A stretch of DNA of 64,000 nucleotides from Scenedesmus sp. ARA3 (Eukaryota > Chlorophyta > Chlorophyceae > Sphaeropleales > Scenedesmaceae), in the NCBI GenBank assembly GCA_004335835.1, contig RWJK01001793.1, positions 1,216 through 65,215 on the forward strand, given 5' to 3'. Position 1 is the first letter of the stretch. Every line of letters begins with the position of its first letter. A program made the position numbers and the translations under genes. Below, piece after piece: positions 1-64,000 of this stretch. Below the pieces are notes generated by a model. The model had not been told where the DNA came from. It saw only the letters and a program-made list of their open reading frames with translations, and ran no database searches.

Positions 1-374
1 CAAAAAGAGTTGCACGTGATACCAATTTTTTTGTCACCAGGGGGGGCGGAATCCTACTGGCTCGCTACCACAGCACAATTGGGCAAGCCGAACTGCCGGG
101 AGCGGGAGGCAGTGCCTCACCAGCAGAACATGTCACATCACCCTGTACAGGAGGTGCCCAGCGCCCGCACGTGATACATTACAAACACGCTCTCTCCCCG
201 GCTCCCCTATGCAGCAACCAGCTTTCAAATGGAGTGGAACGTGCTTCAGAAACCCAAGAAGCAACCCCTCGAAATGCCACCTGGTTGCAAACCTTGCCAG
301 GCCACAGCAGTACAACGCAGCACGCACCATGAGATCAATTGCCTTGACTTGGGCATGCGTGTTGTGCTGCTGTC
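1..374. other. 3' flank of POP1, no gene
   Basis: No convincing coding sequence was seen in this left-edge stretch. It lies downstream of the POP1 stop codon on the minus strand and probably holds its 3' untranslated region. Confidence 0.5.
179..183 (-). terminator. candidate poly(A) signal TGTAA for POP1
   Basis: TGTAA is read on the minus strand about 190 nt downstream of the POP1 stop. TGTAA is the usual polyadenylation signal of chlorophyte green algae. A pentamer is expected by chance often, so only the position supports it. Confidence 0.4.
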
Positions 375-1266
375 TCAGCTATCTAGCAGCAGTGCCAGCT
401 CAGCGCGCCGCACAGCACTGCTGCCAGGGTTCAGCACCCACACCCGCAAAACCCTCGAGCTGCCGGCCGTAACATCCTGACACCGAAGCCGCCACAGCCC
501 TTGCACACTGCAGAACCCTGAACCACCAGGGTACAAGCTGGCAGGTGCACCACGGGGCATGGCAGATGTCACGTAACCCAGCAGAGTGGCTACACCTGAA
601 CTAGTTTCACTGCTGCTGCTGCTGCTGTTGCCGGCAGCGCCTGGTGCTGCCAAAGGCGGCACAGGCTGTGTCAGCAGCAGCGCTCCCTGCTTGCATTTGC
701 CCTTGCCGATGATCTTGACAGACACGCGTACCAGGCATGGCCCATGCTGCTGCTGCTGCTGCTGCTGCTGCTGTGGCTGTGCAGTATCCTCCATCCCTGA
801 TGGTGCTGCAATCGCAGCAGTGCGGGCGTCAGTGCCGCCAGCAGCTGCTTCATCCAGCTCCATAGCCTGGCATTCAGAGGGTGCCATGGCGGCTGCTGTT
901 GCTGCTGCTGGGCTGGAGGTTCTGGGCACCCAAGCCAGCCGGCCCTGCTGCACTGCTCTGGCCACGGCCCTGCTCTTCACCCTACCAGCAGCAAAGACAG
1001 CAGCCGGCACCAGCACTGCCCTGCCTGCTGCCGGAGCTTGCCGCTGCTGCTGCTGCTGCTGCTGCTGCTGCAGTGGCAGCTGCTGCTGCTCGGAGGAGCG
1101 TGTTTGTAGGGCTTGCAGCAGCAGCCTCCAGCTGCGTGCCACGTACCAGCCTTGGGGCAGCAGCGACTGCTGCTGCTGCAGCTGCTGCACCAGAGCGTCA
1201 TTGCCGTGCTGTGCCTGCCCAGCTGGCAGACCCTCAGCAGGCTTCTGCTTGGGAAGAGGCTTTACT

Positions 1267-1359
<93 letters not shown>

Positions 1360-3639
1360 GAGCCAGCCTGCTGCGCTTGCTGCTGCTGCTGCTGCCGCCG
1401 TAGAAGCTGGCGCCTCCTGCGCTGCCGCTGCTTTGCTGCCCGTGCTGCTGCCTGCAGCTGCGCCGCAGCTGCCCAGCAGGCTGCAGCAGGTGCTGGGTCA
1501 GCAGCAGCAACCCCGCTGGTGCCACTCAAAGTGCTTGGTTTAGGGTCATTTGATGTAGTGCCACAAGAGCAACCTTGCTCACGGCTGATCAGCAGCTGCT
1601 GTCCCACTTTGCTCCAGTCCAAGTATGGCAGCAAACTCCCTTGCTCATGCTGCAGCTGCAGCCTGCCAAGTGGCCGCCGGGCGGCAGCAGCAGCAGCTTC
1701 ACTGTGAATTTTAGCGGCTGCTGCTGCTGCTGCCGGGCAGTCTGGGTAGTCCAGGGGCGGCACTGGTGCCTGGTGAGTGGCTGCAATCCAGCTCCACTCC
1801 CTGAGCCCCGCAGGCTTGGCACCTGCATCAATCGAATGCATGTCATGCCAGCTTAGGGCAAAGCTTGAGTAGCTGCCAGTATGTCAGTGCGTCACATGCT
1901 CAACATGGCAATCAGCATACAGAGTGGATTGCGTCATCTGCACGAATTGCCGTGTCACTTCAGCGTGACAGTACATGCATGCCCGCCGTGCATCCCATTC
2001 CCTGGTTTGGCATGGGTCGGCGTGGGTCTCCACCGCACCGTCCACTTGCAGACAAGAGACAGCACAACACATGCAATACAGACGTGCAACACAAGAGTAC
2101 TGCCTGCCGCACGCTCTTTACTGCCCCGCCCACCTGCATACGTCAGGGCCTGCCAGAAGGGCCCCACCCAGCACCTTAACATAACAGCGCAATGAGAGAG
2201 GATAGTTACATGTGGGTGCTGGCACCATTTCAGATGGTATAATACAGCAGCGCATTGACAATCTGCCGTCCACACAGCTGTCCCTGACCCACCCACCTGC
2301 AAGCGTGAGTGCCTGCCAGAAGGGCCCCACCCAGCCAGCAGGCAGCAGCAGCGACCAGCCAGGGGTGCGGCTGCTCCCCCAGTAGCGCCGCACCAACAGC
2401 AGCGGACACACCAGCGGCAGCTCAACACTACCTGCTGCTGCTGCTGCTGCTGCTGGTGGTGGTGGTGCTGCTGTATCAGCGATGTGTGCGTCATTGTCGC
2501 CTGCAGACCTAGCACCTTGTTTGCGCTGCGGCTGCCGGCGTTGCATGCTGCTGCTGCTGCTGCTGCTACTCAGCTGGCTCGTGATGCCGTATGATGACAG
2601 CTTCACGCCACCGAAGTGACACACTGCTGCTGTAGCACTACGCGCAGCATCACCAGCGGCAGTGGCAGCAGCAGTACCTCTGCTGGCAGCGCTCTGCTGC
2701 TGCTGCTGCCATGGTGGCCCCAGGCCGAGCGCTGCAGCCTGCTGCTGCCGCCGCCAGGCGCCCACAAGCACCTCAAGAGCAGCAGGCGGCACCATGCACG
2801 GCTGGCACAGCAGCGGCAGCCCACCACGCAACCAGCGGCGGCCTGCAAGAGATGCAATCCAACAACAGCAGCAACATGCAGGGGTCAGCAACGACACACA
2901 CAGAGGTTAAAGAAGAATCCTGAACAGCAACAGGGAGCCGCGTTGCTGCCGCAGCAATGCCTGCGTATGATGCAAGTTGGTTCAGCCAGCGGCGGCCTGC
3001 ACAGCAGCAGCAGGCATCAGCGCGTTGGCGATCCACCATGCAGGGACTCGCATGGATGTGCAGCAGTGATGCAGCCTTACGTGTGATGGAGCCAGACGGC
3101 CTGTACGCAGCAGTGACAGCACCTCCTTGAGAGCCTAGCAGCATGCAGCTTCACAGCTCCCGCTTTCCCAACCCCCTGCTTCCCCAACCTCCCGGTTCCC
3201 CAACCTCCCGCTTCCCCCACCCCCAGCCTCACAGCAAAGCAACAGGCACTGCGTCAACCGCTCAGGCTCACAGCGCCCACTCACCGTTGTGCGGCCAGTG
3301 GCCTAGCAGCCGCTGCAGCTCTTTGCCACCCGCAGCAGCAGCGCCAGTACCACTCACACCCCCAGCAGCAGCAGCAGCAGCAGGAGGGTCCTGTGGCAGC
3401 CATCCTTGTGCATCAAACATCCCACTGTGCTTCAGTGGTTTGGCCAGCCTAGGGTCTAGTGCTGCTAAGCCCAGCACACAGCCCTGCGGCAAGCCCTGCC
3501 AGGCAGGCAGCGGTGCAGCAGCAAGGGCAGCGCACACCTCATTGTGTGGTGCAATGCCGCTGCTGCTGCTGCTGCCGCAGGTTTTGCTGGAGTCCACACT
3601 ATGGCCTGCGGCAGAACCAGCAGTAGTTGCCAAGCCTGC

Positions 3640-3727
<88 letters not shown>

Positions 3728-5236
3728 AGAGCTGCTTGCAGCACTTGGTCTGCTGCAGGCCCCATCAGCTCCACCCTCCTCAGGCTGCTGCTCAGCGACT
3801 GCACTATTACACCAGTTAAATCAACAGCCTGTGTAACAGACTCACTGGCAGCAGCAGCAGGGTTCAAACCTTGCTGTTCACCTAGGATGGTAATGGTGCT
3901 GCTGCTGATGTGTAGCTGTAGCGCGTCATGCACCTGCTTGAGGTAGGACGCATGACACCACAGCCACAACACGCGGCACTGCTGCTGCAGGCGCTGTTGT
4001 TGCCGCTGCCTTCTACCACTCAACTGCTGCTCATATTGCTGCTGCACCTCCTGCTGTCCTATTTGGTGTTCCTGCTGCTGCTGCTGCTGCTGTTTTGTCG
4101 GCTGCTGCTTCTCTTGCTGCTGCTGGCGTGGCGGCTGGTGCCACATCATCGCCGCAGGGCCCAAAGTTCCCGCCGGGAACTTCCCAGGCTCATACAGCAC
4201 CAGCTGAACTTCTGCGAGCCCTGCCAGAACTTCACGGCGAGCCAGCAGCTGCTGCAGCAGTACTGGGTCACTGCGGCGCAAGTGCAGCAGCAGTACAAAG
4301 CCGTGAACTACCTTGTCTTTGATCTTCATACACCAGCAATCACCGCAATTGCTGTGGGTGGCACTTTGTGATAGCAGCGACTGCAGCAGACACTGGCAGC
4401 AGGCCATCAACAGTAGCAGTAGCCGTGCAAGCTACTGTTCTGTGGCCGTTCGTTGAACACACCAGTCTCTTGCAGCAAGCCTAGCCCACCTCATGTCACT
4501 CAGCAGCTGCACCAGCTGCTGCCGCTGCCCCTGCAGCTGCAGGCAGCACCAGTAGGAGGCATCATGACACACAGCACGCACAGGCGCTGCTGCTGCTGTT
4601 GCTGCCGGCGTCGCAGCTGCTGCTGACCCAATCCTGCTGCCACTGCTGCTGCTGGCGCCAGCTTGGGGTTTTGCGGTACTAGCAGCAGCGTAAAACCTGG
4701 ATTTGGGGTTTGTGGTTGTGTGTGTGGCCATGGCCTGGTGCAGCAGTGAGCTGCTGCCCCTGCCGCGGCCGACTGCACCGGCAGCCAGCACGTGCCCAAA
4801 CCTGCAAGCAGGGCCAGCAGAGCGGCTGTGAGCATTACATAGGCTAAAATAACCCAAGTTTTTGCAATAATAGTGTGCCGCTATGTCACTTCCTACATTG
4901 ACATTTATGCCTTGCAGGATCTTGGGCGGTCCAGGATGCAAGAAGAACAGCTGCTGCAGCTTGGTGAGCACGAATGCACCATCTCGTCACAAACGCAGCA
5001 GTGTGCTGCGCCATTGCTACATACGTATAGAGCTCGCACCTGATGCACATGCGCATGCGGCGGGCATGCCACACATGCGTCTCCAGCCGCCAGGGGCCAG
5101 CAGCAGCAGCAGCAGCAGCTGCTGGATCTGCAAGGTCCCTGCGGCAGCTGTCAAGGCACTGCTGCTGCAGCAGCGCAGGGCGGCGGCGCTGGTGGCGATT
5201 CAGCGGCCTCCCTGCTGCTGCAGCTGCTACATTAGG

Positions 5237-5272
<36 letters not shown>

Positions 5273-6091
5273 GTCTGCTTCAGTCATGCTGACATCAGCA
5301 TCCCCAGGTCTGGCAGCAGCTGTTGAAGCTGGCTGTTGCGTAGCATCTGGCAGCAGAGCATCTCCCTGGCTCTGCTGCTGCTGCTGCTGCTGCTCCTGCT
5401 GCTGTTGCTGCTGCTTCTTTGCCAGCAGCAGGTTTGGCCTGCGCCTGCAGGTGTAGCGCCTGTGGCTGGTGGCTCGCCTGCAGGGCAGCATCAGGAGTTG
5501 CAATGTGACAGCTGATGAAGTTGGCAAGCTGTCGGCATTTCTATCATACCTTGCTTTTACTGCTGCTACTGCTGGCATGCACGCACACTGCTGTACACTG
5601 CCATGATGTACAACAAAAACTCACGTCAACTCTATTTCTACAGCTGCACATCTGATGCACTGGTGCTGCTGCACATCCTGGTGTCCATGGTGTGCGTGGC
5701 CTCCTTGCCAGGGGCTACTCTGGACCCCTGCCCACAGTACCACTGCAGCCCACCCACCAGCAACAAGACCTAGAAGTAACCTAGAAGATTTATTTCAAAG
5801 CTTTTATAAATGTTTACTCTTGCTGTTGGGCACTTGGGTTTCACTTTACTTCGTGCTTGCCTGCGCAGGTGGCGTGGCAGCAGCTTGCTGCCATCCAGCC
5901 GTCCCAGGCACCTCAAGGACTCCCACAGGCCCCGCAGCTGCACGAGAGCGGGTCAAACGTATAAGTTGATGGTTTTCGACTGCTTCACCGTCGAAAATGA
6001 GGGGTTCATAAGCACAGCTGGTAACACGGCGCACCTCAGGCTCCCTTGCTGCTGTGAACTGCTGCACCTGCAGCACCCTCGGAAGCTCCAT
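375..6091 (-). CDS. POP1: RNase P/MRP protein subunit POP1
   Basis: Large subunit of ribonuclease P and RNase MRP, which process the 5' ends of tRNAs and pre-rRNA in the nucleus. Recognised by collinear POP1 motifs over several exons: LPRVLQVQQFTAAREPE (N-terminus), LETHVWHARRMRM (POP1 LETHxWHAKR), YWCCLQLQG and LVLYEPGKFPAGTLGP, a VLGLAALDPRL block, WSLLLPAGWVGPFWQALT (POPLD-type), VPPLDYPDCPA, then a C-terminal LLGYVTS/GFCSVQG block. Approximate exons: 6035-6091, 5040 to about 5510, about 4463-4801, 3285 to about 4370, 2297 to about 2850, 375-1822. The 2297/1822 junction and the 5040/4801 junction keep frame; other junctions were not fixed. ATG 6091 is chosen because an in-frame TAG lies just upstream. 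The protein would be roughly 1250-1300 residues against about 1000 in animals; the excess is poly-Gln, poly-Ala and Ser. Gene family certain, exact exon edges not. Confidence 0.85.
1268..1359 (-). repeat. CAG/CTG tract, about 30 units, in POP1 exon
   Basis: An uninterrupted GCT/CTG trinucleotide run read as about 31 glutamines in the last POP1 exon. It lies in an insert between conserved blocks, so it is probably tolerated as a surface loop. Confidence 0.95.
2129..2172 (-). repeat. copy of POP1 exon end plus donor, in downstream intron
   Basis: Forty of 44 bases match 2292-2335, the 3' end of the POP1 exon encoding GWVGPFWQALTLA and its GT donor. The copy lies in the following intron and still reads WVGPFWQALTYAG with a donor-like site. 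It is not needed for the gene, since the original joins in phase to the last exon. Confidence 0.85.
2986..3001 (-). repeat. repeat of an acceptor-side 16-mer in a POP1 intron
   Basis: Exact 16-base match to 2832-2847. On the minus strand both read CAG followed by GCCGCCGCTGG, that is, an acceptor plus the start of a possible exon. Short, so weaker than the other junction copies. Confidence 0.5.
3641..3727 (-). repeat. CAG/CTG tract, 29 units, in POP1 exon
   Basis: A pure TGC/CTG run of 87 nt read as poly-Gln in the central POP1 exon. It follows the conserved RRVELMGPAA block. Shorter tracts occur throughout the gene. Confidence 0.95.
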
Positions 6092-7123
6092 CCAGGACTA
6101 GGACTGTGAGCGCCAAACCGAAGACCAGTACATGATGGCCTATTAAGTGTGCACGATCGTCGCTGCTGATGAGAGTTTACAGACGACAAAGTCCTACACT
6201 TGCTAGACTGCGCTGTGACGGGCGCTGCGAGCACTACCCCTGGACTTGTCATATCAGGTTTTTAAAGAACCATTTCGTTTAGTGTCTCAGTGCTGTCAAG
6301 CGTCCCAGGCAGTACACTGTCATGTCCAGCAGGGTTTGCTGTCACTAGTGTGTGGGAAAGGGTAAAGGCCGATCCGCCACCTGCATCTGACGTGCAACAT
6401 TTGCTGGTATCAAGCAGATCGATCAGTGTCGTTGCACAAGGTGACTGCACAGGTTTCCATCGACACTTCCACTTTTCAGGCCTATCAAAGCCAGCCATTG
6501 GCTGCCACAGCAGCACACATAGCAACCAACCGTCTCTACTGTTCTTTTTATGATTTTCCGTTCCACCTGCACGCCCGCTGGGTCAGTGAGTCGCCCCCTC
6601 CCTGCCCCCTGCTAAAACTGCTACTACACGCCACAATGACACAGCAGTTCCCCAACAGCAGCAGGCAGCGGGATGCACTGCAGCAAAAGCACGAGCAGAA
6701 CCAGCTCTAAGCATCTTACCAGTGCCCGAGGTGCTGTACCAGCAGTGTGCTGGCAACCTTGCAGCAGGCAGGCTTGCAGCCAGTTGCAGCCACAGCATCA
6801 ACTGATGTACTTTGCTCCCCCACGAGCATGGCAGCAGGCAAGTTATCGTTTCAGCAGTCACTGCGAACTTTTACACTGACTGCAGGTCCACTGTAGTGAA
6901 TCCACCAATAGCAGCTGTGGTCGCCTCTGCTGGTCTCGCCTGCTGGCTGGTGTTGCAGACAGCACTGTGACACTGAAGCAGCTGACGTTGAACACAAGAC
7001 AAGTAGAGTGTGCAGCGTCACAGAGCAACTAGTTATGCCTGGGGGTGTCTAGGTGTGGAAGGCAGAGGTTTATGCTCTGACGTGGCATGTGCGGCTGCGC
7101 TGACGTGCCCTGTGCTGTTGCAG
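6092..7123. other. intergenic region between POP1 and WW gene
   Basis: POP1 and the WW-domain gene are transcribed away from each other here, so promoters of both should lie inside. No clear exon was found. A possible 15-nt micro-exon at about 7051-7065 would read VWKAE and supply the first Trp of the WW domain, but this is speculative. Confidence 0.4.
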
Positions 7124-8220
7124 GTGACCGACCAGGCATCTGGCAAGCCATACTACTGGTGAGGCTGCAGCCAGATGCTGCGTGTTTTCTTCAGATGCTG
7201 CTTCGCAGCTGTTTGTGCAAGTACTGCTGGCCAATCAAGTCAATACCGCAGCTGCAGCGGCCATCTGGTCAAGGGCGTTGAGCGTGCCGGCAGGCCTGCT
7301 AGATAGTTCTGTGTGCAAGCGGCCGGGCGGGAAACGTTTTGAACAACAGGGCTTTAGAACAGGCAGCGGCTTGTTTGTGATGACGGAGCAGGCTTGGATG
7401 TGACGGCATCTGCGCAAGCAACCAGTAGCAGAGGCCATCATGATGAACAAGACACTGCTTCTTTTTGTTTGAATGTGCGTGCTGCTGCACTCATGGCTTG
7501 CAGGAACACTGCCACGAATGAGACTGCCTGGGCGCTGCCTGCAGGCGCAGCACTTGCAGGAAGCACGGCAGCAGCAGCAACAGCAGCAGCAACAGCAGCA
7601 GCAGGCGCCACCACAACCCAACAGCAGCCTGAGCAGCAGCAGCAGCAGTCCAGCATCAGCTTTGAGGTGCTGCTGTTGGAGCTGCAGGAGGCGCTTGATG
7701 CTGACGGCAGCGGCATGATGTTCTGGGAAGCTGCACGGGCCCGCAGGAAGGTGCGTGGGTCTGGGCTGATGCTGCGCTGTGTTCGCTTTGCAGAACATGT
7801 GACGGGCGGCTGTTGGACGCTGCGAGCAGGCGAGGAAATCCTCTCTGCATGCGAGGGCAGTTCCGCAGCCACGACCCAGCACCAGATGCATTCCATATTT
7901 GGAATTGCGGATTTGCTGATGGCTTTCCACCTCTCAAGAGGATCTTGCATCAACCACTGCAACCTACTCTGGAACATGCCGGCCAAATGCTCAGCCACAT
8001 GCACATGTTCTCATGCAGCAAGCGTGCACAAAGCAATGACTGTTGGTTGTTTTATGTGATCCTGCAGGACGGCGTGTTTGAGCCTCCCTTCACGGATTTC
8101 CTGGAGCAGCGGCAGCAGCCTGGCTCAGGGTGCACCCCTGAGCAGCGCGACCAGGCCTTCAAAATGATGGCACGGCTCAGCAACCCGCTGCTGCGCCAGC
8201 CCGCGCCCTTTGAGTTCTGA
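7124..8220 (+). CDS. WW-domain protein, 3' exons (5' end not found)
   Basis: Three exons join in phase: 7124-7158, 7504-7750 and 8068-8220. The first junction rebuilds the second half of a WW domain, GKPYYW joined to NTATNETAWALP. WW domains bind proline-rich ligands and are common in splicing, transcription and ubiquitination factors. After the WW comes an Ala/Gln-rich linker with CAG runs, then a segment with LLLELQEALDADGSG and a C-terminal piece DGVFEPPFTDFLEQ ending PAPFEF and TGA at 8218. I do not recognise the C-terminal part, so the specific role is unknown. The conserved first Trp must lie in an upstream exon; none was secured. Confidence 0.7.
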
Positions 8221-8723
8221 TCGAGCGCTTGTTCAAGCCTGCTCAAGCTGAAGGCACAGCTGCTGCTGATGTCTTTTTTGTGTGATGTTGAACAACACCA
8301 TGGGTGATGTCGTTTGCATGTGCTGCAAGGATGCGGCACCAGCATGGCATCCAAAAGAGTCTGCATGCCTTGTGTGCACTACTGCGTGATGCATTGCACA
8401 GCAACTTGCTTGAAGCAGGCAGCTGGTTGGCAGACCTCTGGCTCTATGGGTCCATGGCATGTATTGCCAGACTTGTAACTAATTTACATATGAAGATTTG
8501 TAGGTCGAAGTCGCTGCTTTCCACCAGGGACAGGCTCAAGTGCTGATACTGTCAGCCTGACAAGGGCAGTACAAACCCTGTACAGCCAGGGTGTGTCCCT
8601 AGGGCATAGCAAGTAGCTCTGAGAGGCTAGCTCACAGATACACGAACACGCCGTGGCAAAAAGTTTGAACCAGCTGCTGTATTGCTGAATTGTCTCTGCA
8701 CGCGGCACTGTTCACCTTTCAAG
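8221..8723. other. intergenic between WW gene and GST
   Basis: No gene seen. A TGTAA pentamer at 8474-8478, about 250 nt after the WW-gene stop, is a candidate poly(A) signal. Confidence 0.4.
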
Positions 8724-10132
8724 ATGCTGGCAGCACGCACTCGCCCCTTCACGTCCGCAGCACCAACTAGGCGTGCAGTGGTGGCTCATTCATCGCTGAA
8801 GCTGTACACCAACCCAGCGTCTCGCGGCAAGATCGTCGAATGGTCAGTCACTCTTGCTGTCTCTGGAACCTCTCACCCACATTAGCTGTCTGGAAGGGCC
8901 TTGAGGCATCTCTCACGCCGCAAATGGTCGCAAAATAATACTTATGGCAATTTGCACAGCCACAGCTGCGTTTCGGACAGTCTGAGCACTGCACAGGACA
9001 TGCACAGCATAGCACAGCAGCAGCACACACCACAGCAGTAGCACCCTGTAACTACCGCAGTGTTTGTCCTCCTTCCCTAAGCCGTGGCAGCACCAACGCA
9101 GCCCATGCAGGTTTAGAATGCATTAAAGCTGTTATAACAAATTTCAAACCGCAGGTACTTGCAGGAGATTGGTGTGGATGCTGAGCTGGTCAACCTTGAC
9201 CTCAAGGAGCGGCAGCACAAGACAGAGGACTTCATGAAGGTGTGTTAGCAGGGTTTCAGGATAGGCAACAGCAGCAGAAGCAACAGCATTGTCTATAGGA
9301 TTGATTGCCAACAGCACAGGATAAGCAGGAGCAGCAGCACCGGCGCATGCAGCTGTGGATGCTGCAGTGCAGCGAAGTTGTCAGGAGCAGCAACCGCAAG
9401 TGCGGCAGGTAGATCACTAGCAAAACAGCACTACATTTACACACGCTGCAACTGCACTGTCACCTACTCACCTCAGCAGCACAGTCAGCAGCAGAGTCGT
9501 ACAGCAGAGGGGATGTCAATGCCACAACCGCCTAATGCAGCAGCTTGGCATGCTCCCATCCCGTGGCTGCTCCTGTGTTCTCACGCCATGCAGGTGAACC
9601 CCTTTGGCAAGGTGCCAGCCATGCAGGATGGCAGCCTGAGCCTGTTTGAGTCTGGTGCGCTGCTGACCTACCTGGCCGACAAATACGGCAAACTGGACAC
9701 ACCAGAGGCGAGGTGCGCAGCAGCCTGGACAGTGCAATGGCATATGCTTCTACTAAAGTTCTGTATGATCCCTTTTGTGGCGAGCTGGACACACCAGAAG
9801 CAAGGTGTGCAGCAGCCTGGCTGGAACAGCAGCTGAACAGTCTTGTCGTGGACTACTATGGGAATACAGTGCGTCACACCTGCCCAGCACCTCTGTTGCT
9901 GTTTGCTGGTCCTGCACGCTGTAGGCAGGCAAACTGGGAGGGACAGCCGGCAGTTGTGAAACTTGAACACCTTACTGCGGGCAGCTGCAGTGAGACGCAG
10001 TGCTGCAAACAGCGCTGAGTAGCTGCGCTGCTGCCTGCGTCATCTGCTGCTGCAGGGCCAGGGCCTCCCAGTGGGTGCTGTTTGCCAACTCCACGCTGGC
10101 CAACTCCGTGTTTGTGGAGCAGTTCAGGTGAG

Positions 10133-10164
<32 letters not shown>

Positions 10165-10517
10165 CGGTCATGCACAGCGCTGATGTGGCTGGCAGCTTCT
10201 GGCGAGGATCTCACCTTGGTGCACACCATTCTGACAACAAGCAGACCTGCACGCTGCACTGGTCACTATCCGAAGCTTTCACAGACAGACGCAAATGTGC
10301 AGGAATGCGCGTGTGTTGTACTCAAGCAAGCACCCTGTACTCAAGCTCACTGTGCGTTTGTTGTTTTGTGCAGGGAGAAGTCCATGCCTGATGTGATGGG
10401 CAACCTGGACAAGATTCTGGCAGGCAGGGAGTTCATTGAGGGTGACGCCTTCAGCGTGTCTGACGTGGCAGTGGGCGCGTACCTGCTGTACATCCCTGCC
10501 TTCCTGCCACAGGTAAG

Positions 10518-10553
<36 letters not shown>

Positions 10554-11314
10554 CTGGTTCTTTGATGTGTGGCAGCAGTAGCAGCACAGGCATCTGTAGT
10601 GTGTGGCAGCAGCAGCAGCAGCACAGGTATCTGTAGTGTGTGGCAGTACTAGCAGCACATGTATCTGTGTGGTGACGCACTTCAGAGACATGGCCGCAAG
10701 ATCATATGCAGGGTTCTTGTGGCAGTGAGTGCGCACCTGCTGCACAGCTCTCCTTTCCTGCCACAGGTGCGGCAGTGAGGCAGCAGCAGTACATGCGCAC
10801 TAGATGGTGTGCTCGCTGTGGGTTGGTGGGGGGTTTTGTATGGAGATGACACAGAGGGGATGTACGTGCACAGGGCTGATCACAGACCATCAAAGTGAAT
10901 AACAGCGCTGACTGCATCTGCTGCTGTGCCTGCAGATTGACCTGAGCCCTTACCCCAATGTGGTGGCCTACATGCAGCGGTGAGCAGAGGATGCAGTGGC
11001 CTGCATGCACATGGCCATTTCTGCGGTACTGCTGCAAGTATCCTAACGGGGTGCTAGGCTGCAGGGCAATACTTTGCTGGATCCTGGTCTGGCATGCATA
11101 ATGGAGTGCTAGCATGTCGCTACACAGCTATCGACTTGCACGCCATGGCCATCACTCGCAGCTTTGCTGGACTGTCGCCTGCCGTCTGCTGCTGTGCTGT
11201 TGCATGCCTGCTGCCGCCTGCTGCAGGATGGCGGCCCGCCCCGCATGTGCATCCACCGTGGCGGCCAGGGCCACACAGCGCAAGGAGGAGGAGAAGGCAG
11301 CAGCAAAGAATTGA
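8724..11314 (+). CDS. glutathione S-transferase, probably plastid-targeted
   Basis: Conjugates glutathione to electrophiles or acts in redox/peroxide detoxification. Seven exons: 8724-8842, 9155-9239, 9594-9712, 10056-10127, 10374-10512, 10936-10979, 11227-11314. They join in consistent phase to 221 residues, the usual GST length. The first ~24 residues are rich in Ala, Arg, Ser and Thr and look like a chloroplast transit peptide (inference). The thioredoxin-fold N-domain follows: NPASRGK holds the likely catalytic Ser, then NPFGKVPAM with the cis-Pro and LFESGALLTYLADKYG with the glutathione gamma-Glu binding Glu-Ser. The helical C-domain has QWVLFANSTLANSVF and the N-capping-box-like motif FSVSDVAVGAYL. 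The last residues are lysine-rich. The class cannot be fixed by eye. ATG 8724 is preferred over an in-frame ATG 42 nt upstream because it starts the transit-like peptide. Confidence 0.93.
9785..9820 (+). repeat. copy of GST exon 3 end plus donor, in intron 3
   Basis: Matches 9693-9728 at 33 of 36 bases, 92 bp downstream. The block covers the codons for LDTPEA, the exon end and the GT donor with following intron bases. Both copies read LDTPEARCAAAW. Confidence 0.92.
10569..10675 (+). repeat. three-copy minisatellite in GST intron 5
   Basis: About three tandem units of 33-37 bp, each starting GTGTGGCAG and ending near ATCTGTAGT, with a variable CAG run inside. It follows a CAG run placed directly after the exon 5 donor. 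Confidence 0.85.
10719..10768 (+). repeat. copy of GST exon 5 end plus donor, in intron 5
   Basis: Matches 10465-10514 at 42 of 50 bases, 254 bp downstream. It would read VAVSAHLLHSSPFLPQ against VAVGAYLLYIPAFLPQ in the true exon, and it keeps CAG followed by GT. More diverged than the exon 3 copy. Confidence 0.9.
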
Positions 11315-14300
11315 GGCAGCAGCAACGGCATCAGCATAGGCAGCAGCAAAGGCAGCAGCAAAGGCAGCAGCAAGGCAGCAGCATACAACTGCAAGGAGGA
11401 GGAGGCAGCAACAAAGAAGTATGGCTGCGGTTGATGACTGCGGTTGATGTGTTACGACCAATGGATCGTTGTTCTCTGTAGGACTAGGTCAGCAATTGTT
11501 GATGTGTAGGTTGTGTAGTGGCGCTGTGAGCAGGTCATGATGTTGATGATGTGGTGTCTGCTGCGCCTTGCCAGTGGCATTCTAGATTTGCAGCCCACCA
11601 CGAGCCCACACTGTTGTTGCTGCAGATTAAGTAGACAAGGCAGCTGCAGCGAATTGCACGGACCGCTGCCAAGGTGACACGGCAGCGGTGATGTGTGTGG
11701 CAAGTTGACGCAGCATTTCGCATGCGTTTCCGTGCATCAGCCTGTTTGCTGATCTCTGTCAGCAGCAGCTGCCATTACAGCGGCTGCAGTAGGGGTAACA
11801 GTGACAAGTTCTGCAGCAGCAAGTATGTTACCTTCTGACATCTGACAACCCCACTGTCTGGCAAGTGCATGAACAACGCGATGCCACATACTGTTCTTTG
11901 TCTTCAACCAAGCTGCTCGAATCGTACCACATTGTCCTTGCCTCATCACTCAGAATCCTTCAGCTGTAACTGTTATGCTGACACAGCACGACACTGGCAC
12001 ACCAGCACATCACTGCCAACCGCCATATCGTCGTGAGGTCTGAGGTGTATCCGACAGCATAGTATCTCAGGCTAGCTCACTTTGCAGCGAGCATCCCACC
12101 CAAATTTTGAGGCACACCCTTCCTGATATCACAAGCTGCAGTATTAGCAATCCACACCAGTACTGTGAAGCACCCTGAGGATCGTGCTTAGCCAGCACTT
12201 TGTGTAGCGTTGCTGTTCCTGCCAAACAGAGTGAGACACAAGAGCTCCATCCTGATACACAGACGAGTGAACAAGCAATACAATGCCAACAGGCATCGAA
12301 AGTGAAACACCCACATACCATCAACCAAAAACTGCAGGAACAGCATAGTGATGGTGACAACCTGCACAGCGCATGCCGCATTTGGCAAATGACTGACTGC
12401 ATCATGTGTCACCAAATCTGTCACCACCGTTGCTTGCATGCAACCTGTATCCCTTTCACATTCAAGGCTCCAACAGAGCAGCACGCACAGAGCGCTTGCC
12501 CAGGTCGCAAGCCATACTACTGGTGTGCCGCGTACAGCGCCGCAGCCACACAGAGCCAGCCACACAGAACAAGTGCTGCCAGATAGTAAGCAAGACCACA
12601 CCTTCACCACAAAATACCAACCGCCCAAGCGGGCACAAGCTACGTCACCCAGGACGGTGACTGGATCAAAATCTGGATTCACACCAGGACATCTCTGGTG
12701 CACACCAGGCTTGAAGGCAGCACAAACCGCCACAGCGCAGCAGGCACCCCACAGGGGCCAAGAAAATGCATTGTGCAAGCAAACTGCTGCTGATGGGTCA
12801 GCAGTCGTAGAAAGCTTGGGCACTGATAACAGGGCGCCGTTGCAAATGCAGGATTGTCACACACCACAGCAAACTCAGCTGAAGGTCAAGCAATCCTTCA
12901 TTTTTGTTTTTGGTAGGGAGAAACCTCTCAAACCACAGACCTGCACAAATCTGCTGTGGGAGCTTCTTTTTAATGTTGCGCAGGTACAACTGTTCAAGGC
13001 AACACAGGGAGTACCAACAAGGCCACACATGCCCATGCTGATAACGCCGGAACAGGGCCAGTCCAACAGCCGGTACCGGCTCCCTGCGTGGGAGTATGCA
13101 CTGCCGCGTTGATGCTGACATGCACCTGCATTGGTAGAACAACAACCAACAGCATCGATTCATCTACGCATGTGCCACTGCTGCTGCACAAAACCGGTTC
13201 TGCTGCACACCAGCATGCCAGAAATAATATGCACACTGCCAAGTAGTACTCAGCGATGCAGCATGGGCAGCACAACCAGCAATAATTAAATTTATAATAA
13301 TTGGCCCCTTGTATGTGCGCAAGGCAGCCAGCCATGCAAGCTGGGATGTAGAGGCACAGCAGCAGCCGTGCAATTGTACACAATACGCTACCCACAGCTC
13401 AAACTGTGAGCAAGTCAATCATGCGCGGTCAGACCATAACATGCCTCATGATCTGTGCATAGCAAACAACATCTGCCATGTAATAGAATCCGAATACTGT
13501 CCACAGAACAACACAAGCCTAACACTTTTTTTGCTGCAGCATAGCTCTGCTGAGCAGCCGGCAGATACCAAAATGCACATCCACATAATAGTAAGTTCAT
13601 CTGCAGCACAGTACCGGTAGCGTGTCTCCACTGCCAACCAGCACCATACTGATTGTGTACACTGATGATAACAGGTAGGGCCCAATCTGCCAGAGCAAGT
13701 TCATATTCAGTTGACAGTGACTACTCCAGTGCCTCAAGAATCTGCAACAGCCACAGCAGCGCAAAGATACGGCCAAATAGAGTGTGTCGGCATCTGATCA
13801 GGGCACTCACCACCCAATCAATGTTTTTCTCCTGCACAATATATGTTGTCCGTCCTGTACTGCTTCGTACTTGCAAGGAAGCCTTAACAATTTGACAGAT
13901 CACGGCCGAGGCACTGTAGAATGCAGCAAACCTGCCCCTGATATCCAAGCTGCCACCATGGCTTCCGATCGAATGTGGCACGGCTGCTTCCAAACAGCAG
14001 TTTCCTTGCCAGTGACACGGTGGACTGTGTGTGGAGAACGCCCTTAGCACACCACTACAAGCACACCAAAGCGCGTCCTAATCTTACCAGATGACAAAGT
14101 ACTACAGTACATTCAAGCTGTGCTGGCAACAGGGGTAAAGCAGGCCAGCTCCCCCTCAAGAAAAGTGCACCTCATAAAAGTGCCAAGCCACATCAGCCTG
14201 CTGGTCAACCATGCATGTCATGGTCATGGTCATGCACAACCCAAGGTGAGATAATCGCAGGCCGACCACAGCAGCCAGCAAAACTCCACTCTACACCAGC

Positions 14301-14563
14301 AACCTACCCAAAGCAGCCCGTATGACCTATCGATGCTGCACATGCGCAGAGTGCACCCGCCGACTCCAATACCCTCCCAGACTGGTAACATCAAAGGCTG
14401 GTGTGCACAGCAGGCATATGCACATCGCCACAGAACGTCAAGCGCCCAAGCATGCTTCAAACAGGTGCACTCAGCAGCTCGGCACCTGACATATATCAAC
14501 CATCAGTAAAAACTCCTGGTCCTCTGCATACCCTCAGCGAACACCAGGCGGCGCCAGCGCCAT
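11315..14563. other. 3.2 kb gene-poor stretch
   Basis: No supported gene. The first 90 bases hold imperfect GGCAGCAGCAAA repeats after the GST stop. Open frames on both strands around 12.2-13.1 kb overlap each other, have no recognisable motif and are Cys- or Thr/Gln-biased, so they are treated as chance. The only notable item is the WW-exon-like 19-mer at 12507. Confidence 0.5.
12507..12525 (+). repeat. 19-bp exact match to WW exon end plus donor
   Basis: Identical to 7143-7161, which covers GKPYYW of the WW domain and the GT of its donor. In frame here it reads GRKPYYW. No other WW exon was found nearby, so it may be a relic of a duplicated WW gene. Confidence 0.6.
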
Positions 14564-15698
14564 TTACGCCTCTACAGCAACATGAGCCAGCTGCAGCAGC
14601 TCCTTCAGCTGCTCCTCACGCGCGGCCCACATCCCAAACTCAACAGCTGCTGCGATGAATTTGTGCAGCGCGACGTGCTGCTGCTGCTGGCCAGACCTGC
14701 GCAGCGCGACGTGCGCAGGCGCCACACCACTGACCAGCGTATCCATCCTCTTAATGAGCGCTTCTGCATGCTGCGCCTTGGCCTCCTGTAGAGCAGCAGC
14801 TGCTGCTGCTGCCGTCTGCTCTGCCCAGTCCGTGCAAGCTGCCTCCTGCTGCGCTGAAAACTCACCCGCAAATGCGGCTGGCGCGCTCTGCAGTACATTT
14901 GCTGCCTTTGACAGCAGCTGTGTGTGTGGCGCGAGAGCCACCAGGCCCTGCCTGCTGCCAGATAGTGGCATCATGCTCTGCAGCAGCTGCACGATGCAGC
15001 CATACAGCACCCGCCCTGCAGCCGCATCGTGCTGCCACCTTGCGCGCTGCAGTGCTTGCAGGACTGCTGCAGCAAACGGCGCCAGGTGGTGCACCTGCCC
15101 CGGGCTCTTCAGCAGCACTGCCCTGACCTCAACGCCGCAGATCTGTGCCAGAAACTGCCGCGCAAAGGAGCTGAACTCGCCCTTGCTGCTGCCAGCCAGT
15201 GCCATCAGGCAGTGCAGCAGCTCCGGCGTCAGCAGCTGCATGCTGCCTGGCAGCCACTGCAGGCTGCAGCCGGGCGGCAGCTCGCTTGCCAGCAGCTGCT
15301 CAGAGCCTGCTGCTGCTGCTGCAGGCTGGCCAGACACTGGCTCCCACAGCAGCCAAGCTAGGCAACGCTGGATGTCTGCCAGGGCTGGCAAGTTCATCCA
15401 GCTGTTGGGGGCAGCCTTGGATGACCAGGACCATTTGGAGCTCCACAGATCAGGGCGCCTCTCAGCAAGGCCCTGCGCTGCTGCCAGCAGCTGTGACGCA
15501 TGCTTGTGCAGCTCCTGCCGTACAGCCTGCTGCTCTGCGCTGTCCTGTTGCCCCCTGGAAATCATAAGCAATGTCCCTGCGCAAGCAAGCTGCCCTTCCT
15601 CATTGCCACGCTGTAGCGTACGCTACGCGTAGCGCGCGCGTGAGCAGCACGGGTGCCACCAGATCAGCCAACAGCTGCGGCTTGGCGAGCAGCAACTC
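14564..15698 (-). CDS. unrecognised helical protein, 5' incomplete
   Basis: Two exons join in phase: 15610-15698 and 14564-15554 (stop at 14564). The last exon encodes 330 residues with almost no low complexity, rich in Ala, Leu and Gln with regular hydrophobic spacing, for example LLAAAQGLAERRPDLWSSKW, SWMNLPALADIQRCLAWLL and FSSFARQFLAQICGVEVRAV. This suggests an all-helical repeat protein; algal organelle RNA-binding repeat families look similar, but no defining motif was identified. The upstream exon reads ELLLAKPQLLADLVAPVLLT. More 5' exons must exist above 15698 because no start codon was found. Confidence 0.65.
15613..15626. repeat. 14-bp palindrome at a splice donor
   Basis: GTAGCGTACGCTAC is its own reverse complement and overlaps a second palindrome, GCTACGCGTAGC. 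It is coding on the minus strand (VAYAT) just before the donor at 15609. Confidence 0.6.
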
Positions 15699-17047
15699 CT
15701 ACACGCTGCTGTGGCCACGATCTGCTGTATTGCCAGCACCCCAGTAAAGTGCGGATCTTGGCCGCGTGCTGGAGTAGACGACAGTCAAACGTCTTCCGAC
15801 GTTTTGGTCGTTGGGTGGCAGCTCTGTCACCTTGCACAGCAAGTCCTCCTGATATCCTCTGCAACATCATAAAATTAACGAATGTTTATAGATCTGCTGT
15901 GCAGGATTGGGGGCTTGGGCTCGACAGCGCTCTAGCTCTCAAAGCAGCTCACCCATAGGACCTTGACGCGTTCGCCATCAGAGCTGATCTCCTATAGCTT
16001 GGATGCTGACGAAGCAAAGATCAAGCCTGAGAGCTCAAGCAACAGCGTCTCCTGAGAGACGATCAGCCTGTAACCACAGGTCCGACTGTGCCAGCAGAGC
16101 GCGTCAACAGCACTGAACGTTTGGTCACGGGACTTGAAGTCGATCGCGACAAAAAAGCAATGAAGCACATCAGCACAGCAGCTTGCAGCTTGAAAGTACG
16201 CGCAGTCTTTTGCCTTCCGTTACTATATTCCGTTACATTTTCTTTCAGACAGTCCACTTTGCAAGGATACCCATCGCGTCTGTAATTTCCTGGTAGCTCC
16301 AGAGCGAACATTACCCATATTTTCTGCGGTGAAAGTATCTGTGTGCACGCATAGAGGTCCCCTCCCCTGATATCCTGCGCAGTGCAGCATGCTAGACCAG
16401 CCTGCCAGCCTAAATTCAAACATAAATGCTTGCATTGCAGTAGCACTACTTTGATGCATCATGCATTTTACAGCACTGTGGTGTACCAAAATATGTTGCT
16501 CATCAAAATCATATGTATCAGACCATATGTCAATAAATTACGCTTTTGAAAGGCCGTGTGCGGCGCAAACGACAGTGTCATCAACAACGTTGTTAACAAT
16601 TGGTGGTGCTGTGCGCACGGCTGCGCAAAACCCACGCCACACCAAGTTGCTGGCGTTGTGAGTGCTGTCAGTCAATGGCCTCATGAGGCCATAACTTGAT
16701 TGTTGATCAACAACTCAATCAGAGCATGTGTGCTGTTGCTGTATGAACTCCAGCAGCTAGCTGATCTGGCTGCATGACTTATACAAGGCAACTGCTTGCC
16801 ACATCCCAGAGCTGCTGACGCAACGTTGTGTCCAACCTTTGCACTAACACAGCCCAATGGTACTGCCATTTGAAGCCCCACGGGCCCATGCATAAGCTGC
16901 TTCAGGGTGCCTGGCTCCCGCAAGGCAGCACCTGCAAGGCTGTAGTCCCCTCCACCAAGGCCTGACACCAGGCACGCAGTGCTTACAGTCTGAAATACAT
17001 GCTATCACACTCTCGTTGTACATGCCGCATCCTGCCAGGAGTAGCGC
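15699..17047. other. 1.3 kb without a supported gene
   Basis: Should hold the missing 5' exons of the minus-strand helical protein and the 3' flank of the TFxP gene. No exon could be defended. Confidence 0.4.
16983..16987 (-). terminator. candidate poly(A) signal TGTAA for TFxP gene
   Basis: TGTAA on the minus strand about 60 nt after the TFxP-protein stop codon at 17048, a typical spacing for a chlorophyte 3' untranslated region of modest length. Confidence 0.45.
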
Positions 17048-18872
17048 TCAGTCCAGCTTGCTGTGCTCGTATGGGTAGCCGCCAGCAGCTGGCATGCTGC
17101 CCGGCCCGCTGCCCACTGCGCCCGCCATGCGCGCTTCAATGAAGCGTGCCGTGTAGCCCAGCCCAGCAGTCGCTGACAGGTAGGCCGGCACTGGCGTGGT
17201 GGCGGGCTTGAAGGTGCACTCCGCCAGCTCAGCCTCCTGCAGTGAGCAGCAGCAGCAGCAGTTGGAACTTCATGGTGCCAAAGATGCTGGGAGAATGGTT
17301 CGACTAACTTTTACAATGCAAGTCCCTGCCTTTCCCACGCTCCGCCACCACTGACGTTCAAAGTACGCAGCATGCAGCAGTCCCGTCAGCAGCCACACCC
17401 ACCTCGCGCTGCTGCTGCGCCCGCCGCCTCACAGCCTCCATGTCACGCCGCTTCTGCTCAAGCGAGGCCAGGTAGGCCTCCAAGCCGCCGGGGCTCAGCC
17501 GGATCTTGGGCTTGACTGACTCGTAATCGCCAGCACTGCCGGGGCGGGCGCGTGTGGGTGACATGTCGGGCGCAAAGGTGACGCCCGCCAGCTCGCGAGC
17601 CTCACGCATGATGCGCAGCTGCTCCTGCGGGCAGCAACAGCGATAGTAGGACACACAACAGCACGAGTTTGAGGCATTCACCTTCGGAACATTGGCTTAG
17701 CCGCAGTGTACACGCTGTTGCATTCTTGGCGTGTTGTTGGCAACACAGTGTGATAATGTTGGAAGATGAGAGGAATGAGGAGGGTAAGAGCAGAGAAGCA
17801 CCAGCACTCACCAGCTTGGCCTCCCTGCGCAGCCTGTCGCCCTCGCTCATGTCTTCCACCGAGCGCGGCTTCATGGCAGCGGCCTTGCGCGTGATGGCGG
17901 GCTTAAAGGTGAAGTCTGGGCCCCTGGCTGCTGACGTGGCGCTGCTGCTGCCGGTGCTGCGGCCCACACTGCTGCTGTAATCCATTGCGCCATAGCTGCC
18001 TCGTGAGCCACGTGGCTGGCTGCGCAGCTGACCGTTGCCAAAGTAGCCGAAGCTGCCGCTGCTGCAGGGGCTGCCACTAGCGCAGCTGCTGGCTGCACCT
18101 GGACTGTTCGTAGTGCACGGGCTGTGCTGCTGCTGCTGCCGATTCACCTGGTGCTGCACCCTGCTCAGGAATGCAGACCCAGCACTTGCAGGGCTCCCTG
18201 CTGCTGCTGGTGGTGCTGCTGAAGTGACTTCCTCCCCTGCATCATCATCTGCTGCTGCAGCTGAAGTGCTGTTGGGCTGGTAGTGCAGGCAGGCTGGGTG
18301 CACGTGTGCCGTCACGTGGTACTGCTGGTGCAGGTGCTGCAGCGCGTTTGTGGCGGCTGCAGCGGCGCTGTCCAGGCTGCAGCTGCGCACCTGCTCTGCC
18401 ATGCGCTCCTTTTCCTTCAGGATGCGCTTGGAGCCACGCGACAGCTGCAGGCAAGCACACACCAACACGCCAACACACTATAAGGAAGGGAGCATTAGGA
18501 AAGGAGGCACCCGCAGGCAAGTAAGACAGGCCATTTGCAGCAAGCCTCTGGCTACGAGAATCCCCCTACTTACACCACCTGCCTCCTTGTGTACAATTGT
18601 GCAGAACAAAGTGCGCTATCCAGGGGCAGTGTGGCAGTAGCTCAGCATCATCAGCAGATAGTATGAAACTGTCCAGGGGCAGTGTGGCAGTAGCTCAGCA
18701 TCATCAGCAGATAGTATGAAACTTTACTAGATAGCCAATCAACTACTGCTGTGCGTGAACCTGCTCACCTCTGGCTGCTTCTTCCTTGCCAGCTCTGCTG
18801 CAATCTGTGCCCGTTTTGCCTCCTTGATCAGCAGGAACAAGCCCTGGCGCTCAATGAACTCATCCCAATCCC

Positions 18873-18906
<34 letters not shown>

Positions 18907-21900
18907 TCCCGCGCTGTCCTGTGCACCATCAGCCGCAGCTGCAATCTCAGCTGCCGCAGCACCTGCCGCGCTGCGCACCCGCTCGCGCTGCTGCTGCCGC
19001 TGCTGCCTGTCTTGCAGCAGCGCAATAAAGTCAGGCGACTCATGCTGCAGGTGCTGCTGGTGGCCCTCCAGCTGCTGCAGCATGGCCTGCTGGAACTCCG
19101 CGTCACAGCCTGACGAGCTGCTGCTGCTGCCACGGCGTGCTGCTGCTTGCGTGTGCTGAGGCGAGACGGACCTGCTCTTGCCGCTGCTGGGGAACTTGGA
19201 GCGCCCGTAGTTGGTTTGGGGACGGAATGTGCACTCATCCAGACCTACGCAGACAGCATCAACCACACAGGGTAGACAGCGTCACTATCCACACATCTGC
19301 ACAGAAGCTGAACAACGGAAGCGGGTAGTGCTGCTGCAGCTGCTTGGTTAACTTTGCACGTTGGCTTCAAAGGTGCTAGAGCAAGTGAGGCTACCACACA
19401 TAGCTGTCACAAGGGCGACAAAGTGCTGCCTGCAGGGGGGCCTCACCTGTCTGCAGGTGGTGGGTGTGGCGAGGGCTGGCCCCGCCATCTTGCATGTAGT
19501 TGTACACGCGGGACGCAACGTCCCTGTATGCTCCATTCCTGCAGGACGGCAGGTAACAAGCCAAACCTCCGTCATCAGCTGCAGACTTCGCCGTACGACC
19601 AGCGCCCTGTGTACTGGGCTTGACTGAGGCAGCTAGAACCCCTTGCTGTGCTGGGTGCATCACCGCACATCTTGGCAGTATACAGGACATGTTGAGCATT
19701 GCTCTGTTTACATTACATTACATTACATGCTCCACTCAACGAGGAGTGGGAACCCCAGTCAGGAGCCAACGNNNGGCTCATAGGGGGAGGAAACATCGAA
19801 GAACAACTCATCATCGTCCAAACCGTCAGACGAAATCGCGGAAAAAACTCATCTTAGCTCAAGCCCGAGGGACATCAAGCTAGAAGCAAGGCATGCTGCT
19901 CTGCCCGCTCACCTGGGCGCAGACCACGAGCGCGCCTTGCGCTCAGTCGCCTGTGTCACCTCCTGCAGCTGCGCCTGCCGCTCACGCTTCACAAACGCGT
20001 CCTCATACAGCCGCCGCGCAGCAGCAGGCACCTTCGGAGGAGAGCTGTGCCGCTGCGGGCTGCTGCTATTGCTCTTGCCGCCACCGGTAGCTCCCTTGCT
20101 GCTGCTGCCAGCTGCTGCATTGGCCTTGCTAGGGCTGCTGAAGGTGAACCCATCATCATCTCCACTGTCATCAACATCAACACGCTGCTGCTGCTGTTTG
20201 ATCTGCTGCTTCTGTTCAGCCTTTTTTGAGGTGGCAGTGGCTGTCTGCATGGGTGCTGTTGCTGTTGCTGACCGCCTGCTGTTGCGCAGCATATGGTCCA
20301 TCAGCTGCCTGCCAGCCTCCTCACCAAGCACCGCTGCTGCAGCAGCAGCCGCACGCAGCGCCGCACTGTGCTGCTCCTGCTGCTGCTCCCGCTGCTGCTG
20401 CTGCTTGTCAGGCCAGCGCTTCAGCCCCATCCTGCCAGTGGATGCTGGCCGCTGCTTCTGCTTGTGCTGCTGCTGGTCTGCTGCTGCGGGGGCCAGCGGT
20501 GTGACTGGCCGGATGGGGCGCTGCGGGTAGCGCATGTTGTTGTGCTGCAGGCACGCACACCAGCACGTTGCAGAACCTTCAGGCCATGCACAAGACGGCT
20601 TGCGGAAGTGCCGAGTGCTAGCCGACGCATCAGTTACAAGCATGCCAGGCAAGCAATGCAGGCATTAAATCGTCCACGCTACTAGCGGGTCAAGCAAAGC
20701 TGTCCGCATGGCAAAACCCCAAACTCATAACCCCTCACCTGCACCAGCTGCTGCGACTTCTTGTTGATCTCAGGTTGGAAGGTGCACTCCTGCAGCTCGC
20801 CCGCCACCTCAGCATACCGCTGCCGCGCATACACCACCTCGCAGCGCTGCCGCCAATCCACATTCCTCTGATACAGCCGCTGCAGCTTCGCATCCAGCTC
20901 AGGTGTATGCTTCGCCCTGTAGCTGTTCACGTCCTGCGGGTCCAGCTTCCCACTGCCAGCGCCGCCGCCACTGCTGCCAGCACCCGGCCCTGCCTTGCGC
21001 TGCTGCTGCCGCAGGCCCATCAAGCCATCATACCCAGCCCACTCCTGCGGCCCGCCAGAGCCATCAAAGCCCTCCAGAATTGCACCATACCCCGCCAGCC
21101 CTTCTCCAGCACTTTTCCCGCCCGCACTGCCTGCTGCCGCACCCTCCCGCTCAGGGCTGCGCAGCCCCTGCCGCCATGCACGCTCAACCTCAGCAGGAAT
21201 CATGCGCGGCTCTCTGTCGCCATCCTGCTGCTGCCCTGTTGTATGTGGCGACAAGCTGCGTCGTGTGCTGGCCCTGCCTGCGTAGCTGCCGCTGCCACGG
21301 CCCCGTGCACTCAACGGGCTCACCCTGCTCAGCTGCTGCAAGTTGCCCAGGTAAGGCGCTGCACCCGCACCTGGCGGCACAGCCCCTCCGCCACTGCTGG
21401 GCGAGGCGGCGCCTGCGTTGTAGCCCATCCCTTCCATTGCTGCCTTGAAGCTGCTGCCACCGCTGCTGTGCTTGTACAGCAGCCCGCCCTCCGCCTGCCA
21501 GGCGCGCATGCTGTCACGTGCAGCCTGCTGCACTGCGCCACCGGCAGATGCTGGCTGGCCTGCTGCTGCTGCTGCGGGTGGGGCGGCTGGCGCCTGGCTC
21601 CTGCCTGCATGTGCTGCAGCCCTGGCGTGCATCACCCGTGCCTGCTCCAACAAGCGGGCAGCCATCTCGCTTGCAGTCTCTTTTGCCCTGCCACCGTTGC
21701 TGCCACCAGCACCACCACTGTCCCGCTGCTCCCTGCTTGTATGCACAGCACTGCCGAAGCTACTGCCACCACCAGCAGCAGCAGCAGCAGCAGGGCCAGC
21801 CCTGCCGTTGTCCACCACGCTTGGCGGCAGGCCAAGAAGCTTCTCAGCAGACGCCAGGAACGCTTCAGGAGTCGGCATGCCTGCTGCTGCTGGGTCTGCT

Positions 21901-23240
21901 GCCACAAGACTCTGCTGCCGCCTAGCTGTTCCTGGCTGCTGTTGCTGCTTCTGCTGTTCCTGCAAGCCAGCGTCGCTGCTGCTGCCACCCTGCTTGCCTG
22001 GCTGCATGTTCAGTGCGGTGCTCAGAATGTTGACAATGTCATCCACTGAGGTGTTGGGGTCACCCAGCAGAGCCTCGTCAAGGGCTGCAGACAGCATGTC
22101 TGCCACGCCACTGCTTCCACCAGCAGCAGGTGCAATTCCTGCAAGCCCTTGCATGCTGTCCTGCAGCATGCTGCTGCCGTCTGGCTCTGCATATGGATCT
22201 GCTGGTGCTGCCACGCCACCTGCTGAAAAACGCCTAGGGGGCTGGACGATAGCAGCACTCGCTTGCGCTGGGCGCTGCTGCTGCTGCTGCTGCTGCTGCT
22301 GTCCCCCCAGCACACCCAGCTGCTTGAGCTCCCGCTCTAGCTCCTAATGGCAAGGAAAGTTTGCAGGAACAGGTGATACAGGGCAGATGACACAGCTCTT
22401 GTTGGTGACATGCAGATATTGCATGAGCTGGATTGAATGTGGTCGGGCAGCTGCTGCAAAAGCTGCGCATGTGATGCCGACATGCAGCCTATTTGCACAC
22501 CAGCGCCTACCTCTTCAGCAGCAGAATACTCCCAGCGGTGGACAGCAGTGTTGGCTCTTCCAGACCTGACAACTGCTTCTGTGCTGTACTCCAGCTGCTG
22601 ACTTGCGCGCACTGCAGCTGCAGAACCGCCAGCAGAACCCCTGCTGTTGCATGCAGCTGCAGCGCGCTCAGCCCTGAACTGCAGTACTGCATCTGCAGCA
22701 GGCTCCTGCTGCATCGTTTGCTTCACGCTGCCAGTTGTTTCAGTGGTTCCTGCAAGTTGTATACGAGACATGTCAGTGGCAAAGCAACGCAGCAGTAAAC
22801 CAAGGTGGGCATGCAGTGGCACTGCTCTCCTTCTTCCAGCTAAACTTCATACGCCTGCAACTTGCATGGCCACAGCTACTCGCTCAACGGCTGAAACACG
22901 ATATATAAAGCTGTTTGCATCAGTTTGGTGATGCTCTATGTTCTCTGACTGGTGCACTGTCAAGTTGCTGATACATCTGCTGCTGTGGTTGTCATTCTGG
23001 CTCCCCACCTGGTCCAGCTGACTGTAGGTCTTCACTGGGATGGACAGCCTGCGTTCATAATGGAAAAATGTGAGCAAGTTTTGCAACCCAAGAAACCAGC
23101 AGCAACCGCGTGAGACGCAAGACAGACAGGAGACATGCACGCCTGGCTGTGCACGCTGGTTCTGCAGCTGTAGCACACACGGCACCTACCTGCATGACCA
23201 GGCTGCCAGTTTGAGCCAGAACTCGCTTACGTGAAAGCAT
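17048..23240 (-). CDS. large low-complexity protein with TFxP motifs
   Basis: Ten exons in consistent phase give 1392 residues: 23190-23240, 23009-23048, 22511-22749, 20739-22343, 19913-20544, 19447-19538, 18769-19244, 17812-18444, 17403-17624, 17048-17236. Five copies of a short motif stand out: LQECTFQPEIN, LDECTFRPQTN, PDFTFKPAIT, LAGVTFAPDM and LAECTFKPAT, mostly placed near exon ends. Charged helical segments such as RLYEDAFVKRERQAQLQEV and SRGSKRILKEKERMAEQV precede some of them. Everything else is Ser/Gly/Ala/Gln-rich and probably disordered. Similar ECTFxP motifs are familiar from long uncharacterised proteins of ciliates, oomycetes and algae, so a cytoskeletal or ciliary role is possible, but this is inference. 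ATG 23240 is the first in-frame Met of the first supported exon; a more upstream exon is not excluded. Confidence 0.8.
18619..18723 (-). repeat. 53-bp tandem duplication in a TFxP-gene intron
   Basis: Two adjacent copies, 18619-18671 and 18672-18723, with no mismatch over the 52 bases compared. The second copy stops about 45 bp from the donor of the exon ending at 18769, inside the intron. The near-perfect identity points to a recent event or an assembly artefact. Confidence 0.95.
19772..19774. other. 3-base assembly gap (NNN)
   Basis: Three Ns in a TFxP-gene intron, close to a short TTACA microsatellite at about 19713-19731. It does not touch an exon. Confidence 0.95.
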
Positions 23241-23959
23241 CTGTTGCAATATCTGCTGGTTCACGAAAGAAAAGCAGCAGACTCAGCACTGTAGCTCAGG
23301 CAGTATCCTTGCTGCTGTATTTGACCAAGCAGCAGTCGGTGACGCACGCACCGCTGTTGCATCTCCTCCTAACTGCATTGAAGCTTTGGAGTCTGTTGCG
23401 GTCCCCATAATATGCCGCTGCAGCCAAAGCTGTGCAGTGGGGGTAACGAAAGCGGGCTTCGCCAAGCCGCTCGCTGGCTATCACACAGTCATTTATTATC
23501 GTTTTTATGGGCCTCAGGAATGAATTCGACGGCGTTAAAGCGACTATACGCAAGGCGGGTCAATCAAGGCTGTACGGCAAAACGAACCACTCACGCGCCA
23601 TCGTTGATTTGGCCGCAACTTCTGCTGTGCATGTTTCCAAAATTTGTGCCGAGAACACGTACCAAACACGCTTATGTCACGTGCTTCGGTGTGCCAGGTC
23701 TCAGCAGAGCAGGTGTCAGTAATGCGCCACGTCGTCTGCAACACATTCTAGACCGCAACCAACGCAAAATACCCAGCCAAACAGCACATACACGCCATTA
23801 CACCTGTAGTTCACGCGTTGAAGAAGCAATGCGCGCAGAACGAGGGCCTGTTCGGCGCTGTCAGTGGCAGCAAACGTCATCCTGAATGCCACCAGCTGCA
23901 CTTCTGACCACTGCAGCAGTTCTCATCACAGATGCAAGCAGCACCACCCATCGCACTAC
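23241..23959. other. intergenic, no gene seen
   Basis: Lies between the start of the TFxP gene and the 3' end of the methyltransferase gene, both on the minus strand. TGTAA on the minus strand at 23798-23802 is a candidate poly(A) signal of the methyltransferase. No coding exon was recognised. Confidence 0.45.
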
Positions 23960-25090
23960 TCATTTAAATACCACAGACACTGAGAACTGGACCTCCTGGT
24001 TGGGAGGCTTGCCTTCTGAGCCTGCTGCAACCTGAGGCACCCAGCCATATGTACCAGCCGCTTGACGCCAGCTATGGCGCACCAGCATGCTCCAGCCCTG
24101 CTCGGCAAAGAACTGCGCAAAGAATGCGACAATACAAACAACAGCATACAACGCGTGGTTAGGAAGTTCATGTGAGATTTGCTGTCCAGCCGCAGCCGCC
24201 ACAGGGGGTGGCTGCGGTGTGTATAAGAACAAATTTTGGTGTGTGTGGAAGCCTCGACAGCAACACGGCTGACTGCCATAGTATGTGCCAGTGCGCAGCA
24301 TCTCACATATCTAAACATCTGCTTAGGCCAAACATTTGTGGTAGGCACCCTGCAGGACATGCCCACCTCTTCAACGTTGTCAGGGCAGCCCCATTTGAAC
24401 TGGCTCATCAACCCAGATGGCCTTGGCCTGCTGCTGCTGCTGCTGCCTGCTGGACTTGGCTCAGCTGTTGCCTCCCCAGCTGTGCCTGGCACTGCTGCTG
24501 CTGGTGCTGCTGTGTTGGCGCTAGCTGCTGCTGATGCTGCTGCTGCTGCTGCTGCTGTGCTGGTGCTCCTACTGTGCAGCAGCCCCAGGCCTTCTGCGGT
24601 AAGGAAGTTTCCTGCAAAGATGCTGCCTGGTGCAGATATGCTGGCAGCTTCCTGCAAGGACGACAAAAACGCAGCAGAACATCTCAGTGAGCCCTGCTGC
24701 CCTTGCTGCCTGCATTTGCATACGGTTGTGCGCTGTCACAAGCCCATGAAAAACTTCGCAGCCATCGATCCTCAAACCCAAGCAATGTCCAATCGCTGCG
24801 GTCAAAGCAGCCTCGTCTAACACATCCTGCATCAGCACAGCTGTTTGGATCTGTTATACAAGTGTCCTGCACATTCATTGGCACATACCTGCAGCATCCC
24901 TCCCACACAGCTCGGGTCCAGATAGTACAGCAGCCCCTCTGCCAGCCATGCAGTAGGCAGGCGGGGGTCCAGCCCTGCTGCCAGCAGCTCAGCAGTCCAG
25001 CCAGGCACCTGAAGGTCTACTGCTGCACACGACCAGCTGCCAGCACGCAGCTCAGTGCCAGCACTGCTGATACCACTGCTGCTGCCAGGT

Positions 25091-25121
<31 letters not shown>

Positions 25122-26837
25122 TGAACTTCACGCCACTGCGTGAGAGCTCTGCGCGCTTTGCAGCCAGCACGTCATGCCTGTCCACTTCAAACCAGGCAAT
25201 GGCAGGGGGCAGGGCCAGCCGCCAGGGGCGCGTGTCCATGCCAGAGCCCAGCAGCACCACCTGCAATGCAGAAGGCACAAGGCCGGGACGTGGTTAGTCT
25301 TGGATTGTGCAGTCAATCACTGCTGCATCCACTACTGCAATCCTTTCTTGTTGACTGTAAAGTATGATGAACTGCCATCTACTGTCATATGCTGTTTCTA
25401 TCCACCTGCGCAGCTGCGTTCGCTGTTGGCATGTGTTGACTGCTATTGGCCTCATCACAGCCACCCACCTGCTTGCAGGAAGGCAGCCCGTGCTCTGCTA
25501 CATGCTGCAGCAGCGGCTGCAGGCAGCGCACAGCACGCTGTGGCGGCGCACCCACAGCTGCAAGCGCTGCATCGTCAAAGAAGCATGTGCGCATGATCAG
25601 CCGTGGCACTTGCCGCTGCTCTGCCTGCTGGGTAGGTTCACACTGCTGCGCCTCCTCCTGGTGGCCTGCCGACTGCTGCTGCTGCTGCTCAGACTGAGGT
25701 GCGCGCTGCTCCTGCTGCTGCTTTTCGGGCACGGATTGCAGCGCTTGCTGTCCCTTGCTGCTGCTGCTGCTGTTGTTGCGTGCGTTGACGACAGCCTCAT
25801 TACCCTGCAGGGACACCAAGGTATCAGCCTGCGAATAATAAAGGGATACATGCTGGCATCATCAAATACCACAGCATTTGCCAGAATCTGCCTTGCCGCA
25901 CGCGTTCTAGCTGTGACAGCAATGCAGCCATGTCATCCCGCGTGCCTTTGAGCAGCTGCTTTCTGAAGCCTGCTGCCATTTTGGTGTTCAAACCTGCTGC
26001 GAATCTGATATCACAATGTTTAGACGCCAACAGCAGTTGTGCTTGCCTTATACTTAGCCATGGCCTTGGGCCCAGCCAGTATGTATGCCAGAGGGTCAAC
26101 CACAAAAGCATCAGGCCTCATGGACTCCACAGCACGGGCAGCTGCAAGCATGCGCATAACAGTTTCATGTACCAAGGGTTAGAAAAGTATTGGGTTACTC
26201 AGTATGCAAGCGGGCTCACAAGCAACAGCTGTCGTGGTAGATGGTGGCCTGACTGGCAATGCTTCATCCCAACCTTGTACTGTGCGTGGCCAACACGGCT
26301 GCTGCAACGTCCGCGACAGCGTCAAGGTCATCGTCAGCTGATTGCTACATACACCTCTGCTCAGCACGTAGAAGTGATCAATACACTGCTGGTGCTGCTG
26401 GCACAACATGTGGCACGCTGCTCTGCTGCAACAGCACGCTGCGCGTTCACTGTCTGTGGCTGTCACCAGCTGTCCTGCTGTCAGCTGTCGTCACAAATCA
26501 CCACTAACCTGCTATAAGCCGTGACGAAAATGAAACAAGGCCTGCATGTGCAAGGACCCCGTAAGTTATGGGCAACAGTATGCAGACAGCAACAACGGCG
26601 GTCTGCAGCTAGCTGCCTGGAGTACTGCTGGTGCCGCGCAGAATGATGCAGCAGCAGCAGCAGCAGTCAACAGCTGCCTTGAGCCTTGCACAAGCCCAAC
26701 AAAACAAACCAAAAAAACTCACTTTCGAGGCCCCCGAAGTTCTTCCTGTTGGACCAGCGAGTCAAGAGCTTGCGCAGCAGGGACTGTGCCAGAGCTGCTG
26801 TCCCCAACCCTAGCACGATCCTGACTGAGGCAGCCAT
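23960..26837 (-). CDS. SAM-dependent methyltransferase, LCMT-like family
   Basis: Seven exons in consistent phase: 26723-26837, 26054-26141, 25902-26004, 25469-25828, 24889-25260, 24367-24651, 23960-24112, giving 491 residues. The order of motifs follows the leucine-carboxyl-methyltransferase-like family (the TIGR00027 type): ARAVESMRPDAFVVDPLA near residue 40, MRTCFFDDAALAAV, the SAM-binding motif I VVLLGSGMDTRPWRL at about 223-237, the acidic WFEVDRHDVL, then PTAWLAEGLLYYL, and the C-terminal FFAEQGWSMLVRH block. The methyl acceptor is unknown; family members are mostly uncharacterised. The first exon encodes a hydrophobic stretch (VRIVLGLGTAALAQSLL) that could be a membrane anchor or targeting sequence. 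Two low-complexity inserts (poly-Gln/Ser and poly-Ala) lie between the conserved blocks, as in neighbouring genes. Confidence 0.9.
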
Positions 26838-27463
26838 ACTGCCCCCGTAAAATATCGCAGAAAAGTTTTTGTTTCAACAGGTGCAGAAGCCAAGGCAATG
26901 TGAATCAGCTTCTTGTGATCAATTGCAGGACACGTGTTTCAAACACGAGGACTTGGCGACTTGATGCACATGGACGGGAACCAGCTGCATAAAATGGCTT
27001 TCAAGCGTCTCAGGTGAGGTGCTGTCAACGCACAGGCATGAACCAGGGCTTAGGTCTGCTGCAGTCGAAGTAACATGCATACCACAACCTTCATTCAAGG
27101 ACTTCAAGACTTGAAGTGCAGGACCTGCAGCACTTGACCTGGTTACCCTGCAAGCGATAGTAACATGTTTCCCAGACGACTGTCACTTATGGCATAGCAT
27201 CGTACTGGGCATGCCGCAGTACAGAAAATCTGCAGAGCACGCATGCGCAGAGCCTGCGCAGGCTCTGCACCCTGCACTGCATGATGATCTTGAGTCAAAA
27301 TTCCCAACCATGCTGTATGGCTACTCATCAGTGCTGCGTGCCAAGAAAGCAGACGGCACCATCATCACCTTAGAAAACCCAAACATGCAACAACCATGTT
27401 GAAAGCGTTCAGGGCGTTCAGACAGCGGCAGCAGACACATGCCAGCTGCTGCGGCAGCTGCTA
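26838..27463. other. intergenic, no gene seen
   Basis: Contains the promoter side of the methyltransferase gene and the 3' flank of the first LRR gene. A short inverted repeat, GCAGAGCCTGCGCAGGCTCTGC, is centred near 27257. No coding sequence was supported. Confidence 0.45.
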
Positions 27464-29574
27464 CTAAGGCTGCGCCTCTTGCTGCTGGCCCCCACGCACA
27501 GCAGCCCAAAATGACGCCATCTGCTGCTTCGTGGGCCTCTTGCCATCCTTGCTAGCAAGCTCCAGCCGCGTAAGCGCGCGCAGCTGCGTCAGCAGCTGCA
27601 AGCACTCGCCATCCCCAAAAGCATTGCGCCGCACATATAGGTGCTGCAGATGTGACAGCTTGCCAATAGCCAGCAGCGCTGCTCTGCTCTCTATGCTGGC
27701 ATCATACAGCTTCAGCTTGCGTAGCTGCGGCAAGCCACATGCCAGCACAGCAGCACCCACGTCCCCTGCAGCCCATGCCGACACCTCCAGCTGGGTCAGC
27801 CCTGTCAACGCTGTCAGCTGCATGATGTCGGCTGCATCCGATTCCGTGCTGACAGGCGTCGTGTGTCGCGCCTTGACGCACAGCTCCTGCAGCTGCCGCA
27901 AGCCAGTCAAGTAGCCAAACAGCTTGGGGCGCATGTCAGGTGCATATGCGCCTTCCCTCAGGTCCAGGTGCAGCCGGCGCAGGCTGGTGGCTGTTGCTAT
28001 GCCCGCCATCACACCAGGGAAGCCTTCACCATCGTCAAAATCACCGTGCAAGCTCTCCACGTGCAGGCTGCGCAGCTGCGGCAGCTGAGCCCAGGCACTG
28101 GTGTGCAGCCCGATGAGGTCCTCATAGTAGCGCAATTCAATGTCTGTGAGTGCAGACAGGCCTGTCAGGGCCAGCAAGTCCTGCTGCGCCTCGAAGCAGC
28201 AGCACAGCGAGAGGCGTTGCAGCTGCTGCAGCGCGCTGACGCCACCGAGCCTCGGCAGGATGGGTTCCATTGAGTTCTCACCGCAGCCAGCTGTCAGCTC
28301 CAGCAGCTGTAGCGGCAGCTGCCAGCTGTCACTGCTGCGGCCATTGTTCTCAGAATCCAGCACCAGAGTGAAGTGCGTGAGGCATGTCAGGTGGCTGAGG
28401 CGGAGCACGCGGGCTTCGCCATTGCCATCATCATCGTCATCAATGTGGCAATGCGGCAGCTCCAGCTGCTGCAAGCTCGCTGGCAGCTGCTCCAGCTGCC
28501 CCGGGCCCACACAGATTGAGGAGATCTGCAGCAATGTGAGCTGCATGAGCGCAGCAACTGGCGCCAGCAGCTCCCCTTGATAGTGGTCCTCGCGTTCACT
28601 GTCGCCCTTCAAGTGCAGCTGGCGCAGGTTGGTGAGGCTAGCGAGGGCCCCTGCTAGCTTCCCTGAAACCACACTGCCCGACTTGTAGTCCCTTTGCAGG
28701 GACCATCTGAGGCTGGTTAGGGTGGCTGCCGGCAGCGCAGACAGCAGCTCAGCGCCGTGGCGCACGCTGCTGCTGAAGCTGCGCAGTGCAAACCGCAGCC
28801 GCTGCTGCTGCTTTGTGCTGCCTGCTGCTGCTGAGCCGTCGCTGCTTGTGCAGCGGTTGGCTGCAGCAATCTGCTGTGCGCTGAAGCTGAAGAGGGTGTC
28901 CAGCGCGTGCTGTGCTTGTTCTTCTTCTATCACATCATGGTTCTGTGATGATGACTGCCGCTGTGTGTCTATCACTATCTCGCCCACCAAGTGGGCATGT
29001 GGCGGCAGCCACCTGGTAAAGGACGCCACACATGCTATGAGTTGCAAGTCGCTCATGCCACTGCGCTTCAAGCAGATGCTGGTGCATGGCCCTCCTGCCT
29101 GCTGCGCTGCTGCCCTGACAGCCTTGCTGCTGCACAGCAGGCTGCACACTGTCGCTGCATCAAGCTGTGTTTTGGGGTGCTGCAGGACCAACTCCAACAC
29201 CTGCAGTGCGGCGGAGCAAGCGGGCAACCATTGGTGAGTGGAGCACTAGAGCAGCACAGCAAAGGCCTAGCAGGCAAAGGGCGAAAGATGGACGCACTAT
29301 GCCTGAAGCAGACATGAGGCGCGACAAGGACAAAACCAGTGGGCCAAGCTAAATAGGAGTAAACTCGTTTTACTGCTTGCACCTGCTCCCTCTGATGAGC
29401 CCTCGTGCAAGAGCAGCAAGCTGCCAGCTTGCTGTTGCTACTGCTGCTGCTGCTGCAAGGCTGACCAGCAGATGGTTGCTGATTGCACCACAGCTCCCAC
29501 AACGCACGCGCCGGGGACGCGGCACACACCTGAATCTCCCTCGGGTAGCGAGGCGTGCTCCTGTGCGTCGCCAT
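27464..29574 (-). CDS. leucine-rich-repeat protein 1 of array
   Basis: Two exons, 29530-29574 (MATHRSTPRYPREIQ) and 27464-29200, joined in phase 0, give 593 residues. The large exon begins VLELVLQHPKTQLDAATVC and continues with a helical block (CSLLCSSKAVRAAAQQ, FTRWLPPHAHLVGEI) that resembles an F-box-like cap, then a Gln/Ser linker and about ten LRR units of the LTxLxxLxL type, for example LTNLRQLHLKGD, LSALTDIELRYYEDL and LSHLQHLYVRRN. Such proteins usually mediate protein-protein contacts; no catalytic domain is present. First member of a head-to-tail array, intact. The start exon is supported by its conservation in three paralogs. F-box identity is inference. Confidence 0.85.
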
Positions 29575-30577
29575 GTGCTGCTGCAGGTGGTGCTATGGGA
29601 TGATCGAGTGTGCACGCTAGATGACCTGTGCCAGACGCAGCTGAAACCACATGGGTGTCGAACAGTAATTCGTGTGTTTGAGCGTAGCTGAAGCAGCCGA
29701 TACGGTGGCCTGAGGTGCTCACGGAGTTGGCTCGTACATACAGGAGTCAGTGCAAATCTCAAATACAATGTTTGTGACAGGTGAAGTGTGTGACAGGTGA
29801 ACATGCATCGACTACAACAGTATAAAGAATTGCAGGCAACACACATTGCAGTAGCACCATGCAGCATATTGCGTCACTCACATGTCTAGAAGTGGTCCCC
29901 CCAATGGCCACCATGGCTGGTAACAGTTTGTGCATGATTTCTTGACACCGCAACAGGATGCACCGCCAGCAGCAGTAGCACCAGCACCAGCACGTGCTAC
30001 CAGCGGTACTAGCAGCACAACACAGCAGTACAGCGCAATTTGGTGGTCACCTGGCAAACCACACTGTGCTCACAACAGACAACTCATCTGCGTTGCCACC
30101 ATGGTACAATTTTTTTTAGCAAATTGGCATGGAGATGCCTGGGCATCAGCCGAAGTTGCGGCAGACAGACAATTAGCATGGTAGGCGGGGAGGCAACGCC
30201 GTTATAGTAACGCTCAACACAAGGCCTACAGTTCGCCGCTAAACATGAACTATCCAAAGCACAGCCTCCCACACCACTGCCCCCACCCGCTGTTGATGCT
30301 TCAGCCCCTGCCGCTGCTTTGTGCGCAAACCCTACCACGTTAGGTGTTGAAAGGCACAGTCAATACCGCATATGTGTGGAACTACGCAATGATGTTCAGC
30401 TAGTAGCTGCGCAAAGCAGCTACACAGTGCTAGTACTCCTCCAACTTTGGGTTCATGTCAGTGTAAGCATAAACCACGTAGCGTGCGCCACAATCATTAG
30501 CCCACACCCTGCCTCTGCAGCATTCAAACCGCTTGGCATGGCATTGGCTGCTGCTGCAGCAGCTGCTGCTGCAGCTG
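29575..30577. other. spacer between LRR1 and LRR2
   Basis: No gene. It must hold the LRR1 promoter and the LRR2 3' flank. Confidence 0.45.
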
Positions 30578-32557
30578 CTACTGTGGCTGCGCCTCTTGCT
30601 GCTGGCCACGCACAGCAGCCCAGAATGCATCCAGCTGCTGCTGGCTGGGCTCTTCACCGTCCCTGCTCATAAGCTCCAGGCACGTAAGCGCGCGTAGCTG
30701 CGTCAGCAGCTGCAAGCAATCATCAACCCCAAATCCGTTGTGCCGCAGGTCTAGGTGCTGCAGGTGCGCCAGCTTGCCAATCGCTGGCAGCGCTGCTCTG
30801 CTTCGGAGGTCGCACTCAAACAACTTCAGTATGCGCAGCTCTGGCAAGCTGCATGCCACTGCCACAGCTGCCACGTCACTGACAGCCCAGCCCCTCAAAT
30901 CCAGTTCCGTCAGCCCCGTGAGCGCTGTCAGGTGCAGAGCATCATCTGCATCCAACTCCCAGCCGTAATGTGGGCAGGGCACCGCATCCACACGCAGCTC
31001 CTGCAGCTGCCGCAAGCCAGTCAGGTACCCAAACAGCTTGGGACGCATGCCGTATGCAGCAACGCCATCGCTGAAGTCCAACTCTAGCCGCTGCAGGCTA
31101 GTCGCTGCTGCTACGCCCACCATCACCTGCCTGAAGCTTTGTGCGGACACATCATCCGCAGGCACGCTGCCTGTGCTGCGCACGCGCAAGCTGTGCAGCT
31201 GCGGCAGCGCAGCCCAGGCGCTGCTTGTGCGCACCTCGCCAAGCGGCGCGGTATACTGCAGATTCAGGTAGCTGAGTGCCTTCAGACAGCTCAGCGCCAG
31301 CAGACCTGCCCCGGTCTCGCAGCACTCCGTCAACCAGAGGCACTGCAGCTGCTGTAGCGCGCCGACGCCGCCCAGCAGCGGCAGCACCGCGCAGCCGCCT
31401 ACGTCGTCGTCGTTGGCAAGGGCCGCGCTGGCGGCCAGCTGCAGCAGCTGCGGCGGCAGCTTCCCAGTGAGCTGCAGATCGTCATGCGGTCTGTGCAGAT
31501 TCAGCAGCGCCAGGTGCGTGAGGCGCGCGAGGTGGCTCAGGTCCAGCTGCTGCTGTTGAGGGAGTTGCTGGGCTATGCCGCCATTGCCTTCAGCCTCATC
31601 AGCACTGCCCTCATCATTCGAGTCGATGATTACATCAAAGTCGTGCACCTCCAGCGACTCCAAGCTCGGCGGCAGCTGCCGCAGCTGTGGCAGGTAGCAG
31701 GATACACCCCAGATCTGCAGAGAGGTGAGCTGGCTGAGCGCCTGAACTGCCGCCAGCCAAGCACCTGATACGTGCTGGTTCAGGCGAAGGCACCGCAGGT
31801 TGGTGAGGCCCGCAAGCGCTGCTGCTGGCACACTGCTGCGGTCGTCCCGGTAGCCGTCGAGCACCACGCAGGTGAGGCTGGTCAGCGTGGCTGCTGGCAG
31901 CGCGCGCAGCAGCTCAGTGCCGTGCATCACGCTGCTGCTGAAGCTGCGCAGCGCAAACGGCGGCCGCTGCTGCTGCTGCTGCTGCTGCGAGGTGCCTGCC
32001 GCTGCTGTGCTGCCGCTGCTGGAGATGTTGCTTGCTGCAGTGATCTGCTGCATGCTGAAGGCGAGGAGAGTATCCAGCACATGGTATGCTGCCTCTTTGT
32101 CATCACCGTCTGGTGGTGGTGGCTGCAGCTCCAACTCCAGCGCTATGTTGCCAGCAAGGTGAGCATGTGCCGGCAGCCACCTGGCAAAGGACGCCACACG
32201 CGATGCAACTTGCCATTCGCTTGCATCGCCTTTCAAGCACATGCTGGTGCATGGCCTTCCTGCCTGCTGCGCTGCTGCCCTCACTGCCTTGCTGCTGCAC
32301 AGCAGGCTGCACAGGGTGACGGCATCAAGCCCTATGCTTGGGTTCTGCAGGACGAGCTCCAGCACCTGCAAGGACAGTGTAGTGACATGAACAGGCAGCA
32401 GGCATTGCTGGTTGGGCCTGCCAACGCAAAAAGGCATGTTGGAACATTACACGTGGCAGGGCTCGTGAAGAACAGTGGCACACTTTTTGTGCGGATGAAG
32501 TCAACACACTCAAGTCATCAGCTGCACCGGCTGCCCAAGCTGGTGTTCCCATGCAGC

Positions 32558-32588
<31 letters not shown>

Positions 32589-32699
32589 AGCTGCTGCTGC
32601 AGTTGGCTGCTGACAGCACCAAAGCCCGTGCAGTGTCTGCACATGCTGCCTGACACACACCTGGATCACCCTGCTTGTCTGCGTCGTCATTTGCTGCAT
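30578..32699 (-). CDS. leucine-rich-repeat protein 2 of array
   Basis: Two exons: 32661-32699 and 30578-32365, about 608 residues, no frame lesion. Start exon reads MQQMTTQTSRVIQ; the second Met at 32690 aligns with the start of paralog 3 and may be the true one. The large exon starts VLELVLQNPSIGLDAVTLC, followed by the F-box-like helices, a poly-Gln run, and LRR units such as LTNLRCLRLNQHVSG, LARLTHLALLNLH, LKALSYLNLQYTA and LAHLQHLDLRHNG. It ends LDAFWAAVRGQQQEAQPQ, a terminus shared with all copies. Role probably as scaffold or substrate receptor (inference). Confidence 0.85.
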
Positions 32700-33946
32700 A
32701 ATGCCTCTAGTGCTGCTGTTGAGTCACTGAGTCTTCAGAGTGGGTGAGCTATGCCGCACACAGAATTGGCGAAAAGGGCGCCGCACAAGTGTTGCTGGGG
32801 TCAGGTCCGGCAGATTAAAAGCAGCCACGGTGCCCGGCATGCACGTGGTGTTTGCACAACCAGCAGCAGCAACAGCAGCGGCTGCCTGGAGTCCAGGCCT
32901 CGTGCCGGCAACCCTGCTGAGATCAACACATTACTATGTGACAAACTGCATAGAAACAAACGCATAATTCGGTGTTAGGAGCTGCCGTTGAAGGGGCTAA
33001 TTTACAGAGGATTGCGATGCTTTGCAATAACCGTGCCAGTTACTTTCGTAACTGCTGCACTTGGCGTCTGCCGGCAAGCACCGCACATACTTTCATATTC
33101 CAGAATTAAATGCGGAAATGCTGCATCAATGCGTGCCGATCATCGCTGCCTTCGATACGGGCGAACATAAGTGGTGCATCGACCTCTCCGTTGACTGGTG
33201 AGGTCACATCACAGATTACCAACAGTTGCAAGTTTATCAGCTGCAATACTGTTTACAAAAACGACACCACAAGATAAAGAACACAACAAAATGCAGCACC
33301 AAGCGCAGGAGCAGGAGCACCAGTAGCAATGGAGTGGAGGTTGAACCACCACCAAGGTAGCCGACCCCAAACTGTAATATGACAGAATTAGGCATGGTAA
33401 ATGCACAACCGTTCACCTGCCTGTGCTCAAGTGGCCCAGGTGGTAAAATTCAACGTGGTCTGTGAGTGCCTGGGCACCACCAAAAGCTGCTCAGTCCAAC
33501 CAATCAAGACGGAAGGTGACGACCCCATAACACCTGAGTAGCCTAACTGCTGCGTGTGACTAGCCAGTAGGATTGCGTCCCCCCTGGTTAAAAAACACCT
33601 GAGTAACCCTCAACACGGTGCACCTGGGTGCCAAGTACTAAACACCTGGGCGCCACGGTGTGCCACCAATCAACAAGCTTGCAGACGCAGCAGCCTCCGA
33701 CGGCATGGCCTCCAGCTGCTGCTCAAAGCTTATGCTTGTGCCACTGCTTATTCACAAACACTGCCATACATATTCTTGACCAATGAACTACAACTGTGAC
33801 ATTATGCAATGATGGTGATCTGCGCCACAGCAGGCTGCAGATTACTCCTCAGCATCAATCCGGATGCAGCAACCAGCTTATCAGTGTAATAAACATCAGT
33901 TCCAATCAGTGCCTCTGCAACAGGCAAACACCGCGCTGCAGCAGCG
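32700..33946. other. spacer between LRR2 and LRR3
   Basis: 1.2 kb without a gene. The part near 33.60-33.67 kb repeats CACCTGGG/CACCTGAG motifs several times. Confidence 0.45.
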
Positions 33947-36092
33947 CTACTGTAGCTGTGCTCTTTGCTGCTGGCCTCGCACAGCAGCCCAGAAAGCATC
34001 CAGCTGCTGCTGGCTGGGCTCTTCACCGTCCTTGTTAACAAGCTCCAGGCATGTGAGCGCTCGCAGCTGCGTCAGCAGCTGCAAGCAACCGTCACAGCCA
34101 AACCTGTTGTCACGCAGCTCTAAGTGCTGCAGGTGCGCCAGCTTGCCAATTGCTGGCAGTGCTGCCCTGCTTACAAGGTTGCAGTCATACAGCTTCAGTA
34201 TACGCAGCTCTGGCAAGTTGCATGCCAATGCAACAGCTGCCACTTCCCCCACAGCCCAACACGCCACATCAAGGTGAGTCAGGCCTGTCAGAGCAGTAAG
34301 TTGCATGACGTCATCTGCATCTGTGGTAATGTACTCGACAGGCAGTGCATCAACGCCCAGTTCCTGCAGCTGCCGCAAGCCAGTCAGGCAACCAAACAGC
34401 TTCGGCCGCATGCCCAATGCACTGACGCCGTCTCTAAAGTCCAGGTGCAGCTGGCGCAAGCTGGTTGCTGCTGCTACTCCTGCCATCAGCGTTCTCAAGC
34501 CTGGGCCGCCGTCTGCAACATCGCCCAAGGGTGCACTGATCACATGCAGGCTGTGCAGCTGCGGCAGCTGCGCCCAAGCGCTGCTGCTCAGCACCTGGCT
34601 GAGCGCCCCATTGTACTGTAAGTCGATGCGGCTGAGTGCAGTCAGGCTGCTCAGCGCCAGCAGATCCCGCTCCGCCTCGCAGCAGTTGCTCAGTGCGAGG
34701 CGTCGCAACTGCTTCAACGCTGCCACGCCGCCCAGCAGCGGCAGCACCGCGCAGGCGTCGCCATCATCGCGATCAGCCCCGGCAGTCAGCTCCAGCAGCT
34801 GCGGCGGCAGCTGCCCACTAATCTGTGCATCGCTGTCTGCACCGTGCAGGCCCAGCTCCAACTGAGTAAGGCGTGTGAGGTGGCTGAGATCAATCTGGCG
34901 GCTGTGCTGCGCCTCACCAGAGCTGTCGCTGCCAGCATCAGCAGCGCCTTCTTCATCTTCATCTGCACTGAGGTGTATGTACACGTTCTGCAGCGCCAGC
35001 CGCTGCAAGCTCGCCGGCAGCTGCTGCAGCTCCTCCAGGTAGCAATCCAGCGCCCCAATCACCAGGAGGGTGAGCTGCGTGAGCGCTGCAACGGGATCTA
35101 GCCACTTTCCAGGTATCCGCTGGAGGTGTTGCAGGCACCGCAGGTTGGTGAGGCCCGCAAGCGCTGCTGGCGCGGCGCACTGGTCTTCATCGTAGTTGTC
35201 TGGCAGCAGATAGCTGAGGCTGGTCAGGGTGGCTGGCGGCAGCGCGCGCAGCAGCTGACCGCTGTGCGGCACGCTGCTGCTGAAGCTGCGCAGCGCAAAT
35301 GGCGGCCGCTGCTGCTGCTGCTGGCTGCTTGGCGCTGCTGTGTCGCCGGCGTTGGTGCTGCTGCGTGCTGCAGTGATTTTCTGCGCGCTGAAGGCCAGCA
35401 GCGAGTCCAGCACATTTTTTGCTGCAGCACCATCAGCGTTGTCATAATCTTCTGATTGTGGCTCAAAATCAAAAGCTATTTCTGCCGCCAGGTTGGTATG
35501 TGGCGGCAGCCACCGTGCAAAGGTCGCCACGCGTGAAGCCAACTGCCAGTCACCCAAATCGCCTTTTACGCAGATGCTGGTGCATGGCCCTCCTTCCTGC
35601 TGTGCAGCCGCCCTGGCTGCCTTGCTGCTGCACAGCAGGCTGCACAAGGTCACGGCATCAAGCCCTAAGCTTGGGTTCTGCAAGACGAGCTCCAACACCT
35701 GCAGTAGCAGTGCAGGACAGAAGGCAGGCAAGCGGGCATCCGTTGATAAAGTGCTGCAGGATCAGAGCAAAGACATATCAAGGACAGGGGCTCCTGCCAG
35801 CATACCCCAACGTGCTGGAAGAAGCACGCCTGGGATGAACAGCGCGGCAGATGACATAGGGCGGCGGTGACATGCAAACACTTCATACTTGCAGTTGTAT
35901 GTTCATTCCAACCTGCATCTGCTGCCCGTGTGTGATCCAGCTGCAGTACAGGCTCACAGAAGCACAACAGCAAGACCATGACGCTTGCTATTACGCTGCT
36001 GCCCCTTTGGATGCTGAAAGCAAGACAGCAAACAGAGGCAGTCTATGGTATGTGGCACGCACCTGGATCACCCTGCTTGTTTGCGTTGCCAT
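33947..36092 (-). CDS. leucine-rich-repeat protein 3 of array
   Basis: Two exons, 36063-36092 (MATQTSRVIQ) and 33947-35698, phase 0, give 593 residues. Same layout as its neighbours: VLELVLQNPSLGLDAVTLC, CSLLCSSKAARAAAQQ, ARWLPPHTNLAAEI, a short poly-Gln segment, FALRSFSSSVPHSGQLLRALP, then LRR units including LTNLRCLQHL, LTRLTQLELGLHG, LKQLRRLALSN and LAHLQHLELRDNRFGCDGC. An acidic insert with DEDEEGAADAG separates two repeat groups. Intact. Closest in this window to LRR4: both share HSRQIDLSHLTRLTQLELGL and RFGCDGCLQLLTQLRAL. Confidence 0.87.
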
Positions 36093-36821
36093 GTGCTGCA
36101 GGTTGTATCTGTTGCTGTGAGCAGCGCTGCTGTTGAAACAAGAGTCTTCACAATGGATGCGCTGTTCCAGAATCAGTGCAGGCCAATACAGTGCGCAGTG
36201 TTTGATTACTTGAGTTATGGTCGGCTGCTTCAACGGCAGCTGCGGTGTATGCACGGAATGGTTGACAAACAAGTAGCAGTGCAGCCCGACGATGACCGTG
36301 CTGCGTTATGCAGCACACGTTAATTTTCCGTGTTGCTGAAAGCCTGAAGTAAAAACTTCGTAATCAGCGTTGGTTGAGGACTGCGAGCTGAAAGCCACGA
36401 CCGAAGGGAACACACAGAGAGGCAGGGACTTTTTGTAGAAAAACGGGCACCAGTTGCCAACACGGGTGATCCCTGAGCATCAAAGGACCATGGCACCCAG
36501 AAACAACCCCAGCTGCATTGTTTGAGCCGATGCGTATGCAGCTCTGAATTTGAACAAAATCCCTAAACCCTCAGCTGGTTACAATGCTGTGCAGCAAGTG
36601 CTTCTGTTGGCGGTTTGCGCTTGACATGCCTCGCAAGGCTTGCAGAGTCAAAAGGTGGAGCTTCGTTACCTTGCCACAAGCCCTACCAGGGCAAACAGCT
36701 GCTGCAACCTTTGTTGTGCATGTGCAAGCATACTGATCACAAACACATCACATCCTTTTTTCACATCACATCTTTACGAAAGCAATGCTCCTGCAACCAA
36801 CATTGCTAGCTGCTGCAGCTG
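36093..36821. other. spacer between LRR3 and LRR4
   Basis: No gene recognised. The first part resembles the 5' flank of LRR2 (both have AGTCTTCA about 40 nt upstream of the start exon), as expected for tandem duplicates. Confidence 0.4.
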
Positions 36822-38966
36822 CTACTGTGCCTGCGCTCCCTGCTGCTGGCCGCGCACTGCAGCCCAGAAAGCATCCAGCTGCTGCTGGCTGGGCCCCTCA
36901 CCGTCCATGTTAACCAGCTCCAGGCACGTAAGCGCGCGCAGCTGCGTCAGCAGCTGCAAGCAACCGTCACAGCCAAACCTGTTGGTGCGCAGGTCTAGGT
37001 GCTGCAGGTGCGCCAGCTTGCCTATTGCTGGCAGCGCTGCCCTGCTATCGAGGTGGCAATCGTACAGCTTCAGTACGCGCAGCTCTGGCAAGCTGCATGC
37101 CAGTGCAACAGCTGCCACATCCCCTACAGCCCAATGTTCCACATCAAGGCGAGTCAGGCCTGTCAGAGCAGTGAGTTGCATGGCGTCATCTGCATCCGTA
37201 ACGGTGTACCCAACATGCACAGCATCCACCTCCAGCTCCTGCAGCTGCCGCAAACCCGTTAGAAACCCAAACAGCTTGGGTCGCATGCTGTACGCTGGCA
37301 CGCCGTCTCTGAAGTCCAGGTGCAGCTGGCGCAAGCTAGTTGCTGCTGCTATGCCCGCCATCACCGTCCTCAAGCTTGGGCCGACATTAGCCACATCACC
37401 CGAAGGTGCGCTAACGATGACCAGGGCACGCAGCTGTGGCAGCGCAGCCCAGGCGCTGCTCGACTGTACCTTGCTCAGCGCCACATCATCAAACGCTAAC
37501 TCCATGTGGCTCAGCGCAGTCAAGCTGTTGAGGGCCAGCAGCTCCGACTCCGACTCGCAGCAGCCACTGAGCGTCAGCCGCTGCAGCTGCTTCAGCGCAG
37601 CGGCTCCGCCCAGCAGCGGCAGCACCGCGCAGCTGTCGCCCTCGTCGCTGTCAGCGCCCGTGGTCAGCTGCAGCAGCTGCGGCGGCAGCTGCCCGCTCAC
37701 CAGCAGCTCATCATCCGCACCATGCAGGCCCAGCTCAAGCTGCGTGAGGCGCGTGAGGTGGCTGAGATCAATTTGGCGGCTGTGCTGCGCCCTGCCACCC
37801 TCATCACCGCTGCCAGCATCAGCAGCGCCTTTGTCATCCTCGTCCGCTTGGGTGTAGATGTACACATTGGGCAGCGCCAGCCGCTCCAAGCCTGCTGGCA
37901 GCTGCTGCAGCTCCTCCAGGTAGCAGTCGACGGCGCTGATCTCAAGAAAGGTGAGCTGGCTGAGCGCCTGAGCAGCCGCCAGCCAAGCACCTGATACCCG
38001 CTGCTTCAGGTGCATGCGCCGCACATTAAGCTGGCGAGTGCTGCTGGCGGGCTGCCACGGTCTTCTTCTCCGGCAGGGGCTTCCAGCAGCATGCCTGTAA
38101 GGCTGGTCAGGGTGGCAGCCGGCAGCGCGCGCAGCAGCTCAGCGCCATGCATCACGCTGCTGCTGAAGCTGCGCAGCGCAAATGGCGGTTGCTGCTGCTG
38201 CTGCTTGCTGCTTGGCGCTGCTGTGTGGCTGGTGCTGGTGCTGGTGCTTGCCGCAGTGATGTGCTGTGCGCTGAAGGCCATCAGCGAGTCCAGCACATGG
38301 TTTGCTGCATCGCCATCATTGTCATCATCATCGTCTTCTGCTGGTTGCCGCTCGAGATCTAAAGCTATCTCTGCCGCCAGGTGGGCATGTGGCGGCAGCC
38401 ACCGTGCAAAGGACGCCACAGTGGATGCGACTTGCCAGTCATTTGCCTTGCCTTTGATGCAGATGCTGGCGCATGGCCCTCCTGCCTGCTGCGCTGCTTC
38501 CCTGACTGCCTTGCTGCTGCGCAGCAGGTTGCACAGGCTTGCTGCATTTAGGCCCACATTGTGATGCTGCAGGACCAACTCCAGCACCTGCAGTGGCAGT
38601 GTAGTAATGCGTGAGGAAGCAGCTGGTGATAGGCACGCTGAAAGCGCAATGCACAGGCATTGCAAAGCAGGGCTGCATACCCCAAAAGCGCATGTTAGCA
38701 CAAATGGCATGGCTCAGGAGTGAACATGGAAAACTGTTTGTGCAGTTGCAACGGACCCCCTTACGTTACAAGCTGCACATGCTGCCGGTGCTTGAGTGCC
38801 TGTGCAGCTTGCTGCTGCTGACGATGCAAGCATGTGTTGCAGCTGCTGCTACCAGGTGTGCAGCCCATACACAGACGGACAGGCATACACATAACCGATG
38901 CTCAGCCTGCCTGGCTCACACCTGGATAAGCTTGCTTGTTTGCAGCACCGCTGTAACAACCGCCAT
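36822..38966 (-). pseudogene. leucine-rich-repeat gene 4, frameshifted
   Basis: Start exon 38922-38966 reads MAVVTAVLQTSKLIQ and joins in phase 0 to an exon from 38587. The frame is open through VLELVLQHHNVGLNAASLC, the F-box-like helices and SLTGMLLEAPAGEEDRG, then breaks near 38026-38030. Against paralog 2 (ALAGLTNLRCLRL) four bases are missing, so the frame ends in LASLMCGACT. The other frame resumes at once with RRMHLKQRVSGAWLAAAQALSQLTF and stays open to 36822 with intact LRRs and C-terminus. The single lesion suggests either a young pseudogene or an assembly error. No rescuing intron is evident at the break. Confidence 0.8.
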
Positions 38967-39499
38967 GAGCTGCTGTCGGTGTGCCCTGTGCACAGCTGTT
39001 GATTGTTATGAAGTCAATCTGCACACAAGAGCAGCTGTGCCTAACAATGGGCAGATGTTTTGACAGTTAAAAGACACAATGAGGAGTGCGTGGGTACTTC
39101 AGAGCAGCTTTGGTACACACATACAGTACATGGTTGTTGCTCAAGTGCCGCAGCAGCATAGCAGTTTGAAGCCTCGTGAACGCCAAGCGGCCGCGGTATT
39201 TGGAAGTCAGCCCGTGCACGACGTTTAGAAGCAAAGGCTTGTGCGGGTTGCGAGCTGAGCAAAATGTTGATCGGCCGAAGAACCCTTGCTGACTACACTG
39301 TACTGCTGCAGATGACATCTTGCGGCGCGAACCAGGATGCAGCACAAGCTATGCAAGCTGCTTCAATACTTTAAGCTGAGCTGAACGGTACTGGGCACTG
39401 CTGGCTGTTTGGCAGGGGCGTACAGAAGTGCCACTGATGCACTGGCAGTGAATACCATCTCATAAGTCTGTATGTTCTCCTCTAGCTAGTGTGACAAGC
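38967..39499. other. divergent promoter region, LRR4 and NPPF gene
   Basis: LRR4 (minus) and the NPPF methyltransferase-like gene (plus) start at its two ends. No coding sequence recognised. Confidence 0.4.
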
Positions 39500-41866
39500 A
39501 TGTCTGTCAAAGATGATACCGTTAGGTTACCTGAAACTCAACAGGATGCGCCACCACTAGCAGTAGCAGCAGCAAAAACAGGGGCAGCAGCAGCAGCACT
39601 GGAGAGGGCAGTGGGGCCGGCAGCAGTAGAAGAGCAGCACCAGCAGCACCCGTTTGAAACCGACCCAGGAGACCACGCAGAGACTCCTTTTGAAGCTTAT
39701 GAGCATCTGGACCTGCTGCTGACACGCCTGGCAAAGTAAGTGTGCTCCATTGTGGAGCCCCAGCAGTAACAGCCTGACAGCTGCAACACAGCTGCTGCTG
39801 GTTGTGCCTGCGCCTGTGCAGCACCAAGTCAGCTTCAGACCACAATGAACTCTTGAGGTTCTTGCAGCAATCCACAGGCAACCTTCCACATAGAGCTCTA
39901 GAGGTGCAGTGTGCAGGTGTCAAAACACAGCTGCGTTGACGACGTGTGAGCTTATCACATGTGCGTGTGTGTTTGGCATGGTCTGCAGGCGCCTGGGCAC
40001 CACCAAGGCAGCGCTGCGCATCTATGACCCCTTCTTCTGTGAGGGGCGCACGGTGGCGCACCTGAAGCAGCTGGGCTACGAGACCGTGTACAACAGGTGA
40101 TAGGGGTTGTGCAGATTGTGGCGGCGGCAGCAGCAGCAAGGCAGCAGCAGCTGCCACAGGCAATTGTGATGCAATGCAGTGCATGAAGCTCTTGCACACC
40201 CATGTTCAACACGCCAGGTTGCTGCATGCACCTGCCTCACATCATTTGCATAACCCTGTGCTGCAGGAATGAAGACTTCTATGCAGTCAAAGCAGCGGGC
40301 AAGCTGCCTGAGTATGATGTGCTGCTGACCAACCCGCCCTTCTCTGGCGACCACATTGAGCGCATCTTCCGCTTTGCAGTCAAAGGTGACAAGTGAGTCG
40401 TGCATGGTTTGTGTTGCTGTGAGCAGCATCAGGGCTAGCCGTTGGCAGAAGGGACGGAAAATGTATTGATGGTGTTGGCTTTGGACAAGGGCTGGCAGTT
40501 GGTTGAAGTACAACATGGGCTGTTCATAGCCCATGCACCAAGTTTGGGTGTTCAAGAAACCCAGGTAGTCACGCCTGTAACAATCAGAGGTAGCAAAATT
40601 CCTCGACATACAGTTGTGTTGTTGCCCGTCCCGCAGGCCGTGGTTCCTGCTGGTGCCGCAATACATTGCGCGCAAGGCTTTCTTTCTGGACTGGCTCAGC
40701 AACAGGCGGCCCAAGGGCACCCCCAGGCCCAGCTTTGTGGCCCCAACACAGAAGCCTTACGTGTTCACAGCGCCAGACAGGGCAGGTGGGGCAAAGTCAG
40801 GGCGGTGGCAGCACTGTTGCAGGGGCGTGCATGCATCACATTGCAGCATGCATTGTGGGTGGTGCATGAAACTGTGCTGTACAACTGTGTTTGGTTTGTG
40901 TGTCGCTGACTGACCGCCTCTCGCGGAACATGTTGCTGCGCAGTGCAGATGATTGCAGTTACATGAGCACGGCGCAGCACGGCACAGCATGTGAATGCAG
41001 GGCAATGATGGTGGCAGCATAACATTTGTGAACTACCCAACCTTGCAACAAAGTTGATTGTTGTGCTGCTGCTGCNNNNNNNNNNNNNNNNNNNNNNNNN
41101 NNNNNNNNNNNNNNNNNNNNNNNNNNNNNNNNNNNNNNNNNNNNNNNNNNNNNNNNNNNNNNNNNNNNNNNNNNNNNNNNNNNNNNNNNNNNNNNNNNNN
41201 NNNNNNNNNNNNNNNNNNNNNNNNNNNNNNNNNNNNNNNNNNGCTGCTGCACCAGCATACTGTGTGGCAGCCTCAACGCAGGATATACCACAGGTGGGCA
41301 GGTTTTCAGGATGCTGTTGTCTGAGCATCAGCTGGGTCATGGGGTTCTGGTATCCTGCATCTACCACTACCTGGCTGCAACAAGGGGTCGGCATCTTTGG
41401 TGGCCAGAGCTACTCAAAGCTGTGCAGCGGCTTGTGCTGCCCGTCAACTTGTTCGCTTCTGAAACATGATAGATTGATGCATCGCCCACATTTATGTCCA
41501 CCTGCATGCTAGCTTGGGTGCCATACACGCACTGCATGGCATGCACTGCGTTGCGGTCCACGCTGCAAAGTCTGCAAGCCAAAGCACCACAACCTTAAAA
41601 TGCAAACTCACCCTTTACAACCAACACACCCTGTGTGACCATGCTGCTGCTCATCATATGATGCAAATTAACGAAATGTAGACAAAGCCAGGGTCCCAAA
41701 GGACGCTGGTAATGCACAGCTGCACACCTTCAAGCAAGACACCCTGTGCGTCCATGCTGCTGCTCATCATGTGCTGCCTGCCCTGCAGCTCATGGCGGCC
41801 CCCAAGCTGACGCCAGCAGAGCGCAGGTGGCGCAAGAAGCTGGCAGCAGCAGGCGGGCAGCTGGAT

Positions 41867-41898
<32 letters not shown>

Positions 41899-42085
41899 AG
41901 ATGGAGCAGCAGGCAGGGTAGGAGGGCGGCCTGGAGGTGGCCGGCAGCAGCAGCAGCAGCAGCAGCAGCAAGTTGGCAGCAGGAGCGGCCGGCAAGGGAG
42001 TAGACAGCCGGGCGGACGACAACAGCAACAGCCGCAGCAGGTGGGGAGGCAGTCGGGCCGTGTGCCTGAGCAGCAAGCAGGCGCG

Positions 42086-42127
<42 letters not shown>

Positions 42128-42190
42128 AGACGTGCGCCTGTACCAGCCGCGCGCGGTGGTTATGACCTGTTGGATGAAGCAGACTGCTAG
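39500..42190 (+). CDS. putative methyltransferase with NPPF motif
   Basis: Exons 39500-39735, 39989-40096, 40267-40392 and 40637-40785 join in phase; a terminal exon 41789-42190 follows. Conserved blocks: TPFEAYEHLDLLLTRLAK, RIYDPFFCEGRTVAHLKQLG, VYNRNEDFY, then YDVLLTNPPFSGDHIERIF and KPWFLLVPQYIARK. The YDP...CEG segment acts like SAM-binding motif I and NPPF like motif IV of N6-adenine or N5-glutamine methyltransferases, so SAM-dependent methylation is likely; the substrate is unknown. ATG 39500 opens the first exon. The C-terminal exon reads LMAAPKLTPAERRWRKKLAA, long poly-Gln runs, then GGYDLLDEADC and a TAG. One or more middle exons between 40785 and 41789 are missing because of an N gap; the segment before the donor at about 41293 may be one. 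Confidence 0.7.
41076..41242. other. 167-base assembly gap flanked by CTG repeats
   Basis: A run of Ns with GCTGCTGCTGC on its left and GCTGCTGC on its right, in phase as a trinucleotide repeat. The gap therefore probably replaces a longer CTG tract. It interrupts the NPPF gene. Confidence 0.95.
41626..41660 (+). repeat. copy of intron end upstream of last NPPF exon
   Basis: Matches 41739-41773 at 32 of 35 bases, 113 bp apart. The downstream copy ends 15 bp before the acceptor at 41788, so the duplicated piece covers the polypyrimidine/branch region of the intron. Confidence 0.85.
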
Positions 42191-43525
42191 CCTCTTCAGC
42201 CTGGCTGTACACGAGTCCGACTTGGGGTGTTGAAGTGTGTCAGCTGATATCTGTCAGCTGGTGCGGACAGGCTGTCACTCAGTGACCGCATGAGCTCAAC
42301 TGACAGTCTGTCATGCCAAGATGAGGTGACCCAGGGGTAATATCCAAAGGTGATCGTCTGTGGAGGTTACGGGGTGGCTTACCTGATGCACCACTAAACT
42401 TTAGACGCTTGAAGCGACTATTCCAAGTCTAGCTTGTCAGTCACACAGTTGTGATACATGTTGTTGCCTCGTTGAGGACCGTAAGTAGAAGCAGGAATTG
42501 GGACGACCATGAAGGCACACTGGCTCAGTCACCGCAACATACGACACGAAACGTATGCAACAGCCATCAGCAGCAGCGCATGTTCGCATGCACACTGTGG
42601 CAGATCTGTGAATCCACCGATTCATGTCTTCAAACAAGTATAAGAAAACTTATAGTTATTCTGCAGATGAATTTGCCAGGCCGTGAACAGCATAACCCTG
42701 GTGCAAGGAGCCACAGTTTAAACCCCGATGTTGAAGGTTTGAATTCAAAATTGTGCGGCACCGGCAGATGCGCAAACAACAGTAGCTGTGTCGAAGTTAT
42801 CATACTTTTGGATCGCTGTCATTGCACATTACCAGCCGTGACTGCAACAGGTGCAAGTGCTTACACGCCTCAGAAGTGGTGTCTGTGTGGTCGCCTGGGT
42901 TCCTGAGCTGTCGATCTCTACCAAAATCTTCGAGCTTCATTGGAAATACTCCTATCACCGTGCTGGACTCCGCAACACGATCATTGCTCGGCGGTTACCG
43001 GTGGAGCTGCTGCTGCTGCTGTTTGTGCCACAACTCTGTACATTGCTGCGTGTACCACAGCTCCTGCAGCCGAAAGCGTTTTGTTCTTCATCCCTTGATC
43101 TGGTTTGGGCCGCGGCTGGCAGACCACTCCCCAATCTGAAGACTCAACCATCAGCAGCACAACATGCAGAAGCACAAGGAGACGCACACAAGCAGCGTTC
43201 TCGAGGTGTGGCACGTAGCATGTCCAAGACGTGATTGCGTCTCCCCTTGCTAGACTTGTTTGCTGTGGCACAATCAGCAACCAGTCGTAGGATAGCCTCT
43301 CAGCAGCAGCAAGCAGCTAGATGGGCGCTGCAGCACTAGTAGCAGCCACACGGAGAGGCCTGGGTTTCTTCATTACGTCCCACGTCGCATGCCCCACTGT
43401 TCAGCCCTTGCCAATTCACATGCGCTGTACGCAGCATGGTTCTGTTGTTATACCTCTGCCCTATGTGCCTGTGCTGTGCTCTTCTGACGTTCCACTTACA
43501 ATTCTCTGCTCGACAATCACTGCAG
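42191..43525. other. intergenic, no gene seen
   Basis: 1.3 kb between the NPPF gene and the inverted LRR copy. A start exon of the kind seen in LRR1-4 was looked for upstream of 43526 and not found. Confidence 0.45.
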
Positions 43526-45325
43526 GCGTTTGACTTGGTCCTGAGTACCCCAACACAGCGCTTGATGCAGCAACCACGTGCAGCTTGCTGTGCAGCAGCA
43601 AGGCAGTCACGGCAGCTGCGCAGCAGGCAGGGCCTTGCAGCAGCATCTGCATTAAGCGCAAATCTGTGCGCGACAAGCAAGTTGCCTCACGCGCAACAGC
43701 TTTTACCAAGTGGCTCCCGCCACGTGCACACCTGGTGAGGGAGATAGAGCTGGATGTAGAGCAACTTCCACCACCAGACAACGACAGCGACGACGAAGTT
43801 GACGTGCAGGTGCTGCGTGCCCTGGACCAGTTGCATGACACAACCGTTGACGATGACACACGTCGTGCGCTCGACAGCACGCTGGTGTCCAGCCTGCAGA
43901 AGATCGCTGCAGGAGACGGCAGTGGCAGCACGGCCAGCACAGCAACTACAGGCAGCAAGCAGGAGCAGCAGCAACAGCAGCAGCAGCGGCTGCCGTTTAC
44001 ACTGCGCAGCTTCAGCAGCAGCGTGCCACACGGCGCTGAGCTGCTGTCTGCGCTGCCGGCAGCCACCCTGACCAGCCTCAGCTGCCTCTGGGCTCTGCAC
44101 AACAAACCAGACTTTTCTCCATCAGATGCCATCCGAGAGGATGATGCAACAGGCGCCCTGACTCGCCTCACCAACCTGCGCCACCTCAGTGTGGAGGGAC
44201 AAGATCTCTTGGGGGTGCTTATCTGCTGGACTCTGTTGAGGCGCTCACGCAACTGACATGCCTGCACGCCTGCGGGCTGGCATGCAACATGGAGGAGGAC
44301 CTGCAGGCGCTGCCGGACAGCTTGGAGCGCCTGCACCTGGAGCACTTTGTCATCCTAAGAGGTGACTCAGACGACGAAGACGACAACGACAGCAACGCAG
44401 CAGCAGCCGCGGCAGATGAAGGCACCCAGCACCTGGGCATGTGCCACCTCATGCGCCTCACGCAGCTGTCGCTACAGCTGGACGAGTTGCCTGACGACCT
44501 TCGCATCGCCGAGCGGCTGCCTACTCAGCTGCTGGAGCTCACCGCCAGCGCTGTCAGCGATGACAGTGACGGCAGCGCAGGGCCCTGCGCGGTGCTGACG
44601 CTGCTGGGCGGTCTGACAAGGCTGCAGCAGCTGCAGCGCCTCACCCTGCGCAACTGCCGCGAGTCCAAGGCGGGCCTGCTTGCGCTGAACGGCCTGACAA
44701 TACTCACAGAGATCAACCTGCGGTATGACCAGGTGCTGGCGGATGTGCAGACTAGCAGCGCCTGGGCGCAGCTGAAGCAGCTGCGCAGCCTGCACGTACG
44801 CACCGCACGCTTGGAGCAGAACCGTGCGTATGACGGCGGCAGAGGATTCAAGCAAGTGATGGAGGGCATAGAAGCAGCAATCAGCCTGCGCAAGCTGCAC
44901 CTGGACCTCAGAGATGGCAGTCTTGGAAACAGCATGCGGCCCAAGCTCTTTGGATACCTGACTGGCTTGCAGCAGCTGCAGGAGCTGCGCGTCAAAGGTG
45001 TGCATTTTGCCGGCAAAGATGGCGCGCAATTGCAGCAGTGGGCAAGGGGGGTGTACGGCGGAGATTCTGAGCGCGTGAGGCGTGCCATGCAGTCAGATGC
45101 AGCTGACATCCAGCAGCTGACGGCCCTGACAGGCCTGACTCGGCTGGAGGTGACGTCATGGGCAGCTGGGGCCGCAGCAGTGGGTGCATCTTAGTTAAAT
45201 GTGGCGACTGCTTGCAGCTGCTGACGCAGCTGCGTGCGCTGACATGCCTGGAGGTCAGTGACATACATGGTTCGGCACCTACACGCCAGCAGCTGGCAGA
45301 AATTTGGGCGGCTGTGCATGGCTAG
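43526..45325 (+). pseudogene. leucine-rich-repeat gene 5, inverted and decayed
   Basis: A fifth paralog in the opposite orientation. It starts after an acceptor with FDLVLSTP (compare LELVLQHP) and ends IWAAVHG with TAG at 45323. Three lesions are visible: a net one-base loss near 43550, before LDAATTCSLLCSSKAV; a one-base loss in the G run at 44211-44215, between HLSVEGQDLLG and AYLLDSVEALTQLTCL; and a deletion of roughly 45 codons at about 45185-45215 with in-frame stops, removing the repeats between GAAAV and CLQLLTQLRALTCLEV. Between lesions the frame is open and LRR units are well kept, so decay is recent. No start exon was found. Probably non-functional. Confidence 0.82.
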
Positions 45326-48294
45326 CAGCAAGGTTTGTGGCCACAGTAGCAGGTGCAGCAGCTGGCATCCCTGTGTTGTGAAGCCAATGTGTGCAAGTGT
45401 AGTGGGACGCTGGCAACGTGGGTGCTGCATGTGAGCTGGAAAGCATGGTGTGTTGAAGCATTTTGCGGCACGCTGTGGCGTAGTTTGTGCAGGTTGCCGT
45501 TATCGCTTAGCTGATTCGTTCTTGTTGCGGTAATGGCCGACAGCAGGAACTGTGCTAGCAGATGGCACCGCTGGCAGCAGTTGATCAGGTGGTGCTTGGT
45601 CCCATGCTCCAGGTGGTGCTTGCTCCTGTTGCCAATCGATGTGACAGTGTCAGTGGCCTTTCTCTTTCTGTTGGGGATGCGTAGTGGTTGTGTGGTTTGC
45701 TTCAGTACTGGCAGCACTGACTGACTTCTGTGATGCTGCAGCATCTACACACCCCACTTGCCTTCATTTGGGCGCGTCACCTTGTCAAGCGCTAGTGTAC
45801 TGAGCGCTCAATACGTGTTGCTCTGTCAGCGACCTGTGTCTGCACGAGCAGCAGCTAACATTTGAACAGCAACGGTAACACACTAGCGCCAACTGTATAT
45901 CAACAGAATGCAGCGCTCTGCTGTGTTTGGTTCTGCTCCAGCTGCCCCTGCAGGGTCAAGCCCTGCACCAGGGACATGCCCTGCTGCTGCTTCAACGGTG
46001 CTTCAAAGCACCAAGTGGATCATTGACTTCGCTTGGCTGTGGAATGTTACCTTGGAGTGTCACACTGTGTGCAACTGGCACGACCTTGAAGAGCTTGTTC
46101 CCGGACCTGCCAGGCGCCTGGTGCACCCGCAACATGGTGTGTAGTCACGTGTAGTCAGGACTAGGGGCTGCTTGCCATAGTGCAGCTTGCCAGTGCGCTA
46201 GAGTCACTGGCCGAATCCAGTGGATGGCTGATGGATCAAGTGGTTGCCCAATGAGCCTGTCATTGGCTCAAAAACGGGCTGTGTTCCCGTCGTGTAAACA
46301 CACAAATCGTGGTGCTGCATGTGATGCCGCGGATTCAATCTAAGTCAACATTAAAAGTCAACGTTGACTGTGTAAGCTGTTCTGCTGATGCAGTGGCGCA
46401 GTTTCGTGTACAATATAGCAAGTATCATTTGTCTACTAGTAGTGGATGCATGCATGGAAGACCTGTCTTCACGAGTCCCCTGATGTCAAGCGGAGCCAGC
46501 AGTAGCAAGTTCGTTGTTTACAGCATGCACAACTGCACACACAGCAACAAGACACGCCATACTGAACACGTAGTCACACTCATACACGAGGCATCCCCTG
46601 AGATGCACCAACACCTGGGTTAAGTAATACTGCTGCCAGCTGTCCCCGACATGTGCAGCAGCCGTCCTACCTACTAACTAGCTCTGCACCCACCAACAGC
46701 CACACCACTGAACAAGCAAGTAGATACAGAGTTCACAGCCACAAATCACTTACTATGCAGGATGACAAAATGTGCGATAGCTACTGGCGGCTCCCTCCTG
46801 TTTGAGGGAGCCGCAGCCCCCTGCACATGTCGGCAAACCCTACACCCTACTAAGCTAAGACAGCCGGCAGCATGCACCACCAACACCAGTGTGTGGGCAG
46901 TCAGAGGGCCGAGTCACAGGACCAAGACGCCAACAAGACACGTCAGCCAAAGCACAGTTTCCATGCCACAGAGAACCAGGCCAATGGCAGTGTTATGCAA
47001 AGGCTTGGATGGACATCAACCGTGATGAGCCACCACGCCAGCGAAGCTGTTGCTCGGCATCATAGAAGACACTAAATAGCATGCAGCAGTGCATGCATGC
47101 TTAGCCCACGAAGAAAAGGCACAACAAGGACAGCACGCCACACGCAACAATCACTCACCACACGACAAGATGCTAGAACTGCACGCACGGTGCTGCTGCA
47201 TTTGCAACCACAGCAGCAGCAAACCCTGCTGCAGGATCGACACCGCAGCTGGGTTGCAGCAGCAGCAAGCACCACAACAAAGACGCAGCTACAAGACGCA
47301 GACACAGACTCGTGCAGGCCGGCAGCACGCCTCGCCTGCTGTACACTCAACACGCCACAGCCTATGCATGCATGGACAACGCTCACATGTACGCGACACT
47401 CGACACACATACACACATGTACACACAGCATGCCGCCACAGGCACATGCGGCTTTGGGTGCGCCTGCTGTCAATGCAATGCACAGCAGCGGGATGGCTTA
47501 GCTGCTGCTGATATTGTGGCCAGGCTGGTGGCAGTGAAAGCCAGCGAGCCTTGCAAGCTGGCTAGTGTGCTGCCCGCACTGTTGCTGGCAGTGGCATAGA
47601 AGAGGCAAGGAGCAGCAGCATCTGCAGCCAGCCGTAACAAATACCTTCGGTTGGCCCAAACAGAGCAGCACACCATGCTGGGAAGCACAGCAGCTGCCAT
47701 AGAGTAATCCATTCAAACTATTATGGTGGCCATGTACACGGATGCACAAGCCACCTGCGCCGCAGCACTTTACGAGCCGCAATCTGCTGCAATCCTTCCC
47801 TCACATGCCATGCCAGCCAGCCGCCTGCCACACAAATCAGCTATGCCAAGCATTGCCCACTGCAGAGCTGCTGCGCCTGACAGCACTTCCCAGGCGCAAC
47901 CCCAAGCTGCTGTGCTACTGCAATAAGGCCAAATACAGAGGCCCCTGGCTGCCTTGTTCAGGCATGCGCATGCGTAGTGCACTTCTGCACACCCCACACC
48001 CCCATGCATAATCACACCCACACACCACATACAACACGCCACACGGGACTAGGGCAGGTACAGTGCACCCCCAGGACGCGCCTGCACCTGCAGAAAATTC
48101 GCACATCAGCCATAGCTAGCTCCTCCACGCGCGCAACAGCCGCTGCTGCAAGCTGGTTGGGTCCTTTCACACGTCAGAGGAAGATCTGCCCTGCAGGCAG
48201 CATGAAAGCCATGCCGCCAGCTGCAGCTTCACCATCTTCTTCTTCGTCGCTGCTGCCGCTGCCATTGCCACCGTGTGGCTGGCTAAGCCCCGCC
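45326..48294. other. 3 kb without a supported gene
   Basis: Two short frames look mildly coding: 45908-46144 (ends of chance length, Pro/Ala-rich) and the end of a frame at about 47500-47599 reading AAADIVARLVAVKASEPCKL. Neither has splice partners or known motifs. The 47.1-47.5 kb part is CA-rich (ACACATACACACATGTACACACAG). The 3' flank of importin alpha lies at the right end. Confidence 0.4.
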
Positions 48295-51200
48295 TCACTT
48301 GGATGCGAAGCTCTGAAAGTTGAAGGCGCCTGCTGGCTGGCCGCCCTGCGCTGCACCATCTGCTGGGGCGCCTGCAAAGTTGAAGCCGCCGGCTTGCTGC
48401 AGTGTGGGAAGCATGGCAAGCAGCAACAGCAAGCAGCAACAGCAAGCAGCAACAGACACAATAGGTCAGAGCCCTGTGCTGAGCACTGCTGCTGTTGAGA
48501 GGCACACATCTCTCCATCACAGTGGTGCCTTCTTGCGTGCAGCTACAGAGTCATGCACAGCACGAGAGGCTAACACATGTCCTGCACAGAAAAGATGCAA
48601 ACATAGGCTTCTGGCAAGCGTGCTGCTGGCCCACCTGTGCCGCTGGCGCCTGCCCGAACGCGTACTGGTTGCCTGCCAGCTGCGGGGCCAGGTTCTGGTC
48701 CTCCAGGCCCTCCTCGCACTCAAAGTAGGTCTCCAGCATGGACACAGCCTTCTCGTACAGGTCCTCGTTGGCGTGCTCCTGCAGGGGTGCAGCACGCAAA
48801 CATAACAAGCGTGCATAAGAACATCAGGCGGCTACCCAGGAGGCAAAGATCGGGTGTATGTACACACAAGGACCATATAACTGAGCTGTGTGCAGCAACA
48901 ATCAATGATTTGCGTTTGTCTGTTTCAATATTTCTGGTCCTTACTCTGTTCCTTAAAAACTTCAGGCAAAACAAATGAGCAGCACGTAAGCGCATCTCCG
49001 CCCGCACCTGCAGCGCCTCGATCTTGTCCAGGCCATCAGCGTCCTCCACCATCTGCGCGAAGGGGTTGTTGCCGCCGCCGCCAGGCATGCGCTTCAGCTG
49101 CTCGCCAACCTGCAGGGTGGGCAACACCACACAGCACAGGCATTCGTGGGTCAGCGCTTGCAGCCACTTCATGGAGGAACACAGGTGTTTCGACAACACG
49201 ACTTGCACGCACCTAAAGCGATGTGATCTGACACCAACATCAGCGCCCCACCCCCGCCCACCTTGGATGTTCTCAAGGCCCTCCAGCGCCACCACAACGT
49301 CTTACACCATCACGAGCTGATTGACCTCTACCCGGCCCCAATCCAGGCCGCCCAATCAACATCTATAAATGTGATTGGCGCACCTTGAGGATGTTCTCCA
49401 GGCCCTCCAGCGCCACGGTCACGATGCGCACGTCGGGCACGCCCAGCAGGTCGCACAGCGGGCGCACCGCGCCCACGTCCACCAGGTAGCGGATCTGCTC
49501 CGCGGTGCCGCCGCTGGTGGCGTTGCTGATGGCCCAGGCCGCCTCCTTCTTGATGTCAAACTCTGCAGACTGCGCCAAGGAAGACAGCAACAGAAGCAGT
49601 CCAGCGGCAGGCAGGGAGGTGCGTCAATGAGTTAGTATACGTGGCAACCATGGTGTTGGCTGCAGCCGCTACTGACGACTCACTTCACAAAATGAACGGC
49701 TGACGCAGCTGCCACCACTGTTGCTGCTTTGCACACCCACAGCAACACTCGCCCTCTGCCCCTGCCAGCCCAATGACTCCTGCGCCATGCACCTCCGCCC
49801 CAACACCCCACCCAAGCTAGTCCAATGCTGCAGCGCAGGCACACAAGCACACCCACGCACCTGCAGCAGGTGCACCAGTGGCGGCAGGATGTTGGCGTCG
49901 ATCACTGCCTGGATCTGCTCCTTGGTGCCCGCGGTGATGTTGGAGATTGTCCAGCACGCCTCCTTCTTGATGGACTTCTTGTGGTTGGCGGTCAGCAGCG
50001 TCAGCAGGCAGCCCAGCGCGCCGCAGTTGATGACCACCTGCGGGGATAGGGAGGTGCGCGGGCAGTGGTGTGTGCAGCAATGTGCAGCAATGTGACAGAA
50101 GAACGTCAGACCCACACATGCAGGGGTGCAGGGGCGGATAGAGCGCCTGACTGAAGGTGCGCCAAAAGAGTAGGAAAGAGCTAGCAGGTGCCGGCAGGGT
50201 GCATAACAAGCTGCGACGCTGTGCGCACCTGCGTCTGCATGTCGTTGCCGGTGACGATGTTGCCCACGGTGCGCAGTGCTGGCACCAGCACTGCGGGGGA
50301 GGAGTGCCTGCAAGCAGCAGCGCGGCAAGAGCATACACGTTGGATGCGCGCACCACAACAGTGATGAGGCCACACTGCGGCACGACAACTGCTGCGGACG
50401 AAGCCTGCAGCTGCCTTGACACTGCTCACATCATGTTCGCCAAACCTTTTTAAAAGGCCCAATGGCAATGCAAGCAGCAGAGCTGCAGCTGTCTTTTCAG
50501 CGCCTCTAACATCATAACCACAGCCACCTGCAAAACTTGAGGGACAGCAACAGCAAACTAACAAATGCCTGCCAGCACTCACAGCAGCAGCTCCACCAGG
50601 CGCCTGCACACGCCCGCCTCGATGACCTTGTCGATGCGGTCGTTGTCGCCGTCGCTGAGGTAGGACAGCGCCCAGCACGCGTCAGTCAGCACCTCCTCGT
50701 CCTCCGCGTGGATGAGCCGCGCCAGCGTGGGCAGCGCGCCGCGCGTCTGTGACCACGAAGGGAATCAGGGTCGCACGGCAGGGCAGGCAGGAGTAGCAGG
50801 CAGAGTGAGGCGTACTGCTTGGGGTAGGGATGAGGCGAGCCAGCGTTGGCAGCGTGATGAATTGCAACATGGGCGTGGTGAGACTGAATATGAGGATGTT
50901 AGTTAAAACACATCACTGCTGTCGCCCAGGCAATGCCCACACCTCCGCCCGCCCAACACACCACCACCCTTTAGCCAAACAGACGCCGCGCGCAACGCAC
51001 CACGGTGAAATTGGGAGGGGGCTTGCCGCGGCAGAAGTTGGACAGCGTCCAGGTCGCGTTGCGCAGCATGGACACCTTGCTGCCCTCGCGCAGCTGCTCC
51101 AGCAGCGGGGGCAGCGCGCCCGCGCCCAGCACCAGGTCGCGGCAGTTGGGCGAGTCGCCGGCAATGTTGCCCAGCGCCCAGACGGCCTGTACACGCAGCA

Positions 51201-53275
51201 GCAGGAGGACAAGCAGGACAAGGAAGGGACTCAAACATGCCCAGCACCCAGATGGCCTGGTAACAGCAGCACAGCGCACAGCACACATGAGAAGCAGGAG
51301 CAAAAGCAAACAAGGTTGCAGCAGTTGAAAAGGTCGCCGACAATCTTGCCCAGTGCCTACAAAACTTGCAGACATGTTGAAAATTTGCAGCACAAAGAAG
51401 AGCAGCAGGGCAACACACGTAGCACAGCTTGGCACGGCAGGGGTTAGGGACAACCGCAAACCAGTCGCTAATATGTGGACCCGTGGCAGCTAGCAGCAGC
51501 GACTGAGGAGGACTCCACGAGCAGGCCTCAACCATGGCGACGGCGCCTGAGGGGTAGCACCGATGCGTGTTGGCAAAGCACAGAACTGCTTCGACATCAC
51601 GCATCAGACCTACCCCACAGGCGCCAGCACCATGGTTGAGGACCTACTCGAGAACTCAGCACTGAAAGAGACGGTTACATGGAAGCGTGGTACAGCTGCA
51701 GAGGCATGCTTGAACAAAATGGACTGCTCTTTTCCATCTGTACAGGACCCGGCGGGCCAGCCATGGAACAACATACGCGACTTGAGCTGATCAGGGCCTT
51801 GCAGGACATGCGTCGCTGGGTTTGTGCAGCACCACACCCCGCTCCTGCGCTAGTAGCCGTGGTTGCTAGTAGCCGTGGTTGCTAATGCATACACATCACT
51901 ACACACTGCTGCACACATGTCGCTGCCCCCACTGCGCCGCATCGCTGGACAATCTGCTGGCCCGCACCTGCTCGCGTACGTCGTCGCTGGGCGACTGCAG
52001 CAGCTGCACAAAGATGGGCACTGCGCCCTCATCGATCACGGCCTTGGTGTGGTCGCTGGTGCCGCTGGCCACGTTGGTCAGCGCCCACGCGGCCTCAAAC
52101 TGCAGCTGCGGCATCTCCGCGCGCTTCAGGAAGTTGACAAACTGAGGGATGACGTTCTGCTTGATCACCTCCTCAATGGGAGGGTTGCGCTCTACATGAC
52201 AGCAGGGAGTGCGGCGCAGCAGGGTAATGGACAGTGCGGGTGGCACTTGAGGTGTGAATCACAGGTCATGGTGATGAAGCTGGATTGCAGAGGAGGGGAA
52301 GGGTTGGTCAACTGTCCTGCAAACGTGTAGGCATTGCTAGCATCGCTGTTGCTGATGGTCTTGTCTTGTTGATGTACTGCTGGATCACTGTATCGCCTAC
52401 AGGCAGAGCAGCTGCAGCTTGGTGCGCATCAGACGTGCTTTGCGGGTGCATCTGATGCTTGCAGGAAAGGCAAAAACAATCAGCGGCTGCCAGTGGCTGC
52501 CAGCTGACAATGCAAAATCACTGTTTTTTTGCACTGTAAGTGCTGCCCGCAGGCCTTGCAGTCCATCAAATCGCTGCCAGCCCAACATACCAATGCGACA
52601 TATTCGATCGTGCCAGGCACAGCTACCATATATAAGGGTGTGCACTTGTTATCAGCAGCTGTGGAGCTGTGCGACAGCAGCTGCTGCTCCTTCAGTGAGC
52701 GATCGCATGCATGCACTGGCTGCTGCGCTGCAATTTCAAATCCAACCGCAGCAGCAACTGCTGCACTGCTTGACGGCTGCTCCTGAGGTCGTTGCAGCCT
52801 GCTACTAGCCAAGGAATCAGCGCGAAGAGGCAAGAGCACGGCTCACCAATGGACAGCAGCTTGCGGAACCACTGCGTGGCCTCATACTGATCCTGGGGGT
52901 TCTGGCTGTACAGGCCCTGCACCTTGGCGGGCAGCTCGTCCAGTTGCTGCGATCAGGGCAACCGCGAAGCAGCAGCCGAGTCAGATAGTGCCTGATCATG
53001 ATGGGGCAGCCTTTCAATGCACAGCATGCGCCTAGAAGCGCCTGGCTGAGCGCCCATGCCCACACCTTGTTCTGCAGCGCAAGTGAAGTGCGCGCAGAGC
53101 TGTCCTCCATAGCATATGAGGGCCCAGCGTTGACCATACGCTTCTTCTGCAGGTTCTCATCGCGCTTGTTCTTGCGCAGCTCGATGATGTTGTCCTCCCT
53201 CTTCCTGCGAGCGTCGTCCGCGTCCACGCCCTTCTTGTATTCCTTTTTGCGGGGAACTCCCGCAGCAGGCTTCAT
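48295..53275 (-). CDS. importin subunit alpha (karyopherin alpha)
   Basis: Nuclear import adaptor that binds classical nuclear localisation signals and hands cargo to importin beta. Eleven exons: 53066-53275, 52847-52946, 51968-52191, 51001-51186, 50583-50746, 50229-50307, 49861-50037, 49384-49569, 49008-49109, 48635-48778, 48295-48396. All phases agree; 557 residues, the normal size. The N-terminal importin-beta-binding domain has [18 protein letters not shown] (about 17-34). Armadillo repeats follow with the NLS-groove Trp/Asn pairs: [74 protein letters not shown] and [12 protein letters not shown]. The C-terminal CAS-binding [13 protein letters not shown] and [12 protein letters not shown] are present. 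The tail carries two FNF motifs ([15 protein letters not shown]), similar to the GGFNFG end of plant importin alphas. ATG 53275 begins [11 protein letters not shown]. Divergent from the gene at 53649. Confidence 0.96.
49259..49292 (-). repeat. copy of importin alpha exon 8 end, in intron 8
   Basis: Matches 49381-49416 apart from a 2-base deletion and one mismatch. The original encodes [11 protein letters not shown] and its donor; the copy, about 122 bp downstream on the minus strand, still reads VALEGLENI. Confidence 0.9.
50828..50856 (-). repeat. copy of importin alpha exon 5 start, in intron 4
   Basis: Matches 50710-50738 at 25 of 29 bases. The original encodes LPTLARLIH at the beginning of exon 5; the copy reads LPTLARLIP and lies upstream of the acceptor. 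Confidence 0.8.
51228..51259 (-). repeat. copy 1 of importin alpha exon 4 start, in intron 3
   Basis: Resembles the start of exon 4 at about 51153-51186. On the minus strand it reads [10 protein letters not shown] against [12 protein letters not shown], preceded by a bases-conserved CAG. It carries a short deletion. Confidence 0.75.
51332..51357 (-). repeat. copy 2 of importin alpha exon 4 start, in intron 3
   Basis: Matches the exon 4 block AGTCGCCGGCAATGTTGCCC and following bases at 22 of 26. Reads ALGKIVGDL on the minus strand. Together with copy 1 it makes a three-member series of decreasing length. Confidence 0.7.
51505..51661. repeat. imperfect inverted repeat in importin alpha intron 3
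   Basis: Core arms 51526-51557 and 51610-51641 are complementary at 28 of 32 bases. Weaker pairing extends outwards on both sides and inwards to a loop of about 18 bases at 51574-51591, giving a foldback of about 150 bp or more. Could be a small foldback mobile element or a hairpin-RNA source. The right arm lies in an open plus-strand frame reading [18 protein letters not shown]. Confidence 0.75.
51851..51882. repeat. two tandem 16-mers in importin alpha intron 3
   Basis: TAGTAGCCGTGGTTGC occurs twice head to tail without mismatch. Confidence 0.9.
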
Positions 53276-53648
53276 CGTGGCGTTGCGTGCAAGTGGCAAA
53301 CGTGTTCAAACTGTGCAAGCAAGGCCGCTGCACTGGTAGTGCTGTTCCCTCAGCACGTCGTGCCTGCTCAAATCCAAGAAGCTGAGGTGAACGGCAGCTA
53401 ATGGGCTCTTGATCGTCGCTCGAAGTTGAATTCAGGCCGTTGTTTAGGTTTGGAGAAATGTAACAAGTTGGCCGCGTCCTTCTTGACCGTGAGGCTGGCA
53501 AGAGCTGCACGTTAGTTTTCAGTTTGTTCTTGACTCTTATCTGTTTTCGCTGTGTCTTTTTGTAAACTGTACTGGCCGGCTGCTTCCAGTTCGCGGCAGC
53601 GCCCTACCACATACATAGCCTCGCAGAGTTAGGCAGCAACCACAGCAA
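53276..53648. promoter_or_regulatory. bidirectional promoter region
   Basis: Importin alpha and the Gln-rich repeat protein start 373 bp apart and point away from each other, so both promoters share this spacer. No TATA box is evident at a convincing distance from either start. Position alone supports the call. Confidence 0.6.
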
Positions 53649-54758
53649 ATGGCGCCTCGAGCCAGGTCAGTCAGCCGCCCCAGGGCCCTGCCATGGCAGC
53701 CCATGCAGCCCCAGCGCCACATGAAGCCTCGAAGCATCCGCGGCAAGCGCGCCTTCCACAGCAGCATGCCGGCCTTTCGCAGCGCAGCAGGCTTCTTCAA
53801 ACCATCAGCTCATGCACTAGGTGCACAGTTACCACCAGCAGTGGCTCCCATGCGGCCTTATGTCAGCCATTTGTCAAGACCTCGGGTCTGGCAGCCCGCC
53901 CCACCCGCAGTGCATGGATGCGGCCATCAGGGGGCATGGCCCGTTCAGCAGCATCGGTTGCCGCCGCAGCAGCAACAGCAGCAGCAGCAGGCACCCCAGC
54001 AGCTCAAGAAGCGTGTACGCAGAGCCAGGCAGCGCAGGCAGCAGAGGCAGCGCAGGGCGTTTGCCCGGCAGCAGCAGAAGCCGCAGCCTACGCTCTTTGC
54101 TCCGCCTGCACCGCTGCTTGACAATGACTTCTACATGGCGCGTGCTGAGCGGGAGAGGCAGGAGCAGGGCGTGAGGCAGATGGACTACTTCCTGTACCCT
54201 GCTGCAGCTGCAGCAGGTGCAGGCGACCGCCAGCCAGCAGTCATGTTTGCTCCTGCAGCGCCCTTGGTCAACAATGAAATGCTCATGGCTCGTGCCGAGC
54301 AGGAGCGTGCAGGAGCAGCAGTCCTGCTGCAGCAGCAGCAGCAGCCCCTGCCGCAGCAGCAGGCTGTCAGCAGTGCTCTCTTTGCGCCTCTGACACCTGC
54401 TGTTGATGAGCAGCCGCTTGCTGGCAGCCAGGCAGTGTCACCAGCAGCCGCACCTGTTTTGATGCCACAGTTGCAGCAGCTGCAGCAGCAGCTGCAGAAG
54501 GTGCACATCCAGGAGATCCCCTGCAGCCAGCAGCAGCACAGCCAGCAGGAAGCAGATGAGGAGCAGCAGCAGCAGTATGAAGATGAAGCCAACTTTACCC
54601 TGGAGGAGGTGTGCAGCTGGTACCCTGTCGTGCAGGCATCCCTCAAGTCGACCCAGCGCGTCAACCTGCCAGCAGATGTGGCCGGCCGCCAGCCCGACGC
54701 CTCTGGCTTCTTCTCTGTGCTCACCCGCACCGTTAGCGATGCCAGCTCGTGCTGCTGA
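53649..54758 (+). CDS. Gln-rich protein with three internal repeats
   Basis: Single-exon gene of 369 residues, ATG 53649, TGA 54756. Not recognised. Residues 1-60 are Arg/Pro/Phe-rich (MKPRSIRGKRAFHSSM). After a Gln run there is a very basic patch (KKRVRRARQRRQQRQRRAFA) that could be a nuclear localisation or RNA-binding segment. Then three diverged repeats: LFAPPAPLLDNDFYMARAER, MFAPAAPLVNNEMLMARAEQ and LFAPLTPAVDEQPLAGS. The C-terminal part has a Gln-rich helix (LQQLQQQLQKVHIQEI), an acidic stretch and a final folded-looking end FTLEEVCSWYPVVQASLK. Sharing a promoter region with importin alpha may mean co-expression. Function unknown. Confidence 0.75.
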   Translation: MAPRARSVSRPRALPWQPMQPQRHMKPRSIRGKRAFHSSMPAFRSAAGFFKPSAHALGAQLPPAVAPMRPYVSHLSRPRVWQPAPPAVHGCGHQGAWPVQQHRLPPQQQQQQQQAPQQLKKRVRRARQRRQQRQRRAFARQQQKPQPTLFAPPAPLLDNDFYMARAERERQEQGVRQMDYFLYPAAAAAGAGDRQPAVMFAPAAPLVNNEMLMARAEQERAGAAVLLQQQQQPLPQQQAVSSALFAPLTPAVDEQPLAGSQAVSPAAAPVLMPQLQQLQQQLQKVHIQEIPCSQQQHSQQEADEEQQQQYEDEANFTLEEVCSWYPVVQASLKSTQRVNLPADVAGRQPDASGFFSVLTRTVSDASSCC

Positions 54759-56845
54759 ATGTGCAACAGCCTTGCTTGCTTGATTGCTACTTGCGTGTGC
54801 ATGCGCTCTCAGCCTTGCTACTTGCAGTGGCAGCGCCTGCGTGTGCTTGCTTGCCACATGTTGCTGTCTTGCAGCCAGTCGGCTAGCTAGGCAGCGCATC
54901 GTGCATGCGTAGCGTGCTGCTGTTTGCAGTCTGCGCCGCTGCTTGCTGCTGCAGCTAGGGATGTTTCGGCTCCCCTGGTCTTCAGTCGCGCGGCACATGG
55001 TGCCCTCTCCATTCAAGGCGGTGCAGCCGCGCAGCCTTGCCAGGCGCAATCTTCACTGTCTCAAGTGGTGGGTTTCAAGCTGTGTCATAGTACTGTGCAG
55101 TAGGATTGGGTCCACACTGGTGTGTGGTAGATGCTGGGCAGATGTGTGGTGGTGCTTGATGCCGCACTAACGGCTGCGTGCAAACCTGCAGATCAGCCAG
55201 CAATGAGGGTGTACCGCAGTGTCGCAGCAGTCCTGTTACATGTGTAAGCTGGCAACACCTGTACGTGACATGCTGGCCTCGAAACTTGCGCTTACATCTG
55301 CAGGTCCCCCACTTCAGGCAGGGGCAGGCGCCCGCTGTCGGTTACCTCCTGTGCAAGGGCCCTTCAGTTCTTAGGTTGGTGGTCAGCGGTGCGAGTCCTC
55401 CTAGCTGCATGGGCAGCTGCTGCATATTGCATGCTGTGTTGTATCAAATACAGAATGTGTGCTTAGTGTATGTTACTGTGCTGCTGCCTGTCTCGCAGTC
55501 GCTGTGCATGCTGAGTGCGACAGCAGCGCATGTAGCAGTGCAATCAACGCCCTGAGCAAGGGTAGTGTGTTGTATCTGTCGGTTGCATTGGTGGTGTGCT
55601 CTGGGTCCGCTGCTGGTTGTGCTTCTTCTGGCTGCAGCCCTGCTGCGCTGCGCAGGTACAGGTGGCCGCCAGTGCTGGTGGCTTCTGCCTGTGCAGCGTT
55701 GGGAGTTGGCGCAGGTGTCGTCATAGGTTTGACTTCACAGGTTTGCAAGGATACAGTGCTTTCAGTAGCAGCACCTTTCACTTTGTCATGAAACGAGCAG
55801 ATATTTTTTTCCGTGCAGTTTGTTGCTAGCAGCATGCCAGGTGTTTATGCTTGCACTGCAGCCTGAACTGCAGCTTTGGTAGTGTTGACAGGAATGCAGA
55901 TGCTGCAGCACATGTGTTGCGTGTCTTTCTTGTAGCGTAGCGCGTCCTGCTAGATTTTTTATGCAGGGCGCGCAGCGCAGGGTGGCAGTGGATGCAGGTG
56001 GTGGAGTCCGTCGGGAGTCGCCTGACCTGCCCCTCCCTGTGGAGCCTCCTTTCCCGATGCGCCCCTTTCCTGATGGTCGGTGCTGGTGTCTTGAAGAGTG
56101 GAGAATCGAGAAGTGATCTAGAGTCGTCAAGATCACCATTTGTAACAACATATATGGACTGCGTCTCAGGCTCAGGCTTGGTTCTTCATGCGAGGCTGTG
56201 CACAGCTCTTGGACACCTGTAGGCAGCTGTGCACCATTGCACCGCAGCGCCAGTAGGGACGGGTGGTGCAAATGAGATTGCCTTGAATATTGCTTGCAGC
56301 TGGATCAGCCAGCAGCACTGCAGTTGTAGCAGCCTGTCTTTGAGCAGTGCGCCAATCAGGCCCTGCATTTGCGGGCTTACAGGCCATGGGAGGGTGCATC
56401 ACCCAATCAACTCGAATCAATCGTCTGAAAGGTCAGATAAAGCCACGATGGCGCAGAGGTATTGTTCTCTGACCCGGCAGGTGTCCTGTGGCAGTCGAGC
56501 CCAGCCAATGCGGGAGAGCCAGCGACTGTTGACCTGTGGCACTTGCAAAGGTCGCTCGCACTGTGATGACATGCTCGTGCACAATATTAACCAATAAGTA
56601 CGAAAATAAACAACATTTAGCGGTGAATACGAAGGCCGGCGGTGCCATGTCACTGCCAGAAACCGATGCCAGTCGACCTTCCTGCGACGTGGCTTCAGCA
56701 GGCATGCGCAGCGACACTGACGCTGAGACCAAATGCCTTTTCATACCCCATTGATTTCTTTGCTGCGACGGCTAAGTAAAACAAGGACCTGATCACTGGA
56801 GTAGAGTTGGTTGAGAGGGCTTCCAGTGCGCTGTTGTCAGCAAAC
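54759..56845. other. 2.1 kb intergenic, no gene seen
   Basis: Lies between the Gln-rich gene and GH31, both on the plus strand. TGTAA at 55241-55245 is a distant candidate poly(A) signal. Open frames are short and without motifs or splice partners. Confidence 0.45.
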
Positions 56846-59800
56846 ATGCAACAGCCGCTACTGTTGATTCTGTTTACTGTGTTAGCGCATCAATGTGCCG
56901 TGGAGGCTTCAGGTAGGTGGTCCGTCGGCTTGTACTGTACCAGCCAAACCAGCATAACGGTTTGTGCGCAGTCAAGTACACTGTGACCGGGAAGTTCAAA
57001 CCAATGCACGAATCTGTGCCTAATCCAGAGCGAACTGTGAATGACAGTCCGACTGAGGATGTGAAAGCGCCTGTTGCCTCGTCAGCAGCATAAACACCAA
57101 TGCATGCCAGCACCAGCACAGCTCATGCAGGTTCACAGCCCGTGATCAGCAACGCAATCTGCTGCTGCTTATGTTTTGCAGTTGACCAATCACCTCGCCA
57201 GAGGCCGGCACCAGGCGGCCAGGCGAATGCAGGAGGCAGGGGCGGCACTGCTAACACTGATGCAGGCAGTGCAGCTCCTGCAAAGCCCAGTGCGGCAGCA
57301 GCAGAGCAGCAGTGGCGCACCTACCTGCACACCAGGGAGGGCCTCGCCAAGGAGGGCCTGATTGATGGCAGCAGCAGCAGACCCTCAGGTAAGGATTTTT
57401 TGGCAACTTCTGCATTGTGCAATGGCAGTCTGTGCTGTTGTCACCAAGCGGTACATATGTACCGCATGACAATTATTTGCATTCATGTCGGCCGCTGCTC
57501 TGGCTCGTACAGGCGACACAGACAGCTGCAGTTTGTTGTTGCTGCCATCTCTATGCCTCTTCTTCAAACCGGTCTCAAGCATGCTGCTTGAACGCTGGCA
57601 GCCAGCGATCGCCGCACACAGCATGAAGCTGTCCAGTGCAGCAGTAGAGCCTAACAAACCAGCAAGCACCACAACAACAAACAATGCGCGACACCATGCT
57701 GCAGGCGCTACTGTGTCCCGCCTGAGGCTTAGCAAGGAGGTGCTGCCTGAGTATGGCCCCAGCTTTGAGCGGCTGACTGTTGAGGCCACTCCAGAGACGC
57801 CCACGAGGCTGCACATCAAGGTGTTCCCCACAGACAGCAAGCGCTGGGAGGTGCCAGAGAGCATTGTGCCTAGGTGAGGAAGCCGGCTGCTTGGATGCAT
57901 GAAGCAGCAGCCAGTGCGAGGGTGATAGCAAGGAGCTGGAGAGCATGAAGCAATTGCTGCGTCTGCTGTGAAGCTTTGTTGCTGTGACTGCCAAACAGGA
58001 TGTGTAGGTCAGCAGCGATTGGCAGCAGGATAGTGCATGCAGCGCAGCAGCACTTGAAAAATGACGCTGCACCACACGCTGCTTTGCGCTACATGAAGCG
58101 CACTGTCACATGTGCTGTGCGGTGGGAGCGGCAGTGTTGCTGCTGGTGCTGCCATCCCCACAACAGAGATGCCAGCGCAACTCGCGCCCACTTGCGCCCC
58201 ATTCTGACGAAATTGGCACCACCTGTGGCTGCAGGCCCCAGCCCCAGCCAGGACTGCTAAGCAGCAGCCTCACCTACGACTTCAGCACGCAGCACGAGCA
58301 GCATGACGGCCAGGGCGCAGACGCATTCGCAATGAAGGTCAACCGCAGATCAAATGGAGCGCCGCTGTTTGACACAACTGGCAGCAGGTGAGCACAAAAA
58401 AACCGTAGCAGCAGGCGCATGTGCTGAACTGCACGCAGCAGCTGTGGCATGCTTGCTGTTCGACACAACGGGCAACGAGTGAGGGTGTGGGGGGAGGGTG
58501 CGTGAGTGTAGCAGCAGCAGAGGTGCAGCTGGATGGGCACAGGCTGATTTGCGCAGTTGCAGCATGCCAGTAGCAGTGTGTCCAGCCCAGCAACATGTAT
58601 AGATTGCACTGGGACATGCTTGCTGCTGGCTCACCTGACAAACTCGCGCACATGGTGAAGTGTCTACGTGCTGCCGACTCCTCAGAGTTGGGTCATGCAT
58701 CTAATATCACGTACCTCGTGCATTAGTGTCAACTCACAAGTATTCGCACCGGACATCGTGCAGGTTTGTGTTCAAGGACCAGTACATTGAGCTGACCACC
58801 AAGCTGCCCAAGACTGCTGACGTCATGGGCCTGGGGCAGATGATCCTGCCGGGCACGAGCGTCATCCTGCCTCGGGACGGCACCCCGATTACGCTCTGGA
58901 ACAGGGACCTGCCGGGTGCCCTCGCAGAGCCCTACGCCAACCTGTACGGTGCGTGCCATGCCTTGTTATGTTATGGCAGCTGTCTCCTGCTGAGTTATCA
59001 ATAGCAGCTCCTGCCAGTCTACTGCAGCTTGCATCAGACATATGCAGCCAGCGACCAACGTTCCAGTGACATTGCACCCTACGCTGTGCATTGCAGCAGG
59101 TCGTAGCACAGATACAAACTGCAGCACTTGCTGTGTTTGCTTTCATACCTTGCGAATGGCTGGCTTTTGCTGCTGCCGCTGCATCATGTCATTGTCCTGC
59201 TGCCAGGCTCCCACCCCTTCTACCTGCAGGCCAACCGTGACGGCTTCTCCCATGGTGTGCTGTTCCTAAGCAGCAACGGCATGGATGTGCTGCTCAATGA
59301 GACCAGCCTCACCTACAAGTGAGCCGGCAGCTTGCATAAATATGCCTGATTGCAGTAGCCAGCAGGTGCACAACCGTGGATGCACATGACCTGTGCAGAG
59401 TGATTTAATGAGACCAGCCTCACCTACAAGTGAGCGGGCAGCTTGGCCACAGGCCACAGAACTGCTGCGTGTTAGTCACTTGTTGTGGCGATGTACCCCA
59501 CATCCCTAGCACTGCTGCAGCATGATGCAGGTGATTATGTTGTTTGCCATCACCATCACTGACAGCAGAGCCCGTAGCATGCACTAACCTGGGGCTGCCT
59601 GCCATATCACACACCAAAACCTTTCATCATTGCTCAACTACAACCTTTGCCGCTGCTGCTGCAGGGTGATTGGTGGCCTTGTTGACCTGTACATTTTCAC
59701 TGGCCCTTCCCCTGAGGAGGTCATCGCGCAGTACCAGCAGGTCATCGGCACCCCTGGCATGCCTCCCTTCTGGGCACTCGGCAACCACCAAGCGCGCTGG

Positions 59801-62468
59801 TGAGGAGCCTCGTAAATAATAGATGTAGCAAACCCCAATTGGCGTTCACAGTTGCACTAGCCCTTATTTCTGAAACCCTGCAGCTGCGCCCCTGAGGCTA
59901 AAGCCACTGCTGCTGCTGCTGCTGCTGCTGCCGCTACCTCCGTAGGGGCTACTCCAACGTCAACGTTGTGGAGCAGGTGGTGAGGAACTTCAGCAGGGCG
60001 GGCGTGCCCCTGGAGGCTGTCTGGCTGGTGAGCTGGCATGATGGTGCTGCTGTGAGCAGGGTGCTGGTGTAGATATATATAGAGTACATGAGTTTACAAC
60101 GCTACATGTAAGCGATGATGTGAACAAGGTTGATTGTGGGAAGCCTGCTTCATGCATTGTTGCTACACCCTGCCAGGGTGCACTCCTGGCCCTCAAACAT
60201 CACAGCTCGCTGCAGCTGCACCTGTGAGACAGCTGTGTCGTGTCCCTGTGTAAGCTTGTGCCAATCAATATATGTTTAAGCATCTTGCAACGATTATGCC
60301 TGCAGGATATTGATCACATGAGCAACCGCTTCCAGACACTCACGCTGGACTCACACCGCTTCCCCCTGACCAAGATGCGGGCACTGGTCGACAAGATGAA
60401 CGCTGCGGGGCAGCAGTGGGTGCCCATCCACGTGAGGAACCAACTTACTGCTTCTGCTGCAGCAGCTGCAGATGATCATGATCATGATGTGTGTGGTGGC
60501 TGCAGAGCAATCTCGCCCGTGCAGCCTGCTCTCAAGTGCGCTCAGCATGTATAGGCTGTACAAACTACCAGCTGTACAGTTGCACAGCTGGTAGTTTGTA
60601 CAGCCTGTACAGCGTCACAGTCACTGGCAGATGATGCAGCAGGACATTGCACAACACAACGTACAAAAGTACGACCGCATTTACATGCGTAAGGCACAGG
60701 GAGGAATTACTGAAGGTGCCTATGCTGCCTTCCTGTCATGCCGCAGGATGCTGGCATTTCCAAGATGCCCGGCTACAAGGCATACGATGAGGGCAATGCT
60801 GCCGGCATCTGGATCAGGGACTACAAGGGGCAGCCCTACGTGGGCCAGGTGCGTTGTAACAATGTAACATGGTAAAGACACATGATACTCGCAGCATCAC
60901 TTGCAAAGCTGTACTGTCAGACCACATAAGGCTGATTTTGGTAGCAACGTGCGCAGCTGGGCAGCAGGTGCAGAGTGTGATTTCTGCTGTGTCGACATCT
61001 GCTCCTGTCTGCGTGCTGTGCGCTGCAGGTGTGGCCAGGGGAGGTGGTGTGGCCCGATGTTGTGGGCAACGACAACACCAACAGCTGGCTGACACACCAA
61101 TTTACTGCTGCTGCTGCTGTGCAGGTGTGGCCAGGGGAGGTGGTGTGGCCCGACTATGTGGGCAATGCCAACACCAGCGCCTGGCTGACTGAGCAGGTGG
61201 CCAACTTCTACAAGCAAGCTCCCTTTGGCGGCCTCTGGTGCGTTGCAGCTAGATCCTTTGCCTTGGCCAGCCGAGGCAGGTCAAGTGGCAGCAGTTGTGC
61301 CTTGCAGCTGCCGAAATGCATGTGGATGGAGTGGTTGATTGCGTGGTGAATGGCACTGCTTGTCATTTAAGAGGGCTGGGTGCACTGCTGTTAGAGATGC
61401 GAAGCAGAGGGTGCAAATGGATGGGCCGCAGCAGACGGCGTGCACTAGCCGTGATAAACTCGCGACAGATGCTAATGCAGCAGCTGAAGTTGCAGCTGCC
61501 TACTCCTGTTGCCGCTGCCGTAGGAGCAGCACCGCAACTCAGAGAAGAGTATGTTGCTGCTGTTGCTGCTGCTTTGTGTGCAGGATGGACATGTCTGAGC
61601 CGATCAACTTCTGCACAGGCATCAGCTGCCAGGCTGACCCCACCAACAAGCAGGCCATGTTCTGTGAGTTGCACCATGTGTCAGGTGTTGCAGAACTTGG
61701 CTAAAGCACAATGCACCATAATGCTCACTTTATTTTACTGAGGGTGTGGCCGAGCTGTAAGAGGCGAGGGCTGTTAGTTAGGAGGCAATTGACAGTTGAG
61801 CATGTTGCTTTCGTGTCTAGATGGGCCTCCCGGCGCCACACTGAACAACACAGTGCAATGTTGGGTTGCATGCAGCAACTTCACTGGGCGAGTGCTGCAA
61901 TAACATTGCATGCATGTATCAGCTTGCCAAGACAATGCCGCTGCCACCCAGCACTGTGAAACTTGTGTGACACTGATGTGTGTTGTGCTGTGTGCTTTGC
62001 AGGGCTCACTGCTGACACACCCAAGGACTTCAACGTCACAAGTGAGTGAGAAAATGATCTACAGTATAAAAGTCGTGAAGCTAACCTGACGCACAAGTGG
62101 CGTGGCTGCTGCTTATGTGTTCTGAGGAAGAGGTCAACAAGCTGCTTCCAAGCCAGTCCGGACTGCTGATTTGGGTAGCCACACAACACAACTTGCAGAG
62201 TAGTGGGGCTTCTGCGTGTTAGATGCATGCTGATCACCACGAATGCTACCAGTGGTGTGCTGATTATCACATTTTGTGCGTCACACGACGGGAACACAGC
62301 CTGTTTTGAGCCAATGACTGGCACATTGGGCACCACATCAACAGCCACACCTGCTGCCGGACAAGCTCAACAAGAGTAAACCTTGACATGACTTGCGCGT
62401 GCAACGCATGTGGTGCAGCAGCACCTTGTTGTTTGTTTCAACAAAGCTGCTTGTATCAAACATGACCT

Positions 62469-62508
<40 letters not shown>

Positions 62509-63963
62509 CTTCATCCGGCCGCGCACCACCTGCCAGCTCAAGTGCGAGCAGGCAGCAGCAACCAACAAGCTGGCCAACCCACCTTATGCCATCCACAACT
62601 ATGACATGACCACCAAGACGCGCCAGCTGAGGCTTGAGCAGGAACTTGTGTCTGTGACTGCAAGTGAGTTGTTTACATATGCGCATGGTGGTTGGTTGGC
62701 AGACATAGTGTACGGACTCCAGCGGAGCTGATTGACACAATGTCGGTGTCGCTGCTTGCGCATGATAATGCGATAAATACGGGCCTCTTGAACGCACCTT
62801 ATGCCATCCGTAACTATGACATGACCACCAAGACGCGCCGGCACAGCATTGAGAGGGACCTAGTGTCCGTTACTGCAAGTGAGGAGGGAACTTTCTGCAG
62901 ATGTTGTCACAGCACCTGCAGGAGGCACATTGGACAGATACTGTACACTTGCATGATGTCACTGCTGGCTTCTATGAGATCCTGAAGTGGCGGTGTCAGC
63001 CCAACTACAAATTGCCAACATGATCGGCCCCTTCAGCACATGGCAGTGTGAGGACAGTCTCACCAGCTGTGTTTTGCAGAAGCCTGAAGCACTGTGCTCT
63101 CTGCGCAAACCTGCAGGACACTCTGATGGCACGCTGCGCTACAATGCGCACAACCTGCACGGCGCGGCAATGGCGCAGCAGCACTACAGGGCCTTTGTGG
63201 CAGCCACCGGCAAGCGTCCCTTCAATGTTATCAGGTGGGCAGGCGCAGCAGCAGCTGCCGCTGCAGTTGTTAAGCGGGCAACCACAGCAAATCACATGCA
63301 AGCAGGCTAGGGATACCTCCTACTGGGTTAGTTGTTGGTGTATATGTCAATGCATGCAGCTTCACCCCCGCACCACGTTGACATAAAGGCACTTTTGACA
63401 AGAATTGAACGAACATCATCTTAGCAACAATGTGAAATTATGTTTCTTTTGACTTAGTGACGCATCGTGTGTGCTGTGTGTGGCTGCAGGTCCACTTTCC
63501 CTGGCTCTGGCCGTTGGGCAGGCCACTGGACAGGTGCGCTGACTCAGCGCTGCTGATGAAAAGAATAAAAACATAATGAGAAAATGCTGGCAGAGCGGCT
63601 GGGGCCCCAGAGCACTGCGCACACTGCTAAAATAGCATCATGTGTTTGCCTTCCAGTAATGCCACAGAATCGTAGTCCGCACTATGCTCAAGGCTGCTGC
63701 TTTGCCAGCTCGAATTGTGTAATCAGGCCCTCTGATCAGCAGCATGCTGTCGTGCCTGCTGCCACCAACCGGTTGCTCTCACACCCCACACCTTTATTTG
63801 TTACGACATCGGTTTCTTTTGTGTGTGGGACGACCGTCAAAATGCTTGACCATGCGTTTGTTGCGTGTGTTGTCCTGCTGCAGGCGACAACCGCGCCAGC
63901 TGGCGCTCCCTGGCTGAGAGTGTTGCGCAGACGCTGACACCCAGCATGTGGGGCATCTCCATG
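56846..63963 (+). CDS. GH31 alpha-glucosidase, 3' truncated by window
   Basis: Hydrolyses terminal alpha-glucosidic bonds of maltose, starch fragments or related glucans. Exons in consistent phase: 56846-56912, 57182-57388, 57705-57873, 58235-58387, 58764-58948, 59207-59318, 59665-59799, 59946-60027, 60306-60431, 60747-60848, 61125-61237, 61584-61663, 62003-62041, 62508-62663, 63117-63234, 63490-63533, 63884-63963; 656 residues to the edge. Exon 1 is a signal peptide (MQQPLLLILFTVLAHQCAVE), so a secreted, vacuolar or lysosome-like location is likely. GH31 marks: GNHQARWGYSN, WLDIDHM with the substrate-binding Asp near 371-373, the nucleophile region LWMDMSEPINF (Asp486; Ser replaces the common Asn of DMNE), NPPYAIHNY, YNAHNLHG, and the acid/base block STFPGSGRWAGHWTGDN (Asp631). 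The C-terminal barrel end and beta domains lie outside the window. Confidence 0.95.
57448..57465. repeat. perfect 18-bp palindrome in GH31 intron 2
   Basis: GCGGTACATATGTACCGC equals its own reverse complement. Could be a dimeric regulator site or chance; no second copy was noticed. Confidence 0.7.
58455..58483 (+). repeat. copy of GH31 exon 4 end plus donor, in intron 4
   Basis: Matches 58364-58392 at 24 of 29 bases, 91 bp downstream. Original LFDTTGSR with GTGAG donor; copy LFDTTGNE followed by GTGAG. Confidence 0.75.
59407..59445 (+). repeat. copy of GH31 exon 6 end plus donor, in intron 6
   Basis: Matches 59296-59334 at 38 of 39 bases, 111 bp downstream. It includes NETSLTYK codons, the GTGAG donor and 13 following intron bases. 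The youngest copy in the window by identity. Confidence 0.95.
60553..60606. repeat. perfect 23-bp hairpin in GH31 intron 9
   Basis: Arms 60553-60575 and 60584-60606 are exactly complementary, with an 8-base loop ACAGTTGC. In the transcript this would form a strong stem-loop inside the intron. Confidence 0.95.
61029..61093 (+). repeat. upstream duplicate of GH31 exon 11, in frame
   Basis: Matches 61125-61189 at 57 of 65 bases. It has its own CAG acceptor, and the frame is open from this copy through the spacer into the true exon. Reads VWPGEVVWPDVVGNDNTNSW against VWPGEVVWPDYVGNANTSAW. Use of this acceptor would add 32 residues. Confidence 0.95.
62791..62883 (+). repeat. copy of GH31 exon 14 end plus donor, in intron 14
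   Basis: Matches 62576-62668 at about 79 of 93 bases, 215 bp downstream. It reads APYAIRNYDMTTKTRRHSIE and keeps the GCAAGTGAG donor. No AG acceptor sits directly before it, so it is unlikely to be a usable exon. Confidence 0.92.
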
Positions 63964-63969
63964 GTGAGC

Positions 63970-64000
63970 GCCTGCTGCTGCTGCTGCTGCTGCTGCTGCT
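63970..64000. repeat. CTG tract at right window edge
   Basis: A CTG run begins six bases after the GT donor that follows the last GH31 exon seen and runs to the end of the window. Confidence 0.9.

Follow-up and report, generated by a model that had tools for sequence, protein, structure and literature searches.

Short direct duplications of exon edges in the introns of a Scenedesmus alga

Known duplications and intron gain

Short tandem duplication is already known as a class of mutation. In rice, tandem duplications are reported to be the commonest insertions, with enrichment at 50-200 bp and a share that falls beyond 125 bp (PMC7971508), and in mouse and human cells staggered breaks are reported to yield small tandem duplications (PMC8355091). 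The duplications that we describe here, in Scenedesmus sp. ARA3, a green alga that is Tetradesmus obliquus or a strain very near to it, resemble these patch-repair events as reported in their direct orientation, their scale of ~50-200 bp and their occurrence at many loci. They differ in that many of the events retained in the alga sit where exon meets intron, and their age is such that they make up a visible layer of the introns. Compared with the rice account, offsets above 140 bp are also commoner (27/68 clusters have offsets of 141-280 bp), and many matches are shorter than the offset. What is new is not the mutation class but its density at splice junctions; among the papers listed by our literature searches, no title or abstract opening dealt with this splice-edge duplication pattern.

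Three described routes of intron gain offer further comparisons. The tandem duplication reported in a potato RdRp gene (PMC4974935) crosses an existing junction, as in the alga; that single case led to a new intron, whereas in the alga it is the existing intron that lengthens, and none was detected that had newly formed. Intron gain by AGGT tandem duplication, for which cases in Drosophila are among those described (PMC2891723), likewise duplicates splice-site-bearing sequence, but its signature, the donor context repeated at the acceptor, was found here in 0/334 predicted introns at a score of at least 14 (control, 1/3340) and in 2/334 at a score of at least 12 (control, 5/3340); the suggestion of an earlier note on this DNA that the duplications can seed new introns is not supported. 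Introners, as described in PMC9860276, also add intron sequence at many algal loci; by contrast, we saw no mobile family in the alga, and every copy comes from the adjacent exon.

Exon-edge copies in the window

Comparison of the window (the whole stretch of 64,000 nucleotides that was analysed, from contig RWJK01001793.1) with itself revealed 12 intronic segments, spread over 11 junctions, that duplicate the edge of a neighbouring exon (Table 1), in agreement with the earlier note. These copies are 19-93 bp long and 77-97% identical to their originals, with start-to-start offsets of 70-254 bp. The recurrence of short copies that the note had described held, and its bounds of 83-97% identity and 26-93 bp did not, since one copy matches at 37/48 positions and two others measure just 19 and 22 bp; its distances of 42-254 bp may be gaps, not offsets. 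The POP1-like, GST, importin alpha and GH31 genes that it had listed were all recovered, but its "NPPF gene" was not identified in the window.

Table 1. Original exon edges and their intronic copies in the window
Feature	Original	Copy	Strand	Match
POP1-like, exon end and donor	2284..2335	2121..2172	-	52 bp, 88%, offset 163
POP1-like, weak pair	2829..2847	2983-3001	-	TGCAG/GCCGCCGCTGG, 18/19; either one may be the used exon start
GST, exon end (...LDTPEAR) and donor	9693..9728	9785..9820	+	36 bp, 92%, offset 92
GST, exon end and donor (...AFLPQ/GT)	10465..10514	10719..10768	+	84%, offset 254
Importin alpha, exon end at donor	49389..49416	49265..49292	-	27/28, offset 124
Importin alpha, exon start	50710..50736	50828..50854	-	24/27, offset 118
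Importin alpha, exon start with acceptor CAG	51131..51189		-	source of two copies
Importin alpha, copy	51131-51178	51310..51357	-	37/48, offset 179
Importin alpha, second copy	51168-51189	51238..51259	-	20/22, offset 70, CAG included
GH31, exon end and donor	58364..58392	58455..58483	+	24/29, offset 91
GH31, exon end and donor	59296..59334	59407..59445	+	97%, offset 111
GH31, acceptor and exon start	61120..61189	61024..61093	+	70 bp, 89%, offset 96
GH31, exon end and donor	62576..62668	62791..62883	+	93 bp, 85%, offset 215

Exon boundaries were taken from gene models built with fixed splice-site matrices and retrained coding statistics, which are ab initio except for the genes checked against a protein; unsupervised retraining of the gene finder was set aside, having drifted to CAG/CTG repeats. 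Comparison with proteins supports the exon boundaries. For importin alpha, the 524 residues of the spliced product align over 100% of their length, at 100% identity, with the T. obliquus entry A0A383WFD2 of 578 residues. In this gene, the matches at 50710 and 51131 end within the exon, short of the splice site. In GST P0001 of T. obliquus, ARASQW follows immediately after LDTPEAR, which places the GST copy at 9785 within an intron; the same protein joins AFLPQ to IDLSPY. The 9693/9785 pair was also considered as a newborn 92-bp intron; this reading was rejected because P0001 puts the second copy, together with 17 conceptual residues, in the intron. In the POP1-like gene, predicted intron 1823-2296 surrounds the copy at 2121-2172. 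The POPLD match of this gene lies under the Pfam cut-off.

Abundance, placement and decay of the copies

We next considered 314 kb containing 376 predicted splice junctions, and sought a copy of each exon edge up to 350 bp away on the intron side. Direct copies were found for 58 of the 376 junctions, inverted copies for 2, and copies in a randomly chosen unrelated intron for 1. The 58 copies are distributed over 17 loci, one of which is a repeated-exon gene. As the earlier note had proposed, the copies recur in unrelated genes; they are almost always direct and are present on three contigs. Local direct pairs exceeded chance: with offsets of 30-330 bp there were 13 in the window, 193 on contig C1552 and 10 on contig C845, as compared with 1, 15 and 1, respectively, at control offsets of 1000-1300 bp. 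Among 68 clusters, 42 have offsets of 85-210 bp, 10 of 40-84 bp, 12 of 211-280 bp and 4 of 281-420 bp; the offsets are mostly ~85-280 bp, and densest at 85-140 bp.

A preference of the duplications for junctions is unproven, and the earlier note's claim of a special junction-spanning process is weakened. For introns with confident flanks, 30/224 exon edges had a copy at a score of at least 16, as compared with 7/122 intron-internal windows (p=0.03) and 7/152 mid-exon windows; at a score of at least 20, the difference between edges and intron-internal windows (17/224 versus 5/122) was not significant (p=0.25). Simulation of random tandem duplication placed 54-61% of detectable events across a junction. 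At offsets of 85-280 bp, 29/35 small clusters, or 35/45 clusters with arrays included, were classified by hand as junction-type, above the simulated share (p 0.0003-0.013). A further 12 small clusters have offsets outside this range. With the addition of 8 non-exonic clusters at other offsets, the junction-type share was 29/43 and 35/53 (p 0.05-0.27), and it is because of these clusters that the excess fades. Most of the edge excess is accounted for by random tandem duplication if events within exons are lost and the halves derived from exons decay more slowly.

The copies drift nearly neutrally. Leaving aside pairs in which the copy is itself a predicted exon, we counted in the remaining 39 pairs 54, 51 and 124 differences at codon positions 1, 2 and 3 (65, 68 and 181 in all 58 pairs), a synonymous fraction of 0.49 with no heterogeneity (p=0.44), and 5 in-frame stops. 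Coding constraint on both copies, as for functional duplicated exons, was therefore not seen in these 39 pairs by codon positions, synonymous fraction or stops, although the third-position share of 54-58% is slightly greater than the rough expectation for a free copy, such that weak constraint on some copies is possible. The splice dinucleotide of the copies is not preserved: it was kept exactly in 40/58 and within 3 bases in 45/58, where ~87% was expected (deficit, p 0.0003 and 0.03, respectively). Identities range from ~77% to 100%, and the mixed ages and intron lengthening put forward in the earlier note are supported.

Paralogues of two genes bear different copies. The GH31 paralogue on contig C1032 is without the copy at 59407 and has its own copy at the next junction. 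Similarly, no pair like that at C1552:105852 in cpn60 was reported at a score of at least 20 in the analysed stretch of the cpn60 paralogue on contig C1260, which has its own pair elsewhere.

Origin of the copies

Splice-edge duplication has the appearance of an everyday error of DNA repair, tolerated by splicing, but it is surprisingly frequent in this alga. We consider it likely that the copies arose by ordinary short tandem duplication, probably via break repair, that was tolerated when it spanned a junction. Nearby nicks on opposite strands would give rise to breaks, and fill-in and rejoining of these would produce a tandem duplication. An event internal to an exon would insert ~100 bp into the protein and be lost. 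An event spanning a junction would be tolerated, because splicing would continue to use the outermost donor or acceptor and would remove the additional copy along with the intron, which would lengthen by one unit per event. We infer that the outermost sites are used in the same way in genes beyond those checked against a protein. The exon-derived half of each unit would stay recognisable longest because only a single copy of the two is free to drift. Consistent with tandem duplication, the ratio of match length to offset is 0.85 or more for 17/58 copies, residual homology between spacer and flank was found in 12 of the remaining 41, and the cpn60 paralogue contains a diverged tandem unit of ~105 bp. 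No tandem remainder was detected for 29/58 copies, including near-identical ones (window 59318; C845:26430), and recent matches are shorter than the tandem model predicts: among small-cluster pairs of any class with at least 93% identity, 15/19 match over less than 0.6 of the offset, as compared with a fraction of 0.32-0.55 for simulated junction events (p 0.00004-0.03). Abrupt ends of similarity near splice sites were also considered as evidence against tandem duplication; much of this objection fell away under gapped extension and in the simulation.

In an alternative account, a short piece of exon edge that includes some intron bases is pasted into the intron next to it, for example through template switching at microhomology of the splice site or through repair from nascent RNA. 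In favour of this, short, spaced, near-identical matches end just past the splice site (for example C845:26407, 27 bp, 100%; C1552:158554, 52 bp, 100%, with the junction placed by eye), and junction-type clusters are in excess at offsets of 85-280 bp. We nonetheless regard such junction-linked copying as improbable: template switching is free of orientation and should make inverted copies, which were found for only 2/376 junctions; 29/58 copies have tandem structure; and the roughly twofold edge excess in confident introns is not significant at a score of at least 20, with the cluster excess fading when other offsets are included. The broader proposition that copying is directed to splice junctions, with edges pasted above the rate for the rest of the intron and with splicing or its RNA shaping the origin of intron DNA, we judge slightly less probable again.

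Retention of the copies as alternative or mutually exclusive exons, or as decoy splice sites, would fit individual cases. The cpn60 copy at C1552:105852 differs from its exon at synonymous sites alone, 7/7 exonic differences in the GH31 paralogue are synonymous (alignment read by eye), and the GH31 copy at 61024..61093 has an acceptor of its own, near 61029, whose use would extend the open frame by an in-frame repeat of 32 codons. As a general explanation this is very unlikely, given that the pooled codon-position and synonymous fractions are near those of free drift without heterogeneity, and that splice dinucleotides were kept less often than expected. Even less likely is an assembly artefact, with unmerged haplotypes or scaffold ends as the source; the wide range of identities, the near-neutral drift and the differing copies of paralogues all oppose it, and the scored candidates listed for the GH31, cpn60 and importin queries did not include a second long copy. 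Mobile introner-like elements carrying splice sites are reported mainly in fast-evolving lineages, green algae among them (PMC9860276), but here what is copied is an exon edge of the host gene itself, and such edges matched an unrelated intron in only 1/376 cases, which makes this source scarcely credible.

If the copies did arise by tolerated tandem duplication, junction-spanning events would provide a concrete and datable route to intron growth, in which the exon fragment marks the age of each event. Such duplications, which are probably ongoing, would keep supplying spare splice sites, the raw material for alternative splicing. The duplications may also be linked to mean intron length, which is tabulated as 462 bp for T. 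obliquus UTEX 393 and as 230-302 bp for four other green algae (PMC5966456).

Copies of exon edges at predicted junctions

We measured local direct duplication in 314 kb of the 87.3-Mb, 1567-contig genome: the window, which is part of contig C1384, 200 kb of contig C1552 and 50 kb of contig C845, three contigs picked by convenience. Direct pairs at offsets (start-to-start distances between original and copy) of 30–330 bp outnumbered those at 1000–1300 bp by 13 to 1 in the window, 193 to 15 in C1552 and 10 to 1 in C845. Window counts at 3 and 6 kb were also high (13 and 15); we ascribed them to a tandem leucine-rich-repeat (LRR) gene family, probably the source of many window repeats at those offsets, and did not use them. 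Junctions were predicted with a home-made gene finder trained on the window. For importin the predicted exons match the database protein, and the finder also recovers GH31 exons and those of a C1552 chaperonin gene, by eye a putative chloroplast cpn60; its faults were fusion of neighbouring genes, some missed exons and one cpn60 intronic copy called as an exon. Using queries of 60 bp of exon plus 20 bp of intron, searched over up to 350 bp on the intron side, we found a direct copy of the junction's own edge at 58/376 predicted junctions (score ≥18), compared with 2/376 for inverted copies and 1/376 for a random unrelated intron. The 58 junctions, most of them in C1552, fall in 17 loci, one of which is a repeated-exon gene (C1552:64–67 kb) with 9 junctions; in 19 cases the overlap between copy and predicted exon reaches 20% or more, which leaves 39 other pairs. 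The earlier note had proposed a dense, genome-wide process that could enlarge introns; the copies recur in unrelated genes on all three contigs sampled.

In the window, where the earlier note had counted at least 11 intronic segments copying nearby exon edges, we confirmed 12 copies at 11 junctions; one importin copy, at 77% (37/48), falls below the identity range given there. They lie in POP1-like, GST, importin alpha and GH31 genes; no counterpart of the "NPPF gene" was recognised. The 524-residue product of the spliced importin alpha gene matched T. obliquus A0A383WFD2 (a 578-residue entry) at 100% identity across the full query, and the GST exons, with a mis-included intronic stretch removed from our conceptual protein, equal T. 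obliquus P0001 by eye (a search with the stretch gave 90%). GH31 has a strong Pfam match (PF01055); the match behind the POP1 name is under its cut-off. GC content is 57%, the value tabulated for T. obliquus UTEX 393 (PMC5966456). On these grounds we assign the DNA to T. obliquus or a very close strain. Two importin matches among the window copies end inside the exon, and the pair 2829/2983 is only 19 bp; the used exon start could be either member. If the acceptor copy at 61024 were used, the GH31 enzyme would gain a 32-codon near-repeat of VWPGEVVWPD....

Placement and form of the duplications

We next considered whether junctions are preferred. Among 117 introns with confident flanks (112 usable per edge), copies scoring ≥16 occurred at 11/112 donor and 19/112 acceptor edges, 7/152 mid-exon windows and 7/122 intron-internal windows, with inverted controls of 0/122 (intron) and 2/112 (donor). 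At ≥20 the counts were 5/112, 12/112, 7/152 and 5/122, with inverted controls of 0/122 and 1/112. Edges exceeded intron interiors at the lower threshold (p=0.03) but not clearly at the higher (p=0.25).

We simulated random tandem duplication on the observed gene structures, discarding events that fell within exons and letting the rest decay neutrally; the junction-type share (events spanning a splice junction) came to 0.54–0.61. The 68 scan clusters comprised 45 small clusters (≤3 pairs, offsets 85–280 bp), 11 larger arrays and 12 small clusters at other offsets. In a hand sorting that was not blind, and in which part of the intron-only set may be intergenic, 29 of the 45 were junction-type (the others are tabulated), and the larger arrays divided into 6 junction, 4 intron and 1 exon. 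Junction against intron-only clusters stood at 29 to 6 at offsets of 85–280 bp, above the simulated share (p 0.0003–0.005), and at 35 to 10 with the larger arrays (p 0.0008–0.013). The 12 clusters at other offsets, outside the simulated range, were 8 non-exonic and 4 exon-only; adding these 8 as intron-only gives 29 to 14 and 35 to 18 (p 0.05–0.27), and the junction excess is then no longer clear. The form of the copies bears on the same random model. By gapped extension, the match spans at least 0.85 of the offset in 17/58 pairs, as a tandem unit would, and 12 of the remaining 41 retain spacer-to-flank homology; the two comparisons detected no tandem remainder in 29/58. Among small-cluster pairs of any class with ≥93% identity, the match covers under 0.6 of the offset in 15/19, compared with a fraction of 0.32–0.55 among simulated junction events (p 0.00004–0.03). 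These short matches in near-identical pairs are the main point against plain tandem duplication.

Sorted clusters outside the 29 junction-type, and other features of the window
Location	Class	Detail
C1552:158554, 173445	Junction-type by eye	2 of the 45 small clusters
C1552:8809, 64658, 65900, 66967	Whole-exon or repeated-exon	4 of the 45
Window 14945; C1552:156494	Exon-only	2 of the 45
C1552:74269; C845:39920	Uncertain	2 of the 45
Window 41618; C1552:51924, 132202, 142428, 143890; C845:18680	Intron-only	6 of the 45
Window 41618–41664 / 41731–41777	Local direct duplication	47 bp (41/47); no predicted junction involved
Window 61024–61189	GH31 intronic acceptor copy	96 bp upstream; frame open
Window 62259–62348	Small dispersed repeat in GH31 intron	~60–90 bp; at least 34 other genome sites at 82–90% among matches listed
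Window 60548–60611	Near-perfect palindrome in GH31 intron	Minus-strand self-match, 91%
Window 51518–51650	Imperfect palindrome in importin alpha intron	~133 bp (78%)
Window 26–170	145-bp repeat	At least 39 other copies at 90–94% among 40 scored candidates
Window 27464–45194	Several long ORFs resembling tandem LRR family	LRR_14 match in the one scanned

Decay of the copies

Differences at codon positions 1/2/3 numbered 54/51/124 in the 39 pairs (synonymous fraction 0.49; five in-frame stops), with no heterogeneity among these pairs (p=0.44); the counts were 65/68/181 for all 58 pairs and 47/53/111 in a separate count of 49 pairs from the cluster scan. These counts come near those of a freely drifting copy beside a slowly drifting exon, with a slight third-position excess. 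The core splice dinucleotide stood at the exact place in 15/25 donor and 25/33 acceptor copies; allowing a shift of up to 3 bases, the counts were 19/25 and 26/33. Retention was below the ~87% expected (p 0.0003 for the exact place, 0.03 with the shift allowed), indicating that copied splice sites are not preserved; they may vanish faster than average, and the deficit is in part due to matches ending before the splice site is reached.

The earlier note had also suggested that such copies could seed new introns. Comparison of donor with acceptor context at intron-length offset gave scores ≥14 in 0/334 predicted introns (control 1/3340) and ≥12 in 2/334 (control 5/3340), indicating that intron birth by AGGT duplication is not visible here, although very short introns may have escaped the gene finder.

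Known duplications and paralogues

Tandem duplications, enriched at 50–200 bp, are reported as the commonest insertions in rice (PMC7971508), staggered breaks are described as giving rise to small tandem duplications (PMC8355091), and a potato case has a duplication that spans an intron-exon border (PMC4974935). The algal copies most likely belong to this class, here as a dense layer at the splice junctions of one alga; we found no description of such a layer among the papers listed by searches of an open-licence library.

Copies differ between paralogues, although any single difference may reflect loss in one rather than gain in the other. The GH31 paralogue on C1032 lacks the copy of the 59318 exon edge (exon end plus donor; best score 9 versus 36 in the window) and carries a separate copy, of the end of the following exon (45 versus 6 in the window). 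At score ≥20, a 2.5-kb stretch of the C1260 cpn60 paralogue yielded no counterpart of the pair at C1552:105852. This paralogue carries its own ~105 bp tandem unit spanning an acceptor (L038 2041–2178), of which the exon half is identical and the intron half diverged.
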